In this document: positions 1 through 62,419 of the stretch, piece by piece | Numbering within the stretch: the first letter of the stretch is position 1 | How the letters are laid out: each line of letters opens with the position of its first letter | From: Gemmobacter nectariphilus | Lineage (GTDB): Bacteria > Pseudomonadota > Alphaproteobacteria > Rhodobacterales > Rhodobacteraceae | Reading direction: 5' to 3' | NCBI GenBank assembly: GCA_020721445.1 | Contig: DYMU01000017.1 | Location: forward strand, 1-62,419 | Length of the DNA stretch: 62,419 bases | Made by a program: the position numbers and the translations under genes | The notes under the pieces: generated by a model | Seen by the model: only the letters and a program-made list of their open reading frames with translations | Databases searched by the model: none | What the model was told of the DNA's origin: nothing

Positions 1-67
1 TCCGGCCATTGCGGGCGTCGTCGATGATCTCTTCGATGGACGAGATCGCGTCGGAATAATCGGTCAT
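1..67 (-). CDS. ribB: 3,4-dihydroxy-2-butanone 4-phosphate synthase, N-terminus only (cut by window edge)
   Basis: Only the first 22 codons are inside the window; the gene runs off the left edge. The start MTDYSDAISSIEEII followed by D-A-R-N-G matches the N-terminus of DHBP synthase (RibB or the RibB half of RibBA), which makes the four-carbon unit of riboflavin from ribulose 5-phosphate. It lies about 120 bp downstream of ribE on the same strand, which supports a riboflavin operon. Whether it is a RibB or a fused RibBA protein cannot be seen here. Confidence 0.75.
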   Translation of the reverse strand, partial: MTDYSDAISSIEEIIDDARNGR

Positions 68-185
68 GTCGCGTTTCCTGAGCCGGCGTTTTCTGCCATT
101 ACCGCGCCCCGGCCACAATGGCCAGAGCCGGGCCGCGCAAGCAAGCTGTGCAAAAGGTCACGGGGGGTCTGCCGCCGGCCTGTGT

Positions 186-782
186 CTAGTCCCACTCACG
201 CAAGTGAGCGACATAGCGCGCCATGGTATCCACCTCAAGGTTCACCCGGTCGCCCACGGCGACACTGCCCCAGGTCGTGGCCGTTTGGGTGTGCGGGATG
301 AAATTGATGCCAAAGCTGGCGCCCTCAACCTCGTTCACGGTCAACGAGGTGCCGTTCAGCGCGACCGAGCCTTTGGGCGCGATGAACCGGGCCAAAGCCT
401 CGGGCGCACGAAAGGTCACCCGCAGGCTGCCGCCCTCGGGCACCACCCGCTCGACCACCGCCACGCCATCGACATGGCCCGAAACGATATGGCCGCCCAA
501 CTCGTCGCCCACCTTCAGCGCGCGTTCCAGATTGATGCGGGACCCCGGCTGCCAGCCTGCGATGTTGGTCTTGCTGACGGTTTCGGCGGAAATCTGCACC
601 TCATACCATAGGCGCGGGGCGCTGCCCTTGGCGATGACCGTCAGGCAGACCCCATCCGCCGCGATCGAAGCCCCGATGTCGATGCCCGCCACATCATAAC
701 CGGTCGCAATGCGGGCGCGCAGATCGCCCTGCTGTTCGACCGACACCACCTCACCGATATCGGTGACAATCCCTGTGAACAT
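186..782 (-). CDS. ribE: Riboflavin synthase, alpha subunit
   Basis: A 198-residue protein starting with the family hallmark MFTGIV. It has the two homologous beta-barrel repeats expected of riboflavin synthase: A-D-G-V-C-L-T-V in the first and L-N-G-T-S-L-T-V in the second, with G-H-I-V-S-G-H-V-D-G near the middle. The enzyme dismutates two 6,7-dimethyl-8-ribityllumazine molecules to riboflavin in the cytosol. The ATG at 782 is preferred over the in-frame ATG at 788 because AAAGGAG lies 7 bases before it and the family begins MFTGIV. ribB follows downstream. No FMN riboswitch was recognised in the 106 bp upstream. Confidence 0.95.
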   Translation of the reverse strand: MFTGIVTDIGEVVSVEQQGDLRARIATGYDVAGIDIGASIAADGVCLTVIAKGSAPRLWYEVQISAETVSKTNIAGWQPGSRINLERALKVGDELGGHIVSGHVDGVAVVERVVPEGGSLRVTFRAPEALARFIAPKGSVALNGTSLTVNEVEGASFGINFIPHTQTATTWGSVAVGDRVNLEVDTMARYVAHLREWD

Positions 783-888
783 CGCCATTCTCCTTTGCCA
801 GAGTGCTAGCGCGGCCCTGCCCGTGACGCAAGGCCGCGCAAAAGATGCCTAAAATTCGCCGTGCCCCCGCGATAAGGGTAACGCAGAC

Positions 889-2226
889 GTGACACCTGCC
901 GTATCACAGGCGCAGGCAAGCAAACGACAGGGCATGATGCGCATCACCGGGGACAACCGCCGTTTCCTGTTCCTGCAAGGGCCGCATGGCCCGTTCTTTC
1001 AGCAGTTGGGGCGGATGCTGCGGGCGACGGGCGCACAGGTGCTGCGCGTCGGCTTCAACCGGGGCGACCGGGCGTTCTGGCCCGCCGATGCCACATTCAT
1101 CGCCTATCACGGCCTGCCCGGGGATTGGCCCGGTCACGTGGCGCAGCTTTTGGCCGACCACTGCATCACCGATCTGGTGCTGTATGGCGACACCCGGCCG
1201 ATCCATGCCGCTGCCATCCGCGCGGCACAGGCGGCGGGGGTGACCGTGCATGTGTTCGAGGAAGGCTATCTGCGCCCGTATTGGATCACCTATGAACGCG
1301 GCGGTGCCAACGGCCATTCGCGCCTGATGCAAATGACCGTGGCGCAGATGCAAGCCGCCCTTGCCCGCGCCGAACTGGACCAGCCCGAAGCCCCGGCACG
1401 GTGGGGCGACATGCGCCAGCATATCGGATGGGGGGCGCTGTATCATTGGTTCGTGCTGACCGGGTTTCGCGATTTTCCCGATTTCCGCCCGCATCGCAGC
1501 CTGACCGTCTGGCAAGAATTCCTGCTGTATTGCCGCCGCCTTGTGCTGCTGCCCCTGCACCGATGGGAGCGGATGCTGGCCGAGCGTCGCATCCGGCACG
1601 GTGGCTTTCCCTATCATCTGGTGCTGCTGCAACTGGAACATGACGCCAGCTTTCGCAACCACTCGCCGTTTTCCACCATGGCCGAGTTTCTGGCGGTGGT
1701 GGTCGATGGCTTTGCCAAGGGGGCGGCCACGCATCACCATCTGGTGTTCAAGGCCCACCCGCTGGAAGATGGCCGCGCGCCGATCAAGGCCGAGCTGCGG
1801 CATCTTGCCCGCCAGCACGGCATCGCGGATCGGGTGCATTTCGTGCGCGGCGGCAAGCTGGCACAGCTTTTGAACCACGCCCGCAGTGCGGTGACCGTCA
1901 ACTCTACCGCCGGCCAGCAGGTGTTGTGGCGCGGCATGCCGTTGAAAACCTTTGGGGCGGCGGTCTATGCCAAGCCCGAATTCGTGTCGCATCAGCCGGT
2001 GGCCGAGTTTTTTGCCCTTCCAAAGCGCCCCGACGCCCGCGCCTATCGCGACTATCGGCATTATCTGCTGGAAACCAGCCAGATCACCGGCGGCTTTTAC
2101 AGCGCACGCGGCCGGCGTGAGGTGCTGCGTCAGGTGGTCGACATGATGCTTTCGGCCGAAGACCCCTATGATGCGCTGACCTCGGGAAACGCGGCCCCGC
2201 GGCAACAGTTGCAGCTTGTGAACTGA
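889..2226 (+). CDS. kpsS: Capsular polysaccharide export/initiation protein, KpsS family (Kdo transferase)
   Basis: A 445-residue protein with the KpsS signature near its start (F-L-F-L-Q-G-P-H-G-P-F-F followed by V-G-F-N-R-G-D-R-A-F-W). Family knowledge: KpsS adds the first beta-Kdo residue to a phosphatidylglycerol-type acceptor, starting the poly-Kdo linker of group 2-type capsules on the inner face of the inner membrane. A K-A-H-P-L motif and a V-T-V-N-S-T-A-G-Q-Q segment occur in the C-terminal half, as in the family. The GTG at 889 has an AAGGG 10 bases upstream; ATG at 934 is an alternative that trims 15 residues. It is followed by the export lipoprotein and KpsC on the same strand. 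Confidence 0.85.
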   Translation: MTPAVSQAQASKRQGMMRITGDNRRFLFLQGPHGPFFQQLGRMLRATGAQVLRVGFNRGDRAFWPADATFIAYHGLPGDWPGHVAQLLADHCITDLVLYGDTRPIHAAAIRAAQAAGVTVHVFEEGYLRPYWITYERGGANGHSRLMQMTVAQMQAALARAELDQPEAPARWGDMRQHIGWGALYHWFVLTGFRDFPDFRPHRSLTVWQEFLLYCRRLVLLPLHRWERMLAERRIRHGGFPYHLVLLQLEHDASFRNHSPFSTMAEFLAVVVDGFAKGAATHHHLVFKAHPLEDGRAPIKAELRHLARQHGIADRVHFVRGGKLAQLLNHARSAVTVNSTAGQQVLWRGMPLKTFGAAVYAKPEFVSHQPVAEFFALPKRPDARAYRDYRHYLLETSQITGGFYSARGRREVLRQVVDMMLSAEDPYDALTSGNAAPRQQLQLVN

Positions 2227-2315
2227 CCACAAAAGCCGGGGCTGGCAATTTTTCAAATCATTCTGTAGCGTTGCTGAAAAAACTTGAGGCAAATCCAGTC
2301 AAAGGAGCCCGAGCA

Positions 2316-3455
2316 GTGAAAGCGACGACGTTACGGGGGGCGAAAGCCCTTGTTCTTGTTGCATTGGTTGCATCCACCGCAGCCTGCGCCCTGCCACGAT
2401 CGGGCCCCAACAAGGCGGAAATCTTCAAGGGGTCGGTGTTGAAGGAAGGCGATGCCTTCATCGTCACCGTCAACCAGCGCGTCACCCGCGCCACGGCCGT
2501 AATGCCTGCCTTCGGGTTCTCGGCCGCCTTTCGCAATGCGGGCGTGATCGGGTCCGACAGCATCAACCCCGGCGATTCGCTGGGCCTGACGATCTTTGAA
2601 AACGTCCGCGACGACCCGCTTTTGGGCAATACCGGCCAGCGTGTCAGCGCGCTGGATGAGGTGCAGGTCGATGGTCAGGGCTATATCTTCGTGCCCTATG
2701 CCGGGCGGATCAAGGCTGCGGGGCAAACGCCCGAAGGCTTGCGTCAGGCGATCACCCGCAAGCTTGACAGCCAGACCCCCGACCCGCAGGTCACCGTGCA
2801 GCGTCTTGCAGGCGACGGGTCTACCGTATCGGTGCAAGGCGCAGTTGGGGCCACCGGCGTCTATGCCATCGAACGGCCCACACGCACCTTGTCAGCAATG
2901 ATTGCCCGCGCTGGCGGCGTGGCGATCGAGCCCGAGGTTGCCCTGATCCGGGTCACGCGCGGCAAACACAGCGGAAAGGTCTGGTTGCAAGACCTGTATG
3001 CTACGCCGGCGCTGGATATTGCCCTGCGTCCGGGCGACAAGATCGTGGTGGAACGCGACACCCGCGCCTTTGTGGCCATGGGGGCAACCGGCGCGCAGAA
3101 CCGTGTGCCGTTCGAGACCCAGACCCTGTCAGCCATCGAAGCCATCGCCATCGTCGGCGGGCTGAATACCAATCTGGCCGATCCGACCGGCGTGTTCGTG
3201 TTCCGCAACGAACCGGCCGAAATTGCCAATGCCGTGCTGGGGCGCAATGACCTTCAGGGCGATCAGCGCATGGTTTATGTGCTGGACCTGACCCAGCCGA
3301 CCGGCATGTTCGAGGCCCGCGATTTCATCGTGCGCGACGGCGACACGGTCTATGTGACCGAAGCCCCCTTCGTGCAATGGCAAAAGACGCTGTCGGCCAT
3401 CACCGGAACCGCCGGGGCGGCAACGGGCATCTCCAACGTCGGTTCCGGCAACTGA
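2316..3455 (+). CDS. Outer-membrane polysaccharide export lipoprotein (Wza/KpsD/CtrA-type)
   Basis: A 379-residue lipoprotein. GTG 2316 is chosen over an in-frame start at 2271 because a strong AAAGGAG sits 8 bases before it and the protein then begins with a compact signal peptide ending in the lipobox S-T-A-A-C. A poly-export domain follows at about residues 75-165 (D-S-L-G-L-T-I-F-E, Y-I-F-V-P-Y-A-G) and then SLBB-like segments (A-R-A-G-G-V and I-V-G-G-L). Family role: forms the outer-membrane channel through which capsule or exopolysaccharide leaves the cell. It lies between KpsS and KpsC, so capsule export is the likely job. The partner inner-membrane genes (KpsM, KpsT, KpsE) are not in the window. 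Confidence 0.85.
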   Translation: MKATTLRGAKALVLVALVASTAACALPRSGPNKAEIFKGSVLKEGDAFIVTVNQRVTRATAVMPAFGFSAAFRNAGVIGSDSINPGDSLGLTIFENVRDDPLLGNTGQRVSALDEVQVDGQGYIFVPYAGRIKAAGQTPEGLRQAITRKLDSQTPDPQVTVQRLAGDGSTVSVQGAVGATGVYAIERPTRTLSAMIARAGGVAIEPEVALIRVTRGKHSGKVWLQDLYATPALDIALRPGDKIVVERDTRAFVAMGATGAQNRVPFETQTLSAIEAIAIVGGLNTNLADPTGVFVFRNEPAEIANAVLGRNDLQGDQRMVYVLDLTQPTGMFEARDFIVRDGDTVYVTEAPFVQWQKTLSAITGTAGAATGISNVGSGN

Positions 3456-3466
3456 GGCGCAGGGCC

Positions 3467-5530
3467 TTGGCACCGCAACCCGACGAAAGACCACAGGCCG
3501 CCGAGGACATTCCCCGGCGGCTTTGCTATTACAACGCGGGCTTCTTTCGGGACCGGCAGTTGCGCCGGATCATGGCGCTTGCGGGCCATGACATGCGGCT
3601 GGGGGTGCCCGGCCCCGCTGATGGCGTGGTCGTCTGGGGGCGCAGCCCCTATGCCCGGCGGGGCGAGGCGATGGCGGCGCGCAAGGCTGTGCCGCTGATC
3701 CGGCTGGAGGATGCCTTCCTGCGCTCGGTCAAGCCGGGGCGTTTGGGGCCGGGGCGTTTGGGGTCGGGACGGCTGGGCCTGATGATCGACCCGGTCGGGG
3801 TGCATTTCGACGCGGCCTCGCCGTCGCGGCTGGAGCATCTGCTGGCGACGGACCATTTGGATGATTCGAACCTTTTGGCGCGGGCAAGGGATGCAATTGG
3901 CCGCATTCAGACGCACCAATTGTCAAAATACAACCTGCATAACCCCATCCTGCCCTGCCCGCGCCCCGGCTATGTGCTGGTGGTCGACCAGACACGCGGC
4001 GATGCGTCGGTGCGCCATGGCGGGGCCGATGCGCAGACCTTCGCACAGATGCTGGCCCGGGCGCAGGATGACCATCCGCAGGCGCGCATCGTGATCAAGC
4101 TGCACCCCGAAACCGTTCTGGGCCTGCGCGCCGGGCATTTCAGTGCGGCGGATGCGTCGGACCGGATCAGCCTGCTGGCCGACCCGCTATCGCCTTTGGC
4201 GCTCCTGGAGGGCGCGATTGCGGTCTATACCGTGTCGTCGCAACTGGGGTTCGAGGCGATCCTGGCCGGGCACCGCCCGCAGGTCTTTGGCCAGCCGTTC
4301 TATGCCGGCTGGGGGCTGACCGAAGATGCAGCCCCCATTCCCCGCCGTGGGCGGCGGCTGACCAAGGTCCAGCTTTTTGCCGCCGCGATGATCCTTGCCC
4401 CCATCTGGTATGATCCCTGCCGTGACCGGCTGTGCCCCCTCGAAGAGGCGCTGGACCAGTTGGAAGCCGAGGTGCGCGCCTTTCGCGAAGACCGGCATGG
4501 CCATATCGCCGTCGGCATGCGGCTGTGGAAACGCGGGCGGCTGCAAGCGGTATTCGGGCAGGAGAAGCCCTTGGTTTTCAACGATATGCCAACAGGGCCA
4601 CAGCCGCGGCCGCTGCTGGTCTGGGCGGGCAAGGAACCGCAAGGCCTGACCGCCCCGGTGATCCGCCGCATCGAGGATGGCTTTTTGCGCTCACGCGGGC
4701 TGGGGGCGGAACTGGTGCCGCCCTTGTCCTTGGTCACCGATGATCTGGGCATCTACTACGACCCCAGCCGCGAAAGCCGCCTTGAGCGGTTGATCCTGTC
4801 GCCGCCGCCGCCCGGTGGTTTGGCACGTGCGGGCCGGTTGCGCGACCGTCTGGTGGCGCTGGGTTTGTCGAAATACAACCTGAACGGGCGGCTGCCCGAC
4901 TTGCCCGAAGGCCACAGGGTGCTGGTGCCGGGGCAGGTCGAAGATGATGCGTCGATCGTGACGGGGGCCGGTGTGGTGCGCAGCAACCTTGCGGCCTTGC
5001 AAGCGGCCCGCGCCGCCCATCCGCAGGCGGTTCTGGTCTACAAGCCGCACCCGGATGTCGAGGCAGGCCTGCGCGCAGGCGCGGTTTGCGACAGTGATCT
5101 GAAGGGTTTGGCCGATGTCGTGGCCACAAAGGCCGATCCCATTGCGCTGATCCTGGCCTGTGACGAGGTCTGGACGATGACCAGCCTGTTGGGGTTCGAG
5201 GCGCTGCTGCGCGGCAAGCCTGTTACCTGTCTTGGCGCGCCGTTCTATGCCGGTTGGGGCCTGACCCGCGACCTTGGCCCGATCCCCGAGCGCCGCCTGC
5301 GCGCCCCCGATGGCAGCCGCCTGCCACGCCCGACGCTTGATGCCATGGTGCATGCCGCGCTGATTGGCTATCCGCGCTATTACGACCCGGTGTCGCGCCG
5401 TGCCTGCCCGCCCGAGGTGGCGGTAGACCGGCTGTCGCAAGGCCCGCTGCCGGACCCGGGCCTTGCAAACCGCCTGCTGGCGAAATTGCAGGGGCGGTTT
5501 GCCACCCACGCCCGGTTCTGGCGTCAGTAG
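3467..5530 (+). CDS. kpsC: Capsular polysaccharide beta-Kdo transferase, two-domain (KpsC)
   Basis: A protein of about 687 residues with a clear internal duplication. Each half has an L-S-K-Y-N-L element, an I/V-x-K-x-H-P element and an F-Y-A-G-W-G-L-T element. This is the two-catalytic-domain architecture of KpsC, which alternates two beta-Kdo linkages to extend the poly-Kdo capsule linker. TTG 3467 is inferred as the start because it is the first start-like codon in frame after the upstream stop (3455). An in-frame ATG at 3377 would overlap the lipoprotein gene by 79 bp and encode low-complexity sequence. The gene overlaps the convergent regulator at 5524 by 7 bp. The N-terminal half carries a tandem five-residue repeat. 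Confidence 0.85.
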   Translation: MAPQPDERPQAAEDIPRRLCYYNAGFFRDRQLRRIMALAGHDMRLGVPGPADGVVVWGRSPYARRGEAMAARKAVPLIRLEDAFLRSVKPGRLGPGRLGSGRLGLMIDPVGVHFDAASPSRLEHLLATDHLDDSNLLARARDAIGRIQTHQLSKYNLHNPILPCPRPGYVLVVDQTRGDASVRHGGADAQTFAQMLARAQDDHPQARIVIKLHPETVLGLRAGHFSAADASDRISLLADPLSPLALLEGAIAVYTVSSQLGFEAILAGHRPQVFGQPFYAGWGLTEDAAPIPRRGRRLTKVQLFAAAMILAPIWYDPCRDRLCPLEEALDQLEAEVRAFREDRHGHIAVGMRLWKRGRLQAVFGQEKPLVFNDMPTGPQPRPLLVWAGKEPQGLTAPVIRRIEDGFLRSRGLGAELVPPLSLVTDDLGIYYDPSRESRLERLILSPPPPGGLARAGRLRDRLVALGLSKYNLNGRLPDLPEGHRVLVPGQVEDDASIVTGAGVVRSNLAALQAARAAHPQAVLVYKPHPDVEAGLRAGAVCDSDLKGLADVVATKADPIALILACDEVWTMTSLLGFEALLRGKPVTCLGAPFYAGWGLTRDLGPIPERRLRAPDGSRLPRPTLDAMVHAALIGYPRYYDPVSRRACPPEVAVDRLSQGPLPDPGLANRLLAKLQGRFATHARFWRQ
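3736..3780 (+). repeat. 15-bp tandem repeat, three copies, in frame inside kpsC
   Basis: Three adjacent 15-base units (3736-3750, 3751-3765, 3766-3780). The first two differ at one base and the third is diverged. They encode G-R-L-G-P, G-R-L-G-S and G-R-L-G-L. The equivalent place in the C-terminal half of the same protein has no such repeat. Confidence 0.85.
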
Positions 5531-6021
5531 ATATAGCGGATCTGATCGGTCCAGAACCGTTCCAGCCGCTTGAGCGAATGGTTCACGTCCTCCATCCCCG
5601 CAAGATCGATCACCGACTTTTTCAACAGCACATCCGCGTGGCGGGCGAACAGATCGTTCAGCACACCCCGCACCCGCCGGCCCTTTTCGGTCAGCCGCAC
5701 CCGCACCGATCGGCGGTCCAATTCTGATCGCTGGTGATGCATATAGCCCAGATCGACCAGTTTTTTCAGGTTATAGCTGACGTTGCTGCCCTGATAATAG
5801 CCACGGCTTTTCAATTCACCTGCCGTCACCTCATTCTCACCGACGTTGAACAACAGCAGCGCCTGCACCGAGTTGATCTCAAGAATGGCAAGGCGTTCGA
5901 ATTCATCCTTGATCACATCCAGAAGCAGGCGATGCAGCCGCTCGACCAAAGCGAGACTATCCAGATAGCTGGCCGTCAGGACCTTGTGGGAACCATCCAG
6001 AACCGGGGCTTGATGTGACAT
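5524..6021 (-). CDS. MarR-like winged-helix transcriptional regulator (LdtR-type)
   Basis: A 165-residue protein starting MSHQAPVLDG. ATG 6021 has a GGAG about 11 bases upstream; an in-frame ATG at 6075 adds 18 hydrophobic residues without support. The centre has a winged-helix pattern (E-V-T-A-G-E-L-K-S-R-G-Y-Y, then N-V-S-Y-N-L-K-K-L-V-D-L-G-Y) and a wing with R-S-E-L-D-R-R-S-V-R-V-R-L-T-E-K-G, a MarR hallmark. Similar alphaproteobacterial regulators (LdtR) control cell-envelope genes. It is convergent with kpsC, and the two stop codons overlap by 7 bp. Its ligand is not visible. Confidence 0.8.
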   Translation of the reverse strand: MSHQAPVLDGSHKVLTASYLDSLALVERLHRLLLDVIKDEFERLAILEINSVQALLLFNVGENEVTAGELKSRGYYQGSNVSYNLKKLVDLGYMHHQRSELDRRSVRVRLTEKGRRVRGVLNDLFARHADVLLKKSVIDLAGMEDVNHSLKRLERFWTDQIRYIY

Positions 6022-6104
6022 TTGGAATAACTCCGCCTTCCAAGAGAACAGGGGCAGAATCAGCACAAACCACAAACATTTCGTAAACTAGGGCCGGTTT
6101 TGCC

Positions 6105-6377
6105 TCAAACCTTACGCAATCTCTCACGTGCGAAGTCGGTGATCTGGTGCAAAAGTTGGGCAATGGTCTCGGGGGCGGCGGCCTGACCGAAGCTCCACGC
6201 CATCAGATCCTGATCATTCTCGGCCAGAAGTGTTTCGAACACCTCAAGCTGCTCGGCCGACAAACCCGCCAGATGCGCATCGGCCCAAGGGCCCAGCACC
6301 AGATCCATTTCCTTGGTGCCGCGGCGCCACGACCGCATCGACAGGCGCTTGAGCCGCGCCTCGGGTGTTTCCGTCAT
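6105..6377 (-). CDS. sdhE: Succinate dehydrogenase assembly factor 2 (SdhE/CptB family)
   Basis: A 90-residue protein with the family core R-S-W-R-R-G-T-K-E-M-D, containing the conserved R-G-x-x-E that helps attach FAD to SdhA, followed by L-V-L-G-P-W. Length fits the family. ATG 6377 is chosen because the protein then starts MTETPEARLKRL directly before the core; an upstream in-frame ATG (6527) lies deep inside the neighbouring regulator gene. It starts 1 bp after the stop of the XRE gene, so the two are probably co-transcribed. Confidence 0.85.
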   Translation of the reverse strand: MTETPEARLKRLSMRSWRRGTKEMDLVLGPWADAHLAGLSAEQLEVFETLLAENDQDLMAWSFGQAAAPETIAQLLHQITDFARERLRKV

Positions 6378-6378
6378 G

Positions 6379-6780
6379 TCAGACCTCCTTGCGCAGCAAA
6401 TGCCGCAGCCGCTTTTCCATCCGCCCCATTTCCAGCGAAAGCGCAAGGGTTTGCGCGCGCATCCGGGCCAGATCGGCCAGTGCCGCCTGCGCCGGGCCAG
6501 ACAGACCCCCCGGCGCGGATGGGGCATCCAGCCCGTCGCCCATCCCGGTCAACAGCCAGCGGATCGACACATTCAGCATGCCCGCGATCATCTGCAAGCG
6601 GTTGGCGCGCGGGTCCGACACATCATCCTCCCAGGCCTGAACCGTGGTCAGACGCACGCCCAGTCGCTGCGCCAGATCGGCCTGTGTCAGCCCCGCCGCT
6701 TCGCGTGCGCCCACCAGCCGGTCGCCAAACGTGGCCACATCTGCACCAAACCATGTCTCAGTCGCGTCTTTTTCCGCCAT
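6379..6780 (-). CDS. Small XRE-family DNA-binding regulator
   Basis: A 133-residue protein starting MAEKDATETWFG. Residues about 20-75 form a Cro/CI helix-turn-helix (A-G-L-T-Q-A-D-L-A-Q-R-L-G-V, then T-T-V-Q-A-W-E, then M-L-N-V-S-I-R-W-L-L-T-G). The C-terminal third is alanine- and leucine-rich with spacing that suggests a coiled coil (A-R-M-R-A-Q-T-L-A-L-S-L-E-M-G-R-M). It lies directly upstream of sdhE and divergent from the aminotransferase gene, with 89 bp between starts. Target genes cannot be read from the sequence. Confidence 0.8.
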   Translation of the reverse strand: MAEKDATETWFGADVATFGDRLVGAREAAGLTQADLAQRLGVRLTTVQAWEDDVSDPRANRLQMIAGMLNVSIRWLLTGMGDGLDAPSAPGGLSGPAQAALADLARMRAQTLALSLEMGRMEKRLRHLLRKEV

Positions 6781-6833
6781 CTCGCCTCTTCTGTCTGGTG
6801 ATATCGCTTGATCGGGTTCGGGGGCAACCCTAA

Positions 6834-8072
<1,239 letters not shown>

Positions 8073-8081
8073 GGAGAGATT

Positions 8082-8507
8082 ATGGCCGGCGATCTGCCCG
8101 AGTATTATTTTCGCATCCGTGAAAACGGCGCGGCGGTGTTCAAGGTTGATACCGAAAACCGCCAGCGCCGGATCGAGATGGAAGAGATCGCCCTCGCCAA
8201 CGTCAAGAACGGCAGCATCAAACCGCATGGCGACCGCAAACTGACGCCCGAGGAAACCGCGATGATCACCGGGTGGATGGCGCAGCGGGTGGCGGTTCTG
8301 GCGGCGCGCGATGTCGATGACATTCACCGTGCGGTGGACCACCTGAACCTTGTCACGCATTGGGCGCAGTCAAGGGCAACCGATGCGCAACTGGAAGACG
8401 TGACCGACACCCTGCTGCTGGCGATGCATGATCTGCGTACCGTTCTGGTGCGCAAGAAAGCCGAGCGGCTGACCATGGGCGCAGGCCCTGTCGGGACCGA
8501 AGCCTAA
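8082..8507 (+). CDS. Conserved hypothetical protein
   Basis: A 141-residue protein preceded by AGGGAGAG 3 bases before the ATG and 9 bp downstream of aspC, so it is a real, co-transcribed gene. It is hydrophilic, with no signal peptide or membrane segment. It has an N-terminal part (E-Y-Y-F-R-I-R-E-N-G-A-A-V-F-K-V) and a helical C-terminal part rich in aspartate and arginine. I do not recognise a family with a known function. Its last codon overlaps the convergent selO stop by 4 bp. Confidence 0.75.
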   Translation: MAGDLPEYYFRIRENGAAVFKVDTENRQRRIEMEEIALANVKNGSIKPHGDRKLTPEETAMITGWMAQRVAVLAARDVDDIHRAVDHLNLVTHWAQSRATDAQLEDVTDTLLLAMHDLRTVLVRKKAERLTMGAGPVGTEA

Positions 8508-9979
8508 GTGCCGCAGAAGGTGACATAATCGCCAAAGCCCGAAGGTGCGGGCAGCGCAAAGGCCTCGCGGTCCGGCCCGTCGCGATAGGGGTCGGTCACC
8601 TGTGCCAGCAGTGCGTGGAATGGCGCAATATCGCCCTGTTCAGCGGCTTGCAGCGCCTCTTCGACCTTGTGATTGCGCGGGATGACCAGCGGGTTGGTCG
8701 CCCGCATCCGCTGTGCCGCATCCGGGGCCAGCCGGGCGCGCCACTGCGGCAGCCATGCGTCCAGCGCGGCCACGTCGGCAAACAGCATCCGCAGGCCCGA
8801 CAGGTTGCCCGCAGCCGCATCAGCCAGACGGCGGAAGGTCAGCGTCCAGTCGGCCCCGGTCGCCTCCATCACGGCCAGCAGGCCCTGCACCAGCGCAAGG
8901 TCAGCTGGGTCTTCCCCCACAAGCCCCAGCTTGGCCCGCATCACAGCCAGCCATTCGGTGTGATAGCGGCCGGCCACGCCGTCCAGCCTTGCGTTCAGCG
9001 CCACAACCGCGGCGTCGGGGTCATCCATCAGCAAAAGCAGGCTTTCGGCCAGCTTGGCCATGTTCCAACCCAGGATCAGCGGCTGGTTGCCGTATGCATA
9101 GCGCCCGGTCCGATCGATCGACGAAAACACCGTGCCCGGGGCATACCCCTCGATAAAGGCGCAAGGGCCATAGTCGATGGTTTCGCCCGACACCGCCACG
9201 TTGTCGGTATTTTGCACGCCATGCACAAAGCCAAGCCCCATCCACAGCGCCACCAGCCGCGCCTGCCGGGCGATCACCCGGTCGAAGAACCGAAGGTAGC
9301 AGTCGTCTTGCCCCACAAGATCAGGATCATGCCGGGCGATGGCATAGTCGGCAAGGGCGCGCAGCTTGTCGACCTCGCCCCGCGCGGCCCAGAACTGGAA
9401 GGATCCCACGCGAATATGGCTGGCCGCCACCCGTGTCACCACCGCGCCGGGCAAACGGCCCGCATCGCGCCAGACATCCTCACCGGTCAAGGCCACCGCC
9501 AAAGACCGGGTGGTGGGCACGCCAAGGGCCGCCATCGCCTCGGAAATCAGGTATTCGCGCAGCATCGGCCCCAAGGCCGCCTTGCCATCGCCGCCGCGCG
9601 AAAACGCGGTCCGCCCCGAGCCCTTGAGCTGGATATCCCACCGCCGCTGATCCGGCGCGATATGCTCGCCCAACAGATGCGCGCGCCCGTCGCCCAGTTG
9701 CGGTGAAAAGCCGCCGAACTGATGCCCGGCATAGGCCAGCGCCACAGGCTCGGCGCCTTGCGGCAGGCTGCCCCCGGCAAACCAGCCGGGATTGGCGGCA
9801 AGCATGTCGGCATCAAGCCCAAGGTCCGCCGCAAGACTGCGGTTCAGCACCAACAGATGTGGCGCGGGCGCGGTGTTGGGCGGCTGCGCCACATAAGTGC
9901 CGGGCAAATCGCGCGCCCAGGAATTGTCAAAACGAAAGCCGCCATCGGCGGACGACAGGCTGGATTGAGCGGCGGACAT
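8504..9979 (-). CDS. selO: Protein adenylyltransferase SelO (YdiU/UPF0061 family)
   Basis: A 491-residue pseudokinase-fold enzyme that transfers AMP to Ser/Thr/Tyr of target proteins, linked in the literature to redox responses. Diagnostic stretches are A-G-H-Q-F-G-G-F, Q-L-G-D-G-R-A, L-K-G-S-G-R-T-A-F-S-R-G-G-D-G, and the metal/ATP-binding segment N-T-D-N-V-A-V-S-G-E-T-I-D-Y-G-P. The N-terminal F-D-N-S-W-A-R-D-L-P-G also fits. ATG 9979 (MSAAQSS) is chosen; an upstream in-frame ATG at 10147 adds 56 residues that look non-homologous. The neighbours suggest no special role. Confidence 0.92.
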   Translation of the reverse strand: MSAAQSSLSSADGGFRFDNSWARDLPGTYVAQPPNTAPAPHLLVLNRSLAADLGLDADMLAANPGWFAGGSLPQGAEPVALAYAGHQFGGFSPQLGDGRAHLLGEHIAPDQRRWDIQLKGSGRTAFSRGGDGKAALGPMLREYLISEAMAALGVPTTRSLAVALTGEDVWRDAGRLPGAVVTRVAASHIRVGSFQFWAARGEVDKLRALADYAIARHDPDLVGQDDCYLRFFDRVIARQARLVALWMGLGFVHGVQNTDNVAVSGETIDYGPCAFIEGYAPGTVFSSIDRTGRYAYGNQPLILGWNMAKLAESLLLLMDDPDAAVVALNARLDGVAGRYHTEWLAVMRAKLGLVGEDPADLALVQGLLAVMEATGADWTLTFRRLADAAAGNLSGLRMLFADVAALDAWLPQWRARLAPDAAQRMRATNPLVIPRNHKVEEALQAAEQGDIAPFHALLAQVTDPYRDGPDREAFALPAPSGFGDYVTFCGT

Positions 9980-10213
9980 CGGGCCTCGGGGTTGGATAAG
10001 TTGATCTTGCGATGCAGGATAAACCAAAGCGCCGCCAGACGACACCCCGGTCAGAACAGAGCGTTCCACCACCCCAAAACCGACCGAACGCGCGGCACTG
10101 GCTGACCCCGGTCTGATCCTTGCGCCAGAGGTGGGCCACAGACCCATTCAAAGCGCAGCTTGGCATGCTTGGGCCTTGTGCGACGGGCGATCTGTTGCTA
10201 ATTCTTCCCCCGC

Positions 10214-10289
10214 GCCCTTATAGCTCAGCTGGTAGAGCACTTGATTTGTAATCAAGGGGTCCCGGGTTCAAGTCCTGGTGGGGGCACCA
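10214..10289 (+). tRNA. tRNA-Thr (anticodon UGU)
   Basis: A full cloverleaf of 76 bases including an encoded CCA end. The acceptor GCCCTTA pairs with TGGGGGC using two G-T pairs. The D-arm contains AGCTCAGCTGGTAGAGC. The anticodon stem CTTGA/TCAAG encloses the loop TTTGTAA, so the anticodon is TGT. The T-arm contains GTTCAAG. The 15-gene minus-strand operon ends 55 bp beyond its 3' end. Confidence 0.97.
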
Positions 10290-10344
10290 TTTTTCAACCC
10301 AGAATGCCGCTGCTTGGCCTGTTTTGGCAGGTCACGCCGCGGTG

Positions 10345-10845
10345 TTACCAGCTGGCCTGGATGGCCTGGGCCGCCAGACCGATCATCACCGGCACCGGGG
10401 CTGACAGGATCAGGCGGCGGATCAGGAAGGTCGGGCCCATCAGCGCCAGTTCGCTGCCCAGGGTGCGGGTCAGGCTGATGATGGACCAAGAGGTCAGGTA
10501 GGCCAGCAAAGCCCCGGTGCCGGCCCCCGCCTTGAATGCGGTTGCCGACAGGGCAAGCGCCACCATCGGCCCACCGGGTGTTGCGGCCCCCACAACCGTC
10601 GCCAGCAGGATGCCGGTGATCCCCTGCTCGGGGCCAAACAGCGCCGCCATCTGGCCCTTTGGCAACAGCGCCGCCATGAAACTGGCCCCCGACAGGCCGA
10701 TCACCGTGCGCGGCAACATCACAAGGAAGGTCGCACGGGCCGCCCGCCATACCTGAGGCAGTTTGGCACGATCCACCCTTGCGATGTGGCGCAGCAGCGC
10801 GAAAGCGGCCCCCCAGATCAGCACGGTGCCGATGATGACATTCAT
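10345..10845 (-). CDS. Half-size permease, second of a split pair (DUF318/ArsP-like)
   Basis: A 166-residue membrane protein with about four hydrophobic segments. The central motif P-G-G-P sits after V-V-G-A-A-T and is followed by an alanine/glycine-rich helix (F-K-A-G-A-G-T-G-A-L-L-A-Y-L-T-S-W). The upstream neighbour carries a matching segment, so the two proteins look like the two repeats of one PF03773-type permease encoded by separate genes. Its ATG overlaps the upstream stop in an ATGA junction (10842-10845), implying translational coupling. Last gene of the operon, ending 55 bp from tRNA-Thr. Substrate unknown; efflux of a pathway product is a guess. Confidence 0.65.
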   Translation of the reverse strand: MNVIIGTVLIWGAAFALLRHIARVDRAKLPQVWRAARATFLVMLPRTVIGLSGASFMAALLPKGQMAALFGPEQGITGILLATVVGAATPGGPMVALALSATAFKAGAGTGALLAYLTSWSIISLTRTLGSELALMGPTFLIRRLILSAPVPVMIGLAAQAIQASW

Positions 10846-11447
10846 CGCCGGTGGCCCGGGTGCGCATCGTCAGGTAGCGGCACCCGCCGCGCCCAGATCC
10901 GCGCAAGCTGCCCGACCGCCACCGGAACCCACAGCGTCAGCACCAGCCGCAGCGCCACCAGCCAGCCCGGCAGGAACGACAACTCCCAGATCAGCACGCG
11001 GTTCAGGCCCAAAAGCACCCAGCCCGACACCATCGCCGTGCCCGCGCCCGCATCAGCCCCGGCCCGCATCAGCCCCATCGCCAGCGGATAGGTGACATGC
11101 GGCCCGCCCGGCACCACCGCCCCTGCCCCGCTGGCGATCACCAGCCCGCGCAGTCCGCTGTCGGGCCCGACAAGGCGCAACACCCGGTCGCGCGGCAGGA
11201 TCATCGACAGCGCGATGGCCAGCAGGATGCCGCCAAAGATTTTCGGCAGCAAGGACAGGATCATGGCGGTATCGCCCCAGAGCAGGTGAAAGAACTGCCC
11301 CGGGCCTTGGGTGATCCACACCGCGATGCCGGCACTCAGGCTAAGGCTGGCGATGAACAGCAAGCCAAAATCGACCCGGAACCGCCGCGCCTCGGGCGGG
11401 GGCAGGCGGGCTGGGCCGTTTTCGATGGGGTCAAAGTCGGTGGCCAT
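10842..11447 (-). CDS. Half-size permease, first of a split pair (DUF318/ArsP-like)
   Basis: A 201-residue membrane protein with a soluble N-terminus (MATDFDPIENG) and about five hydrophobic segments. The core I-F-G-G-I-L-L-A-I-A-L then A-G-A-V-V-P-G-G-P then G-A-D-A-G-A-G-T-A-M-V-S-G-W repeats the pattern of the downstream gene. In classic PF03773 permeases the P-x-C-S region often has cysteines; here both halves have P-G-G-P. ATG 11447 is chosen; an in-frame start at 11513 would lie deep in the phosphodiesterase gene. It overlaps that gene by 17 bp. The family call rests on pattern only. Confidence 0.65.
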   Translation of the reverse strand: MATDFDPIENGPARLPPPEARRFRVDFGLLFIASLSLSAGIAVWITQGPGQFFHLLWGDTAMILSLLPKIFGGILLAIALSMILPRDRVLRLVGPDSGLRGLVIASGAGAVVPGGPHVTYPLAMGLMRAGADAGAGTAMVSGWVLLGLNRVLIWELSFLPGWLVALRLVLTLWVPVAVGQLARIWARRVPLPDDAHPGHRR

Positions 11448-12891
11448 GGTCGATGACCACCCGCCCATCGCCTGCGCGCAGCACCAGTTCCTGCGCAAAG
11501 CCGCCGGGACCATGGGCGGTCAGCCGCTGCTGTGCGGCGGGCGTGGTTGGGGTGGTGCGGTCCAGCGGCAGGGCGCGGCCATCGGCCTCGGCCAGCGGCG
11601 GCAGACCCAGAACCGCCAGCAGCGTCGGCGCAACATCCGGCAGGGCGCAGGGCCGGTCATCGACCCGGCCTTCGGTTTGATCCGGCAGGCGCAGGAAAAA
11701 CACGGTGGAAAGCTCGCCCGGCGCCAGCCCGCCATGCATCCCGCCTCCCAAGGGCACCCCGCCGCCGGTCATCAGCCCGCGCCCGGGCAGGCCGTGCTGG
11801 TCGGGGCCGGCTTCATCGGCCATCACATAGATCAGGTCGGCCGCGCGCGGATGGTCCAGATACACCGCCGACAGGGGCAGCGTGCCGGGCAGCGCCGCCA
11901 CCAGATCATCGCGGGCAAACACCATGCCGATTTCCGGGCGCTGCATCAGCCAGGCGGCGGTGTCGGCGCGCAGACCCGCATCCGTGCGCAAAAGCCGACA
12001 TTCGCCCATCCGTCCCAGCGTCAGCGCAATGGCGTCGCCGTTCTGCGGCGCGCGGGCGGCCTGCAATCCGGCGGCGCGCATCTCGGCCTCGATCCCCCAC
12101 AGGCCGCTGGTGGCAATCTGGCCGTGGTCCGACAGCGCCACCACCGCCGTGCCGGGGGGCGCTGCCGCCAGCAACCGGGCAAAGGCCGCATCCGCCGCCG
12201 CCATTGCAGCGCGCGTGGCGTCAGACCCGATCTCCAGATAGTGAAAGCTGGTGTCGGGTTCGGGGAACCAGACCAGCACCACCTCGGGGCCGGACGGATC
12301 GGCCAGGGCTGCGGCGGCAAGCCCTGCCACATAATCCACCTGCGCAACCTTCGGCGGGCCGTTTTGCGGCCTTGCGCCCTGCACCGCCTCGGCGGCCGTC
12401 ACGGCATCGGGCGTGGCGGTGGCATCCGTGCCGTGGATCGAGAACGTCGCGTGCCCCGCGTTGGCAGCCACCTCGGGGTTGATCAGGCAGGCCGACCCTG
12501 CCGAGCCGCCGTGAAACACCGCCATGCGCAGACCCGCCGCCGCCAATGCCTCGCCCAAGGTTTGCGGTGCCACCAGCCGCCCGCCCCAGGCCGCCCGCGC
12601 CCGCGCCAGATGGTCGAAATCCGACGTGTCAAGCGCCTGCCCGGTGACAACGTCGGGCTGGTGAAAGGCATTGCCGACAATTCCGTGCTGGCGCGGCCAA
12701 CAGCCGGTGGACAGCGCCGTGGTCGCCACCCGGGTCAACGACGGAAACACCGACCGCGCGCCGGCAAAGCGGGTGGCACCGTTGGCAAAGCTGGCCAGCA
12801 CGGGCATGCGGCTGGCCACCATGTCGGGGCGCAGCCCGTCGAACACCACGACAAGCAAACGGTTGGCGGCAGCCTGTGGTGCGGCGGTCAT
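11431..12891 (-). CDS. Alkaline-phosphatase-superfamily phosphodiesterase/pyrophosphatase
   Basis: A 486-residue enzyme of the NPP type. The metal-binding F-D-G (D18) is followed by the nucleophile region F-P-S-L-T with T53, which matches the NPP threonine. Further metal ligands fit E-P-D-T-S-F-H and S-D-H-G-Q, and a late H-G-G-L. No signal peptide, so it should act in the cytosol on an imported substrate. The family cleaves phosphodiesters, nucleotide pyrophosphates or phosphonoacetate; which one cannot be told. Its ATG overlaps the upstream isomerase stop (12888-12891), and its end overlaps the first permease half. Confidence 0.85.
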   Translation of the reverse strand: MTAAPQAAANRLLVVVFDGLRPDMVASRMPVLASFANGATRFAGARSVFPSLTRVATTALSTGCWPRQHGIVGNAFHQPDVVTGQALDTSDFDHLARARAAWGGRLVAPQTLGEALAAAGLRMAVFHGGSAGSACLINPEVAANAGHATFSIHGTDATATPDAVTAAEAVQGARPQNGPPKVAQVDYVAGLAAAALADPSGPEVVLVWFPEPDTSFHYLEIGSDATRAAMAAADAAFARLLAAAPPGTAVVALSDHGQIATSGLWGIEAEMRAAGLQAARAPQNGDAIALTLGRMGECRLLRTDAGLRADTAAWLMQRPEIGMVFARDDLVAALPGTLPLSAVYLDHPRAADLIYVMADEAGPDQHGLPGRGLMTGGGVPLGGGMHGGLAPGELSTVFFLRLPDQTEGRVDDRPCALPDVAPTLLAVLGLPPLAEADGRALPLDRTTPTTPAAQQRLTAHGPGGFAQELVLRAGDGRVVIDHGHRL

Positions 12892-13814
12892 TGGATGTCT
12901 CCGTTCAGTCGGGCAGCAAAGGCCTGGGCGGCGGCCAGGGTCGCTGCCTCGGAATGGGCTTTGAAATTGCGCTTGATCTCGATCACGATGCGGGTGTCGT
13001 CGCGCATCCGGGGCGCAAGCGTGGCAGCCAATGCGGCAAAATCCACCGCCCCCATGCCGGGTGGGGCATGCATGTCGCCGATGCCAAAGAAATGCCGCTC
13101 GCCCTGCGATTTGGTGGCAATCGTCGCGGGGATGCCGGTGCTGTCGGAATAGTGGATGTGGCCGACATGCGGCGCAAGGGCGGCGCAGGCGGTCAGCATG
13201 TCAAACCCCCACAGACCTGCGCCCTGCTGGGCATGGCTGATGTCCAGACAGGCGATCAATGCCGGATGCGCCACCGCCGCGATCTGCCGCGCAAGGGCGG
13301 CAGGGTCCAGCGAATACGAGGTTTCCTCACCCGCGATCACCCGGTCATTGGGCGAGATGTTTTCATAGGCGATGGTCACGCCCTGCGCGCCGGCATGGTC
13401 GGCCAGACGGGACAGCGCGTCGCGCTCGTAACTCAGCAGACTGTCGCGCCCGCCCAGCCAATCGCGCGGATGGCAGCGCCCCGGATGCAGCACGACAATC
13501 TGCGCGCCAAGCTCGGCGGCAAGGTCCATAGACACAAAGGCCGCGCGGCGGTGCAGATCGGCATGGGCGCGGTCCATCAGGTTGATGGCGATCGGCGCAT
13601 GCATCGAATAGGCCAGCGGGTGACGCTGCATGGCCGCGCGCGCGGCGGCCACCTGATGCGGGATCAGGCGGCAGGCCACCACCAGATCCATGCCGGTGGC
13701 GCTGATCTCGGCCCCGGTGCAGCCGATCTGCGCCAGTTGCTCCAGCCGCTGGGCAAAGGTGGTGACCGATCCTTCGGTCTCGCCGGTGTTGAACCCGGTT
13801 GCGATCACGCGCAT
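12888..13814 (-). CDS. Sugar phosphate isomerase/epimerase, TIM barrel (paralogue 1)
   Basis: A 308-residue AP-endonuclease-2-fold TIM barrel of the xylose-isomerase-like superfamily. The usual metal quartet can be placed: E in A-Y-E-N-I-S, D in C-L-D-I-S-H-A, H in H-I-H-Y-S-D and E in V-I-E-I-K. It shares I-N-L-M-D and G-I-G-D-M-H-A-P with the adjacent upstream protein, so the two are tandem paralogues. Such enzymes isomerise or epimerise sugars, sugar phosphates, inosose or keto-acids. The gene overlaps the upstream paralogue by 10 bp and the downstream phosphodiesterase by 4 bp. Substrate not identified. Confidence 0.82.
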   Translation of the reverse strand: MRVIATGFNTGETEGSVTTFAQRLEQLAQIGCTGAEISATGMDLVVACRLIPHQVAAARAAMQRHPLAYSMHAPIAINLMDRAHADLHRRAAFVSMDLAAELGAQIVVLHPGRCHPRDWLGGRDSLLSYERDALSRLADHAGAQGVTIAYENISPNDRVIAGEETSYSLDPAALARQIAAVAHPALIACLDISHAQQGAGLWGFDMLTACAALAPHVGHIHYSDSTGIPATIATKSQGERHFFGIGDMHAPPGMGAVDFAALAATLAPRMRDDTRIVIEIKRNFKAHSEAATLAAAQAFAARLNGDIQ

Positions 13815-14761
13815 GGCATATCCTCTGGTGTGGGTCGGGCGGGCAGCGCCTCACCGGTGTTGAAATAATCGGCAAAGCCTTTGGCTGCCGCCACAATCTC
13901 GGCCGCGCGGGCATTGTAGCGGCCGTTCAGCTCGATCCCGCCAAAGGTGCCGGGGCGCAGGCGCAACTGCGGCAACAGCGCCTCCCACGGAATGGTGCCA
14001 TCATGGATCGGGGCGTGCATGTCACCGATGCCCAGCGTGGCCGCATCGCCATCATCGCCCGGATTGCCGGGGCGGCCGCAGTTGTCGTGCAAATGCAGGT
14101 GCCAGACCAAGGGCGACAGCGCGGCCAGCGCCGGGATATAGTCAAAGCCCAGCGTGGTGGCCGACAGCCAGGCATGGCCAAAGTCAAGGCACACCCCCAC
14201 CGCCGGATGATCCACCGCGCCGATCTGTTCGGCCAGTGCCAAGGGGTCGGCGCCATAGCAATGCCGGTCCGGGTTGGCGATCAGGTTTTCCACCGCCAGC
14301 CGCACCCCGGCGGTAGCTGCCAGATCGCCCAGACGGCGAAAGGCGTCTTGCTCAGCCAACAGCGCCGCGCGGCCTGTTTCGGCAAACTCGGCCGGTGGCA
14401 GGTGGCCGGAATGGATCACCATCGAATGGGCGCCGATCAGACCGCAAGCCTGCACCGAAGCCACCGCCGCCTGCCAGTGCAGCGGATTGGCGGTGTCCAT
14501 CAGGTTGATGCCGTGGTTGGCGTGCAGCACCGGGCGCAGGCCCGCATCGGCACACATCTGACCGACCGCATCCAACCGCGAAAGGTCCAGCCGCCCGGCG
14601 ACGATCAGGTCAAGCCGGCGCGCGGTCAACTCTACATGGCTGCACCCCACCTCGGCCCAGCGGCGCAGGGTGGCGGGCACAAGGTCGATGCGCCCGGCGG
14701 GCAGCGCGTTCAGGTTCAGGCCAATGCCGTCGATGGTCTTCTTGGCAGGTCCAGCAGTCAT
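13805..14761 (-). CDS. Sugar phosphate isomerase/epimerase, TIM barrel (paralogue 2)
   Basis: A 318-residue TIM-barrel enzyme of the same family as its downstream neighbour. Predicted metal ligands are E in A-V-E-N-L-I, D in C-L-D-F-G-H-A, H in H-L-H-L-H-D-N and E in G-I-E-L-N. It shares G-I-N-L-M-D and G-I-G-D-M-H-A-P with paralogue 1, but the N-terminus (MTAGPAKKTIDG) differs. The two may act as successive isomerase/epimerase steps or as a heteromer; this is inference. It starts 6 bp after the stop of the permease gene. Confidence 0.82.
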   Translation of the reverse strand: MTAGPAKKTIDGIGLNLNALPAGRIDLVPATLRRWAEVGCSHVELTARRLDLIVAGRLDLSRLDAVGQMCADAGLRPVLHANHGINLMDTANPLHWQAAVASVQACGLIGAHSMVIHSGHLPPAEFAETGRAALLAEQDAFRRLGDLAATAGVRLAVENLIANPDRHCYGADPLALAEQIGAVDHPAVGVCLDFGHAWLSATTLGFDYIPALAALSPLVWHLHLHDNCGRPGNPGDDGDAATLGIGDMHAPIHDGTIPWEALLPQLRLRPGTFGGIELNGRYNARAAEIVAAAKGFADYFNTGEALPARPTPEDMPCA

Positions 14762-14767
14762 GGCAGG

Positions 14768-15640
14768 TCAATCCTCCAGCGATGGGTCAAGTCGGCTGCG
14801 CAGATGGTCGCCCAGCATCGACATCGCGAGGGTGCTGAGAAAGATCACCACCCCCGGCATCACCGCCAGCCACCACGCGTTGATCATGTAATCCCGCCCG
14901 TCGCCCAGAAGCTGGCCCAGCGAGGTCAAGGGCGGGCGGATGCCAAGGCCGATGAAGGACAGCGAGGTTTCAAACAGGATGGTTTCGGGAAAGTTGATGG
15001 TGATCTGCACGATCAGCGGCCCAAGGATGTTGGGCAGGATGTGGCGGGCATAGATCCAGCGCGGCGGTGCCCCCAGCGCATGCACGGCGCGGGCATAGCC
15101 CTGTTCGCGCGCTGTCAGCACCAGGCCCCGGGTGATGCGGGTATAGCGTTCCCAGCCATACAGCCCCATCAGCAGCAAGAACACCCACATCGCATTGCCC
15201 AGAAACGCCAGCACCGCCATCGCCACGATGAACCACGGCATTGCCGCCTGAAAATCGACCAGCGCCGAAATCGCCTCATCCACCCAGCCGCCGCGATGCG
15301 CGGCCAGAAACCCTGCCGCCGTGCCCAGCACCGCACCCAGCACCGTGCCCAGCAGGGCCAGTGCGATCGAGGTCTGGGTGGCGACCAGCAGGCGCGACAG
15401 CAGATCGCGGCCCAACTGGTCGGTGCCAAGGGGATGCGCCGGGTCATAGCCCGCCAGCGGAAACGGCGGCTTCATCCGGCCCAACAGGTCTGTCGCCTCA
15501 AAATCCCACGGCATCAGCAGTTGCGCCGCCAGCATGACGCCGATCATCAGCGACAGCCAGATCGCCGAAGCCAGCACAAGCGCGGGCATCCGTGGCGCGC
15601 GGGGTTTGGCCGGGGTTGCGGTCAGTGGCAGATCGGTCAT
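14768..15640 (-). CDS. ABC transporter permease, DppC/OppC type (transporter 2)
   Basis: A 290-residue inner-membrane permease with a long first helix, a periplasmic stretch ending G-T-D-Q-L-G-R-D-L-L-S-R (hallmark of DppC/OppC) and the cytosolic EAA loop (V-H-A-L-G-A-P-P-R-W-I, then H-I-L-P-N-I). It ends with L-G-L-G-I-R-P-P and a short tail. Family-5 importers move peptides, nickel, opines or sugar-containing compounds. Its ATG overlaps the DppB-type gene stop (ATGA at 15637-15640), so the two permeases are translationally coupled. Confidence 0.9.
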   Translation of the reverse strand: MTDLPLTATPAKPRAPRMPALVLASAIWLSLMIGVMLAAQLLMPWDFEATDLLGRMKPPFPLAGYDPAHPLGTDQLGRDLLSRLLVATQTSIALALLGTVLGAVLGTAAGFLAAHRGGWVDEAISALVDFQAAMPWFIVAMAVLAFLGNAMWVFLLLMGLYGWERYTRITRGLVLTAREQGYARAVHALGAPPRWIYARHILPNILGPLIVQITINFPETILFETSLSFIGLGIRPPLTSLGQLLGDGRDYMINAWWLAVMPGVVIFLSTLAMSMLGDHLRSRLDPSLED

Positions 15641-16578
15641 GCGCGCGCCCCTTTTGTGCGACCGACCCGCACCCTTGGGTCGGCCCAGCCGTAATACAGG
15701 TCCACCAACAGGTTGGTGGCCACCATGGTCGCGGCGATCAGGATCAGGATCGCCTGCACCACCGCCAGATCGCGCACCGCCACCGCATGCACCAACAGCC
15801 GCCCAAGGCCGGGCCAGGCGAACACCGTCTCGGTCACCACCGCGCCGCCGATCAGCTCGCCCACCTTGAGCCCCAGAATGGTGGCAATCGGCACCGAGGC
15901 ATTGGGCACCGCATGGGCAAACACCCGCCGCGCCTCGCTTGCGCCCTTGGATTTGGCGGTGGTCATGTAGGGCTTGGTCAGCACGTCAATCATCGCTGAC
16001 CGGGTAAAGCGCGCCAGTTGGGCGGCAAAGGCGGTGCCCAGCGTGAAGGCGGGCAGGATCAGATGCGCCGCCGTTTCAGACCCCGAAGACGGCAACCAGC
16101 GCAAATGCAGCGAAAAGGTCAGGATCAGCAGGATGCCAAGAAAGAAGTTCGGCATCGAAAAGCCGAACACCGCCGTGGTCATCACCGCGCGGTCCAGCGA
16201 CGACCCGCGCCACCATGCCGCCAGAATGCCCAAGGGCAGCCCGATGGCCAGCGAAAACCCCAGCGCCGTGCCGCCCAGCAACAGGGTTTTCGGCGCGCGG
16301 TCCATCACCATGTCCCAGGCGGGCAGGTTGTTGCGCAACGAGATGCCGAAATCGCCGGTCAGCAGCGCTGACCAATAGCTGAGGTATTGGTCCCAAAGCG
16401 GCCGGTCGAGGCCCCATTTGGCGCGGTAAAAATTGCGCACGGCATCGCTTGCGTCATCGGGCAACAGGATATCGGTCGGATCGCCCGAGATGCGCAGCAC
16501 AATGAAGACAAAGGTGATGACCAGCCACATGGTCAGCGCAGCGCGGATGGTCTTGGTGGCCAGAAATTGCAGCATCAT
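15637..16578 (-). CDS. ABC transporter permease, DppB/OppB type (transporter 2)
   Basis: A 313-residue inner-membrane permease with the DppB pattern: an N-terminal helix (W-L-V-I-T-F-V-F-I-V-L-R) followed by the periplasmic R-I-S-G-D-P-T-D, and the EAA-type loop A-K-S-K-G-A-S-E-A-R. It ends with the C-terminal Y-G-W-A-D-P-R-V-R-V-G. ATG 16578 is chosen because it forms an ATGA overlap with the upstream ATPase stop; an in-frame start at 16725 would overlap that gene by 150 bp. Pairs with the DppC-type protein encoded next. Confidence 0.9.
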   Translation of the reverse strand: MMLQFLATKTIRAALTMWLVITFVFIVLRISGDPTDILLPDDASDAVRNFYRAKWGLDRPLWDQYLSYWSALLTGDFGISLRNNLPAWDMVMDRAPKTLLLGGTALGFSLAIGLPLGILAAWWRGSSLDRAVMTTAVFGFSMPNFFLGILLILTFSLHLRWLPSSGSETAAHLILPAFTLGTAFAAQLARFTRSAMIDVLTKPYMTTAKSKGASEARRVFAHAVPNASVPIATILGLKVGELIGGAVVTETVFAWPGLGRLLVHAVAVRDLAVVQAILILIAATMVATNLLVDLYYGWADPRVRVGRTKGARA

Positions 16579-17639
16579 GCGGGCTCCCGTGCTGGCATCG
16601 GTGCCACGGCGGCGCGCGGCGCGGACAGCACATCCGCCAGCGATGGCAGTCCCGGCTCTCCGGCCCGGTGACAGGCCACGTCGGTGGCCCCCAGCGCGCG
16701 CAATACAGGCGCTTCGGTGGCACAACGCGGCACGGCCAACGGGCAGCGCGGATGGAACCGGCAGCCGCTTGGCGGGTGCTGCGGGCTGGGCGGATCGCCG
16801 GGGATCGCCACCCGCGCGCCGCGCCGGGCCGGATCAGCCACCGGCACCGACGCCAGCAGCGCCTGCGTATAGGGGTGGCGCGGGCGGGCGAACAATTCGG
16901 CCTTGGGCGCGATTTCCAGAATGCGGCCCAGATACATCACGGCCACCCGATGCGCGACATGGCGCACCACACCCAGATCGTGGCTTACGAACACATAAGA
17001 CAGGCCCAGATCGCGTTGCAGGTCATGCAGCAGGTTCACGATCTGCGCCTGAATCGACACGTCCAGCGCCGACACCGGCTCATCCAGCACCAGAAGGTCG
17101 GGGCGCGGGGCCAGGGCGCGGGCGATCACCACGCGCTGCACCTGGCCCCCCGACAATTCGCGCGGAAAGCGGTCCCACAGATGCGGGCCAAGGCGCACCT
17201 GATCCAGCACCTGGGCGCAGCGCGCATCCGGGTCGGGCTGGCGGTGGATCAGCAAGGGTTCGCGCACCTGGGTGCGCACGGTCAGGCGTGGGTCAAGTGC
17301 GCCGCCGGTATCCTGAAACACCATTTGCAGCCGGGTGCGCAGCGCGCGCCAGGCGGCACTGTCGGGCGCGGGCATGGCCGCGCCTTCGAACCGCACCTCC
17401 CCGGCCTCGGGCGCGGCCAAACCCACCAACAGCCGGGCAAGCGAGGATTTGCCGCAACCGGATTCGCCCACGATCCCCAGCGTCTCGCCGCGCGACAGCG
17501 TCAGCGACACGCGGTCCACCGCCAGAAAGCGCGTGGCGGGCCGCAACCAGCCGCGCCGCCCGGTGGCATAGCCCAGACTGACGCCATCAGCCGCCAGCAG
17601 GGGCGGCGGCAGCAAGGCGTCCAGCACAACATGCGACAT
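16575..17639 (-). CDS. ABC transporter ATPase, DppF/OppF type (transporter 2)
   Basis: A 354-residue ATPase. Walker A is G-E-S-G-C-G-K-S-S, the signature L-S-G-G-Q-V-Q-R, and Walker [16 protein letters not shown]. The C-terminal oligopeptide-ABC motif C-R-F-H-P-R-C-P is present and provides cysteines typical of these ATPases. It starts 3 bp after the DppD-type gene and overlaps the permease gene, so it belongs to the same transporter. An extra stretch after the signal region ([10 protein letters not shown] near the N-terminus) is usual for OppF proteins. Confidence 0.9.
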
Positions 17640-17642
17640 GGC

Positions 17643-18626
17643 TTATACCTCCTCGGACAGGGGGACGGGTCGATGACAGGCCACAGATCGCGCCGGGGCT
17701 TCGGTCAGGGGTTGCGATACCGGGATGGTGGCATCACAGCCCGCACCCACCCGCGGGCAACGCGGCGCAAAGGCACAGCCCGGCGGCATCCGGTCGGGTG
17801 GCGGCACGATCCCGTCGATGGTCGACAAGGGCCGCCCGTCGTGATCGACACGCGGCAGGGCCTGCAACAGCCCGCGGGTATAGGGGTGGCGAGGGCTGGC
17901 AAAAAGTGCTGTCACCGGCGCGGTTTCGACAATGCGCCCGGCATACATCACGGCGGCGCGGTCGGCGGCCTGCGCCACAATGCCAAGGTCATGGGTGACA
18001 AAGATCATCCCCATCCCCAGCTCGGCCTGCAAATCGGCAATCAGGTCAAGGATCTGCGCCTGTATCGTCACGTCCAGCGCGGTTGTCGCCTCATCCGCGA
18101 TCAACAGGTGCGGCCGCCCGGCGATGGCAAGGGCGATCATCGCGCGCTGGTTCATGCCGCCGGAAAACTGATGCGGGTATTCGCGGGCGCGCCGTTCGGG
18201 TTCGGGCAGCCCGACACGGCCCAGCAGGCGCACGGCCTCATTGCCCGCCTCGGCGCGGGTTACGCTGCGGCGCAGGCGGATCGCCTCGGCCACTTGCCAG
18301 CCGATCGGGCGCACCGGGTTCAGCGCGTTGGTGGCATCCTGAAACACCGAGGCGATCAGCGCCCGCCTGCGCAGCCGCGCCGCGCGCCGGGGCAGCGCCA
18401 ACAGGTCCGTGTCTTGCATCACCACCCTGCCCTGCGCCCGTGCCCGCCGGGGCAACAGGCCCGCAATGGCAAGGCAGGTCAGCGATTTGCCGCAGCCGGA
18501 TTCGCCCACCAGCGCCAGCGTCTCGCCCGCGTCGACGCACAGCGATACCCCCCGCACGGGTTGCACCGGGGTGCCGTCGCGGCGGCGGATGGTGACGTCC
18601 AGAGTGTCGACTTGGATCAGCGGCAT
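17643..18626 (-). CDS. ABC transporter ATPase, DppD/OppD type (transporter 2)
   Basis: A 327-residue ATPase. Walker A is G-E-S-G-C-G-K-S-L, the signature F-S-G-G-M-N-Q-R, and Walker B L-L-I-A-D-E-A-T-T-A-L-D-V-T-I; the C-terminal C-A-F-A-P-R-C-P motif is also present. The D-E-A in Walker B replaces the common D-E-P. ATG 18626 (MPLIQVD) is chosen; an upstream in-frame ATG at 18668 would add 14 residues without support. It lies 99 bp downstream of its binding-protein gene. Confidence 0.9.
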   Translation of the reverse strand: MPLIQVDTLDVTIRRRDGTPVQPVRGVSLCVDAGETLALVGESGCGKSLTCLAIAGLLPRRARAQGRVVMQDTDLLALPRRAARLRRRALIASVFQDATNALNPVRPIGWQVAEAIRLRRSVTRAEAGNEAVRLLGRVGLPEPERRAREYPHQFSGGMNQRAMIALAIAGRPHLLIADEATTALDVTIQAQILDLIADLQAELGMGMIFVTHDLGIVAQAADRAAVMYAGRIVETAPVTALFASPRHPYTRGLLQALPRVDHDGRPLSTIDGIVPPPDRMPPGCAFAPRCPRVGAGCDATIPVSQPLTEAPARSVACHRPVPLSEEV

Positions 18627-18725
18627 GGGGGGTCCGGTCTTCTGGGCAAAGGGGGGTGCGGCCAGCACGGGCCAGCCGCACCCCTTGGGTCAGCCGAAGG
18701 ATGGGTCAACCAATGGCGGGCAAGG

Positions 18726-20309
18726 TCACTGCGCGCCAAAGGTCAGGTTGTAGGGACGGAAATCCATGTAATACAGACCGTAAGGCTTCCAATTGACCTC
18801 GGCCCGCATCGCGTAGGTTTCCAGCGGGTTGTAAAGGATGGTGCCGGGGGCTTCGTCCATCCAGATCGCCAACGCCTCGCGGTAGGCTTCCTTGCGCGCG
18901 GCATTGTCCATCGAGCTGATCAGCACATCCTGCAACTCGTTGAACCGTTCGGGCGCGTTCCAGGTGCGCTCGGGGTATTTCTTGTTGTTCTGAACATCGG
19001 AATCCTTGCCCCATTGCGGCACGAAAGACCCCAGCGGATCGGGGAAGCGGTGGGTGTTCGACCAGGGCAGGATATGCGCGCCCGGCTCGGCCGCCTGGCT
19101 GTTGTTCTCGCGCGGCTCCAGCTTGACGTTCAGCCCGATGTCTTTCCACATCTGCTGCATCGCCTGCGCCGCCTCAAGGCTGAGCAGGTAGTAGTTCAGG
19201 CCAAGGCGATAGACGATTTCCTCGCCGTTATAGCCCGCCTCGGCCAGCAGGGCGCGGGCCTTGTCGGGGTTGTATTCAAACTCGGGGAAGTCTTCGACAA
19301 AGATGCCGTAGGACGGCAGTTGATGGCCGTTCGGGGTATAGTTCTTGTCTTCCCACAGCGCCTTGCGCAGCAGCGCACGGTCGATGCCAAGGCTGACCGC
19401 CTGACGCACCCGCTTGTCGGCCAAGGGGCCATAGGGGAACAGCCGCAGCACGTGGCTGTTGTCCAGCACGATGCGTTCCACCTTCAGATCAGGGTAGGAC
19501 TTGATGACCTCAACCTGATCCGGCGGGATGTTGACGGCGATGTCGTATTCGCCCGACACCAGACCGGCGATGCGGGCCGAAACCTCGGGCACCACCTTGT
19601 AGGTGATCGACGCGGCGGTGGGTTTGCCGCCGAAATAGTCGTCATGCGCCACCAGCTTCAGGTATTCGCCATCGACCCATTCCTCAACCTTGTAGGGGCC
19701 GGTGCCAACAGGCTTGCGGGCAAAAGCCAGCGCGCCGACGGTCAGGTATTCGCGGGCATTGACGATCCAGAACGAATAGCCGGCAATGCGCTGTTCCATC
19801 AGGATATCAGGCTCTTTCGACACGATCCGCACGTTATAGCGGTCCAGCGCGATGACGTGGCTGATCGAGTCCATGTAGGTTTTCGCTTCGGCAAACAGCG
19901 GCGCCTGACCACGGCCCCGGCCTTCAACCAAGGAGAACGCCACGTCGTCCGAGGTCATCTCGTCGCCATTGTGGAACTTGACGCCTTCGCGCAGCTTGAA
20001 ATCCATCGTGCGGTCATCGACGCGGGTCCAGCTTTCGGCCAGCCCCGGCACCAGGGCAGCCGAGGTGCCCGAGCCATCGGACAGGAAATCGCGGCGGATC
20101 AGGCTGTCAAATAGCGTGTAGGTGATGCGCACCGCGACGTTGCCCTGTTCTTCGATCGATTCAAGGCTGCCGGGAAGGGTGTTGACGGCCACGACAAGGT
20201 CGGGGCGGTCTTGGGCTGTGGCGGGCCGGGGCGCAAGGCCCAAGGCCGGGGCCGCGATCAGCGCCGCAAGGGCGGCAGATCGCAAGAAGCGGTTCAGGTA
20301 GGGTATCAT
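18726..20309 (-). CDS. Family-5 solute-binding protein (transporter 2)
   Basis: A 527-residue periplasmic binding protein with a Sec signal peptide (MIPYLNRFLRSAALAALIAA, cleavage likely after P-A-T-A). It has the SBP_bac_5 features L-R-E-G-V-K-F-H-N-G-D-E and G-T-G-P-Y-K-V-E-E-W. It shares D-I-A-V-N-I-P-P-D-Q with the second binding protein of the operon (D-I-A-T-N-I-A-P-D-Q), so the two are related. ATG 20309 is chosen since the signal peptide begins there. Ligand not readable; family members bind peptides, opines, sugars or metal chelates. Confidence 0.9.
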   Translation of the reverse strand: MIPYLNRFLRSAALAALIAAPALGLAPRPATAQDRPDLVVAVNTLPGSLESIEEQGNVAVRITYTLFDSLIRRDFLSDGSGTSAALVPGLAESWTRVDDRTMDFKLREGVKFHNGDEMTSDDVAFSLVEGRGRGQAPLFAEAKTYMDSISHVIALDRYNVRIVSKEPDILMEQRIAGYSFWIVNAREYLTVGALAFARKPVGTGPYKVEEWVDGEYLKLVAHDDYFGGKPTAASITYKVVPEVSARIAGLVSGEYDIAVNIPPDQVEVIKSYPDLKVERIVLDNSHVLRLFPYGPLADKRVRQAVSLGIDRALLRKALWEDKNYTPNGHQLPSYGIFVEDFPEFEYNPDKARALLAEAGYNGEEIVYRLGLNYYLLSLEAAQAMQQMWKDIGLNVKLEPRENNSQAAEPGAHILPWSNTHRFPDPLGSFVPQWGKDSDVQNNKKYPERTWNAPERFNELQDVLISSMDNAARKEAYREALAIWMDEAPGTILYNPLETYAMRAEVNWKPYGLYYMDFRPYNLTFGAQ

Positions 20310-20350
20310 CGCTCTCTCTTTCTGGTTGGGCCTGATGGGCGGGAGCCTAT

Positions 20351-20416
20351 CGGGCGGGCGGGAAAAAAGCCGGGCACGGGGAAAACGGGGCACGGGAAAA
20401 ACCGGGCACGGGAAAA
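20351..20416. repeat. Short GC-rich tandem repeat in the leader of the binding-protein gene
   Basis: Three units of 15-16 bases (20371-20385, 20386-20400, 20401-20416) with consensus GGGCACGGGAAAA, preceded by a degenerate unit from 20351. It fills the 120-bp gap between the fused-ATPase stop and the binding-protein start, the largest gap inside the operon. In the transcribed strand it reads as alternating T-runs and CCCGTGCCC blocks. No hairpin or protein-coding role is evident. Confidence 0.8.
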
Positions 20417-20429
20417 GGGGGGCGGCGGG

Positions 20430-22250
20430 TCATGATCCTGCCCCTGCGGGCTGTGCCGCCATGTGATGCGTGACGCGGTCAACAGGGTCACGCTCTGCGC
20501 CGGCCCTTGGTGGCAAGGGCGCGGGGTCGTTGCTGGCAAGCGCGAAATGGCGCGGCCCGACGGCCATCAGCACCTCGCGCACGGGCCGGGTGCCACGCGG
20601 CAGGATGGCGGGCGGTGGCGGCATCAGATCGGGCATTGCGGTCATTGGTCCCCGCTTGGCAGGATCGGGCACCGGCACCGCCGCCAAAAGCCGCCGTGTA
20701 TAGGGGTGGGCCGGTGCCGCCAGCACCCGGTCAGTCGGCCCGATTTCGACAATGCGGCCCGCCTGCATCACGGCAATCCGGTGGCTGACCCGTTCGACCA
20801 CCGCGATGTCGTGGCTGATGAACAGGAACGACAGCCCGTCTTCGGCCTGCAACCGCGCCAACAGATCGGTGATCTGACGCGCGACCGAGACATCCAGCGC
20901 CGACACCGGTTCATCGGCCACGATCAGCGCCGGTCGCACCGACAGCGCGCGGGCAATGCACAGCCGCTGGCGCTGCCCGCCGGAAAACTGATGCGCAAAG
21001 CGGGTCATCGCCGCCGCCTCAAGCCCGACCTTTTCCAGCAGTTCCTCCGCCAGATCGTGCCGGCCGGCGCGGGTGACGGTGCCGTGGATCAGCGCCGGTT
21101 CGGTGATCAGGTCAGCCACCGTCAGGCGCGGGTTCAGGCTGGCGTAGGGGTCTTGAAACACCATCTGCGCCCGGCGGCGCAACGGGCGCATCTGCGCCGC
21201 CGACAGGCCGGTCAGCGGATCACCACACAGCCGAACCTGGCCAGCATCGACACCGATCAGCCGCAGACAGGCGCGCGCGAGGGTGGACTTGCCGCAACCG
21301 GATTCGCCGACCAGCCCCAGCGTCTCTCCGCGCCCGACGCTGAACGACACATCGCGCACCGCATGGAACTCGGGCCCCGGCGCAAAGGGCATGGCCCCCG
21401 GCAGGGCAAAGCGGACCGACAGGTTTTCCACCTGCAGCACCGGGTCCGACGGACGCGGGGCCGCGGGCGCGCCCGACCCCAGCCGCGGCGTGGCCGCCAT
21501 CAGCATTCTGGTATAGTCGGCTTGCGGCGCGCGGAATATCCGCGTCACCGGGGCCTCTTCCATTTTCTCGCCCTGTCGCAGCACCACGACGCGGTCAGCG
21601 ATCTCGGCCACCACCCCCATGTCATGGGTGATGAACAGCACGGCCATACCCGTGTCGGCCTGCAAGGTCTTGATCAGCGACAGGATTCCGGCCTGCGTGG
21701 TCACGTCCAGCGCGGTGGTCGGCTCGTCCGCGATCAAAAGGTCCGGCTGGCAGGCCAGCGCCATCGCGATCATCACCCGCTGGCGCAGACCGCCCGACAA
21801 TTCATGCGCGAACTGGCCATAGCGCAATTCGGGCTGCGGGATACGCACGCGGGCAAAGGCCTCAATCACCGCCGCATGCGCCGCCGCACCGTCCAAGCCG
21901 CGGTGCAGGCGCAACACCTCGGCCACCTGCGCGCCCAAAGGCATTACCGGGTTCAGCGCCGTCATCGGTTCCTGAAACACCATGGCGATGCGGTTGCCGC
22001 GGATGCGCCGCATCTGCGCCTCGGACGCGGCGGTCAGATCGGTGTCGCGCAGCCGGATGCGGCCTGCCGTGATCTGGCCGCCATCGCGCTCGATCAGCCG
22101 CATCAGCGCCAGCGCCGTGGCCGATTTGCCCGAGCCGGATTCGCCCACCAGCGCCACGGTTTCCCCCGGTTCCACCGCAAAGCTCAGGCCGCGCAGCGCG
22201 ACATGGCTGCCAAAGGCAAGGCTCAGGTTCTCAACCGACAGCAGCGGCAT
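20430..22250 (-). CDS. Fused double ATPase of an oligopeptide-type ABC transporter (transporter 1)
   Basis: A 606-residue protein made of two complete ATPase domains. Domain 1 (about 1-260) has Walker [10 protein letters not shown] and signature L-S-G-G-L-R-Q-R. Domain 2 (about 270-560) has G-E-S-G-C-G-K-S-T and F-S-G-G-Q-R-Q-R. Walker B is D-E-P in both ([18 protein letters not shown]). This is the GsiA/YejF architecture and makes a separate DppD/DppF pair unnecessary. ATG 22250 is chosen; GTG 22253 is also possible. It sits between the metallophosphoesterase and the second binding protein. Confidence 0.9.
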
Positions 22251-22256
22251 CACGGA

Positions 22257-23117
22257 TCAGCGCCCCCGACGCGCTTCGGGGTGGGCGGCAAAGTCGGGCA
22301 TCGGCGGCGTCCAGCGCGCAGCACGCGGGGTCAGGGTGACCTCGAAGGGATCAAGCCCGGCGACCTGCCAATGCACCCGGCCCTCGTCCAGTTCCAGCAA
22401 TCCCATCGCCCCGGCGGGCGCGCCCATGGTGGTAAAGCTTTCGGTCAGCGATTGCTGGGTCAGATGGGGGATGCCATCCACCGTGGTGACGGTGTTCCAG
22501 TGCACATGGCCCGCAAGGCAGACCACCGGCACCCGCGCCTGCGACAACGCCGCGCGCGCCCGGTCGGCCATCGGATAGACGGATGAGGCCGGGTTGTTCT
22601 GGAAGTAATAGTTGCCGATCTGGCTGTGGCCCGACAGCGGCACATGGCTGACCACCAGCAGCGGGCGATCGGCCGCCTGCGCCGTGCGCGACAGCCACAA
22701 AAGGTCCGCCTCGGTCAGCACAAAGCCCCGGCCTTCATCGCCGCGCCGGATGCGGCTGTCGGCCCGCCACAGCGCGATGCGCCAGCTGCCCAGATCGTGC
22801 ACCTCGTGGCCAAGGGATTGGCCCAGAATGTCCTCATTTTCCGCCACGCTCAGATGATCGCGGTCATGGTTGCCGCACAGGTGCCAGATCGGGGCCTGCA
22901 CCGCGCGCAACGCCTGCGCCACTTCGGTCTGCAACCGAAGATCGGTGTCTTGGTCCACATCGGAAATCCGGTCGCCAAGGTCCAGCACATGGCTCGCCCC
23001 GGCAGCGTGGGCAAAGCGGGCGAAATCCGCGATCAGGCCCAGCGCGGCATCGCCGCGTTTGGTGGCTGATGGCGCGCCGTGGTGAATGTCGGCGAGGATG
23101 GCAAGGCAAGTGGTCAT
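22257..23117 (-). CDS. Calcineurin-like metallophosphoesterase
   Basis: A 286-residue cytosolic enzyme with the complete calcineurin-fold metal set: D-I-H-H (D10, H12), G-D-R-I-S-D, G-N-H-D-R-D, S-H-V-P-L-S-G-H and G-H-V-H-W. These motifs bind two metals and hydrolyse phosphomono- or diesters; relatives include GpdQ and CpdA. No signal peptide is visible. It lies inside the transporter operon, 6 bp upstream of the fused ATPase, so it likely acts on the imported compound. Exact substrate unknown. Confidence 0.88.
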   Translation of the reverse strand: MTTCLAILADIHHGAPSATKRGDAALGLIADFARFAHAAGASHVLDLGDRISDVDQDTDLRLQTEVAQALRAVQAPIWHLCGNHDRDHLSVAENEDILGQSLGHEVHDLGSWRIALWRADSRIRRGDEGRGFVLTEADLLWLSRTAQAADRPLLVVSHVPLSGHSQIGNYYFQNNPASSVYPMADRARAALSQARVPVVCLAGHVHWNTVTTVDGIPHLTQQSLTESFTTMGAPAGAMGLLELDEGRVHWQVAGLDPFEVTLTPRAARWTPPMPDFAAHPEARRGR

Positions 23118-23180
23118 GGGAATACCTTTGTCCGCAAGGGGTTGGCAGGCGGAGTTTCCCCCGCCCGCCTGCGTGGGAAA

Positions 23181-24728
23181 TCACTCGACCGAGATCGCGC
23201 CGGCGCGGAAGTCGAGCACGTAGGGAATGTGGCCGGCTTTCGGGGCCCAGGTCACGCCCTTGACCATCGCCCAGGACTCGTAGGGGCGATACAGCGGCAG
23301 CACCGCCGGATCGGCCTTCATGTGCTCCATCAACTCGGCATAAGCCGCCTTGCGGCCTTCCAGCGTCTCACCATAGCGAAAGCGCTCCCATGCCGCCTCA
23401 TAGGCCGGGGTGGTGTTGAAGCGGCCTTCCGATTGCGACGGGCCACCCGGCGCCCACATCACGCCAAAGCTGCCAAAGGGGTCGGCAAAATACATCGGGT
23501 TAGACCAGTTGCGGGTCATCATCTCGGGGTCGTTGCCGGTCCATTTCGGCAGATCGCGGATCACGCCCTTGACGCCGACAGCGGCCCACATCTCGGTGAT
23601 CGCCTGCGCCGCCAACAGACCGTTGGTGTAGTAGCTGCCCTGGGTGTCAAAGGTCACCTCAAAGCCGTCATAGCCGGCCTCGGCCAGCAGGGCCTTGGCC
23701 TTTTCCGGATCGTAACCGAAGGTCTTCAGGTCCGGCATGTAAAGCGGCCCGAACTCGGCATAGGTGTGGCTGTCAGGCACATGGGCCTTGCCCAGCCACA
23801 GCGCCTCGTTCAGCGCGTCGCGGTCGATGGCCAGCGACAGTGCCTGACGGATGCGGGCATCCTTCAGCTTGGGGTGGTTCTGGTTCAGGATCATCACGTG
23901 GAACAAGGGCGTCAGCATGCCCTCGGCCTTCAGATCGGCGTCACCCTCGATCAGCGCCAACTGGTCCGGCGCGATATTTGTGGCGATATCGGCCTCGCCG
24001 GTTTTCAGCGCGGTCAGGCGCGAGGCGACTTCGGGCACCAGTTGCACGGTCACGCGGTCCAACGGGGCGGCGTCGCCCCAGAAGCCGTCAAAACGTTCCC
24101 ACACCAGCTTGGTGCCGGGCACGAATTCGGCGACCTTGTAGGGGCCGGTGCCGACCGGGGCCAGCGAGAAGGCCTCGTAATCGGTATCTTCCGCGACCTT
24201 CGGATCACCCGACAGCGCCATGGTATAGTCCATCGGGATGATGAAGACCTGTTGCAGGTTGATCAGGGTTTCCCACAGCGGCTCGGCCCGTTTGGCGTGG
24301 ATGCGCACCGTGAAATCATCGACCTTTTCGGCCTTGGCAAAGTTTTCCAGCCGGTCACGGGCGCGCACCTGATAGGGCGCAAACGTCGCCTGATACATCC
24401 GGTTCAGCGAGAATACCACGTCATCGGCAGTCATCGCCTCGCCGTTGTGGAAGGTCACGCCCTGACGCAGTTTCAGTTCCATGACGGTGGGTTCGACCAG
24501 CGTCCATTCCGTGGCCAGACCCGGCTTCCACGCGCCGCCGACCACCGAATAATCCTTCTCGATCAAGGGGTCGAAGCTGTTGTAATAGAACTGCGAGCCG
24601 ACGTTGGAATGGTCGCGGCCCGGGTCCAGATAGGTGGACATATTGGCGGCGGCGATGGTGATCTCGGCAGCTTGCGCCCCCGAGACAAGGGTCAGGCCAA
24701 GGGCCGATGCAGACAGCAGGCGTTTCAT
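23181..24728 (-). CDS. Family-5 solute-binding protein (transporter 1)
   Basis: A 515-residue periplasmic binding protein with a signal peptide (MKRLLSASALGLTLVSGAQA, cleavage after A-Q-A). SBP_bac_5 motifs: L-R-Q-G-V-T-F-H-N-G-E-A and G-T-G-P-Y-K-V-A-E-F. The relation to the other binding protein of this operon is clear from several aligned blocks, but identity is not high by eye, so they probably bind different or differently sized ligands. It follows the permease pair of transporter 1 by 57 bp. Confidence 0.9.
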   Translation of the reverse strand: MKRLLSASALGLTLVSGAQAAEITIAAANMSTYLDPGRDHSNVGSQFYYNSFDPLIEKDYSVVGGAWKPGLATEWTLVEPTVMELKLRQGVTFHNGEAMTADDVVFSLNRMYQATFAPYQVRARDRLENFAKAEKVDDFTVRIHAKRAEPLWETLINLQQVFIIPMDYTMALSGDPKVAEDTDYEAFSLAPVGTGPYKVAEFVPGTKLVWERFDGFWGDAAPLDRVTVQLVPEVASRLTALKTGEADIATNIAPDQLALIEGDADLKAEGMLTPLFHVMILNQNHPKLKDARIRQALSLAIDRDALNEALWLGKAHVPDSHTYAEFGPLYMPDLKTFGYDPEKAKALLAEAGYDGFEVTFDTQGSYYTNGLLAAQAITEMWAAVGVKGVIRDLPKWTGNDPEMMTRNWSNPMYFADPFGSFGVMWAPGGPSQSEGRFNTTPAYEAAWERFRYGETLEGRKAAYAELMEHMKADPAVLPLYRPYESWAMVKGVTWAPKAGHIPYVLDFRAGAISVE

Positions 24729-24785
24729 GGGCGGTCTCCGGTTGCGGTTGGGGTCAGGGGCCCAAGGCGGGCCCCCTTGGGTGGT

Positions 24786-25664
24786 TCATCTTGCCCGCAG
24801 GCGCACGTCGGCGCGGTCGCGGGCAAAATCGCCCAGCACCTGCACGACAAAGGTCACGGCAAGGATCAGCACCGACGGCGCCAGCACGATCCACGGCGCG
24901 ATCGGCATGTAATCGCGCCCCACGCCGACCATCGCGCCCAGCGTGGCGGTGGGCGGCTGCACGCCAAGGCCCAGAAACGACAGGCTGCTTTCCAGCAGGA
25001 TGATGTTGGAAAACGACAGCGTCATCTGCACCACGATGGGCGAGATCAGGTTGGGCAGCAGATGCACCAGCGCGATGCGGCGCGGCGTGGCCCCGGCGGC
25101 GCGGGCGGCCTCGACAAAGGGCATCCGCATCAGGCGGCGGGTTTCCGCGGCAACGATACGGGCATATTGTTCCCACCCCGCCACGCCCAGCAGCAGGATC
25201 ATCACGCCGAAGGACGACCCGAACAGCGCCAGCACGAACAGCGCCACCAGCGTGAACGGAATGGCGATCTGCATGTCGACCGCGGCCATGATCGCGGCTT
25301 CGGTCCGTCCGCCCGCCACCCCGGCCAGCAGCCCCAGCGTGGCGCCGATGGCAAGACCCACAAGCGTGCCCAGAAAGGCCAGCGACAGCGTCAGCCGCAG
25401 GCCATAAAGACAGCGCGCCAGCAGATCACGGCCCAGCTCGTCGGTGCCCAGCAGGTAGCCCGCTTTCGCCCCGGCAAAGCCCAGCGGTGGCTTCAATCGC
25501 GACATCAGGCTTTGGTCGGTGGGGCCGTGTTGCGCCAGCCATGGCGCAAGGACGGCGGCCAGCACCAGAACCGCCCCCAGCATCAGCACGACGCGGTGAA
25601 ACGCGCCTAGGCTGCGCCAGAACGCCAGGCCGGGTCGGGCCCGGGCAAGGGCAAACCCGGTCAT
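24786..25664 (-). CDS. ABC transporter permease, DppC/OppC type (transporter 1)
   Basis: A 292-residue inner-membrane permease with the DppC hallmark G-T-D-E-L-G-R-D-L-L-A-R, an EAA-type loop (A-A-R-A-A-G-A-T-P-R-R-I, then H-L-L-P-N-L) and L-G-L-G-V-Q-P-P near the C-terminus. ATG 25664 is chosen because it overlaps the DppB-type stop as ATGA (25661-25664); a longer frame to 26318 runs through that gene and is not real. Confidence 0.9.
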   Translation of the reverse strand: MTGFALARARPGLAFWRSLGAFHRVVLMLGAVLVLAAVLAPWLAQHGPTDQSLMSRLKPPLGFAGAKAGYLLGTDELGRDLLARCLYGLRLTLSLAFLGTLVGLAIGATLGLLAGVAGGRTEAAIMAAVDMQIAIPFTLVALFVLALFGSSFGVMILLLGVAGWEQYARIVAAETRRLMRMPFVEAARAAGATPRRIALVHLLPNLISPIVVQMTLSFSNIILLESSLSFLGLGVQPPTATLGAMVGVGRDYMPIAPWIVLAPSVLILAVTFVVQVLGDFARDRADVRLRAR

Positions 25665-26599
25665 CGCGCTGCCTCGGCCGCAGCGCGGCGCAAGCGCGGA
25701 TCGGCCCAGGCATAGGCCAGATCGGTCAGTGCCGAAATTGCCAGCACCGCCACCGACACGACCACCACGCCAAATTGCAGCACCGGATAGTCGCGCCGGA
25801 TAGCGGCGTTCACCAGCAGATCCCCGATCCCCGGCCAACTGAAAATCGCCTCGACCACCACCGACCCCGACGCCGCCAGCCCCGCGATCTGCAACCCCAC
25901 CACCGACAGGATGGTGATGCCCGCATTGCGCAAGCCGTGACGCAGGATCACCGCCCGTTCCGGCAGGCCCTTGGCGCGGGCGGTGCGCATGTAGTCCTGC
26001 CCCAGCACATCCAGCATGGCGTTGCGGGTGAACCGCGACAGCGCGGCGATCAGCCCGGCCGACAGCACCGCCACCGGCATTACAAAGTGCGCGGGCGATC
26101 CGTTGCCCACCACCGGCAGCCAGTTCAGCCAATAGGCGAACACCAGCACCAGAAGCGTGGCCAGCACGAAATTGGGGACCGCATAGCCCAGAAAGGCCAG
26201 CCCCATTGCCAGATGCCCCGGCCAGCGGTCGCGCCAGATTGCGGCGACAATCCCCATCGGGATCGCCAAAAGCAGCGTCACCGCGACCGAGGCCAGCAAC
26301 AGTTGCGCCGAGGGCCACAGCCGTTCCGCCACGATCTGCGCCACCGGGCGGCGTTCAATGAACGACAGACCGAACTGGCCGTCGGTAAAGGCGCGCAGGA
26401 AGGCGGTGTATTGCTCCCACATCCCGCGGTCCAGCCCGTAATAGCGGGTCAAAAGCACCCGGTCCTCGGTCGTCAGGCCTTGGGCACCGATCGACTCCAG
26501 CGGGTCGCCCGAAAGCCGGGTGGCCAGAAACACCAAGGTGACGATGGCCAGAAACGAAAACACCATCCGCAGCGCGGTGCGCAGGACCAGCCTCAGCAT
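25661..26599 (-). CDS. ABC transporter permease, DppB/OppB type (transporter 1)
   Basis: A 312-residue inner-membrane permease with the DppB pattern: first helix (F-L-A-I-V-T-L-V-F-L-A-T-R), then L-S-G-D-P-L-E-S, the EAA-type loop (A-R-A-K-G-L-P-E-R-A) and C-terminal Y-A-W-A-D-P-R-L-R. It overlaps the HAD gene by 7 bp and the DppC-type gene by 4 bp, so it is translationally coupled to both. Confidence 0.9.
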   Translation of the reverse strand: MLRLVLRTALRMVFSFLAIVTLVFLATRLSGDPLESIGAQGLTTEDRVLLTRYYGLDRGMWEQYTAFLRAFTDGQFGLSFIERRPVAQIVAERLWPSAQLLLASVAVTLLLAIPMGIVAAIWRDRWPGHLAMGLAFLGYAVPNFVLATLLVLVFAYWLNWLPVVGNGSPAHFVMPVAVLSAGLIAALSRFTRNAMLDVLGQDYMRTARAKGLPERAVILRHGLRNAGITILSVVGLQIAGLAASGSVVVEAIFSWPGIGDLLVNAAIRRDYPVLQFGVVVVSVAVLAISALTDLAYAWADPRLRRAAAEAAR

Positions 26600-27357
26600 G
26601 GCGCGCCCTGTGCGGCTGCGGCTGCCATCGGGGCAGCAATGTGAACGAACCGGATGCCGGCCCGCTGGGCGGCCTGACCGTCGGTTTCCGGCGTGTCGCC
26701 CAGAAACACCGCCCGGTCGGCGGCCACCCCGGCGCGGGCCAGCGCGATCAGCCCAAGGTCGGGCGCGGGCTTGCCCAGCGAGGCGAAGACATGCCCCGGC
26801 AGCATCGACCGCACCGCCGCCAGCAGCGCCCCGGTTTCCGGCCGCGGTGTTCCCCCCGGCCCCGGATGCGCCGGATCGATATTGGTCACCTGCAAAGGCA
26901 CGCCGCGGTGCAGCAGCGCCACAAGCTGGGTCAGACGGTTGAAATCAAAGCTGGTGTCACGCGCCAGCACCGCCAGATCGGGGGTGTCATGGTCAACGAC
27001 CAACCCCAGATCCTGCGCCAGCGCCTGCATCCGGGGGCCTGCGAAAAGCGCCACACGCGGCGCACCGCCGGCGGCCAGCTGGCGCAGCGTCTGTTCGCCC
27101 GCCAGCACGATGCGCCGGGGGTCAAGCGTCAGCCCCAGGCCGGCCAGATGATCCGACAGGCTTTGCGCCGTATCGGTTGAATTGTTCGACACGATCCACA
27201 ACCGACCCTCGGCCTGTTCGAACACCGCAGCGGCACCGTCGCACAGCAGGCCACCCGTCATCAGACAGCCATCCAGATCGGCCAGCACAGCCCCCGCCTT
27301 GCAGCATCCGGCGGCGATGGCCTGTCGCAGGGAAAGCGGGGACGCGAACGCAGACAT
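26593..27357 (-). CDS. HAD-superfamily class IIA (NagD-like) phosphatase
   Basis: A 254-residue cytosolic phosphatase. Motif I is D-L-D-G-C-L with D27 as nucleophile and D29 as acid/base; motif II I-V-S-N-N-S-T; late motif G-D-T-P-E-T-D, and G-K-P-A-P as the lysine region. This is the class IIA (NagD, p-nitrophenylphosphatase) pattern. It is the first gene of the minus-strand operon, facing a divergent LysR gene. It probably removes a phosphate from an intermediate of the pathway; the substrate is not known. Confidence 0.85.
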   Translation of the reverse strand: MSAFASPLSLRQAIAAGCCKAGAVLADLDGCLMTGGLLCDGAAAVFEQAEGRLWIVSNNSTDTAQSLSDHLAGLGLTLDPRRIVLAGEQTLRQLAAGGAPRVALFAGPRMQALAQDLGLVVDHDTPDLAVLARDTSFDFNRLTQLVALLHRGVPLQVTNIDPAHPGPGGTPRPETGALLAAVRSMLPGHVFASLGKPAPDLGLIALARAGVAADRAVFLGDTPETDGQAAQRAGIRFVHIAAPMAAAAAQGAPC

Positions 27358-27483
27358 CAGGGTTTCCCTTGCGAAAAGCCGGTCAAAACCGGCGCAGAAC
27401 AGGATCGGCGGGGGCGCGCGTCTTGGCCTGTCGGCAAAAACCGGCCTGATTCATCCGAATGATGTGACTGTGACGCCTGCGCT

Positions 27484-27499
27484 GTAACCGCGCTGTTAC
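27484..27499. promoter_or_regulatory. Candidate LysR operator (inverted repeat)
   Basis: GTAAC-N6-GTTAC lies in the 166-bp divergent gap, 24 bp before the LysR start and about 127 bp from the HAD gene start. An inverted repeat in this place suits autoregulation and divergent activation by a LysR protein. A second weak symmetric stretch (TCAT-N4-ATGA) lies just upstream at about 27448-27461. Prediction only. Confidence 0.35.
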
Positions 27500-27523
27500 G
27501 CCTGAAGCCTAAGACTTCGAAAC

Positions 27524-28426
27524 ATGAAGCAGATGCTTGCAGCCACGGTTCCGGGCCTGACGATCTCGCGGTTGCGGGCGCTGACAGCCGTTGCCGACGA
27601 AGGCTCGTATGCGGCCGCCGCGCGCCGGCTTGGCCTGTCGCATACCGCGGTCGCCCAGCAGATTCGCGATCTGGAGCAGGTGTTCGGCCAGACGATCTTT
27701 GACCGCGCCAATGGCCGGATGCGCCCCAGCCCGATGGGGCGCGAATTGTGCGAGATCGGGGAACGCATTCTGGATGCCGAGCGCGAGGCCGCGCGCATCG
27801 TCGGGCGGCGCGATGCCTCGGGGCGGGCCAATCTGCGCGTGGGTCTGGGCAATTCGATGCCCGGCATGGCCATCATTGCGGCGGTCTGTCAGGCCCACCC
27901 TTCACTGGCGATCACCCTGCACAGCGGGTCGCACAGCGCCATTCTGGCGGCCGTGCAGCGGCGCGAGGTCGATGTCGGCGTCTTGCCGGACGTGCCGCAT
28001 GACCCGCGTTTCCGCCGCCAGCCGGTGCTGCATCAAGAAGTGGTGGCGATCGCCTCGGTGCATTCCGGCCTGACCGAAGGCAGTGAGATGCGCCTGTCGG
28101 ACCTGATGGGCTGGCCATTGATCTTTCGCTCACGCGGGTCGTCAACCCAACGGGTGGTGGATGCAGCCCTTGCCCGGTCGGGCCTTGCGCCGATGCCGCG
28201 GCTGGTGGCCGATACCCGCGATGCGGTGTTCGAGGCGGTTGTGGCAGGGGTGGGCATCGGCTTCATGTGGCGGCATGGCACGGCCTCTACCGATCTGGTG
28301 CGCCGGCTGTCGGTGCCCGAATTGTCAAAGCGGGTCGAGGAAACGGTGTTTTCGCTGACGGATGAGCGCAATCCCACCACCGAGCTGTTTTTTCTGGCCG
28401 CAGCCCAGGTGGGTGCAAGGGTCTGA
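27524..28426 (+). CDS. LysR-family transcriptional regulator, divergent to the 15-gene operon
   Basis: A 300-residue LysR regulator. The N-terminal winged helix (about 15-75) reads S-R-L-R-A-L-T-A-V-A-D-E-G-S-Y-A-A-A-A-R-R-L-G-L, followed by T-A-V-A-Q-Q-I-R-D-L-E. The effector domain starts near residue 105 (L-R-V-G-L-G-N-S) and has a typical two-lobed pattern. It is transcribed away from the operon that starts at 27357, so it is the prime candidate to control it in response to the imported compound or a breakdown product. ATG 27524; ATG 27533 is a close alternative. Confidence 0.9.
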   Translation: MKQMLAATVPGLTISRLRALTAVADEGSYAAAARRLGLSHTAVAQQIRDLEQVFGQTIFDRANGRMRPSPMGRELCEIGERILDAEREAARIVGRRDASGRANLRVGLGNSMPGMAIIAAVCQAHPSLAITLHSGSHSAILAAVQRREVDVGVLPDVPHDPRFRRQPVLHQEVVAIASVHSGLTEGSEMRLSDLMGWPLIFRSRGSSTQRVVDAALARSGLAPMPRLVADTRDAVFEAVVAGVGIGFMWRHGTASTDLVRRLSVPELSKRVEETVFSLTDERNPTTELFFLAAAQVGARV

Positions 28427-28524
28427 TCCGCGCCGCTGCGGGCAGCCGTGGGATCGCGCGGTCAGACCCCGCCTGCGCCCCCAAGACCGGCTGACCGGCC
28501 TCCGCGGCACGCATTGGTCTGCCC

Positions 28525-28569
28525 GCGCGACGAAAGGGTTTCAGCCCTGCGCGCGACCGCCTTTTTTTT
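28525..28569 (+). terminator. Rho-independent terminator after the LysR gene
   Basis: A stem GCGCG (28525-28529) / CGCGC (28550-28554), with an inner AGGG/CCCT pairing, is followed by GACCGCC and a run of eight T. It lies 99 bp beyond the LysR stop. Confidence 0.65.
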
Positions 28570-28680
28570 CCATAATACAGGGTCGCAAGGGAACCATTTG
28601 TCCAGATCCTCGTTAATCTGTATTGGCAGGGCGAGTTTCTTCCTGCCATTACGACGTTGTTGGCTCGTCCCCTCTCGCCA

Positions 28681-28707
28681 GCCCGGCGTCGGGTGCGGGC
28701 CTTTTTT
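28681..28707 (+). terminator. Terminator-like hairpin upstream of the small membrane protein gene
   Basis: GCCCG (28681-28685) pairs with CGGGC (28696-28700) and is followed by a C and six T. A competing inner stem CCCG/CGGG (28682-28693) can also form. Its position 54 bp before an ATG, with a possible promoter upstream, is unusual and suggests attenuation or the end of a short RNA. Confidence 0.45.
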
Positions 28708-28760
28708 GGTGCCAGCGATCAGTCTGGTGCCTGTCCCTTTGGTCTGCAAGGAAACCTGCC

Positions 28761-28952
28761 ATGCCCCTTATCAATCTTGTCATCACGCTGATTGTCGTCG
28801 GCGTTCTGCTGTGGGCGGTCAACACCTACCTTCCGATGGATCGCAAGATCAAATCCATCCTGAACATTGTCGTTGTCATCGCTGTGCTGCTGTGGCTTTT
28901 GCGCGTCTTCGGACTGCTGGGCAATCTGGGGGCAATCACTGTCGGTGGCTAA
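28761..28952 (+). CDS. Small two-helix membrane protein (Thivi_2564 family)
   Basis: A 63-residue protein with two hydrophobic helices (residues about 3-21 and 34-52) joined by a short charged loop P-M-D-R-K-I-K-S-I-L-N. This is the pattern of the Thivi_2564 family small membrane proteins, which have no assigned function. ATG 28761 follows AAGGAA by 6 bases. A longer frame from 28623 is not supported. It lies 10 bp upstream of the Mla permease gene and may be co-transcribed with it. Confidence 0.75.
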   Translation: MPLINLVITLIVVGVLLWAVNTYLPMDRKIKSILNIVVVIAVLLWLLRVFGLLGNLGAITVGG

Positions 28953-28962
28953 GACTGCGACC

Positions 28963-30015
28963 ATGATTGTGGTGCAGGGCCCGGTCACGCTGGCCACCCT
29001 GCAGCAAATTAGCCAGACCCTGGACGCAGGTGCCGAAGGTGCCAGTGTCGATCTGTCGGCGGTCACCGTGCTGGATACCGCCGGGGCTTGGCGTCTGGTC
29101 ACCAGCGGTCGGCCTGTGGTGCAGGCAAGTGCGGCGCAACAGTTGCTGATCGACACGGTCAGTGCCGCCCTGCCTGCCCCCGCCGCCAAGCGCCGCGCCA
29201 GACCCGTGCATCACGCGGCGGGCGGCGGGTTGGCGCGGCTGGGCGAGCCGGTGGCCGGGGTTGTGGCCAAAGTGGCCGGCAGCCTTGGGTTTCTGGGGTT
29301 CGTGGTCGCCCGGCTGGGGGCCACTGCCCTGCACCCGGCACGCTTGCGGCTGACGGCTGTTGTCCACCATATGCAAGAGGCCGGGCTGAATGCCGTGCCC
29401 ATCGTGGCGTTGATGGGGTTTTTGATCGGCATCGTGCTGGCGTTTCAGGGTGCCACGCAGTTGCGCCAGTTCGGGGCCGAGGTGTTTGTGGTCGACCTGA
29501 TCGCCATTTCCATCCTGCGCGAACTGGGCGTGTTGTTGACCGCGATCATCGTGGCGGGACGGTCGGCCTCGGCCTTTACCGCCGCCATCGGGTCGATGAA
29601 GATGCGCGAAGAGATTGACGCCATGCGCGTTCTGGGGCTGGAGCCGGTGGACCTGCTGGTGCTGCCGCGTCTGCTGGCACTGGTGATCTGGCTGCCGATC
29701 CTGGCCTTTGTCGCCAATATGGCCGGGCTGTTCGGGGGCGGGCTGATGGCATGGACCCAGCTTGGCATCTCGCCGGGTCTGTTTCGCACCCAGCTTCTGG
29801 CCAATACCGGGGTTGACCAGTTGCTGGTCGGCCTGTCCAAGGCGCCGGTGTTTGCCGTGATCATCGCGGTGGTCGGTTGTCATCAGGGGATGCTGGTCAA
29901 GGGCGATGCCGAATCGCTTGGCCGTCGCACCTCAAGCTCGGTGGTGATCGCGATCTTTCTGGTCATTGCGGTTGATGCGCTGTTTTCGGTGTTCTTTGCG
30001 GTGTGGGGGGTCTGA
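28963..30015 (+). CDS. mlaE: Phospholipid/lipid ABC transporter permease with N-terminal STAS domain (MlaE type)
   Basis: A 350-residue protein. Residues about 1-85 form a STAS/MlaB-like domain (V-D-L-S-A-V-T-V-L-D-T-A-G-A-W). The rest is an MlaE permease with L-I-G-I-V-L-A-F-Q-G, E-L-G-V-L-L-T-A-I-I-V-A-G-R-S and E-I-D-A-M-R-V-L-G. In E. coli the STAS protein MlaB is separate; the fusion is common in alphaproteobacteria. Role: moves lipid between the two membranes with MlaF and MlaD. ATG 28963 is chosen; GTG 28945 would overlap the previous gene by 8 bp. Its stop overlaps the MlaF ATG (TGATG). Confidence 0.9.
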   Translation: MIVVQGPVTLATLQQISQTLDAGAEGASVDLSAVTVLDTAGAWRLVTSGRPVVQASAAQQLLIDTVSAALPAPAAKRRARPVHHAAGGGLARLGEPVAGVVAKVAGSLGFLGFVVARLGATALHPARLRLTAVVHHMQEAGLNAVPIVALMGFLIGIVLAFQGATQLRQFGAEVFVVDLIAISILRELGVLLTAIIVAGRSASAFTAAIGSMKMREEIDAMRVLGLEPVDLLVLPRLLALVIWLPILAFVANMAGLFGGGLMAWTQLGISPGLFRTQLLANTGVDQLLVGLSKAPVFAVIIAVVGCHQGMLVKGDAESLGRRTSSSVVIAIFLVIAVDALFSVFFAVWGV

Positions 30016-30779
30016 TGGCAGGCGATCCGGTCATTTCCATTCGCGGCCTGACCAACCGGTTCGGCAAGACGGTGGTGCACGAAAACCTGTCGCTGGACGT
30101 GCTGCGCGGCGAGGTTCTGGGCGTGGTCGGCGCCTCTGGTTCCGGCAAGTCGGTGCTGTTGCGCACCATCGTGGGATTGCAGACGCCTTCCGCCGGGCAG
30201 ATCACCGTTCTGGGCACCGATGTGCTGGAGCGGTCGGCCAACCTGCATGCGGTTGAATCGCGCTGGGGCGTGATGTTTCAGGATGGGGCCCTGTTTTCGT
30301 CGCTGACGGTGCGCGAAAACGTCGAGGCCCCGATGCGCGAAAAGCTGCATCTGGACGCCGCCACCCGCATCGCACTGGCCGATCTGCGCATCGCCATGGT
30401 GGGCCTGCCCGCCAAGGCGGGTGATCTTTACCCCTCCGAGCTTTCGGGCGGCATGCGCAAGCGGGCGGGGCTGGCCCGCGCCCTGTCGCTTGATCCCGAA
30501 ATCCTGTTTCTGGACGAGCCGACTGCGGGGCTTGACCCGATCGGGGCGGCCGAGTTCGACACGCTGATCATATCCTTGCAAAAGGCGCTGGGTCTGACGG
30601 TGTTTCTGGTCACCCATGATCTGGATACCTTGCACGCCACCTGTGACCGGATTGCCGTGCTGTCGCAAAAGCGGGTGCTGGTGACGGGGACCATGGCGCA
30701 AATGCTGGACGTCGATGACGCTTGGGTGCATGCCTATTTTCACGGCGTTCGCGCCCATGCCGCACAAGGGGCGCAGTGA
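30015..30779 (+). CDS. mlaF: Lipid ABC transporter ATPase (MlaF type)
   Basis: A 254-residue ATPase. Walker A G-A-S-G-S-G-K-S-V, signature L-S-G-G-M-R-K-R and Walker B L-F-L-D-E-P-T-A-G-L-D-P. The S-G-G-M-R-K-R signature is the MlaF/MKL type. The ATG at 30015 overlaps the MlaE stop (TGATG) and is preferred to an in-frame ATG at 30003. Its stop overlaps the MlaD start in the same way. It powers lipid transport through the MlaE permease. Confidence 0.92.
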   Translation: MAGDPVISIRGLTNRFGKTVVHENLSLDVLRGEVLGVVGASGSGKSVLLRTIVGLQTPSAGQITVLGTDVLERSANLHAVESRWGVMFQDGALFSSLTVRENVEAPMREKLHLDAATRIALADLRIAMVGLPAKAGDLYPSELSGGMRKRAGLARALSLDPEILFLDEPTAGLDPIGAAEFDTLIISLQKALGLTVFLVTHDLDTLHATCDRIAVLSQKRVLVTGTMAQMLDVDDAWVHAYFHGVRAHAAQGAQ

Positions 30780-31675
30780 TGGAAACCCGCGCCCGATTCG
30801 TGCTGATCGGCCTGTTGACCCTGATCAGCCTGCTGGCGGCCCTTGGCTTTACCCTGTGGCTGGCCAAGCTTCAGATCGACCGGACCTATGCGCAATATGA
30901 CATCGTGTTCGAATCTGTCGCAGGCTTGGGTCAGGCCAGTGCCGTACGCTACAACGGCGTCGACGTGGGCAAGGTGTTGACCATTGCGCTGGACCGCGAC
31001 GATCCGTCCAAGGTGCGGGTGCGCATCGAGGTGGCCGCCAGCACGCCGGTGCGGGTGGATACCGTGGCGACACTTGCCTCGCAGGGGGTGACGGGGGTTT
31101 CGTTCGTGGCACTGGAAGGTGGCAGCACGCAATCGGCCCTGCTGACCGTGGACCCGCCCGCCGACGTGCCCGAGATCACCTCGAAAAACTCGGTCGTGCA
31201 GGATCTGATCGGAAATGCGCCCGACCTGCTGGCCGAAGCGATTGCCCTGATGGAAGATGTGCGCGGCTTTACCACCCCGGAAAACCGTGAGGCGATTGCG
31301 GCCATCTTGCAAGACGTGCAGAGCGTAACCGGCCGGATTGACGCGCTGACCGGGCGGGCCGAGGCGACCTTGGCCGCGGCCGAGGCCACGCTGGCCCGTG
31401 TTGATCAAAGCCTTGCATCGGTCGATGGGTTGACCGGCAAGGACATTCCGGCGCTGCTGGCACAGGCCGACCGTGCGGTGGAAAAGATCGGCACCGCCGC
31501 CGCGTCGATTGATGGTTATGCGCAACGTGATCTGGACCAGATCACTGCGCAGATCGGCTCGCTGGTCAGCGATGCAAGGTCTGTCACCGCCAGCCTTGAT
31601 GCCCTTGTCCGCAAGATCGCCAATGATCCCGGGCGGTTCCTGTTGGGCACCCAAACCCCCGAATACAGGAGATGA
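30779..31675 (+). CDS. mlaD: MCE-domain lipid-transport protein (MlaD type)
   Basis: A 298-residue protein anchored by one N-terminal helix (F-V-L-I-G-L-L-T-L-I-S-L-L-A-A-L-G-F). An MCE/MlaD domain follows at about residues 38-115 (V-R-Y-N-G-V-D-V-G-K-V, G-V-T-G-V-S-F-V-A-L-E-G). The C-terminal half is predicted helical and rich in alanine and aspartate, like the tail of longer MCE proteins. In the periplasm it forms the lipid-binding ring of the transporter. Coupled to MlaF (TGATG) and to the lipoprotein gene (ATGA). Confidence 0.9.
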   Translation: METRARFVLIGLLTLISLLAALGFTLWLAKLQIDRTYAQYDIVFESVAGLGQASAVRYNGVDVGKVLTIALDRDDPSKVRVRIEVAASTPVRVDTVATLASQGVTGVSFVALEGGSTQSALLTVDPPADVPEITSKNSVVQDLIGNAPDLLAEAIALMEDVRGFTTPENREAIAAILQDVQSVTGRIDALTGRAEATLAAAEATLARVDQSLASVDGLTGKDIPALLAQADRAVEKIGTAAASIDGYAQRDLDQITAQIGSLVSDARSVTASLDALVRKIANDPGRFLLGTQTPEYRR

Positions 31676-32295
31676 CGATGCGACTTTCCCGGCGTGCTTT
31701 CCTGATGCTTGCAGCCCTTGCCGGGCTTGCCGGTTGCGCAGCAATTGACGCGGTGTCGACCGCCAGCACACCCTTGGACACCTACACGCTGTCGCCGCTG
31801 CCCCCTGCGGCCAATCCGGCGGCAGGCAGATCGCATCTGGTGGTCGAACTGCCCACCTCGGGCGGGGCGCTGGCCACCGACCGCATCCTGATCAAGCCGA
31901 CACCGTTGCAGGCGCAATACCTGCCCGGCGCGCGCTGGTCAGACCCGGCCCCGGCGCTGGTGCAGACGCTGCTGGTGGCATCACTGCAAAACCGTGGCGG
32001 CTTTCGACTGGTCGGGCGCGTTGGTGCCGGGCTGATGCCCGACCACACCCTGATGACCGAGGTGCAGAACTTTGAGGCCGAGCTGTCCGGACCGGCCCCG
32101 GCGACGCCGGTGGTGCGGGTCACCCTGCGCATGACAGTGATCCGCGAATCCGACCGCGCGATCGTGGCCACCCGGCTGTTCACCGAGACGGCACCTGTTG
32201 CGTCGGACGCCACCTTGTCACTGGTCGAAGGCTTTGACCGCGCGATGCAGTCGGTTCTGGCCAAGGCCATCCCTTGGGTGGCCAACGCCACCTGA
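31672..32295 (+). CDS. ABC-type transport auxiliary lipoprotein (PqiC-like)
   Basis: A 207-residue lipoprotein with a twin-arginine-like start (L-S-R-R-A-F-L) and lipobox L-A-G-C. The body fits the PF03886 auxiliary-lipoprotein family (L-V-V-E-L-P then T-D-R-I-L-I-K, and W-S-D-P-A-P-A-L-V-Q). It overlaps MlaD by 4 bp. It probably replaces the outer-membrane partner of the Mla system; no separate MlaC gene is present in this operon. Confidence 0.82.
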   Translation: MTMRLSRRAFLMLAALAGLAGCAAIDAVSTASTPLDTYTLSPLPPAANPAAGRSHLVVELPTSGGALATDRILIKPTPLQAQYLPGARWSDPAPALVQTLLVASLQNRGGFRLVGRVGAGLMPDHTLMTEVQNFEAELSGPAPATPVVRVTLRMTVIRESDRAIVATRLFTETAPVASDATLSLVEGFDRAMQSVLAKAIPWVANAT

Positions 32296-32519
32296 CCGCC
32301 CCGACGCGGACAGGGAACCTGTTTCGATGCTGTTCGGGTTTGTTCGGGTCGGCACGCCCATTTCGGGCCGGGCCAAGGCTGCGACGGACAGAGCCGGAAA
32401 ATTCGCGGGAAGGCCCCCCGCTGCAAGGAAAACTGGCCACAGCACCAACGCAAGTTGCCGCGCAGCTTTTTGCCGGCAAAGGGTTGGTCTGCGGCATCCC
32501 GTTGCCTTGCAAAAATGCA

Positions 32520-32544
32520 ATCGCCCCGGGTTGCCCGGGGCGAT
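32520..32544 (-). terminator. Terminator after the VPLPA-tailed surface protein gene
   Basis: A perfect 11-bp stem (32520-32530 with 32534-32544) with loop TTG. Read on the minus strand it lies 31 bp past the stop of the gene at 32576 and leads into a T-run (32513-32517). It could also terminate the plus-strand Mla operon, although no T-run follows on that strand. Confidence 0.75.
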
Positions 32545-32575
32545 GTCGGTCGTGATAAGCCTGTCGATCAATGGC

Positions 32576-33775
32576 TCAAGCGGCCACGGCCGTTGCGCGG
32601 CGACGACGAAGCGCCGCCAGCATCCCCAACCCGCCAACCAGCAAAATGCCACCCGCCGGCAACGGAACGGGCGCGACGGTCGTCCGAAGCGTGAATGAGG
32701 AACCTGTAAAGCCGCTGCCCAGTTCGATGGCAAAATTCAGGTTCAGGTTCGCCAGATCCTCGATGGCGCCTTGGCCGAAGAGGCTGCTAAAAGTGGGGAA
32801 CAGGTCGGCGATCAAAGCGGCGTAGGTGTCGTATGATTTCCAGTCCGCTTCTGCCAGCGAATATACATCGCCTTCCGCGTCAATGGCTCTGCGTGCCTCC
32901 CATTTGCCATCAGACCTTTCCCACGCCATCAGCAAATCGTCGGTAAGCGCGTCGTCATCAAAATCCCAGAATGCGCCCAGGGGCACGGCTTCCTGCGACA
33001 GCCAGTCCCCGAAATAATCGCCATAGGGGCCATAGAATCCGTCACTTTTCAGGGTTGTTGCCGTCAGATTGACCTTGAAACCGGTTCTTTCCGCCTCGAA
33101 GAAACCGTCAAGGCTGAAATTGGGATTGTCGCTGGCATCCCCAAAGAGGCCGAAGGGGAATTGGGTATTGGCGGCTCCGCTGCCGGTCGGTTGCGCGGTA
33201 AAAGCCGACGAGAACTTCACAAGACTGTCTTCCGAAAATGCGCTGAAGCCATCGCCAACGCCGGTTCCCAGTTCCACCACAAAACCGGAAAGCGACTGCC
33301 CGGTCACGTTGATCAGCCGGTGAAACGCTTGATAAACCGATGTTTCAGCGCTTTCAGCCGTGTTGAACACCAGATCAACCGGACCAAAGCCGGTCATCTG
33401 CTGCTTGATCCGCTTTCCGCTTTGAAACGGGCTGGTGCAGGTCGCATCCGGGTTCGACGTCATCAGGCAGCCGGTCAGTTGAAGGTCGCCGGGGCCGCTG
33501 TCTTTGTAGCTCTCGGGTTGCACCTTGATGCCGGGGGAAACTGCCTCGGGCGGGGTGAACACGATCTGGCCGGACGTGGTTGATCCCGAATCGGCGGGAT
33601 CGCCATCGTAGATCACGCTGGCCCCGGTTTCATAGTCGGCAGGTGTTGCGTCCACAACAACATTCGTCGTGTCCCAGCCTGTTATTGTTGCCCCATTCGA
33701 AACAACCGGCGCAAGCGCCGTTATTGTTGCACAAGTGAGCAGTAAATTAAGGCGTCGCGTTGAATAGTTCGCCAT
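32576..33775 (-). CDS. Secreted choice-of-anchor F protein with VPLPA-CTERM tail
   Basis: A 399-residue protein with a Sec-type N-terminus (MANYSTRRLNLLLTCATITA, cleavage near N-G-A) and a C-terminal sorting tail: V-P-L-P-A-G-G, a hydrophobic helix and R-R-R-R. Such tails direct the protein to an exosortase (the VPLPA-specific XrtD type) for processing and surface release. The middle part is beta-rich, with two cysteines near residue 100, and matches the choice-of-anchor F type; its function is unknown. Divergent to the nuclease gene at 34380. The exosortase gene is not in this window. Confidence 0.82.
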   Translation of the reverse strand: MANYSTRRLNLLLTCATITALAPVVSNGATITGWDTTNVVVDATPADYETGASVIYDGDPADSGSTTSGQIVFTPPEAVSPGIKVQPESYKDSGPGDLQLTGCLMTSNPDATCTSPFQSGKRIKQQMTGFGPVDLVFNTAESAETSVYQAFHRLINVTGQSLSGFVVELGTGVGDGFSAFSEDSLVKFSSAFTAQPTGSGAANTQFPFGLFGDASDNPNFSLDGFFEAERTGFKVNLTATTLKSDGFYGPYGDYFGDWLSQEAVPLGAFWDFDDDALTDDLLMAWERSDGKWEARRAIDAEGDVYSLAEADWKSYDTYAALIADLFPTFSSLFGQGAIEDLANLNLNFAIELGSGFTGSSFTLRTTVAPVPLPAGGILLVGGLGMLAALRRRRATAVAA

Positions 33776-34379
33776 GTTTTTTACCCATGAAATCTGAAAT
33801 ACGGCCTTAATATGGCCGCAGGAAAAAGTTAACTTTTTGAGGTGTATGTGTCACCAAGTGTGCGCATTTTTGAATGAGATTCAACAATAGATTGTGTTTT
33901 TAGTAGTTAGCATTCGCTTTGGTTGTTTTTTCGTTTGCAACAATGGACAGCGACTTTGCCGGACCATTGCCTTCGGGTGAAAGGCAATCTCCAAATCCAT
34001 GATCCTAGAACCACGCCACACAGCCCGCACCGATCATTGACCCGTGGCATTTGGGAACGAAAAGCCGCCGTCGCGCCATCGGCACGACCAAGGGCCAGAA
34101 ACGGCTGCACCTCCATCAACCTGATGGCCGGGCCGCCGCTGCTGGTCGCGCGCGCCTTACCTCGCACCGCCCCCTGCTGCGCGACCGCGGGTGCCGGGCG
34201 GCACAGGCATCACGATCTCTGCCCTGCCGCGCTGCGCCTTGACACCGCCAAAGTGCCAGATCGGGGTGGTGCCAGATTTGAAGTATTACAAATGTGTCAA
34301 TAATTTGTCTGAAAGCAGTCAACCCAGCGTCATGCACGGTCGATACCCGGAAGGCTGAAATTTTTCCCGGGGGTGGATC
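33776..34379. other. Intergenic region, partly AT-rich, no gene seen
   Basis: There are 604 bp between two divergent genes. 33776-33960 is clearly AT-richer than its surroundings, with T-runs, as expected of promoters. 34030-34250 is GC-rich again and carries short overlapping frames on both strands (for example up to 34167 on minus), none recognisable. 34265-34330 is AT-rich and probably holds the nuclease promoter. The middle block could be a decayed gene or insertion remnant; I cannot assign it. Confidence 0.5.
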
Positions 34380-37300
34380 ATGACCAAACTTGCAATCACT
34401 GGCATTATTGACGGACCGCTGTCGGGCGGCGTTCCCAAGGCGATTGAGTTCTTCGCGCTTGAAGATATTGCGGATCTGTCGGTTTATGGCGTCGAAGCCG
34501 CCAACAATGGTGCGGCCAGCACAGGTGCCGAGTTCACCTTTCCCGCAGTTGCCGTGACCGCCGGAACCTACATCTACCTCGCAAGCGAGATCGCAGGCTT
34601 CACCAGCTATTTCGGCAAGGCACCCGATTACACCAGCAGCGTCGCGAACATCAACGGCGACGATGCGATTGTCCTGTTCGAATCGGGCGTGGCCGTCGAT
34701 GCCTTTGGCACTGTCGGACAAGACGGCACCGGCACGGCCTGGGATCACCTCGATGGCTGGGCCTATCGCGCGCCGGGCAGCCTGCCGTCGGCGGTGTTTG
34801 ACGCCAGCCAGTGGAACTTCTCGGGCATCGATGCGCTTGACGGCACCACCAGCAACGACACGGCCAGCAAGCCGTTTCCGCTGGGCACTTATGCAGCGCC
34901 CAAGCCCCAGGCCCTGCTGATCAACGAAGTGCTGGCCTCGACCGTTAGCACGGATGTGGAATACATTGAACTGATCGGCACGCCGGGTGAATCGCTGGCG
35001 GGCAAGAGTCTGATCATCGTCGAAGGCGACACCGGCAGCCCGCAGGGAACTGTCGACCGTCGCTTTGACTTTACCGACGAGACGATTGGCGACAACGGCT
35101 TTCTGCTGCTGGGCAACACCCTTGTGACCAGCACCTATGGCGTTACGCCGAATATCGTTCTTGCCGACAATTATATCGAGAACAGCACCTTCACCATCGC
35201 GCTGGTTGAAACCGCTTCGCTGTCAGGAACGGCGGTCAGCGGCACCGAAGTGTTGCTGGATGCCGTGGCCGTGACCGATGGTGGCGCAGGCGATCTGGCC
35301 TATTTCGGGGCGCCGGTCGTGGGGCCGGATGGCACGTTCCTACCCGCTGGCGTTGGCCGGGTGGCAGACGGCGTCGATACCGATACTGCGGCCGACTTCA
35401 AGCTGCTGGATTTCAACCTGAGTGCGACGGTGAACACCCCCACCGCCGGGACGTTCGCGCTGGATGATGTGGCCGAGGTGAAGATCCACGACATCCAGGG
35501 TGAAACCAATCTGGCCGATGGCACGCTGGTCGGTGTGGCCGGGGCCGCTGACGAAAGCCCGCTGCTGGGTGCTGCGGTGCGCATTCAGGGCGTGGTCACG
35601 CAGGTGATGCCGGGTCTGGGCGGCTTTTATGTGCAAGAGGAAGATGCGGATGCCGATGGCAATGCCTTCACCTCGGAAGGCATCTTCGTCGCCTCCAGCG
35701 CCGTTGTGGCGGCGGGCGATCTGGTCACCGTCGAGGGCACCGTTCTGGAAGTGGGCGGTGAAACCCGTCTGGCCGCGTCGGCTGTCGGCGTAGACGCCAC
35801 CGGCGTCGCCCTGCCCGAAGCGACGGTCATCAGCTTTCCCACGGCCACCGTGCTGCGCGACAAGGACGGCGATTACGTCGCCAATCTGGAAGCCTATGAG
35901 GGCATGCGCGTCACCATTCCCGAAGAGATGACCGTCAGCGAATTGTTCCAGTTGGGCCGCTTTGGCACCATGCGGCTGACCTCGGAAGGCCGGATCGAGA
36001 CCTTCACCCAGTCGAACGCGCCCAGCGTTGCCGGCTATCAGGACCACCTCAAGGACGTCGGCGCGCGGTCGATTGTCATTGATGACGGGTCCAGCGTGCA
36101 AAACCCGACCGATCTGCTGGTGCCCTTCTTGGGCGCGGATGGCACGCTTGACGGCGGCGATGTGTTCCGCATGGGCGACAGCTATGCCGGGCTGACCGGG
36201 GTTCTGAGCTTTTCCGAAGACAGCGCGTCGTCCAGCGAAGAGCCGGAATACCGCCTGCACACCCCGACCGATGGCAGCCTGACGCAAAACAACCCGCGCG
36301 ACGCGGCCCCGGCCGATGTTGGCGGCACGCTGCGGGTGGCCTCGTTCAACGTGCTGAACTACTTCACCAGCATTGACGACAACGCCGCCAAGACCGGGCC
36401 GGATGGCAGCCAAGAGGCGCGCGGCGCCAACAGCGTTACCGAATTCGAACGGCAAGAGGCCAAGCTGGTTGCCGCGATCAAGGCGGTTGCCGCCGACGTG
36501 GTGGGTCTGATCGAGATCGAGAACGATCCGCTGGGGTCAACCTCGCTGATCGCGCTGGTCGCCGCCCTGAACGCGGATGGTGGCACCTATGCCTATCTGG
36601 ACGCCGGGGTGATCGAAGGCGCCATTGGCGGCCTGCTTGAGGGCGATGCGATCAAGCAGGCGTTCATCTATGACTATACCACCGTCGCGCTGAACGGTGA
36701 CTTTGCGATCTTCGACGAAACCGTGGATGCGCGGTTCCAGACGGTCGACACCCAGCGCCCGGTTCTGGCGCAGACCTTCACCGAGCTTGCCACCGGCGAA
36801 AGCTTTACCGCCGCCGTGGCGCATCTGAAATCCAAGGGCTCGGCGGTGGATGGCGACGTAAACCAGTTCGACGGTCAGGGCGCCAGTGCCACCGTGCGCA
36901 CCAACGCGGCCCTTGCGCTTGCCGACTGGCTTGCCACAGACCCGACCAACACCGGCGAGGATGACGTGCTGCTCTTGGGCGACCTGAACGCCTACCGGAT
37001 GGAAGACGCGATCCAAGCTATCCGGGCGGGCGCTGACGATATTCTGGGCACCGCTGATGACAACACCGACCTTGGTGCCACCTATGATGCCGACAGCATC
37101 AGCTATGTGTTCGACGGCCAGACCGGCACGCTGGATTACGCCTTCGCCTCGGCCAGCCTGGCAGGTCAGGTGAGCGGTGCGGCCTACTGGAACATCAACG
37201 CCGACGAGGCGCTGGCGCTGGACTACAACCTCGATTTCGGCCGCGATCCGTCGCTTTATACGCCAGATGCCTTCCGGTCTTCGGACCATGACCCGATCGT

Positions 37301-39662
37301 GGTGGGTCTGACGCTGTCCACCGAGCCGCAGATCTATACCCTCGAACTGCTGCACATGACCGATCAGGAAGGCTCCAGCAGTTCGGTCGAACTGGCGGCC
37401 AATGCCTCGGCCATCCTGAACGCGCTGGAACTGCAAGATCTGGGCGCAGACGAGCTGGCGGACAACACCATCCGGCTGTCATCGGGCGATGCCTTCATTC
37501 CGGGGGTGTTCTTCGATGCCTCTGCCGCCGTGTTCGGCTCGGGCGGGATCGCCGATATCCAGATCCAGAACGAGCTTGGCTTCCAGGCCATCGCCTTTGG
37601 CAACCATGAATTCGACAAGGGCACCGGCACACTGGCAGGGCTGATCAGCGGTTCGGCTGCCGGTGACTTTACTGCTCTGGTCGGGTCCACCCTTGAAGGG
37701 TTGGACTTTGCCGGCACCAACATGCCCTATCTGTCGACCAACCTGAACTATGCGACCGATCCAAATCTTGCCCCGCTGCAAGTCGCAGGCGGTCAGGCCC
37801 CGGTGGGCAACGCGGTGACCTCGTCCACCGTGATCGAAGAGGGCGGCGAGTTGATCGGTGTTGTCGGCGCGACCACGCCGACGCTGGCCCGCATCTCCAG
37901 CCCCGGCGGCGTCGGCATCGCGCCGGTCTGGGCGGGCACGGTGCCCACCCCGGCCGAGCTTGATGCGCTGGCGGCGGAAATCCAGGCCGAAGTCGATGCG
38001 CTGCTTGCAGCAAACCCGACCATGAACAAGGTGATCCTGCTGGCCCACATGCAGCAGATCAACATCGAGCTGGAACTGGCCACCCGCCTGTCGAATGTCG
38101 ACATCATCGTGGCGGGCGGGTCGAACACCCGGCTGTTCGATGCCGATGACCGGATCATCCCCGGTGACAGCAATCAGGGCCAATACCCGCTGTTCATCAC
38201 CAACGCGGATGGCGGCGTGACGGCTGTGGTCAACACCGACGGCAGCTACAAATACGTGGGCCGTCTGGTGATCGACTTTGACAGCGAAGGCCGGATCATC
38301 GCCGACAGCTATGACGCCACCGTTTCGGGCGCCTATGCAACCGACGACGCTGGCGTTGCCGCATTGGGTGCCGAAGCACTGGTCGACCCCGAGGTTGCCG
38401 CCATCGCCGCGGCCATCGAAGAGCAGATCATCGAGAGCCAAAGCAATGTCTTTGGTGTGGCCAACGTCTTTTTGAACGGCAACCGCACCGGCACCGCCGA
38501 GGATGGCAATCCCGATGGCGTGCGCTCGCAAGAGACCAACCTGGGCAACCTGACCGCAGATGCCAACCTGGCCTTTGCCAAAGAGGTGGATAATACGGTG
38601 CTGGTGTCGATCAAGAACGGCGGCGGCATCCGGGCCTCGATCGGCGAAACCGTGGTGCCCCCCGGTGGCTCGGCGTTCGTCCGGCAACAGAACAGCGAAT
38701 TGCTGGACAGCGACGGCAACCTGATCAAGCCCGAAGGCGGCATCAGCGAAGCCGACATCAAGGCAGCGCTGGCCTTCAACAACGCCCTGTCGCTGGTCAC
38801 CCTGACCCGCGCCGAGTTGGTGGCGGTGCTGGAGCATGGTGTCGCAGCGGTTGGCGCGGGCCAGTTTGCCCAGGTCTCGGGCGTGCAGATCGCCTTTGAT
38901 CCGACCCTGCCCGCGGGCGACCGGATCATCAGCGCCGCAATCACCGACGCCGATGGCAATGACATCGACGTGCTGGTGAAAGATGGCGCGTTCGTCGGCA
39001 ACGCCGATACAAATGTGCGCGTGGTGACGCTCAGCTTCCTTGTCGAAGGTGGGGACGGCTATCCCTTCCCGACGGGCGCTGCGGCAAACCGGGTCGATCT
39101 GGACACGGGCACCGTGGACGGTGTGGCAACCTTCGCCAACACCGGATCGGAACAGGATGCCTTTGCCGAGTATCTTGCGGCGAACTTTGCCACCCCGGAC
39201 ACCGCCTACAACGTGACCGATGCCGATCGCACCGCAGACAGCCGCATCCAGAACCTGGCCTACCGCGACGATACCGTCATCGACGAGCCAGAGTTCCACT
39301 TCGTGTTCGGCACAGAGGGCCGTGATCGGCTGCAAGGCAGCGAAGGCGCCGATTTCATCATCAGCGGCGCGGGCAAATTCGACACCGCCGAGGGCTTTGG
39401 CGGCGCCGATGTGTTCTACTTCGGCACCGAAGCGCTGGACAGCGCGCGCGAGCGCGACACGATCCTTGACTACGAGGTTGGCGTCGATGCCATCGCGCTG
39501 GCGTCGGGCGTCGAAGTCTCGGGGATCAAGCAGGTCGGCAAGAAAGTCGTTGTCTATCTTGACGGTCCGGGCAACGCCGATGACGCGATCTATGTCGACG
39601 GCGAAGGCGTGACCGCCTCGAACCTGACCATCCTGCACGACTATGACCTGATGCTGTCGTGA
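34380..39662 (+). CDS. Giant extracellular nuclease fused to 5'-nucleotidase (ExeM/NucH type, RTX tail)
   Basis: A 1760-residue protein without a signal peptide. Residues 1-165 and about 175-330 look like lamin-tail-type beta domains. An OB-like segment lies near 395-480. About 650-970 is an exonuclease/endonuclease/phosphatase domain (V-A-S-F-N-V-L-N-Y-F, G-D-L-N-A-Y, S-D-H-D-P-I-V-V). From about 985 comes a metallophosphatase (L-L-H-M-T-D-Q-E-G, G-N-H-E-F-D) with a 5'-nucleotidase C-terminal domain (I-K-N-G-G-G-I-R, G-G-D-G-Y-P-F). The end has one or two degenerate RTX nonapeptides (G-S-E-G-A-D-F-I), suggesting type I secretion. Likely job: degrade extracellular DNA and strip phosphate from nucleotides. 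Confidence 0.88.
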   Translation: MTKLAITGIIDGPLSGGVPKAIEFFALEDIADLSVYGVEAANNGAASTGAEFTFPAVAVTAGTYIYLASEIAGFTSYFGKAPDYTSSVANINGDDAIVLFESGVAVDAFGTVGQDGTGTAWDHLDGWAYRAPGSLPSAVFDASQWNFSGIDALDGTTSNDTASKPFPLGTYAAPKPQALLINEVLASTVSTDVEYIELIGTPGESLAGKSLIIVEGDTGSPQGTVDRRFDFTDETIGDNGFLLLGNTLVTSTYGVTPNIVLADNYIENSTFTIALVETASLSGTAVSGTEVLLDAVAVTDGGAGDLAYFGAPVVGPDGTFLPAGVGRVADGVDTDTAADFKLLDFNLSATVNTPTAGTFALDDVAEVKIHDIQGETNLADGTLVGVAGAADESPLLGAAVRIQGVVTQVMPGLGGFYVQEEDADADGNAFTSEGIFVASSAVVAAGDLVTVEGTVLEVGGETRLAASAVGVDATGVALPEATVISFPTATVLRDKDGDYVANLEAYEGMRVTIPEEMTVSELFQLGRFGTMRLTSEGRIETFTQSNAPSVAGYQDHLKDVGARSIVIDDGSSVQNPTDLLVPFLGADGTLDGGDVFRMGDSYAGLTGVLSFSEDSASSSEEPEYRLHTPTDGSLTQNNPRDAAPADVGGTLRVASFNVLNYFTSIDDNAAKTGPDGSQEARGANSVTEFERQEAKLVAAIKAVAADVVGLIEIENDPLGSTSLIALVAALNADGGTYAYLDAGVIEGAIGGLLEGDAIKQAFIYDYTTVALNGDFAIFDETVDARFQTVDTQRPVLAQTFTELATGESFTAAVAHLKSKGSAVDGDVNQFDGQGASATVRTNAALALADWLATDPTNTGEDDVLLLGDLNAYRMEDAIQAIRAGADDILGTADDNTDLGATYDADSISYVFDGQTGTLDYAFASASLAGQVSGAAYWNINADEALALDYNLDFGRDPSLYTPDAFRSSDHDPIVVGLTLSTEPQIYTLELLHMTDQEGSSSSVELAANASAILNALELQDLGADELADNTIRLSSGDAFIPGVFFDASAAVFGSGGIADIQIQNELGFQAIAFGNHEFDKGTGTLAGLISGSAAGDFTALVGSTLEGLDFAGTNMPYLSTNLNYATDPNLAPLQVAGGQAPVGNAVTSSTVIEEGGELIGVVGATTPTLARISSPGGVGIAPVWAGTVPTPAELDALAAEIQAEVDALLAANPTMNKVILLAHMQQINIELELATRLSNVDIIVAGGSNTRLFDADDRIIPGDSNQGQYPLFITNADGGVTAVVNTDGSYKYVGRLVIDFDSEGRIIADSYDATVSGAYATDDAGVAALGAEALVDPEVAAIAAAIEEQIIESQSNVFGVANVFLNGNRTGTAEDGNPDGVRSQETNLGNLTADANLAFAKEVDNTVLVSIKNGGGIRASIGETVVPPGGSAFVRQQNSELLDSDGNLIKPEGGISEADIKAALAFNNALSLVTLTRAELVAVLEHGVAAVGAGQFAQVSGVQIAFDPTLPAGDRIISAAITDADGNDIDVLVKDGAFVGNADTNVRVVTLSFLVEGGDGYPFPTGAAANRVDLDTGTVDGVATFANTGSEQDAFAEYLAANFATPDTAYNVTDADRTADSRIQNLAYRDDTVIDEPEFHFVFGTEGRDRLQGSEGADFIISGAGKFDTAEGFGGADVFYFGTEALDSARERDTILDYEVGVDAIALASGVEVSGIKQVGKKVVVYLDGPGNADDAIYVDGEGVTASNLTILHDYDLMLS

Positions 39663-39691
39663 TGCAGCCAGAACACCGAAAGGACACTTCC

Positions 39692-40252
39692 ATGCGTAAA
39701 CTCTTCGCCACCCTTGCTCTGGCTGCCACCACCGCCTTCACGGCCTTGCCCATGCACGCGGCTGTGCTGGATATCCCCGGCGCAACCGCAGGTTTCGCGA
39801 TTGCGCCTTCGGGCGATATCGGGGACTTTCTGTTTGATGCGGAAGGGATCATCAACGAAGGAACCGACTTTCTGCCCGTTGACGTCAGCTTTGCTCTGAC
39901 CTTCGAAACAGCCAATCCTTACGGAACCGCAGATGCATCGCTTGATATCTTCGACACGATGGGGGCGGTGTTCAGTGGCGTTCTGTCAACCATCGGCTAT
40001 GAGGAAGATCTGCTGAAACTGGTCTTCGTCGACTCGGGCGCAGGCGTGTTTGGCAACGGTCTTGCACTGCATCTGTTCTTCATCGATCAAGTCGGCAGCA
40101 ATCCGCTGACCGGCTTGACCGACGGGACCAGCTACGAGATCGCCGCCTTGGGCCAGGATGTCGCCGCAGTGCCCCTGCCCGGCAGCTTGCCGCTGCTTGC
40201 GGGCGCGCTTGGCTTCATGGCCCTGCGCCGCCGGAAAGCACAAAGCGCCTGA
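39692..40252 (+). CDS. Small secreted protein with VPLPA-type C-terminal sorting tail
   Basis: A 186-residue protein with a signal peptide (MRKLFATLALAATTAFTALP, cleavage near M-H-A-A) and a C-terminal V-P-L-P-G-S-L-P, hydrophobic helix, R-R-R-K-A. ATG 39692 is preferred to an in-frame ATG at 39659 that overlaps the upstream stop. AAAGGA lies 8 bases before it. The mature part is short, acidic and of unknown function. It lies 29 bp after the nuclease gene, so it is probably co-transcribed and may act with it at the cell surface. Confidence 0.8.
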   Translation: MRKLFATLALAATTAFTALPMHAAVLDIPGATAGFAIAPSGDIGDFLFDAEGIINEGTDFLPVDVSFALTFETANPYGTADASLDIFDTMGAVFSGVLSTIGYEEDLLKLVFVDSGAGVFGNGLALHLFFIDQVGSNPLTGLTDGTSYEIAALGQDVAAVPLPGSLPLLAGALGFMALRRRKAQSA

Positions 40253-40273
40253 CCACGCACACCGGCCCTTGTG

Positions 40274-40304
40274 CCCTTGGTGCGGGTGATATCCGCACCA
40301 AGGG
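40274..40304 (+). terminator. Hairpin after the VPLPA-tailed small protein gene
   Basis: A perfect 12-bp stem (40274-40285 with 40293-40304) around a 7-base loop, 21 bp past the stop. No T-run follows, so it may terminate with Rho help or only protect the 3' end. Confidence 0.6.
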
Positions 40305-41006
40305 TGGGCAAAGGGCAGACTGCGGTGGCCCTTTACCCGCTTGGCCCCTGTGCTGCGCCAGGCGGACTCCACAAACCGAAAAACGCATGACGCGCACAGA
40401 CTCTACTTTCTGGCCGGCAGGGGCGAACAAGCCACCCCTTCCGGCTCGCTTGTGTCCGACACAACCCCAGCATCACCGATGCCGCACCAGACACCATGGG
40501 TCTTGCCACTCTGGCACAGGCACGGACGGGCCGGAACACCGGCGACCTTACCGCAGCACCGCCCGTCCATGCTGCCGCCACAGCAAAGCCATCTGGCAAG
40601 CTCAAGGCCAAGCCGCTGCCAGCACGGGGGGCGTGCCATCGGCTTCCAGACCGGGGCGACAGGACAGCATTTGTGAACAGCCCCAGCCAACACGCACGAT
40701 GGCACCCCCTGCTGTCACAAGTCAGGAAGACGCCACGAATGGCAATGGTCCGAAGGTGGGTGTTGATCTCTGCGCCGGGCGTGCTGCCAGTGCTTGGGCC
40801 TGTCTGACCCGCGCAGCAAGCGTGGCGCCGTTCTATCAACGCTGGGATGGGTCCAAGACCGCGCCCGATCCACCTGCGGCGCAAAAGCGAAAGCCGTCAT
40901 CCGTCCCCGCAGACAAAATCAGCCGGCCATACCGCGCTTGACCGCCCAAAGCGGCCTGCACCTTTCTCTTTCGAAAAATATCCTCAGGGGTAAGGCCGAA
41001 GGCCGA

Positions 41007-41026
41007 GGGGGGCGAGCCCCCCTTTT
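41007..41026 (+). terminator. GGGGGG-CGAG-CCCCCC hairpin with T4
   Basis: A six-pair stem of pure G/C with loop CGAG, followed by TTTT, reads as a terminator on the plus strand. No plus-strand gene ends nearby, so its transcript is unclear. Confidence 0.5.
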
Positions 41027-41125
41027 GCCGACGCAATCCAAAGCACGCCCCGCGCAAAAAGCCGACCACGCCTCAACACGCATTGGCTGCATGCCAGCGG
41101 CCAAAGGCGGATCTAACCGGGTCGG

Positions 41126-41506
41126 CTATTCCGCCGCCACATCATGCGAGGCCGGGCCAAGCGCCGGTGCCGTGCCATGCGGGCTGGCCGCAGCCCCAAG
41201 GCGCAGCGTCGGCCCTTCTGGCTCGGTCATCGGGCGCAGGCTGGCAAAGGCGGGCACCTGCGCCGCTTCTTCGGCCAGGGCGCGACGGAACACCAGCATG
41301 CTTTGATAGGTGGTCTTGCTGCCGGTCAGGCCGACCCGTTCGGCAAAAGGAAGCGTGTCGGCGCGGATATAGTCCCAGCCCTCGGCGCCAAGGCTGTTCA
41401 TTAGCTGGGTCAGGGCATGGGCAAAGCGGTCTTCCGTGGTCTTGAAGCCACGCGCCTTGTCCGCCCGTTTTGGCGATGGAATGACTTTGTACTCGAAACG
41501 TTGCAT
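41126..41506 (-). CDS. DUF4177-domain protein
   Basis: A 126-residue cytosolic protein starting MQRFEYKVIPSPKRADKARG. The N-terminal half fits DUF4177 (F-E-Y-K-V, then L-N-x-L-G-A-E-G-W-D-Y-I-R). The C-terminal 50 residues are low in complexity, with many A, P and G. An in-frame start at 41686 adds 60 residues with no family match, so ATG 41506 is chosen. Function unknown. Confidence 0.75.
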   Translation of the reverse strand: MQRFEYKVIPSPKRADKARGFKTTEDRFAHALTQLMNSLGAEGWDYIRADTLPFAERVGLTGSKTTYQSMLVFRRALAEEAAQVPAFASLRPMTEPEGPTLRLGAAASPHGTAPALGPASHDVAAE

Positions 41507-41861
41507 CGACACCTCTCCCACGCGTTCAAGCAGAATACCCAGATCGCCCGCCAAGACCAAGCAAGGAAACATGATTCTGGCAAAGCCTGGGCAGTTGCGC
41601 AACAGCACCCTTATCTGGTGGGCGGCCGGGTGGTCTGCCCCAACCGGTGGGTGTTCCCTGCGGCTGGCAAGGCCGCACAAAGGCACGACCGCGAACCGGG
41701 TGCCGCGTCAAGGCTGCCATTGCATGCGCGACACGGCCAAAGCGCATAACGGACGCGACAGCTAAACCGGTGGTGCAGTCCAGAACGCGCCTGCCGCCCG
41801 CCCCACAGTGTCAACGGCCTGCCAGCGCCACGCCCCCCAACCCGGCGCAGGCCCGGACGCC
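41507..41861. other. 355 bp without a recognisable gene
   Basis: Region between the gatB stop and the DUF4177 start, both on minus. No domain, tRNA or strong hairpin was seen. It should carry the DUF4177 promoter, but no clear -35/-10 pair stands out. Confidence 0.5.
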
Positions 41862-43373
41862 CTACAAGCCCAGCTTTTGTGCCACCATGGCGTTGACCAC
41901 GGCAGGGTTGGCCTTGCCGCCGGTGGCTTTCAGCACCTGGCCGGTGAACCAGCCTGCCAGCTTGGCATTGACCTTGGCCTTTTCCACCTGATCGGGGTTG
42001 GCCGCGATCAGGGCGTCAAGGGCGGCCTCGATCGCTCCGGTGTCGGTCACGGCCTTCATGCCATGCTTGGCCGCCTGTTCTGCCGGATCTCCGCCCTCAA
42101 GCCACAGGATTTCGAACAGGTCTTTCGCCATCTTGCCGGTGATTTCACCCTTGGCCAGCAAGTCCAGCATGCCACCCAGTTGGCCGGCAGTCACCGGGCT
42201 GTCGGCAATCGCGCGGCCTTCCTTGTTCAACCGGCCAAACAATTCGTTGATCACCCAGTTCGCGGCCGTCTTGCCATCGCGGCCCTGCGCCACTGCCTCG
42301 AAGAAACCCGCCGATTCCAGATCGGCGGTCAGGACCGATGCGTCATAATCGGTCAGGCCAAAGTCGGCCATGAAGCGGGCCTTCTTGGCATCGGGCAGTT
42401 CAGGCATGCTGGCGGCAATGGTGTCGACCCAGGCCTGGTCAATCTCAAGCGGCAGCAGGTCGGGATCGGGGAAATAGCGGTAATCGAACGCCTCTTCCTT
42501 GGACCGCATCGACCGGGTTTCATTGCGGTCGGGGTCATACAGCCGGGTTTCCTGATCGACGCTGCCGCCATCCTCCAGAATGGCGATCTGGCGGCGGGCC
42601 TCGACCTCGATGGCCGCCTGAATAAAGCGCATCGAGTTCATGTTCTTGATCTCGCAGCGCGTGCCGAGATGCGCGAAATCCTGCGTCGCCTGATACTTTT
42701 CATACTGGCCGGGGCGGCAGACCGACACGTTCACATCGGCGCGCAGGTTGCCGTTTTGCATGTTGCCATCACAGGTGCCCAGATAGCGCAGGATCTGGCG
42801 CAGCTTGGCGACATAGGCTGCCGCCTCGTCAGGGCCGCGCAGATCGGGGCGGCTGACGATTTCCATCAGCGCCACCCCGGTGCGGTTCAGGTCGACAAAG
42901 GACATGTTCGGGTCCATGTCATGTATCGATTTGCCTGCGTCCTGTTCAAGATGGATGCGCTCGATCCGCACCAGACGGGCGACCCCGGGCGCAAGTTCGA
43001 CCAGCACCTCGCCCTCACCCACGATGGGGTGATAAAGCTGGCTGATCTGATAGCCCTGCGGCAGGTCGGGATAGAAATAATTCTTGCGGTCAAAGGCGCT
43101 GAACAGATTGATCTGCGCCTTAAGCCCCAACCCGGTGCGCACCGCCTGTTCGACGCAATAGTCGTTGATCACCGGCAGCATCCCCGGCATCGCCGCATCG
43201 ACAAAGGCGACGTTGGAGTTCGGCTCGGCACCGAATGTCGTCGACGCCCCCGAGAACAGCTTGGCGTTGGAGGCGACCTGGGCATGGATTTCCATCCCGA
43301 TCACCAGTTCCCAATCCTGCATGGCCCCGGCGATGACCTTTGGTTTCGGCGTGGTATAGCTCAGGTCCAGCAT
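41862..43373 (-). CDS. gatB: Aspartyl/glutamyl-tRNA(Asn/Gln) amidotransferase subunit B
   Basis: A 503-residue subunit of GatCAB, which converts misacylated Glu-tRNA(Gln) (and Asp-tRNA(Asn)) to the correct form. Hallmarks: [13 protein letters not shown] near residue 30, [34 protein letters not shown], and the helical YqeY-like tail. ATG 43373 ([11 protein letters not shown]) is chosen; in-frame ATG 43430 adds 19 non-homologous residues. It stands alone; gatA and gatC are not adjacent. Confidence 0.95.
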
Positions 43374-43548
43374 GGCGCGCTCCGTGTCTCTTCGCCCTTC
43401 GTGTTTAGGCGGCGGCGGGGTCTGGGGCAAGGGGTCGGTTGGGCGGGGCGGCGGGCGGATTGCAGCCTATCAAGGGGGCGCAGGCTTGCCCGACCTGGCG
43501 TTGGCGGCCTATTGAATGACGTCCGCGCAGCTTGGCGCGGGGTAGCCG

Positions 43549-44157
43549 ATGGACCATCCGATGCGTTTTGCCCTTGCTGCTGTCTTGCTGTCGTCGCTGG
43601 TGTTGACCGGATGCGTGGCCGGGGCGGCGGGAAAATCCAACATCGCACCCGGCGATCTGCCCGCCATGCGCTGGGACCACCGGCCCGAGGCTGTGACCTG
43701 GACGATGTCTTCGATGAATGTCATCGCCGCCAATGATGCGGTGCTGGCGGCACGGGTGCCCGCCGATATCGAAGGCTGGTGTCCTGGCTACGACACCGCC
43801 AGCCTGCCCGAACGCCGCGCCTTCTGGGCCGGGTTGTTGTCGGCCACGGCCAAGCATGAAAGCACCTGGAACCCGGCGGCTTCGGGGGGCGGTGGGCGCT
43901 ATTTCGGGCTGATGCAGATCTCGCCGCAGACGGCGCGCGCCTATGGCTGCACCGCGCAATCGGCAGCGGCCTTGAAGAACGGCGAGGCCAATCTGGCCTG
44001 TGCCGTCAAGATCATCTCGCGTCAGGTCGGCCGCGATGGCGTGGTGGCGGGCGGCGGCAATCGGGGCATAGGGCGCGACTGGGGGCCGTTCCGGGTGGCG
44101 TCCAAACGCGCCGACATTGCCGGCTGGACCAAACGCCAAAGTTACTGTGAAGGCTGA
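43549..44157 (+). CDS. Lytic transglycosylase-like lipoprotein (SLT fold)
   Basis: A 202-residue lipoprotein with signal peptide and lipobox L-V-L-T-G-C near residue 22. The SLT domain shows the catalytic glutamate in T-A-K-H-E-S-T-W-N-P and the following G-L-M-Q-I-S-P motif. It would cleave peptidoglycan from the periplasmic face. ATG 43549 or 43561 could be used; the second starts directly at the signal peptide. It is divergent to gatB and upstream of the TerB-like gene. Confidence 0.85.
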   Translation: MDHPMRFALAAVLLSSLVLTGCVAGAAGKSNIAPGDLPAMRWDHRPEAVTWTMSSMNVIAANDAVLAARVPADIEGWCPGYDTASLPERRAFWAGLLSATAKHESTWNPAASGGGGRYFGLMQISPQTARAYGCTAQSAAALKNGEANLACAVKIISRQVGRDGVVAGGGNRGIGRDWGPFRVASKRADIAGWTKRQSYCEG

Positions 44158-44196
44158 CCGCTTGCCCGCGCCGCTTTGGGGGCCTATGTCTGGGCC

Positions 44197-44634
44197 ATGT
44201 TGAACAGCTTGCTCTCTCGGCTTATGGCCCCCCAACCCGGGCGCTTGCCCGAACCGGACGCGCATCTTGCCCTTGCGGCGCTGATGGTGCGCGTGGCCCG
44301 GTCGGATGGCCACTATGCCGCGACCGAGGTCGCGCGCATTGACCGCGTGCTGATGGAACTGAACCAGCTTTCGCCCTTTGCCGCCGCGGGTTTGCGCACC
44401 GAGGCCGAGGCGCTGGAGGCCGAGGCCCCCGATACCGTGCGCTTTACCCGCGCGCTGAAGGCCGCAACCGCGCAGGAAGACCGCGCCGCCTTGCTGACGG
44501 CCTTGTGGTCGGTGGCGCTGGCCGATGGCGCGCGCGGCGACGAGGAAGACACGCTGTTGCGGCTGGTGTCCAACCTTCTGGGCCTGACGGACGTGGAGTC
44601 AGCGCTTGCCCGGCAACGCGCGGCAAAGGCGTGA
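44197..44634 (+). CDS. TerB-family protein
   Basis: A 145-residue cytosolic helical protein with the TerB pattern: L-A-A-L-M-V-R-V-A-R-S-D-G-H, E-V-A-R-I-D and a second A-L-A-D-G-A-R-G-D-E-E-D repeat. TerB domains bind metal and are linked to membrane stress; a stand-alone copy is common and not proof of tellurite resistance. ATG 44197 (MLNSLLSRL) is chosen over an earlier in-frame TTG at 44176. Confidence 0.78.
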   Translation: MLNSLLSRLMAPQPGRLPEPDAHLALAALMVRVARSDGHYAATEVARIDRVLMELNQLSPFAAAGLRTEAEALEAEAPDTVRFTRALKAATAQEDRAALLTALWSVALADGARGDEEDTLLRLVSNLLGLTDVESALARQRAAKA

Positions 44635-44957
44635 TTGCATCGCCGGGCCCGCACGATCCCCGGCAAGACCCCCCCCCGGCAGCAGATGCCGGGCAAACGG
44701 TGCGGTCCCTGCTGGCACTGATCGCGCGGGTTGCCGGGTGACCGCAGTGCCCTGCAAACGCCCAAGGGTTGCACCGGGCAGCACCAAGACCCATTCACGA
44801 TTGTCCCGGGCCACGTTTCCCCCCGCAGATTGCCCAAAATATCACCTCGGGCACAGCGGTTCCGCGGCTTTTGCCGCAGCGTCCGCCACAAAGCCCGTTG
44901 CATTGCCGCAAGACTTGCGCCCTATTTGACCCAGACCGCGCAAACAGCCGAGGCAGA
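44635..44957. other. Intergenic region with C9 tract
   Basis: 323 bp upstream of the amino-acid transporter operon. It contains a run of nine C near 44672 and no convincing coding frame. The 120 bases before 44958 should hold the operon promoter; no clear consensus was found. The frame starting at 44769 is an in-frame extension of the ATPase gene and is not supported. Confidence 0.5.
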
Positions 44958-45740
44958 GTGACCACCACCCCGAATACCGCAACGTCCGTCATCGAAATCC
45001 ATGGTTTGCACAAGGCCTATGGATCGCTTGAGGTGTTGAAGGGGGTCGACCTGACCGCCCCGCGCGGCCATGTGATCAGCCTGATCGGATCGTCGGGGTC
45101 CGGCAAATCCACCCTGCTGCGCTGCTGCAACCTGCTGGAGGAAAGCCAGCAGGGCGAGATTCTGTTTGAAGGCGAGGCCGTGCGCTGGAAGGGCGAAGGA
45201 CTGGCCCGCCACCCCGCCGACCGCGCGCAAGTGACCCGCATCCGCACCAACCTGTCGATGGTGTTCCAGCAATTCAATCTGTGGGCGCATCTGACAATCT
45301 TGCAAAACGTCATGGAAGCGCCTGTCACCGTTCTGAAACGTGACCCGGCCGAGGTCGAGGAAAAGGCGCGCGGCTATCTGGCCAAGGTCGGCATCGCCGA
45401 CAAGGCCGATGCCTGGCCCGCGCAACTGTCTGGTGGCCAGCAGCAACGCGCCGCGATTGCCCGCGCCCTGTGCATGGAACCGCGCGCCCTGCTGTTTGAC
45501 GAGCCGACAAGTGCGCTGGACCCAGAGCTGGAGCAAGAGGTGGTGCGGGTCATCAAGGCGCTTGCCGACGAAGGCCGCACCATGCTTTTGGTCACGCATG
45601 ACATGAAGCTGGCCGCCGATTGCAGCGACCACGTCATCTTCCTGCATCAAGGCAGGATCGAGGAAGAAGGCCCGCCAGATGCCATGTTTGGCAATCCGCA
45701 AACCACGCGTCTGCGGGGCTTTCTGTCGGCAACCAACTGA
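44958..45740 (+). CDS. Polar amino-acid-type ABC transporter ATPase (HisP/GlnQ type)
   Basis: A 260-residue ATPase. Walker A G-S-S-G-S-G-K-S-T, signature L-S-G-G-Q-Q-Q-R and Walker B L-L-F-D-E-P-T-S-A-L-D-P. The insert around W-K-G-E-G-L is typical of HisP. GTG 44958 (VTTTPNTATS) is chosen because the in-frame ATG at 44769 would add 63 non-homologous residues. First gene of a same-strand run that ends with the gamma-glutamyl catabolic genes; substrate is likely a basic amino acid or amine. Confidence 0.88.
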   Translation: MTTTPNTATSVIEIHGLHKAYGSLEVLKGVDLTAPRGHVISLIGSSGSGKSTLLRCCNLLEESQQGEILFEGEAVRWKGEGLARHPADRAQVTRIRTNLSMVFQQFNLWAHLTILQNVMEAPVTVLKRDPAEVEEKARGYLAKVGIADKADAWPAQLSGGQQQRAAIARALCMEPRALLFDEPTSALDPELEQEVVRVIKALADEGRTMLLVTHDMKLAADCSDHVIFLHQGRIEEEGPPDAMFGNPQTTRLRGFLSATN

Positions 45741-45776
45741 AGCAAAACAACAACAGCGACCCAAGGGGAGATACCA

Positions 45777-46502
45777 ATGAAAAAGCTGCTGATTGCCACC
45801 GCACTTGTTGCACTGACCGCAGGGGCCTCGATGGCCCAGACCGTAAGGATGGGGACCGAAGGGGCCTACCCTCCCTACAACTTCATCAACGACAAGGGCG
45901 AAGTCGACGGGTTCGAGCGCGAGCTTGGCGATACGCTGTGCGCCAAGGCCGTGCTGACCTGCGAATGGGTAACCAACGATTGGGACAGCATCATCCCGAA
46001 CCTGCAATCGGGCAACTATGACACCATCATCGCCGGTATGAGCATAACCGACGAGCGTGACAAGGTGATCGACTTCACCCAGAACTACTATCCGCCGGCG
46101 GCCTCGGCCTATATGGCACCGACCGCCGATGCCAAGATCGGCGAGGGAGCTGTGGTGGCGGCCCAGATCGGCACCATTCAGGCCAGCCATGTGGCGGAAT
46201 CGGGGGCGACATTGCTGGAGTTCGCCACCCCTGACGAATCCGTTGCCGCCGTGAAGAACGGCGAGGCGGACGCGGTGTTTGCCGACAAGGATTACCTTAC
46301 CCCGATCGCCGCCGAATCGGGTGGTGCCTTGGTGATGCTGCCCAATGATGTGCAACTTGGCGGTGGCATCGGCATCGGCCTGCGCGAATCCGACACCGAA
46401 TTGAAAGCCAAGTTCGACGCCGCCATCCAGTCGATGAAGGATGACGGATCGCTGAACCTGATGATCAAGAAGTGGTTCGGCGACGAAGCCACCACGTTCT
46501 AA
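45777..46502 (+). CDS. Family-3 amino-acid/amine binding protein
   Basis: A 241-residue periplasmic binding protein. Signal peptide MKKLLIATALVALTAGASMA, then the family-3 start V-R-M-G-T-E-G-A-Y-P-P-Y-N-F and the fold signatures D-W-D-S-I-I-P-N-L and G-M-S-I-T-D-E-R. These resemble HisJ/lysine-arginine-ornithine binding proteins. GGGGAG lies 7 bases before the ATG. Given the downstream genes, an amine or basic amino acid is the likely ligand; not proven. Confidence 0.9.
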   Translation: MKKLLIATALVALTAGASMAQTVRMGTEGAYPPYNFINDKGEVDGFERELGDTLCAKAVLTCEWVTNDWDSIIPNLQSGNYDTIIAGMSITDERDKVIDFTQNYYPPAASAYMAPTADAKIGEGAVVAAQIGTIQASHVAESGATLLEFATPDESVAAVKNGEADAVFADKDYLTPIAAESGGALVMLPNDVQLGGGIGIGLRESDTELKAKFDAAIQSMKDDGSLNLMIKKWFGDEATTF

Positions 46503-46508
46503 GGGCCA

Positions 46509-46537
46509 TGCCCCTGCAGGTCTGTCCGGCGGGGGCA
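46509..46537 (+). promoter_or_regulatory. Intercistronic hairpin between binding protein and permease genes
   Basis: TGCCCC (46509-46514) can pair with GGGGCA (46532-46537) over a 17-base loop. A hairpin here often lowers expression of the permeases relative to the binding protein by pausing or 3'-end protection. Confidence 0.4.
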
Positions 46538-46544
46538 CCACAGA

Positions 46545-47426
46545 ATGTTCGCGTATTGCGCTGATCCCAACTCGCTGGAAGGCCTTGCATGGCTGGCGTG
46601 CTACCTGACCACAGGCAAGCACATGGGGCTTTATTGGTCATTCGGGACGGTGCTGTCGCTGCTGGCGATCACCGCGCCCGTGGCGCTTGCCTTTGGCTTT
46701 GTTGGCGCGATGGCGGCGCGCAGCCCGTTTCTTCCCGCCCGGATCATCGGCAAGGGCTATACCGCCATGGTGCGGGGCGTGCCCGATATCGTGTTTTTCC
46801 TGTTCTTCGTCATCGCGCTGGATCAAGGCGTTGAATGGCTGAACCATCAGATCCGCTGCCCCGACTGGACCGAGCCGATCCGTCAGGGGCTGGAGTTCCG
46901 GGTCTGCCCCGAGGCCAAGGTGCCACTGGGCACGTCGCCGCAATATGTGCATCAGATCTATGGTTTTGGCCTTGCCGTGGTGACCTTCTCGCTGGTGTTC
47001 GGGGCCTTTGCCGCCAACGTGCTTTATGGCGCGATGCAGGCAGTGCCGCGCGCGCAGCTTGAAACCGCCGAGGCCTATGGCATGAGCCACGGGCAGGTGT
47101 TTCGCCGGATATTGGTGCCGCAGATGTGGGTCTATGCCCTGCCCGGCCTGTCGAACCTGTGGATGATCCTGATCAAGGCGACGCCGCTTCTGTTCCTGCT
47201 GGGCGTGCAGGACATTGTCTATTGGGCGCGCGAATTGGGCGGGGCCAAGACCAGCGCCTATGAATATCCGCATCCCGACTGGCGGCTGTATTACTTTTTG
47301 TTCCTTTTGGTGTTCTATCTGGGCTTCACACGGATTTCCGAAATCGTGCTGGACCGTCTGACCGCCAGACTGTCGCGCGGGCAGGCCACGGCGGCGGGCG
47401 AAGCGATGCGGAAGGCCGGCATATGA
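46545..47426 (+). CDS. ABC transporter permease (HisQ type)
   Basis: A 293-residue inner-membrane permease, longer than the usual 230 or so because of a periplasmic segment at about residues 95-140 that includes C-P-D-W and C-P-E-A-K. The EAA-type loop E-T-A-E-A-Y-G-M-S-H-G is present. Hydrophobic segments start near residue 26. It overlaps the next permease gene by 4 bp. Confidence 0.85.
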   Translation: MFAYCADPNSLEGLAWLACYLTTGKHMGLYWSFGTVLSLLAITAPVALAFGFVGAMAARSPFLPARIIGKGYTAMVRGVPDIVFFLFFVIALDQGVEWLNHQIRCPDWTEPIRQGLEFRVCPEAKVPLGTSPQYVHQIYGFGLAVVTFSLVFGAFAANVLYGAMQAVPRAQLETAEAYGMSHGQVFRRILVPQMWVYALPGLSNLWMILIKATPLLFLLGVQDIVYWARELGGAKTSAYEYPHPDWRLYYFLFLLVFYLGFTRISEIVLDRLTARLSRGQATAAGEAMRKAGI

Positions 47427-48250
47427 CCTGCTGGGAAACCATTTCCGCCTATGCCTTCCGGTCGCTGGGTTACGGCCAGCGGCTGCTGCCGCGCAGCGAT
47501 TTCACGCTGTGCCAGCAATTCACCCTGATCGGGTCGGGGCTGATCTGGAACATCTATTTCGGTCTGGTGGCCTTGGTGGCCGGATTTTTTCTGGCCAATG
47601 CCATTGCGCTGGCGAAAACCGCGCGCAGCCCATGGGTGCGCAAACCTGCCGACTGGTTCATCTTCATCTTTCGCGGCTCGCCCTTGTTCATCCAGTTCTT
47701 CCTCGCCTATGAGGCGTTGCAGATGCTGCCTCGGGCTGGGATCAACATGCTGTGGATCACGATTGAAACCTCATGGACCACAAGGGCCTGGGCCGGCGCG
47801 CTGTTCGTGCTGTTTCTGAACACCGCCGCCTATTCGGCCGAAATCTTTCACGGGGCGCTGAAATCCATTCCCAAGGGTGATCTTGAGGCCGCCGATGCCT
47901 ATGGCATTTCCGGCTGGGCAAAGTTTCGGCGCATCCAGTGGCCCACCATGCTGCGGCTGGCATGGCCCGCCTATACCAACGAGGCGATCTTTCTGTTCCA
48001 CTCAACCACGCTGGTTTATTTTTCGGGCTTCCCGGCGTTTCAGCAGCGCGGCGACGCGCTGTATTACGCCAACTATTTCGCCGACAAGACCTTCAACCCC
48101 TTTGTGCCCTACCCCATCGCTGCGGGCTATTTCATCCTGTTGACCTTGCTGCTGATCTTGGCTTTCGGGGCCATCAATCGGCGGCTGAACCAGCACCTGC
48201 CATCGAACATGGCGCGCAAAATCCGCTTGCGTCCTCAGGTCATCCGATAG
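47423..48250 (+). CDS. ABC transporter permease (HisM type)
   Basis: A 275-residue inner-membrane permease with the EAA-type loop E-A-A-D-A-Y-G-I-S-G-W and R-G-S-P-L-F-I-Q-F-F typical of amino-acid permeases. Partner of the HisQ-type protein, with an ATGA overlap. C-terminus ends with a basic tail. Confidence 0.85.
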   Translation: MTCWETISAYAFRSLGYGQRLLPRSDFTLCQQFTLIGSGLIWNIYFGLVALVAGFFLANAIALAKTARSPWVRKPADWFIFIFRGSPLFIQFFLAYEALQMLPRAGINMLWITIETSWTTRAWAGALFVLFLNTAAYSAEIFHGALKSIPKGDLEAADAYGISGWAKFRRIQWPTMLRLAWPAYTNEAIFLFHSTTLVYFSGFPAFQQRGDALYYANYFADKTFNPFVPYPIAAGYFILLTLLLILAFGAINRRLNQHLPSNMARKIRLRPQVIR

Positions 48251-48337
48251 TAGCCTGTTTTGATCAAATTATTCGGGCACCCGCCCGGACCCGCGCCCGG
48301 ACCTGCGCCTGTGTGGGAGGAAAGATAAAAACCAAGG

Positions 48338-49720
48338 ATGGACACAGGGCCACGCCCCTTGCGCGGTCCCGACCAAACGAACATGATGAAGGACTATCTG
48401 CGTAAGCACCCGCAAGTGCGCACCATCCGCGTAGCCGCCGCCGACCTGAACGGACAGGCCCGTGGCAAACGCATTCCCGCCCGCTTTGCCGACAAGGCCG
48501 TCAAGGATGGCACCCGCTTTCCGTTCTCGGTCCTCAGCCTGGACATCTGGGGCGAGGATATCGACGACAATCCGCTGGTCTTTGAACAGGGCGATCAGGA
48601 CGGCGTGTTGAAACCCACCGAGCGCGGCTTCATGCCGATGCCCTGGCTGGAGGCGCCAACCGCGCTGTTGCCGATCTGGATGTTCCGCGAAAACGGTCAG
48701 CCCTATGACGGCGACCCCCGCCACGCGCTGAACGCGGTGGTGAAACGCTACAAGGCGCGCGGCCTGACGCCCGTTGTCGCGATGGAGCTTGAGTTCTTCC
48801 TGATCGACGATTCCGGCAAGACGTTGCAAGTGCCGCCGTCGCCCCGGTCGGGAAAGCGGCGCAAGGCGGCGGAAACCCTGTCGATCCGGGCGCTGGATGC
48901 CTTTGACACCTTCTTTACCGACCTTTACGACGCCTGCGAGGCGATGGACATTCCCGCCGACACCAGCACCTCGGAAACCGGCCTTGGCCAGTTCGAGGTG
49001 AATCTGATGCATTGCGACGACGCGCTGCGTGCCGCCGACGATGCGTGGCTGTTCAAGATGCTGGTCAAGGGTCTGGCGCGCAGGCATGGCTTTGCCGCCA
49101 GTTTCATGGCCAAACCCTATGCCGAATACTCTGGCTCTGGCTTGCACACGCATTTTTCGGTGCTGGACGCCTCGGGCGAAAATATTTTTGACAGCGGCGG
49201 CCCAAAGGGCACGGCGGCATTGAAACATGCGGTCGCGGGCTGTCTTGCGGCGATGCACGATTCCACGCTGGTGTTTGCGCCGCATGACAACAGCTATGAA
49301 CGGCTTGTGCCCGACAAACACGCCCCCACGGCGATCTGCTGGGGCTATGAAAACCGCACCGCGGCCATCCGCATCCCGGCGGGCAGCCCGTCGGCGCGGC
49401 GGATCGAACACCGGGTCGCGGGCGGCGACGTCAACCCCTATCTGATGCTGGCCACCATCCTGGGGGCCGCGCTGGTGGGCATCGAGGACGAATTGGAACC
49501 GCCAAGCCCGGTCACCGGCAACGCCTATGCGATGGACCTGCCGCAAATCCCGTCGAACTGGGAAGCCGCGATCGAGGCATTCGAACACAGCGACATGCTG
49601 TATCGCATCCTGCCCAGGGAATTGATCCGCAACCTGGTGCAGACCAAGCGGCAGGAGCTGCATTATATTGCAGAACTGACGCCGGAAGAACGGGTCGAGC
49701 TTTATCTCGACACCGTCTGA
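48338..49720 (+). CDS. Glutamine-synthetase-like ligase, gamma-glutamylamine (PuuA) type, copy 1
   Basis: A 460-residue enzyme of the glutamine synthetase fold. Motifs: M-E-L-E-F-F-L, H-T-H-F-S-V-L-D, Y-E-N-R-T-A-A-I-R-I-P and R-R-I-E-H-R-V-A-G-G-D-V-N-P-Y. These match gamma-glutamylputrescine synthetase-like proteins, which join glutamate to an amine at the cost of ATP, rather than true GlnA. The start is uncertain: GGAGG lies upstream of 48338 at a wide spacing, while 48383 or 48386 begins MMKDYLRKHP. It follows the ABC transporter and is one of two such paralogues in the operon. Confidence 0.85.
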   Translation: MDTGPRPLRGPDQTNMMKDYLRKHPQVRTIRVAAADLNGQARGKRIPARFADKAVKDGTRFPFSVLSLDIWGEDIDDNPLVFEQGDQDGVLKPTERGFMPMPWLEAPTALLPIWMFRENGQPYDGDPRHALNAVVKRYKARGLTPVVAMELEFFLIDDSGKTLQVPPSPRSGKRRKAAETLSIRALDAFDTFFTDLYDACEAMDIPADTSTSETGLGQFEVNLMHCDDALRAADDAWLFKMLVKGLARRHGFAASFMAKPYAEYSGSGLHTHFSVLDASGENIFDSGGPKGTAALKHAVAGCLAAMHDSTLVFAPHDNSYERLVPDKHAPTAICWGYENRTAAIRIPAGSPSARRIEHRVAGGDVNPYLMLATILGAALVGIEDELEPPSPVTGNAYAMDLPQIPSNWEAAIEAFEHSDMLYRILPRELIRNLVQTKRQELHYIAELTPEERVELYLDTV

Positions 49721-49798
49721 CCCCGGCCCTGCGGTGCCCCCTTGACCAAGCCGGGGGGCACTGCGCTAGGCTTCATCAACACAAATCCTGGACCCCCC

Positions 49799-50479
49799 AT
49801 GCTGATCGGCATCCTGCAAACCGGGCTTGCACCCGACGCCCTGACCCCCGCAATGGGCGACTATCCCGACATGTTCGCCCGGCTGCTGGATGGCCACTTC
49901 TTTACCTTCCGCACCTTCCGCGTGGTCGATGGGGTCTTCCCCAAAGATGTGCATGAGTGTGATGGCTGGCTGATCACCGGGTCGAAACATGGTGCCTATG
50001 AAGACCACCCGTGGATTGCGCCGCTGGAAGATTTCATCCGTGCGGCCTATGCGGCGCGGGTGCCGCTTGTGGGCATCTGCTTTGGCCACCAGATCGTCGC
50101 GCAAGCCATGGGCGGGCGGGTGGAAAAGTTTGCCGGCGGCTGGTCGGTGGGGCCAACCGAGTATGATTTTGCTGGCGAAACGGTGACCCTGAACGCCTGG
50201 CATCAGGATCAGGTGGTGCAGCGGCCAGAGGGGGCCACCGTGCTGGCCAGCAACCCGTTTTGCGAAAACGCGGCGCTCTTGTATGACGACCGCGCCCTGA
50301 CCATTCAGGCCCACCCCGAGTTTCAGCCCGCCTTCGTCGATGGCCTGATGAAAACCCGCGCCATTGGCGTGGTGCCCGATCCGCTGTTGAAAGACGCCTC
50401 TACCCGCCTCGACACGCCTTTGCACGACAAAGCCACAGCCGCGCGCATCGCGGCGTTTTTCAAGGCACCCCGGACCTGA
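49799..50479 (+). CDS. Class I glutamine amidotransferase-like gamma-glutamyl hydrolase (PuuD-like role)
   Basis: A 226-residue protein of the class I amidotransferase fold with the triad C94 (G-I-C-F-G-H-Q), H172 and E174 (A-H-P-E-F). In this position it most likely removes the gamma-glutamyl group after oxidation. The match is closer to GMP-synthase-like domains than to E. coli PuuD, so the role comes from context. ATG 49799 (MLIGILQTG) is chosen; an earlier in-frame start at 49742 adds 19 residues without support. Confidence 0.8.
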   Translation: MLIGILQTGLAPDALTPAMGDYPDMFARLLDGHFFTFRTFRVVDGVFPKDVHECDGWLITGSKHGAYEDHPWIAPLEDFIRAAYAARVPLVGICFGHQIVAQAMGGRVEKFAGGWSVGPTEYDFAGETVTLNAWHQDQVVQRPEGATVLASNPFCENAALLYDDRALTIQAHPEFQPAFVDGLMKTRAIGVVPDPLLKDASTRLDTPLHDKATAARIAAFFKAPRT

Positions 50480-50510
50480 GGTTCGGGGGCAAACATACGG
50501 GACCAGACCG

Positions 50511-51866
50511 ATGGCCAAATGGACCGATAAACTGCCCGAAGCGGCGCGCGACTTCATCGGCGACCGCCGGGTGGATGAGGTAGAGTGCATCATCGGCGAT
50601 ATCGCCGGGGTGGCGCGCGGCAAGGCGATGCCAGCCGCAAAGTTCGCGACGCAAACCAACTATTTCCTGCCCAACTCGATCTTTTTGCAAACCATCACTG
50701 GGGAATGGGCCGACAACCCGTTTGACGCCTTCACCGAACCCGACATGATCCTTGAGCCGGATTTCACCACCGCCACCGCAGCCCCGTGGACGGCGGATGT
50801 CACCTTGCAGGTGATCCATGATGCCAAGGATCAACAGGGCAACCTGATCCCCTATGCCCCGCGCAACGTGCTGCGCCGGATTGTGGCGTTGTATGAAGCC
50901 CAAGGTTGGAAACCGGTGGTCGCCCCGGAGATGGAGTTCTTCCTGACCGCCCGCAACATCGACCCCAACATGCCGGTGATGCCGCCGATGGGCCGGTCGG
51001 GCCGACGTGCAGCGGGCAAGCAGGCCTATTCGATGAGCGCGGTCGATGAATACGGCAAGGTGATCGACGACATCTATGACTTTGCCGAAGCGCAGGGCCT
51101 TGAGATTGACGGCATCTTGCAAGAGGGCGGTGCCGGTCAGATCGAGTTGAACCTTGCGCATGGCGACCCGGTCCGGCTGGCCGATGACGTGTTCTTCTTC
51201 AAGCGCCTGATCCGCGAGGCCGCACTGCGCCACGATTGCTTTGCCACCTTCATGGCCAAGCCGATTGCGGGCGAACCGGGGTCGGCGATGCATATTCACA
51301 CCTCGGTCGTCGACACCACCAATGACCGGAACATCTTTGCCGGCCCGGAAGGTGAGGAAACCGACGCATTTTTGCATTTCATCGCCGGGATGCAGAACCA
51401 CCTTGGCGCGGCGGTCGCTTTGCTTGCGCCCTACGTCAACAGCTATCGCCGCTACGTGCCGGACTTTGCCGCCCCGATCAATCTGGAATGGGGCCGCGAC
51501 AACCGCACCACCGGCCTGCGCATCCCGATATCGTCGCCCGCCGGGCGGCGCATCGAAAACCGCCTGCCGGGGATGGATTGCAACCCCTACCTTGGCATCG
51601 CGGCAACGCTGGCCTGCGGCTATCTGGGCTTGATGGAAAAGCGCAGCCCCCGGCCCGAATTCATCGGGTCTGCCTATATCGACAGCGACGAGATTCCGGT
51701 CAACATGGGCGATGCGTTGGACATGCTGGATGAGGACGCGGCGCTGAAAGAGGTCTTGGGCGACGCCTTCTGCAAGGTGTATGACTCCGTCAAGCGCAAC
51801 GAATACAAAGAGTTCCTTCAGGTTATCAGCCCATGGGAACGCGAACATCTGCTGCTGAACGTATGA
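50511..51866 (+). CDS. Glutamine-synthetase-like ligase, gamma-glutamylamine (PuuA) type, copy 2
   Basis: A 451-residue paralogue of the enzyme at 48338. Motifs: P-E-M-E-F-F-L-T, M-H-I-H-T-S-V-V, W-G-R-D-N-R-T-T-G-L-R-I-P and R-R-I-E-N-R-L-P-G-M-D-C-N-P-Y. The sequences differ clearly, so the pair may serve two amines. Its last codons overlap the FAD enzyme gene (ATGA at 51863). Name by analogy with PuuA; amine not known. Confidence 0.87.
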   Translation: MAKWTDKLPEAARDFIGDRRVDEVECIIGDIAGVARGKAMPAAKFATQTNYFLPNSIFLQTITGEWADNPFDAFTEPDMILEPDFTTATAAPWTADVTLQVIHDAKDQQGNLIPYAPRNVLRRIVALYEAQGWKPVVAPEMEFFLTARNIDPNMPVMPPMGRSGRRAAGKQAYSMSAVDEYGKVIDDIYDFAEAQGLEIDGILQEGGAGQIELNLAHGDPVRLADDVFFFKRLIREAALRHDCFATFMAKPIAGEPGSAMHIHTSVVDTTNDRNIFAGPEGEETDAFLHFIAGMQNHLGAAVALLAPYVNSYRRYVPDFAAPINLEWGRDNRTTGLRIPISSPAGRRIENRLPGMDCNPYLGIAATLACGYLGLMEKRSPRPEFIGSAYIDSDEIPVNMGDALDMLDEDAALKEVLGDAFCKVYDSVKRNEYKEFLQVISPWEREHLLLNV

Positions 51867-53164
51867 ACCTTTTGCACGCCAACGACCGCCCGGGCGAGCA
51901 TCCGCAGTCTTGGTACGCGGCGACCGCCACACCGATTGCCCCGTTTGCCAGCCTTCAGGGGCAGCGCCGGGCCGATGTCTGCATCATCGGCGGCGGCTAT
52001 ACCGGGCTGTCGGCGGCGCTGCATCTGGCCGAGGCCGGGTTCGATGTGGTGCTGCTTGAGGCGCATCGCATGGGCTTTGGCGCGTCAGGGCGCAACGGCG
52101 GGCAAGTCGGCAGCGGCCAGCGGCAGGATCAGGACTGGCTTGAGGCGACCGTAGGCCATCAGACCGCGCGGCGGCTGTGGGACATGGGGCAGGATGCCAA
52201 GGCGCTGGTGCGCGGGCTGATCGACCGCCATGCCATGCCGGTGACGTTCTACCCCGGCATCGCCCATGCCTGCCGCAACGAGGCCGAGGTGCGCCACGCC
52301 CATGCCTATGCCGAAAAGCTGACGCGCGACTATGGCTATGACCAGATCACGCCGCTGGACCGCGCGGCAATGCGCGCGCTGGTCGGGTCAGAGGCCTATT
52401 GCGGTGGCGATCTGGACCGGGGCGCGGGACACCTGCATCCGCTGAACTTTGCCCTTGGTCTAGCCGAGGCGGCGCGAAAGGCGGGTGCGCATCTCTTTGA
52501 ACGCTCGGAAGTGCGTCACATCACCCACGGGGCAAAGCCGGTGGTCAGCACCGCCAGCGGCAAGGTGACCTGTGACCATCTGATCCTTGCGGCCAATGGC
52601 TATCTGGGCGGATTGGACGGCAAGGTGGCCGCGCGCGTGATGCCGATCAACAATTTCATGATCGCAACCGAACCGCTGGGCGACCGCGCGACAGAGGTGT
52701 TGTCGCAGCCCGTGGCGGTGGCCGATACCCGGTTTGTGGTGAATTACTGGCGTCTGTCCGAAGACAACCGCCTGCTGTTCGGGGGGGGCGAAAGCTATGG
52801 CTACCGCTTTCCCGATGTGATGAAAACCGTTCTGAAACCGATGCTTGAGGTGTATCCGCAGTTGCGCGGCACCCGCATTGACCACGCTTGGGGCGGCACG
52901 CTGGCGATCACCATGAACCGCATGCCCTGCCTGATGCGGCCCGAACCCAATGTGTTGTCGGCCTCGGGCTATTCCGGGCATGGGGTGGCGATGGCCACGC
53001 TGGCGGGCAAGATGATGGCGCAGGCGGTGCAGGGTCAGGCGTCGGGGTTTGACCTGCTGGCCGGGGTGCCGCAGGCGCGTTTTCCCGGCGGGGCCGCGCT
53101 GCGATGGCCGCTTCTGGTGGCGGCAATGACATGGTTTTCCCTGCGCGACCGGCTGGGGGTTTAG
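51863..53164 (+). CDS. FAD-dependent amine/gamma-glutamylamine oxidase (PuuB-like)
   Basis: A 433-residue DAO-family oxidase. The FAD-binding Rossmann motif C-I-I-G-G-G-Y-T-G-L lies at about residues 39-48, and G-F-G-A-S-G-R-N-G-G-Q-V follows, as in PuuB. The last part has G-Y-S-G-H-G-V-A-M-A, the usual C-terminal FAD contact. ATG 51863 is chosen since it overlaps the PuuA-like stop. It should oxidise the gamma-glutamylamine to an aldehyde. A run of eight G at 52781 lies in the coding sequence. No aldehyde dehydrogenase follows. Confidence 0.87.
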   Translation: MNLLHANDRPGEHPQSWYAATATPIAPFASLQGQRRADVCIIGGGYTGLSAALHLAEAGFDVVLLEAHRMGFGASGRNGGQVGSGQRQDQDWLEATVGHQTARRLWDMGQDAKALVRGLIDRHAMPVTFYPGIAHACRNEAEVRHAHAYAEKLTRDYGYDQITPLDRAAMRALVGSEAYCGGDLDRGAGHLHPLNFALGLAEAARKAGAHLFERSEVRHITHGAKPVVSTASGKVTCDHLILAANGYLGGLDGKVAARVMPINNFMIATEPLGDRATEVLSQPVAVADTRFVVNYWRLSEDNRLLFGGGESYGYRFPDVMKTVLKPMLEVYPQLRGTRIDHAWGGTLAITMNRMPCLMRPEPNVLSASGYSGHGVAMATLAGKMMAQAVQGQASGFDLLAGVPQARFPGGAALRWPLLVAAMTWFSLRDRLGV

Positions 53165-53226
53165 GCCGCACCCCGTGGTTTCATGGAAATGTCACTGGCT
53201 TTGCTGCGCGTGACAGATTAAGCCAT

Positions 53227-53245
53227 CCTTAAACTGAGTTTAAGG
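53227..53245. promoter_or_regulatory. Perfect inverted repeat covering the ribosome-binding region of the aminotransferase gene
   Basis: CCTTAAAC-TGA-GTTTAAGG is an exact 8-bp stem with a 3-base loop, ending 9 bases before ATG 53255. The AAGG that would bind the ribosome is in the 3' arm, so the RNA could hide its own start site. It could equally be a protein operator. Confidence 0.55.
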
Positions 53246-53254
53246 AACACCATC

Positions 53255-54445
53255 ATGGCACATGACGGCCAAACCCTTCCCCCGAATGTCTATGACGCCG
53301 AACCGATCCCCGAAGCCGCAAGGGCCGAGATTGACCGGTTGCTGAAATCGGGCGATCTGTTCCGCTACACCGCTGCCAAGGATGCGCCGGTCACCCTGCT
53401 GGAAACCGAGTTTGCCGAGATGCTGGGCGCACGCTATGCGCTGGCGGTGTCGTCCTGTTCGGCCGCACTGTTCCTGTCGCTGAAAGCGCTCGACCTGCCG
53501 CGCGGTGCCAAGGTGCTGATCCCGGCCTTTACCTTTGCCGCGGTGCCATCCGCCATCGTGCATGCCGATTGCGAGCCGGTGTTGGTAGAGGTTGCCAGCA
53601 ACTACCGTGTCGATATGGCCGATTTTGCCGCCAAACTGCCCGGTGCGGATGCGGTGATGATTTCCCACATGCGCGGCCACACGTCGGATATGGACGCGAT
53701 CATGGCGCTTGCCGATGCCGCGGGCATCCCGGTGATCGAAGATGCCGCGCATAGCCTTGGCACGGTCTGGGATGGGCGCAATATCGGCACCATCGGCAAG
53801 ATCGGCTGCTTCAGCTTTCAGTCCTACAAACTGGTGAACGCGGGCGAAGGCGGCATCATGGTGACCGATGACCCGGAGCTTGCCGCGCGTGCGGTGATCA
53901 TGTCGGGCGCCTATGAGGAAAACTGGAAAAAGCACGCAGGCTTTCAAAACAGCTTCTGCATCTGGCAGAACAAGCTGCCGCTGTATAACCTGCGGATGCA
54001 GAACCTGTCGGCGGCAGTGATCCGCCCGCAACTGCCCGAGGTGGCCCGCCGCGTGCGCGATGGCCGCGCCGGCCATGACCATGTGGCAGCGCAACTGAAT
54101 GCCTGTGGTCTGCTGCACGTGCCCCCTGCCCTGCCAAAAGAATTGCGCGCGCCGGATTCGATCCAGTTCAATCTGGTGGGCGACTGGACCGATGAACAGG
54201 CGCTGGCGTTTCAGCGTGAAGCCAAGGCGCGCGGCGTGTCGGCGCAGGTGTTTGGCCTGTCCGAAGGCAATGCACGGGCGTTCTGGAACTGGCAGTTTCT
54301 GGGGCCACAGCCGGAATTGCCGCAAACCCGCGCGATGCTGATGCGGGCCTGCGATGTGCGCCTGCCTGCAAGGCTGACCGAGGCCGAGCAGGATTTCATC
54401 GCTGCCGCCCTGATCGACGCCGCCCGCGCGGCCTGTCCGGGCTAA
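53255..54445 (+). CDS. DegT/DnrJ/EryC1-family PLP aminotransferase
   Basis: A 396-residue PLP enzyme of the sugar-aminotransferase type. The PLP-lysine region reads C-F-S-F-Q-S-Y-K-L-V-N-A-G-E-G-G, the D-A-A-H-S-L-G motif precedes it, and S-S-C-S-A-A-L-F matches the phosphate-contact segment. These enzymes usually aminate nucleotide-linked keto-sugars. Here the gene lies 90 bp after a Puu-like operon with no sugar genes near, so it may instead transaminate an aldehyde or keto product. The fit is by position only. ATG 53255. Confidence 0.85.
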   Translation: MAHDGQTLPPNVYDAEPIPEAARAEIDRLLKSGDLFRYTAAKDAPVTLLETEFAEMLGARYALAVSSCSAALFLSLKALDLPRGAKVLIPAFTFAAVPSAIVHADCEPVLVEVASNYRVDMADFAAKLPGADAVMISHMRGHTSDMDAIMALADAAGIPVIEDAAHSLGTVWDGRNIGTIGKIGCFSFQSYKLVNAGEGGIMVTDDPELAARAVIMSGAYEENWKKHAGFQNSFCIWQNKLPLYNLRMQNLSAAVIRPQLPEVARRVRDGRAGHDHVAAQLNACGLLHVPPALPKELRAPDSIQFNLVGDWTDEQALAFQREAKARGVSAQVFGLSEGNARAFWNWQFLGPQPELPQTRAMLMRACDVRLPARLTEAEQDFIAAALIDAARAACPG

Positions 54446-54487
54446 GCCCCCCCGCGGCGCAAGCCGGCAGGCTTGCCAAACGCACTT

Positions 54488-55429
54488 TCAGGGCAACCGC
54501 AATTCTGCCCCCAGCCATGGCCATCGCGCCACGGCGGGGGCGATCATGCGCGCGGCGACAAGCGACCGCATCTGGACCGCAACCGTGGCGGGAATGTCAC
54601 CCAGAACCCCGACCCGTGCCGACAGCGAAATGTTGCGGGCCAGCGGCGCGCCGGCCAGCGGGATCACCTTAAGCGTATCGGCAAAGCGGGCGGCATGGTG
54701 CAGCGCCAGCGGCGTCAGGATCGTCCAACCCGCCCCGGCGGCGACCATCGCCAGAATGGCGTGATAGCTGTCCAATTCGAACCGCACCTGTGGCCTCATG
54801 TTGGCCTGCGCCAGATGCGCCGCGATTTGCCGCCCCATCAGATGCCGCGCCGAATACAGGATCAGCGGCACCTCGCCCCCGGCCTTGGGATGCACCGCGA
54901 CAAACGGCTCAGTCAGGATCGGATGCACCTCGCGCCAGCCGGCATCCAGGCCTTCGGTGCCCAGTTCTGCCGCCACAACCAGATCCAGCGCCCGCGCCTC
55001 AAGCTGGTCCAGCAGCCGGTGGCTGGCCCCGGTTTCCAGCAGAAACCGACATTCCGCCATCGCCCCGGCCAGCCCCGACAAAAGCGCAGGCGTCACCTCG
55101 GCATCGAAATCCTCGATCATCCCCAGCCGCAGCGTTGTCAGCCGCGCAAGGTCAGCCCGGGCCAGATCGGCGCGCGCTTCGGCCTCGGCGTTCAGGATCA
55201 CTTGGGCATGGCGGCGAAACATGGTGCCCGCCGGCGTCAGCACAAACGGCCGGGCTGCCCGGTCAAACAGCACAACCCCAAGGCTGGCCTCGACCGCCGT
55301 CAGTTGCTGACTGACCGCCGGGGGCGATACCCCAAGACGGCGGGCAGCGGCAGAGATCGAGCCTTCCTCGGCCACGGCCAGGAACACGTCGATCCCCCAC
55401 AGGCTGACGCGGGTCTGGCCTTCGCCCAT
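54488..55429 (-). CDS. LysR-family transcriptional regulator
   Basis: A 313-residue LysR regulator. The winged helix (about residues 10-68) reads A-E-E-G-S-I-S-A-A-A-R-R-L-G-V and P-A-V-S-Q-Q-L-T-A-V-E-A-S-L-G. The effector domain begins near residue 95 (T-T-L-R-L-G-M-I). It is convergent with the aminotransferase gene and has the same direction as phaR, 6 bp downstream of it, so it may share the phaR transcript. Target not evident. Confidence 0.88.
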   Translation of the reverse strand: MGEGQTRVSLWGIDVFLAVAEEGSISAAARRLGVSPPAVSQQLTAVEASLGVVLFDRAARPFVLTPAGTMFRRHAQVILNAEAEARADLARADLARLTTLRLGMIEDFDAEVTPALLSGLAGAMAECRFLLETGASHRLLDQLEARALDLVVAAELGTEGLDAGWREVHPILTEPFVAVHPKAGGEVPLILYSARHLMGRQIAAHLAQANMRPQVRFELDSYHAILAMVAAGAGWTILTPLALHHAARFADTLKVIPLAGAPLARNISLSARVGVLGDIPATVAVQMRSLVAARMIAPAVARWPWLGAELRLP

Positions 55430-55435
55430 CTGCCG

Positions 55436-55993
55436 CTACAGCTTGGACAGTTTTTGCTGCAACTCGGCCAGTTGCTTTCGGATCTGGGCCAGATCCTCGG
55501 CGCTGCTGGTTGCTTCGCCTTCGTCCTTGGCCGGACCTGAACCACCCCAGCCCGGCACCCCCGCCATCATCGTCTTCATGAAGGCTTCCTGCTGCTTGCG
55601 CATCAGATCGAACCCCGGCATCGCCGCCATCGGGTTCGGCAGCACACCAAGGTTTCCCATCATCTTCGATTGGCCTTCGCGCAGCATCTCGAAGCTGGCG
55701 GCCAGAAACTGCGGCACGATCGAATGGACATTGGTGGTATAGCTGCGCACCAGATCGGTCAGCACGGCGATGGGCAGCACGTTTTCGCCCTTCGACTCGT
55801 GCTCGGCCACGATTTGCAACAGGTATTGCCGTGTCAGGTCGTCACCGGATTTCAGATCAATGATCTGCACCTCGCGCCCGGCGCGAATAAAACCGGCGAT
55901 ATCCTCCAGCGTCACGTAATCCGAAGTCTCGGTATTATACAGGCGACGGCTGGCATAACGCTTGATCAACAGCGGCTTGTCGGTTTCGGCCAT
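55436..55993 (-). CDS. phaR: Polyhydroxyalkanoate synthesis repressor PhaR
   Basis: A 185-residue DNA- and PHB-binding repressor. The conserved N-terminal domain reads I-K-R-Y-A-S-R-R-L-Y-N-T-E-T-S-D-Y-V, then D-L-K-S-G-D-D-L-T-R-Q-Y-L-L-Q-I. The C-terminus is methionine/glutamine-rich and ends in a short coiled coil (Q-I-R-K-Q-L-A-E-L-Q-Q-K-L). Family role: represses phasin and synthase genes when no polymer is present; PHB binding releases it. It lies close to phaP and phaC, and a TGC-N4-GCA site lies upstream of its own start. Confidence 0.93.
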   Translation of the reverse strand: MAETDKPLLIKRYASRRLYNTETSDYVTLEDIAGFIRAGREVQIIDLKSGDDLTRQYLLQIVAEHESKGENVLPIAVLTDLVRSYTTNVHSIVPQFLAASFEMLREGQSKMMGNLGVLPNPMAAMPGFDLMRKQQEAFMKTMMAGVPGWGGSGPAKDEGEATSSAEDLAQIRKQLAELQQKLSKL

Positions 55994-56020
55994 GGGCCAC
56001 CCTTTCCTGCAGGTCTTTTA

Positions 56021-56030
56021 TGCTTGTGCA
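56021..56030. promoter_or_regulatory. Possible PhaR self-control site (TGC-N4-GCA)
   Basis: TGC-TTGT-GCA sits 28 bp before the phaR ATG. It resembles the TGC/GCA-type sites bound by Paracoccus PhaR. One weak copy only; a chance match cannot be excluded. Confidence 0.35.
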
Positions 56031-56104
56031 GCGAAGCTTAGGGCAGGGTCGCAGAAAAAGAAACAGCCTTGAAACAGAAACGGCGGGCCAGTTGGGCCCG
56101 CCGC

Positions 56105-56145
56105 GCGCGATCTTCGTCAAAGGGGGAGGATCACGAAGATCGCGC
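56105..56145 (-). terminator. Terminator hairpin after phaP
   Basis: A perfect 13-bp stem (56105-56117 with 56133-56145) with a 15-base loop, 13 bp past the phaP stop. No strong T-run follows on the minus strand. It would separate abundant phasin mRNA from phaR. Confidence 0.7.
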
Positions 56146-56158
56146 TTATCCCGAAGGA

Positions 56159-56611
56159 TTACTTGGCCGCCGTTGCGGTGGCTTTCTTGGCGGCGGTGGT
56201 CACCTCGGTGGTGGCTTTCTTGACAGCGGCGGTCGCGTCTTCCGACATGTCCTTGCCAGCAGCCAGCATCAACTCAACAGTTTCCATCTGGACTTTTTTC
56301 GCGACTTCGGCGAAAGCGGCCATGCTTTCGGCAGCCATTTCGGCAGCGGCCGACGCAAAGTCGGTGGCGGCTTTGGTGTATTCGGTCGGCTCGGCCTTGG
56401 CTTTGGTCATGTCGGCCATCTTGGCGATGGTGTCCTTGGCCAGCTTTGCGGTGATTTCGGTCGATTTTTCAGCGGCTTCCAAAGCGACTTTCGACATCTT
56501 CTCGGCCAGGGCAGCTTGGGTTTTGAAAGCGTTCTGCATCGCGGACGAGTCCACCGGGAACGAAGCCATCATGTCCTGCATCACTTTGGCGAAATCGGGG
56601 GTATTGGTCAT
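56159..56611 (-). CDS. phaP: Phasin (PHB granule-associated protein)
   Basis: A 150-residue amphipathic, alanine-rich helical protein starting MTNTPDFAKVMQDMM. The phasin pattern is seen in F-K-T-Q-A-A-L-A-E-K-M-S-K-V-A-L-E-A-A and in repeated K-A-T/A-A-K-K blocks at the C-terminus. It coats PHB granules. ATG 56611 is chosen; a start at 56647 adds 12 residues that overlap the promoter region. It is transcribed from a promoter containing two PhaR-type sites. Confidence 0.9.
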   Translation of the reverse strand: MTNTPDFAKVMQDMMASFPVDSSAMQNAFKTQAALAEKMSKVALEAAEKSTEITAKLAKDTIAKMADMTKAKAEPTEYTKAATDFASAAAEMAAESMAAFAEVAKKVQMETVELMLAAGKDMSEDATAAVKKATTEVTTAAKKATATAAK

Positions 56612-56660
56612 GGCTCTTGCTCCTGTTCGGTCGGACCGTCCGACCATTTCCTATGCCCAA

Positions 56661-56707
56661 TTTATAGATGCTGCAGTGCAGCATTGCAAGATTATTCTGC
56701 AATGCAG
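56661..56707 (-). promoter_or_regulatory. phaP promoter with two PhaR-type operators
   Basis: On the minus strand a -35 TTGCAA (56684-56689) and -10 TATAAA (56661-56666) are separated by exactly 17 bases. One CTGC-N3-GCAG site (56671-56681) lies in the spacer, and a second (56697-56707) lies just upstream of the -35, 26 bp away. This resembles the TGC/GCA sites reported for Paracoccus PhaR and explains repression by blocking RNA polymerase. Confidence 0.7.
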
Positions 56708-56745
56708 CATTTCTTGTGGGGGCATCCCGGGTAAGCCTTTGGTCG

Positions 56746-58551
56746 CTAACCTTTTCCGCCGCCGGGCACTGCCGTTACGTAAGTTCCGGGTGCCGGACAA
56801 ATCACCGGATTGGTCGAATCACCCGGCACGCGGGCGGCAACCAGCTTGCCAGAGCGGGCTTTCAGCCAGACACCCCAGCGTGGCCACCAACTGCCCTTGT
56901 GGAATGTGGCCGCGGCTTTCCAGTCTTCGGGCGCGCCCTCGATGGCCGCATCACTGGTATAATGGCCGTATTTGTCTTTCGACGGCGGGTTGATGATCCC
57001 GGCAATATGGCCGGACTCGGACAGGATAAAGGTCTTGTCCTTCGATCCCATCTGCTTGATCCCGTTAAAGCTGCCGCGCCAATGGGCGATGTGGTCGGTT
57101 TCGCAGGCGATGGCGCACAACGGCACACGGACCCCAGACAGGCTGACAGGCTCCCCGAACACCGGGAAGGTTCCCTTGGCAAAGCCATCGTTCTGGCACA
57201 GGCCGCGCAGATACTGCACCGCCATCTTGGCGGGCAGGTTGGTGCCATCGCCGTTCCAGAACAAAAGGTCAAAGGCGGGCGGGGCCTCGCCCAACATATA
57301 GCTTTTGATGGCAGGCTGATAGATCAGGTCGTTCGAGCGCAGATAGCTGAAGGTGCGCCCCATGAAGAACCGCGACAGAATGCCGTCCTTGGCCGACTGC
57401 CGCTCGATCCCGTCCACAAAGTCATCTTCCAGAAACACCCCCACTTCGCCAGGGTCGCTGAAATCGGCCAGTGTGGTGAAGAACGAGGCGGATTTCACCG
57501 ACTTGTCGCCCGCCCGGTCCAGATGCGCCAGCGTCAGGCCCAGCGTGGTGCCCGCGATGCAATAGCCGACCGCGTTGATCTGCTTCTCGCCGGTGATCCG
57601 CCGCACCTCGGCCATCGCGCGCAGGTATCCGTCGCGGATATAGTCGTCCATCCCGACATCGGCATAGGTTTCGTCCGGGTTGACCCATGACACCACGAAC
57701 AGCGTAAAGCCCTGATCGACGATCCACTGGATCAGCGAATTGGCGGGCTTCATATCCATGATGTAGAACTTGTTGATCCACGGCGGAAAGATCAGCAGCG
57801 GGGTCTGATGCACCTTTTCCGTGGTCGGCGCGTATTGGATCAGCTCCAGCATCCGGTTCCTGAACACCACCGATCCGGGGGTGGTGGCGATGTTGCGGCC
57901 AACCTCGAAGGCCTCTTTGTCGGCCAGCGTGACCAACAGGTCGCCGTTGTTCGCCTCGATGTCGCGCACAAGGTTCTCAAGCCCATGCACCAGGCTTTCG
58001 CCATCGGTCGCCACCGCCTTTTCCAGCGCGTCCGGGTTGGTGCCCAGAAAATTGGTTGGTGCCATCATGTCGATGATCTGTTTGGTGAAATACTCGGCCC
58101 GCCGCCGGTCTGCCGGGTCCATCAGGCTTAGGTCACCCAAGGCCGAGGCCACCGCTTCGGCGTTCAGCATGTATTGTTGCTTGATGTAGTTGAAGGCCGG
58201 ATGGGTTTGCCACAGCGGGTTTGAAAACCGCCGGTCGGTGGGTGTCGGGTCTGGCGGGGCTTTCAGCTCACCCTTGACCAGCGCCTGTTGCGCCTCGACG
58301 TAATGTTTCAGGCTTTTGCCCCAATAGCTGATCTGATGCTCCAGAATCTTCGACGGGTTTTGCATCATTTCGGCGACATAGGCCGCCGCTGCCTTCATGT
58401 AGACGTCGGAAGACGGGCCTTGCAGGGCGGAATCCGATTGTTTCTTGTGCGCCATTGCCACCATCAGACGCTGCGAAAGGGCCTCGATCCGGGCCAGATT
58501 GGCCTGCAACTTCTCCAACTTTCGTCCCGCGTCACCGTCATCTGTTGTCAT
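56746..58551 (-). CDS. phaC: Class I poly(3-hydroxyalkanoate) synthase
   Basis: A 601-residue class I synthase that polymerises (R)-3-hydroxybutyryl-CoA. The lipase-like box G-Y-C-I-A-G-T gives the catalytic cysteine C331; the other catalytic residues fit the aspartate in E-T-D-H-I-A-H-W and the histidine in E-S-G-H-I-A-G. The N-terminal domain (about 60-250) has the typical W-x-x-N-P-x pattern variants. It is divergent from phaZ, 102 bp between starts, and upstream of phaP on the same strand. Confidence 0.95.
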   Translation of the reverse strand: MTTDDGDAGRKLEKLQANLARIEALSQRLMVAMAHKKQSDSALQGPSSDVYMKAAAAYVAEMMQNPSKILEHQISYWGKSLKHYVEAQQALVKGELKAPPDPTPTDRRFSNPLWQTHPAFNYIKQQYMLNAEAVASALGDLSLMDPADRRRAEYFTKQIIDMMAPTNFLGTNPDALEKAVATDGESLVHGLENLVRDIEANNGDLLVTLADKEAFEVGRNIATTPGSVVFRNRMLELIQYAPTTEKVHQTPLLIFPPWINKFYIMDMKPANSLIQWIVDQGFTLFVVSWVNPDETYADVGMDDYIRDGYLRAMAEVRRITGEKQINAVGYCIAGTTLGLTLAHLDRAGDKSVKSASFFTTLADFSDPGEVGVFLEDDFVDGIERQSAKDGILSRFFMGRTFSYLRSNDLIYQPAIKSYMLGEAPPAFDLLFWNGDGTNLPAKMAVQYLRGLCQNDGFAKGTFPVFGEPVSLSGVRVPLCAIACETDHIAHWRGSFNGIKQMGSKDKTFILSESGHIAGIINPPSKDKYGHYTSDAAIEGAPEDWKAAATFHKGSWWPRWGVWLKARSGKLVAARVPGDSTNPVICPAPGTYVTAVPGGGKG

Positions 58552-58653
58552 AGCGTCGTTTCCCCCCTAACCTGCCCTACTTGAGCATAGCGTCGCCCAA
58601 CTGGGGGGGGAAGCGACGAATTGGCTTGGCCCGCCCAAAGGAGAGTGACACAG

Positions 58654-59946
58654 ATGAAGTCCATGATGACCTACGACATGATGGAAACCGCCCGGAACAC
58701 CAATGCCTGGCTTGGGGCCACCGCCCGCGCCATGGCGTCGTATCCGGCATTTGCGATGTCGATGAACCCGGCCCTGCCGCTGCTTGCGGCGTGGGGAGAG
58801 GTCACCGAGCGTACCTTTGACCGCATGATTGCCAAACCCGACTGGGGCATCCGGTCGATCGTCGGTCCCGATGGCACCGACCATCTGGTCGATGTGAAAA
58901 CCGTGGTTGAACGCCCCTTTGGCAACCTGATCCAGTTCTTTGTGCGTCGGCGCGAACCGATGAAGCGGCGCGTGCTGCTGGTGGCGCCTATGTCGGGCCA
59001 CTATGCCACCTTGCTGCGCTCTACCGTGCTGTCGCTGCTGCCTGATTGCGATGTGTTCATCACCGACTGGCACAATGCCCGTGACATTCCGGTCAGCGCG
59101 GGCAAGTTCGATGTCGAGGATTACACGCTGTATCTGGCAGATTTCATGCGTGAACTTGGGTCCGATATCCATGTGATCGCGGTCTGCCAGCCAGTGCCGC
59201 TGACGCTTGCCGCTACCGCCTATCTGGCCGCCGAAGACCCCAGCGCGCAACCGCGCAGCCTGACCCTGATCGGCGGCCCGGTAGACCCCGATGCCGCCGC
59301 CACCGAAGTCACCGACTTTGGCCGCCGCGTTACCATGGGCCAGCTTGAACAGATGGCGGTTCAGCGCGTCGGCTTCAAGCATAAGGGCGCCGGGCGTCTG
59401 GTGTATCCGGGGCTGTTGCAGTTGCAAAGCTTCATCTCGATGAACGCCGAGCGCCATTCGAAGGCTTTCACCGAACAGATCATGCGCGTGGCGCAGGGTC
59501 AGGCGTCGGATCATGACGCCCACAACCGCTTTTACGATGAGTATCTGGCGGTGATGGACATGACGGCCGAATTCTATCTTTCCACCGTCGAGCGGATCTT
59601 CAAAAACCGCGAGATTGCCAGGAACGCATTCGTCGTGGCCGGCCGCAAGGTTGACTTTGGCGCGATCACCAATGTCGCGGTGAAGATCGTCGAAGGCGCC
59701 AACGATGATATTTCCGCGCCCGGCCAATGCCTTGCAGCACTTGCCCTGCTGACCAACCTGCCCGACAGCAAGAAGGCCAGCCATCTGGAACCCGGCGCCG
59801 GGCATTACGGCATCTTTGCCGGCAAGTCGTGGCGGCTGAACATCCGCCCTCTGGTGCTGTCGTTCATCGACGCCAATTCCGGCGCGCCAGAGCAACCCAA
59901 AGAGCAGCCCAAAGCAAAGCCCGAAATCCGCCTCGCCTCAGCGTAG
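58654..59946 (+). CDS. phaZ: Intracellular PHB depolymerase
   Basis: A 430-residue intracellular depolymerase of the PhaZ type. The nucleophile is C178 in V-C-Q-P-V-P, as in intracellular PhaZ enzymes that use cysteine in place of serine. Other features: D-W-H-N-A-R-D-I-P and the C-terminal P-G-A-G-H-Y-G-I-F-A-G containing the predicted histidine. ATG 58654 has AAAGGAGAG upstream; a 5' extension to 58621 is not supported. It degrades stored PHB during starvation and is divergent to phaC. The end overlaps the convergent hydrolase gene by 9 bp. Confidence 0.93.
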   Translation: MKSMMTYDMMETARNTNAWLGATARAMASYPAFAMSMNPALPLLAAWGEVTERTFDRMIAKPDWGIRSIVGPDGTDHLVDVKTVVERPFGNLIQFFVRRREPMKRRVLLVAPMSGHYATLLRSTVLSLLPDCDVFITDWHNARDIPVSAGKFDVEDYTLYLADFMRELGSDIHVIAVCQPVPLTLAATAYLAAEDPSAQPRSLTLIGGPVDPDAAATEVTDFGRRVTMGQLEQMAVQRVGFKHKGAGRLVYPGLLQLQSFISMNAERHSKAFTEQIMRVAQGQASDHDAHNRFYDEYLAVMDMTAEFYLSTVERIFKNREIARNAFVVAGRKVDFGAITNVAVKIVEGANDDISAPGQCLAALALLTNLPDSKKASHLEPGAGHYGIFAGKSWRLNIRPLVLSFIDANSGAPEQPKEQPKAKPEIRLASA

Positions 59947-60645
59947 GATCATCGGCCCTGCCAGAAACGCCTCGATCGCCGCAGTCACGGCGTCGGGGGC
60001 CTCCAGCATCGGCAAATGCCCGGCGTCGTCGATGATCTTCAGCGCAGAAGATGGCATCAGATCGCGGGCAAACTCGTGCCGGCGCAGGGGCACAAGCGTA
60101 TCGGCGGCACCGGCCAGAAACAGCGTCGGCACGGATGCGCGGCGCAGGGTTTTCTGCTGATCCGGGCGGCGTTGCAAGGCCTTGCACTGGCGCAGATATA
60201 CCCCTTCGCCAAGGCCAAGCGCCATGTCCTGCATCAGCGCCTGAACCGCCGCGCGGTCGGGGGTGTCGGCAAGGGACGACAGCGGCACATCTTCGGCAAT
60301 CGCCTGCTTCAACCGCCCGGCCCGTGCCGCCACCATCCGGGCTTCGCGGGCGGCGGCGGTTTGCGGGTTTTCCGACAACGGATCGGTCGCCAGCAGGATC
60401 AGCCGTGTCACCCGGTCCGGCGCGCGGCGCAGGATATCCAGCGCCACATCCCCGCCCAGACCATGCCCCACCAGCACAAAACGTGACGGCGCATGGGCCA
60501 GGGCATCCTCGCTCATCCGCTCGACCTGATCCTGCACCGGCACGTAAATCTGCGCCGGGTGGCGGGTGCCAAGGCCGACAATCTGGGGCAGAAAGGCGCG
60601 GGCATCCTGCATCAGGCCCGGAATGAACAGGATCGCATCGCCCAT
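59938..60645 (-). CDS. Alpha/beta hydrolase (1 of 3)
   Basis: A 235-residue alpha/beta hydrolase: I-P-G-L-M-Q-D-A-R at the start, nucleophile elbow G-H-G-L-G-G, with H in place of the usual serine, and late D-x-L-V-P-L with D-A-G-H-L-P. The G-x-H-x-G elbow means it may not be a normal hydrolase, or it may resemble MenH-type or haloperoxidase-like variants. The ATG at 60645 overlaps the upstream stop (TGATG). Substrate unknown; it lies next to the PHB genes. Confidence 0.7.
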   Translation of the reverse strand: MGDAILFIPGLMQDARAFLPQIVGLGTRHPAQIYVPVQDQVERMSEDALAHAPSRFVLVGHGLGGDVALDILRRAPDRVTRLILLATDPLSENPQTAAAREARMVAARAGRLKQAIAEDVPLSSLADTPDRAAVQALMQDMALGLGEGVYLRQCKALQRRPDQQKTLRRASVPTLFLAGAADTLVPLRRHEFARDLMPSSALKIIDDAGHLPMLEAPDAVTAAIEAFLAGPMILR

Positions 60646-61625
60646 CACAGACCCCTTGCCCAAGTGAGGATGATCTCGGCGGTCTGCGCGGTCTGGCCGG
60701 GCGACATCGCGTCGCCGGCAATCACATGCGACGCGGGGTCATCGCCCGGCCCCATCACGCGCATGACCGACGTGACCCCGCCACCCCAGGCATCGCGCAC
60801 CGGGGCGATGGCGGCAGGGTCGATCACCTGATCGGCGTCGGAATACAGAAACAGGGCGGGCATTCGGGCCGTGCCATAGTCTGCCGCCCGCGCCGCACGC
60901 ATCAGCGCCGCCATCGGGAACAGCGCCAGCGTCGGGTAAACGGTGGTCCAATACGCAGCCTGACGGTCGTTCAAGGGCGTGAAACTGCGCACATCGCCCG
61001 CCACAATCGGCCCCCACCAGCGCGCCAGTGGCGCATCAAGGATCATCCCCGCAGCACTGCGCAGCCGAAAGTTCGGCGACACCAGCACCACCCCCGCCAT
61101 GCCTTGCGACAGGTCTGGGTCGGTGGCTGCCAGCGCCGCCAGCGTCGCCCCGGTCGAGGTGGCGATCACCAGCACCCGCCCGCCCAGGCGCCGCCCGATG
61201 GCCATCGCCTCGGCCATATCCTCGACCCAATCGCCTGCCGTGGCCTCTCCCATCGCTTCGCCCGTGCGGCCATGGCCGGCCAGACGGGTATAGAACAAGT
61301 TCGCCCCCAGGGCCTGCGCCACCAGATCGGGGACCGGGCGGATCTCTTCGGAGGTGGCGGAAAAGCCGTGGATGTAGATCACTGAAAGCGGGGTCTGCGC
61401 GCCCGGCGCACCCGCCCAGACGATGCGTTTGTGAACATCGGGCCTGATGTCAGAAAAGTGCAATTCAGAATTCAGCAGGTAAGCGTCAATATCATCACCC
61501 AAAATATTGCTGTTAAAAGATATTATCCGGTCTACCGGCTCGCGCGGTGCAAGCAGCCAGATGGTCAATCCTGCAAGAAAAAGAAAAGCCAGAACCCGCC
61601 CAAGCACCTTACCGAACCGGCGCAT
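60645..61625 (-). CDS. Alpha/beta hydrolase with N-terminal membrane helix (2 of 3)
   Basis: A 326-residue protein with an N-terminal signal or anchor helix (V-L-A-F-L-F-L-A-G-L-T-I-W-L-L-A) and an alpha/beta hydrolase core (Y-I-H-G-F-S-A-T-S-E-E, elbow A-T-S-T-G-A, Y-S-D-A-D-Q-V, then S-H). The core may face the periplasm. ATG 61625 is used; the gene overlaps both neighbours. It could be a lipase- or esterase-type enzyme. Confidence 0.7.
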   Translation of the reverse strand: MRRFGKVLGRVLAFLFLAGLTIWLLAPREPVDRIISFNSNILGDDIDAYLLNSELHFSDIRPDVHKRIVWAGAPGAQTPLSVIYIHGFSATSEEIRPVPDLVAQALGANLFYTRLAGHGRTGEAMGEATAGDWVEDMAEAMAIGRRLGGRVLVIATSTGATLAALAATDPDLSQGMAGVVLVSPNFRLRSAAGMILDAPLARWWGPIVAGDVRSFTPLNDRQAAYWTTVYPTLALFPMAALMRAARAADYGTARMPALFLYSDADQVIDPAAIAPVRDAWGGGVTSVMRVMGPGDDPASHVIAGDAMSPGQTAQTAEIILTWARGL

Positions 61626-62379
61626 CCGTGCCCCCTGCAACAATCTCGTCCGCTGCCGCCGTGATCAGGGCAAAGCAAGGGTCCGAGGAAAACCGATGAT
61701 CCGCACCCTTGACCAGCGTCAGCCGGATATCCGGCCCGGTGGCGTGGTCCAGCAGCCGCAAGGCCACCGCAGGCAGCACGTCGGTATCGGCGGTGCCTTG
61801 CAGCAGGCGCACAGGAAAGGGCAGACCCAAGGGCGCGCGAAAAACCAGATGGGCGCGGCCATCTTCGATCAGGCGCCGGGTGATGACATACGGCGCATCG
61901 GCATAGTCTGTCGGCACCTCGACCCGACCGTTCTGCATCAGGTCGTTCCGCTGGGCTTGGGAAAAACCCGCCCACAGGCTGTCTTCGGTGAAATCGGGGG
62001 CAGCGGCGATGCCGATCAGCCCTGCCACGCGGTCTGCCATCGCGCGCGCCAGCAGCAGCGCGACCCAACCGCCCATCGACGACCCGATCAGCAGTTGCGG
62101 CCCCGTGGTCAGTGTCGTCAGCACAGCGCGCGCATCCGCAAACCAGTCGCCAATCGCGCCATCCTCGAACGCACCCGACGATTGGCCATGCCCGGAATAA
62201 TCAAACCGCAGGAACGCGCGGCCCTGCCGCACAGCCCAGTCCTGCAAATACAAGGCCTTGGTGCCGGTCATGTCGGATCGAAAGCCGCCCAGAAACACCA
62301 CGCCCGGCCCCCTGCCCGCAGTCTGGTGATAGGCGATCTGGCGGCCTTGCGGGGTGGTCAGGGTTTGGGGTTGCGTCAT
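61609..62379 (-). CDS. Alpha/beta hydrolase, thioesterase/esterase type (3 of 3)
   Basis: A 256-residue hydrolase with a full triad pattern: G-S-S-M-G-G elbow serine, G-T-A-D-T-D aspartate and G-A-D-H-R-F histidine. The oxyanion region is F-L-G-G-F-R-S-D-M-T-G-T-K, similar to ABHD10-like thioesterases. ATG 62379; the remaining 40 bp to the window end hold no gene. First of three co-directional, overlapping hydrolase genes. Confidence 0.8.
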   Translation of the reverse strand: MTQPQTLTTPQGRQIAYHQTAGRGPGVVFLGGFRSDMTGTKALYLQDWAVRQGRAFLRFDYSGHGQSSGAFEDGAIGDWFADARAVLTTLTTGPQLLIGSSMGGWVALLLARAMADRVAGLIGIAAAPDFTEDSLWAGFSQAQRNDLMQNGRVEVPTDYADAPYVITRRLIEDGRAHLVFRAPLGLPFPVRLLQGTADTDVLPAVALRLLDHATGPDIRLTLVKGADHRFSSDPCFALITAAADEIVAGGTDAPVR

Positions 62380-62419
62380 GGTGTCCTCCGTCCCTGCCCT
62401 TCTACGCGGGCAATGTTGA

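Follow-up and report, generated by a model that had tools for sequence, protein, structure and literature searches.

The window, that is the whole analysed stretch of 62,419 nucleotides from Gemmobacter nectariphilus, contains an unbroken run of minus-strand genes extending from position 27357 down to 10345. The run comprises 16 genes, all free of internal stops, with a third-codon-position GC content of 0.79-0.86. Its widest intergenic gap, between the fused ATPase and SBP2 genes, measures 120 bp, the second widest measures 99 bp and 4-bp overlaps occur five times; an earlier note on this DNA had described the same compact run, although it counted 15 genes. Promoter-like (one, versus 2.2 in shuffles) and terminator-like signals (14, versus 11.2 with an sd of 3.3) both occur at the level of shuffled sequence. 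A divergent gene for a LysR-type regulator (27524-28426, plus strand) is counted with this gene set.

The run can be separated into two modules. Module 1 is composed of the divergent lysR gene and genes for a HAD-IIA-like phosphatase, a candidate monoesterase recognised by profile matches and a conserved core (26593-27357), DppB-type and DppC-type permeases (25661-26599 and 24786-25664), the AccA-like family-5 binding protein SBP1 (23181-24728), a metallophosphoesterase with the motifs and predicted fold of class III phosphodiesterases such as GpdQ (22257-23117) and a fused double ABC ATPase resembling OppD plus OppF (20430-22253). Module 2 contains a second AccA-like family-5 binding protein, SBP2 (18726-20309; ATG at 20309 is preferred as the start, GTG at 20393 being a possible alternative), an OppD-type ATPase (17643-18626; ATG at 18626 is used, with GTG at 18668 also possible), an OppF-type ATPase (16575-17639), further DppB-type and DppC-type permeases (15637-16578 and 14768-15640), two TIM barrels, TIM1 (13805-14761) and TIM2 (12888-13814), and an NPP-type phosphodiesterase candidate of the alkaline phosphatase superfamily (11431-12891). 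ATPases and permeases were assigned by family match, and Pfam and NCBIfam searches bore out the family assignments of the note, with matches to HAD-IIA-like, BPD permeases, two SBP_bac_5 proteins, the fused ATPase, OppD/OppF-type ATPases and PF01663.

In a comparison of 80 loci, with flanks of up to 10 kb and some contigs shorter than this, the module 1 order (lysR, HAD-IIA, permeases, SBP1, metallophosphoesterase, fused ATPase) is found in 57 and a LysR homologue lies near the cluster in 67. Retention of this order across genera shows that the arrangement of module 1 is not due to chance. Module 2 adjoins module 1 in only five of the 80 loci. The HAD protein passes the Pfam Hydrolase_6 cut-off and scores 73.5 bits on TIGR01460, under the cut-off of 100.15. 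Its DLDG core is invariant in 17 of 17 sequences (those with stops, N or less than 85% coverage were left out of the homologue set), and glycerol-3-phosphate phosphatase is among its HAD-IIA relatives. The HAD gene was not found in 10 of the 80 loci, some of them on contigs that end early, and in the nearest relative, locus L033, it is reduced to a remnant. The metallophosphoesterase has no Pfam or NCBIfam match at E 1e-3. However, its invariant metal motifs (DxH / GD / GNHD / H / GHxH) and its predicted fold (pLDDT 86.5; best structure matches 2nxf, Rv0805 and GpdQ) agree with the calcineurin-like assignment made earlier. Despite sharing fold and metal motifs with the class III phosphodiesterases GpdQ and Rv0805, it is only 14-16% identical to them and forms an importer-linked family of its own. 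In rhizobia, distant relatives (36-43%) accompany a HAD gene next to importers of unrelated kinds (BMP-like, Ugp-like).

The regulator is closest among NCBIfam models to TIGR03339, the aminoethylphosphonate-associated LysR type, at 166 bits and thus under the cut-off of 341. Between lysR and the HAD gene lies a candidate operator of the divergent promoter, GTAAC-N6-GTTAC (27484-27499). Of 56 lysR-HAD intergenic regions compared, 42 contain the general form GTNAC-N6-GTNAC, against a shuffle mean of 0.075. Perfect T-N11-A LysR palindromes were present in one of these 56 regions, the shuffle level. A longer form, CTGTNAC-N4-CTGTNAC, has one mismatch-free occurrence in the 3.07 Mb genome; with one mismatch allowed there are eight occurrences, as in the reversed control, so that only the exact site is notable. 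A search for Pho boxes upstream of the HAD gene gave mismatch counts better than simple shuffles, a signal traced to the GTNAC-N6-GTNAC element, which could also be read as a PhoB site.

TIM1 and TIM2 are paralogous (36% identity), as had been proposed, and both belong to AP_endonuc_2. In alignments both carry the same full set of nine endonuclease IV metal ligands, the first of which was placed by eye on a shared INL motif. UlaE possesses four or five of these ligands, depending on the alignment, and the single-metal set of sugar epimerases (E/D/H/E, without the other endonuclease IV ligands) is not matched by either protein. The isomerase label given to them earlier was therefore rejected, and on their metal ligands TIM1 and TIM2 look like phosphodiesterases. 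NCBIfam returns only nfo and CbiR, weakly (20-23 bits versus cut-offs of 105 and 244), and although the barrel and its metal ligands are shared with CbiR and endonuclease IV, cobamide and DNA-repair genes are absent from the operon. In R. etli, a protein annotated as 'sugar phosphate isomerase' (locus L115) has eight of the nine ligands. In the TIM1 model, pLDDT falls below 50 over residues 226-254, which hold two of the nine. The NPP-type enzyme matches PF01663 at 100 bits (Pfam cut-off 23) and is approximately 30-45% identical to the other members of an importer-linked set. Its domain and conserved catalytic motifs are shared with NPP-type phosphodiesterases (PDB 2gsn, ENPP6) and PhnA, but it scores 20.5 on the PhnA equivalog, whose cut-off is 407.55.

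For both binding proteins the nearest solved relative is AccA, the agrocinopine receptor, with 355 bits for SBP2 (113 for the next kind) and 248 bits for SBP1 (112 for the next kind). These pairwise scores are independent of the AccA-like profile, on which the two proteins reach 732 and 655 bits, scores that are high by construction as both are in the profile's own alignment. Their NCBIfam matches, to models of Nik, Opp, Dpp and Gsi type, all fall well short of the cut-offs. The structure paper describes N54, Y375, Y376 and S419 as the phosphate contacts of AccA (PMC4526662). This quartet is kept in both SBP1 and SBP2, and in full in none of the six other family-5 binding proteins of the genome. 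These results uphold the analogy with agrocinopine import drawn in the note. Among six further contacts of C58 AccA (Y145, W178, N284, M372, E434 and E510), SBP2 retains just Y145 and N284 and SBP1 none. Two accA genes annotated in K84 are likewise missing several of the C58 contacts, so these positions do not cleanly separate agrocinopine receptors. The same paper reports that AccA does not bind phosphate alone and that its site recognises pyranose 2-phosphate (PMC4526662); the kept phosphate site therefore does not name the substrate. Since most other AccA contacts are not kept, the substrates of SBP1 and SBP2 probably differ from those of acc, in keeping with the earlier suggestion of a new substrate, and as these residues differ both from C58 AccA and between the two proteins, each receptor is expected to favour its own kind of alcohol moiety. 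In a tree, SBP2 falls within the AccA half and SBP1 in a sister clade. A recent tandem duplication of one cassette was rejected because the two lie in separate supported clades.

The linkage of AccA-like proteins to phosphodiesterases was surveyed in 387 genomes of Alphaproteobacteria, comparing 36 AccA-like loci with 44 control family-5 loci; each region is represented by its top-scoring binding protein, although some regions contain two. Profile scores drop from 441 to 351 bits with none between, among the matches listed. The quartet is present in 29 of the 36 AccA-like loci and in none of the 44 controls. A phosphodiesterase family lies within 9 kb in 25/36 AccA-like loci versus 3/44 controls (Fisher p 3e-9), a count that leans towards the claim because neighbours of AccA-like genes supplied part of the sequences behind the HMM panel, and the loci are not independent of each other. 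Divided by quartet, such a gene is nearby in 24/29 quartet-positive and 1/7 quartet-negative AccA-like loci. Restricting the count to printed scores of at least 100 bits leaves 22/29 quartet-positive loci versus 1/44 controls, and taking only the first locus per genus gives 15/18 versus 2/30 (p 8e-8). In two of the 24 positive quartet loci the diesterase match is weak (27 and 39 bits), and of the five diesterase-free ones, one (L155) lies on a 5.3-kb contig. A neutral Pfam scan, covering part of the ORFs, identified Metallophos (6), GDPD (4), Phosphodiest (2) and PhoD (1) among 87 same-strand neighbours of AccA-like genes. Among 138 control neighbours (eight long ORFs of 146 were left out), GntR/FCD, M81 and M24 lead, and the four phosphoesterase families are absent from the 25 of 97 families listed, where a single match could escape. 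In three AccA-linked loci, two of them from one genus, a TIM barrel of the TIM1/TIM2 kind stands beside a GDPD gene, and on a Halomonas plasmid a GDPD gene, in place of the TIM barrels, precedes an NPP-type gene. Among the titles and abstract openings listed in literature searches, no AccA-like importer was found outside agrocinopine plasmids; the search covered open papers, and other gene names may escape it.

The closest known system is the acc operon of Ti plasmids (agrocinopine/agrocin 84 uptake; AccA, AccF, AccG, AccR), whose importer brings sugar phosphodiesters into crown-gall bacteria; it likewise combines an AccA-like protein and a family-5 ABC importer with a linked phosphodiesterase and phosphatase. 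AccF and AccG are GDPD-type and inositol-monophosphatase-type enzymes, respectively, and the pTiC58 record yields matches to both families, that to GDPD being weak (26 bits). In contrast, the window has no GDPD-type or inositol-monophosphatase-type match, so that, as the note had stated, the enzyme set differs from acc. The regulator also differs, being LysR-type here and DeoR-type in acc (that of locus L122 is annotated as DeoR/GlpR type), two importers stand in tandem in G. nectariphilus, and W178, M372, E434 and E510 are lost from both binding proteins, with Y145 and N284 also lost from SBP1. Membership in acc was rejected. Uptake of intact organophosphates by Rhodobacterales is described for the glycerol-phosphate importers GpxB/UgpB of marine bacteria, although these use binding proteins of other families and carry monoesters (PMC12718374).

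With a probability of roughly 0.77, the operon represents two tandem cassettes of the acc kind that would bring in small phosphodiesters (or phosphonate monoesters), putatively for hydrolysis inside the cell. Phosphate-ester uptake and cleavage is the favoured interpretation because AccA is the nearest solved relative and its four phosphate contacts are kept. Alongside the observed homology, residue conservation, gene linkage and repeated promoter element, the activities, the order of steps and a shared transcript are what we infer. In each cassette a periplasmic AccA-type protein would bind the phosphate (or phosphonate) ester moiety of a small molecule and, judging from homology and the conserved contacts, pass that molecule to the family-5 ABC importer. 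Inside the cell, the metallophosphoesterase may act as the diesterase of module 1, and the NPP-type enzyme and the two endonuclease-IV-type barrels as those of module 2; the HAD-IIA enzyme would then dephosphorylate the monoester. The LysR protein encoded divergently is the probable regulator of module 1, at the least, acting at the GTNAC-N6-GTNAC element. This suggests an unrecognised route of organic-phosphorus scavenging.

A possible special case of this reading is the scavenging of glycerophosphodiesters or inositol phosphodiesters from phospholipid headgroups. The GpdQ-like fold of the metallophosphoesterase, the occurrence of distant metallophosphoesterase-HAD pairs beside Ugp-like importers, GDPD matches in 10 of the 36 AccA-like loci and the glycerol-3-phosphate phosphatase among the HAD-IIA relatives are consistent with it, but the operon carries no glycerol-phosphate genes and the AccA site is one for pyranose 2-phosphate (PMC4526662).

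A second special case, in which sugar esters of methyl- or hydroxyethylphosphonate are imported and the diesterase-like enzymes free alkylphosphonate for the C-P lyases of the genome, is unlikely. Such esters occur in marine dissolved polysaccharides. According to one study, they are used by Sulfitobacter, with a postulated ester-cleaving enzyme for which PhoD-like and phosphonate-monoester-hydrolase candidates were named (PMC5649143). The G. nectariphilus genome contains two phnJ genes, and on contig C27 a phn cluster has two more TIM barrels with nine ligands at its flanks, together with a weak metallophosphoesterase match. The regulator is nearest, under cut-off, to the aminoethylphosphonate type, and AccA-like importers elsewhere adjoin phnF (L123-L125) or PEP-mutase-family genes (L119, L120). 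However, the operon itself has no C-P bond gene, HAD-IIA and GDPD enzymes suit ordinary phosphate esters equally, and among these five phosphonate-linked proteins only that of L123 has the full quartet, position 54 not being Asn in L119, L120, L124 and L125 and Ser419 also missing from L124.

It is similarly doubtful, on present evidence, that AccA-type proteins serve throughout Alphaproteobacteria and in a Halomonas as receptors of a broad importer class for whole sugar phospho- or phosphonate esters, cleaved by interchangeable diesterases that include a new endonuclease-IV-type TIM-barrel esterase, with alkylphosphonate passing here to C-P lyase. Were this true, the operon would account for the ester cleavage that is still missing from the use of phosphonate esters of marine polysaccharides. 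If the AccA family is a general phosphoester receptor, many 'peptide transport' importers would be organic-phosphorus scavengers, with the quartet a direct search handle for them; it would become testable which enzymes cleave phosphate and phosphonate esters imported from organic matter, and a chemistry would be suggested for AP_endonuc_2 proteins often named sugar isomerases.

The note had proposed that all products jointly dephosphorylate and isomerise one phosphorylated glyco-compound in steps. The genes do form one run, and Foldseek ranks ketose 3-epimerases first for the TIM1 model, which makes a sugar role possible. Nevertheless, this scheme is improbable: a single pathway is not supported because the modules are so rarely adjacent (5/80), nor is isomerisation, since TIM1 and TIM2 possess the complete endonuclease IV set of nine ligands, where a sugar epimerase has four, and match only nfo and CbiR, and three AccA-linked loci pair such a barrel with GDPD. 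Peptides or metals are the usual cargo of family-5 importers, and the sub-threshold Nik, Opp, Dpp and Gsi matches of SBP1 and SBP2 would fit ordinary peptide or nickel importers beside unrelated hydrolases, but this is highly improbable given that AccA is nearer by more than 130 bits, that the quartet is found in 0/44 control proteins and that diesterase linkage stands at 24/29 versus 3/44.

Below the NPP-type gene, the run ends in the split permease seen earlier, found as two short PF03773-like halves at 10842-11447 (ATG at 11447 was chosen, this start being uncertain) and 10345-10845, the second at 25.5 bits and under the Pfam cut-off of 32.3. In Roseibium polysiphoniae, two homologous stretches are located between the modules.

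The minus-strand run from 27357 down to 10345 comprises sixteen genes, not the fifteen of the earlier note, whose account of a single strand, no gap over 120 bp and 4-bp overlaps (five) stands. A lysR gene starting at 27524 diverges from it. Pfam and NCBIfam place in the run a HAD-IIA-like phosphatase and the components of two family-5 importers, of which one has its double ATPase fused, together with a PF01663 (NPP-type) enzyme, a pair of TIM barrels of the AP_endonuc_2 family and two PF03773-like halves. In the best reading, these genes form two cassettes, each of which would import and cleave a small phosphodiester or phosphonate monoester; we infer the activities, ligands and co-transcription from observed homology, conserved residues, linkage and a promoter element. 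Each cassette would take up the intact ester, which its own enzymes would cut in the cytoplasm, and the HAD enzyme of module 1 would then release phosphate. Directly downstream of the operon, within 8504-10289, come SelO on the minus strand (8504-10147) and, on the plus strand, a tRNA-Thr gene (TGT; 10214-10289).

The division into two modules emerges from a tblastn comparison of the window proteins with 80 named loci, themselves located through the metallophosphoesterase. The earlier note had proposed looking for the same gene order elsewhere, and the module-1 order (lysR / HAD, permease, permease, binding protein SBP1, metallophosphoesterase, fused ATPase) is indeed kept in 57 of the 80. SBP1 is matched in all 80 (in L104 by a distant family-5 protein only), HAD in 70 and lysR in 67, several contigs stopping early. 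Module 2, recognized by its binding protein SBP2 at 60% identity or more, accompanies module 1 in 5/80 loci within flanks of at most 10 kb (L033, L051, L059, L060 and L099), a result that does not support one joint pathway of all the genes; in L060 it lies upstream, on the other strand. Module 1 is itself patchy in distribution, since 13 of the 295 genomes searched in the family, the Gemmobacter source genome included, have the metallophosphoesterase, which was not found in the single other genome of the genus searched. On a Halomonas plasmid, module 1 adjoins a relative of module 2 in which a GDPD gene, in place of the TIM barrels, precedes the NPP-type gene, and on rhizobial plasmids distant metallophosphoesterase relatives (36-43%) are accompanied by HAD and RpiR genes, and the importers next to them are BMP-like or Ugp-like. 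The HAD phosphatase can be lost, as the nearest relative (L033, 91-97% protein identity) retains just a short fragment of the gene, made up of its two ends and read by eye, at ~6400-6515. In Roseibium polysiphoniae, two stretches resembling permease half 2 sit between the two modules (L051:12887-13698), so the PF03773-like permease seems to belong with the system.

Among all PDB sequences, the agrocinopine receptor AccA is nearest to both SBP2 (18726-20309; 355 bits, next kind 113) and SBP1 (23181-24728; 248 bits, next kind 112). The phosphate contacts of AccA, given in PMC4526662 as Asn54, Ser419, Tyr375 and Tyr376, are all kept in both proteins. This quartet is complete in none of the six other family-5 proteins of the source genome, and is kept in 92 of 93 SBP1-type rows, some being one genome twice, the remaining row having a gap at position 54; two extra rows lacking it are distant paralogues (26-27% identity). 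Trp178, Met372, Glu434 and Glu510 are absent from both proteins, as are Tyr145 and Asn284 from SBP1. These losses alone do not exclude a related ligand, because two annotated K84 accA genes also lack several non-phosphate contacts of C58 AccA. In the tree, SBP1 and SBP2 occupy separate supported clades, SBP2 on the AccA side. The agrocinopine (acc) analogy of the earlier note is supported by AccA as nearest solved relative, the retained quartet and the diesterase linkage described below. Whilst the receptor type is shared, the phosphodiesterase, phosphatase and regulator types of acc were not found in the operon, in line with the note's view of a differing enzyme set, and most non-phosphate contacts are not kept. 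Judged from sequence, the operon would resemble acc in its working, a likeness that does not amount to membership in acc.

A ten-protein AccA-like profile was searched against 387 genomes of the class, scoring the three best candidates per genome; the listed scores drop from 441 to 351 bits with none between. The 36 regions above this gap were fetched, along with the 44 next best below it as controls. The quartet is present in 29/36 AccA-like loci vs 0/44 controls, and a diesterase panel made up of profiles for metallophosphoesterase, NPP-type and GDPD enzymes (E 1e-5; within 9 kb) is matched in 25/36 vs 3/44 (Fisher p 3e-9). By class, matches accompany 24 of 29 quartet-positive loci and one of seven AccA-like loci without the quartet; 24/29 compares with 4/51 for all others (p 1e-11). 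The difference persists with listed scores of at least 100 bits alone (22/29 vs 1/44 controls) and with the first locus per genus (15/18 vs 2/30, p 8e-8). Because the panel drew partly on AccA neighbours, same-strand neighbouring ORFs were also scanned with Pfam. Of the 87 ORFs that surround quartet-positive genes, matches fall to Metallophos (6) and GDPD (4), the two commonest families, and Phosphodiest (2) and PhoD (1) also occur (25 of 50 families listed). The 138 control ORFs (8/146 left out for length) are led by GntR/FCD and peptidases M81 and M24; none of the four families just named for the quartet-positive set is among the 25 of 97 control families listed, where a single match could be hidden. 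Seven AccA-like proteins have a changed quartet (L144, L146, L147, L148, L153, L163, L166), six without a diesterase neighbour, which possibly reflects a change of ligand. On annotated plasmids, AccA-like importers also lie beside phnF or PEP-mutase-family genes, the full quartet occurring in one of five such proteins (L123). On L120 and L123-L125 (rhizobial and Roseibium plasmids), AccA-like importers lie near genes for CDP-alcohol phosphatidyltransferases (L123-L125), cytidylyltransferase-type enzymes (L120, L123, L125) or aepX (L120), as if these plasmids might encode both the synthesis and the use of a phosphodiester or phosphonate compound, by analogy with opines.

The metallophosphoesterase (22257-23117, 286 aa) has no Pfam or NCBIfam match. 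Its aligned family keeps the metallophosphoesterase motifs and its AlphaFold model (pLDDT 86.5) matches 2nxf, Rv0805 and GpdQ, in agreement with the calcineurin-like assignment made earlier. In the family of the NPP-type enzyme, the residues that bind metal and the nucleophile of the alkaline phosphatase superfamily motifs are conserved; NPP structures match best and PhnA is more distant.

Isomerisation by the TIM barrels, as first suggested, is not supported. Of the nine metal ligands of E. coli endonuclease IV, whose residues were confirmed in the gene itself, all are present in TIM1 (13805-14761; H80, H117, E158, D193, H196, H223, D247, H249 and E277) and TIM2 (12888-13814), the first being set by eye on a shared INL motif as the aligner had shifted that position in Nfo. 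In UlaE the number is four or five. By sequence, the PDB entries matched are MJ1311 and several endonucleases IV, with AsbF at the limit, and NCBIfam gives nfo and CbiR alone, weakly; CbiR is presented in PMC7733943 as a demonstrated phosphodiesterase of this superfamily. Against an endonuclease-IV-type reading, ketose 3-epimerases come top when Foldseek is given the TIM1 model, whose pLDDT is below 50 over residues 226-254, the region holding D247 and H249, and an annotated R. etli isomerase has 8/9 ligands. Four of six AP_endonuc_2 matches in the source genome carry all nine: TIM1, TIM2 and two flanking a C-P lyase cluster (phnH, phnJ, phnM, phnC; contig C27, ~61-77 kb), in which phnG- and phnL-like genes score below the cut-off. 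That cluster is also flanked by a weak metallophosphoesterase match, and the flanking proteins are possibly phosphonate-ester or cyclic-phosphate esterases.

Between lysR and HAD, a recurrent promoter element, GTNAC-N6-GTNAC, lies at 27484-27499. It is present in 42 of 56 lysR-HAD intergenic regions (55 loci and the window, the relatives being non-independent) vs an average of 0.075 when the dinucleotides are shuffled. LysR is its likely binder. Amongst spacings of 3 to 12, only 3 and 9 occur besides N6, once each, and a longer form, without mismatch, occurs once in the source genome.
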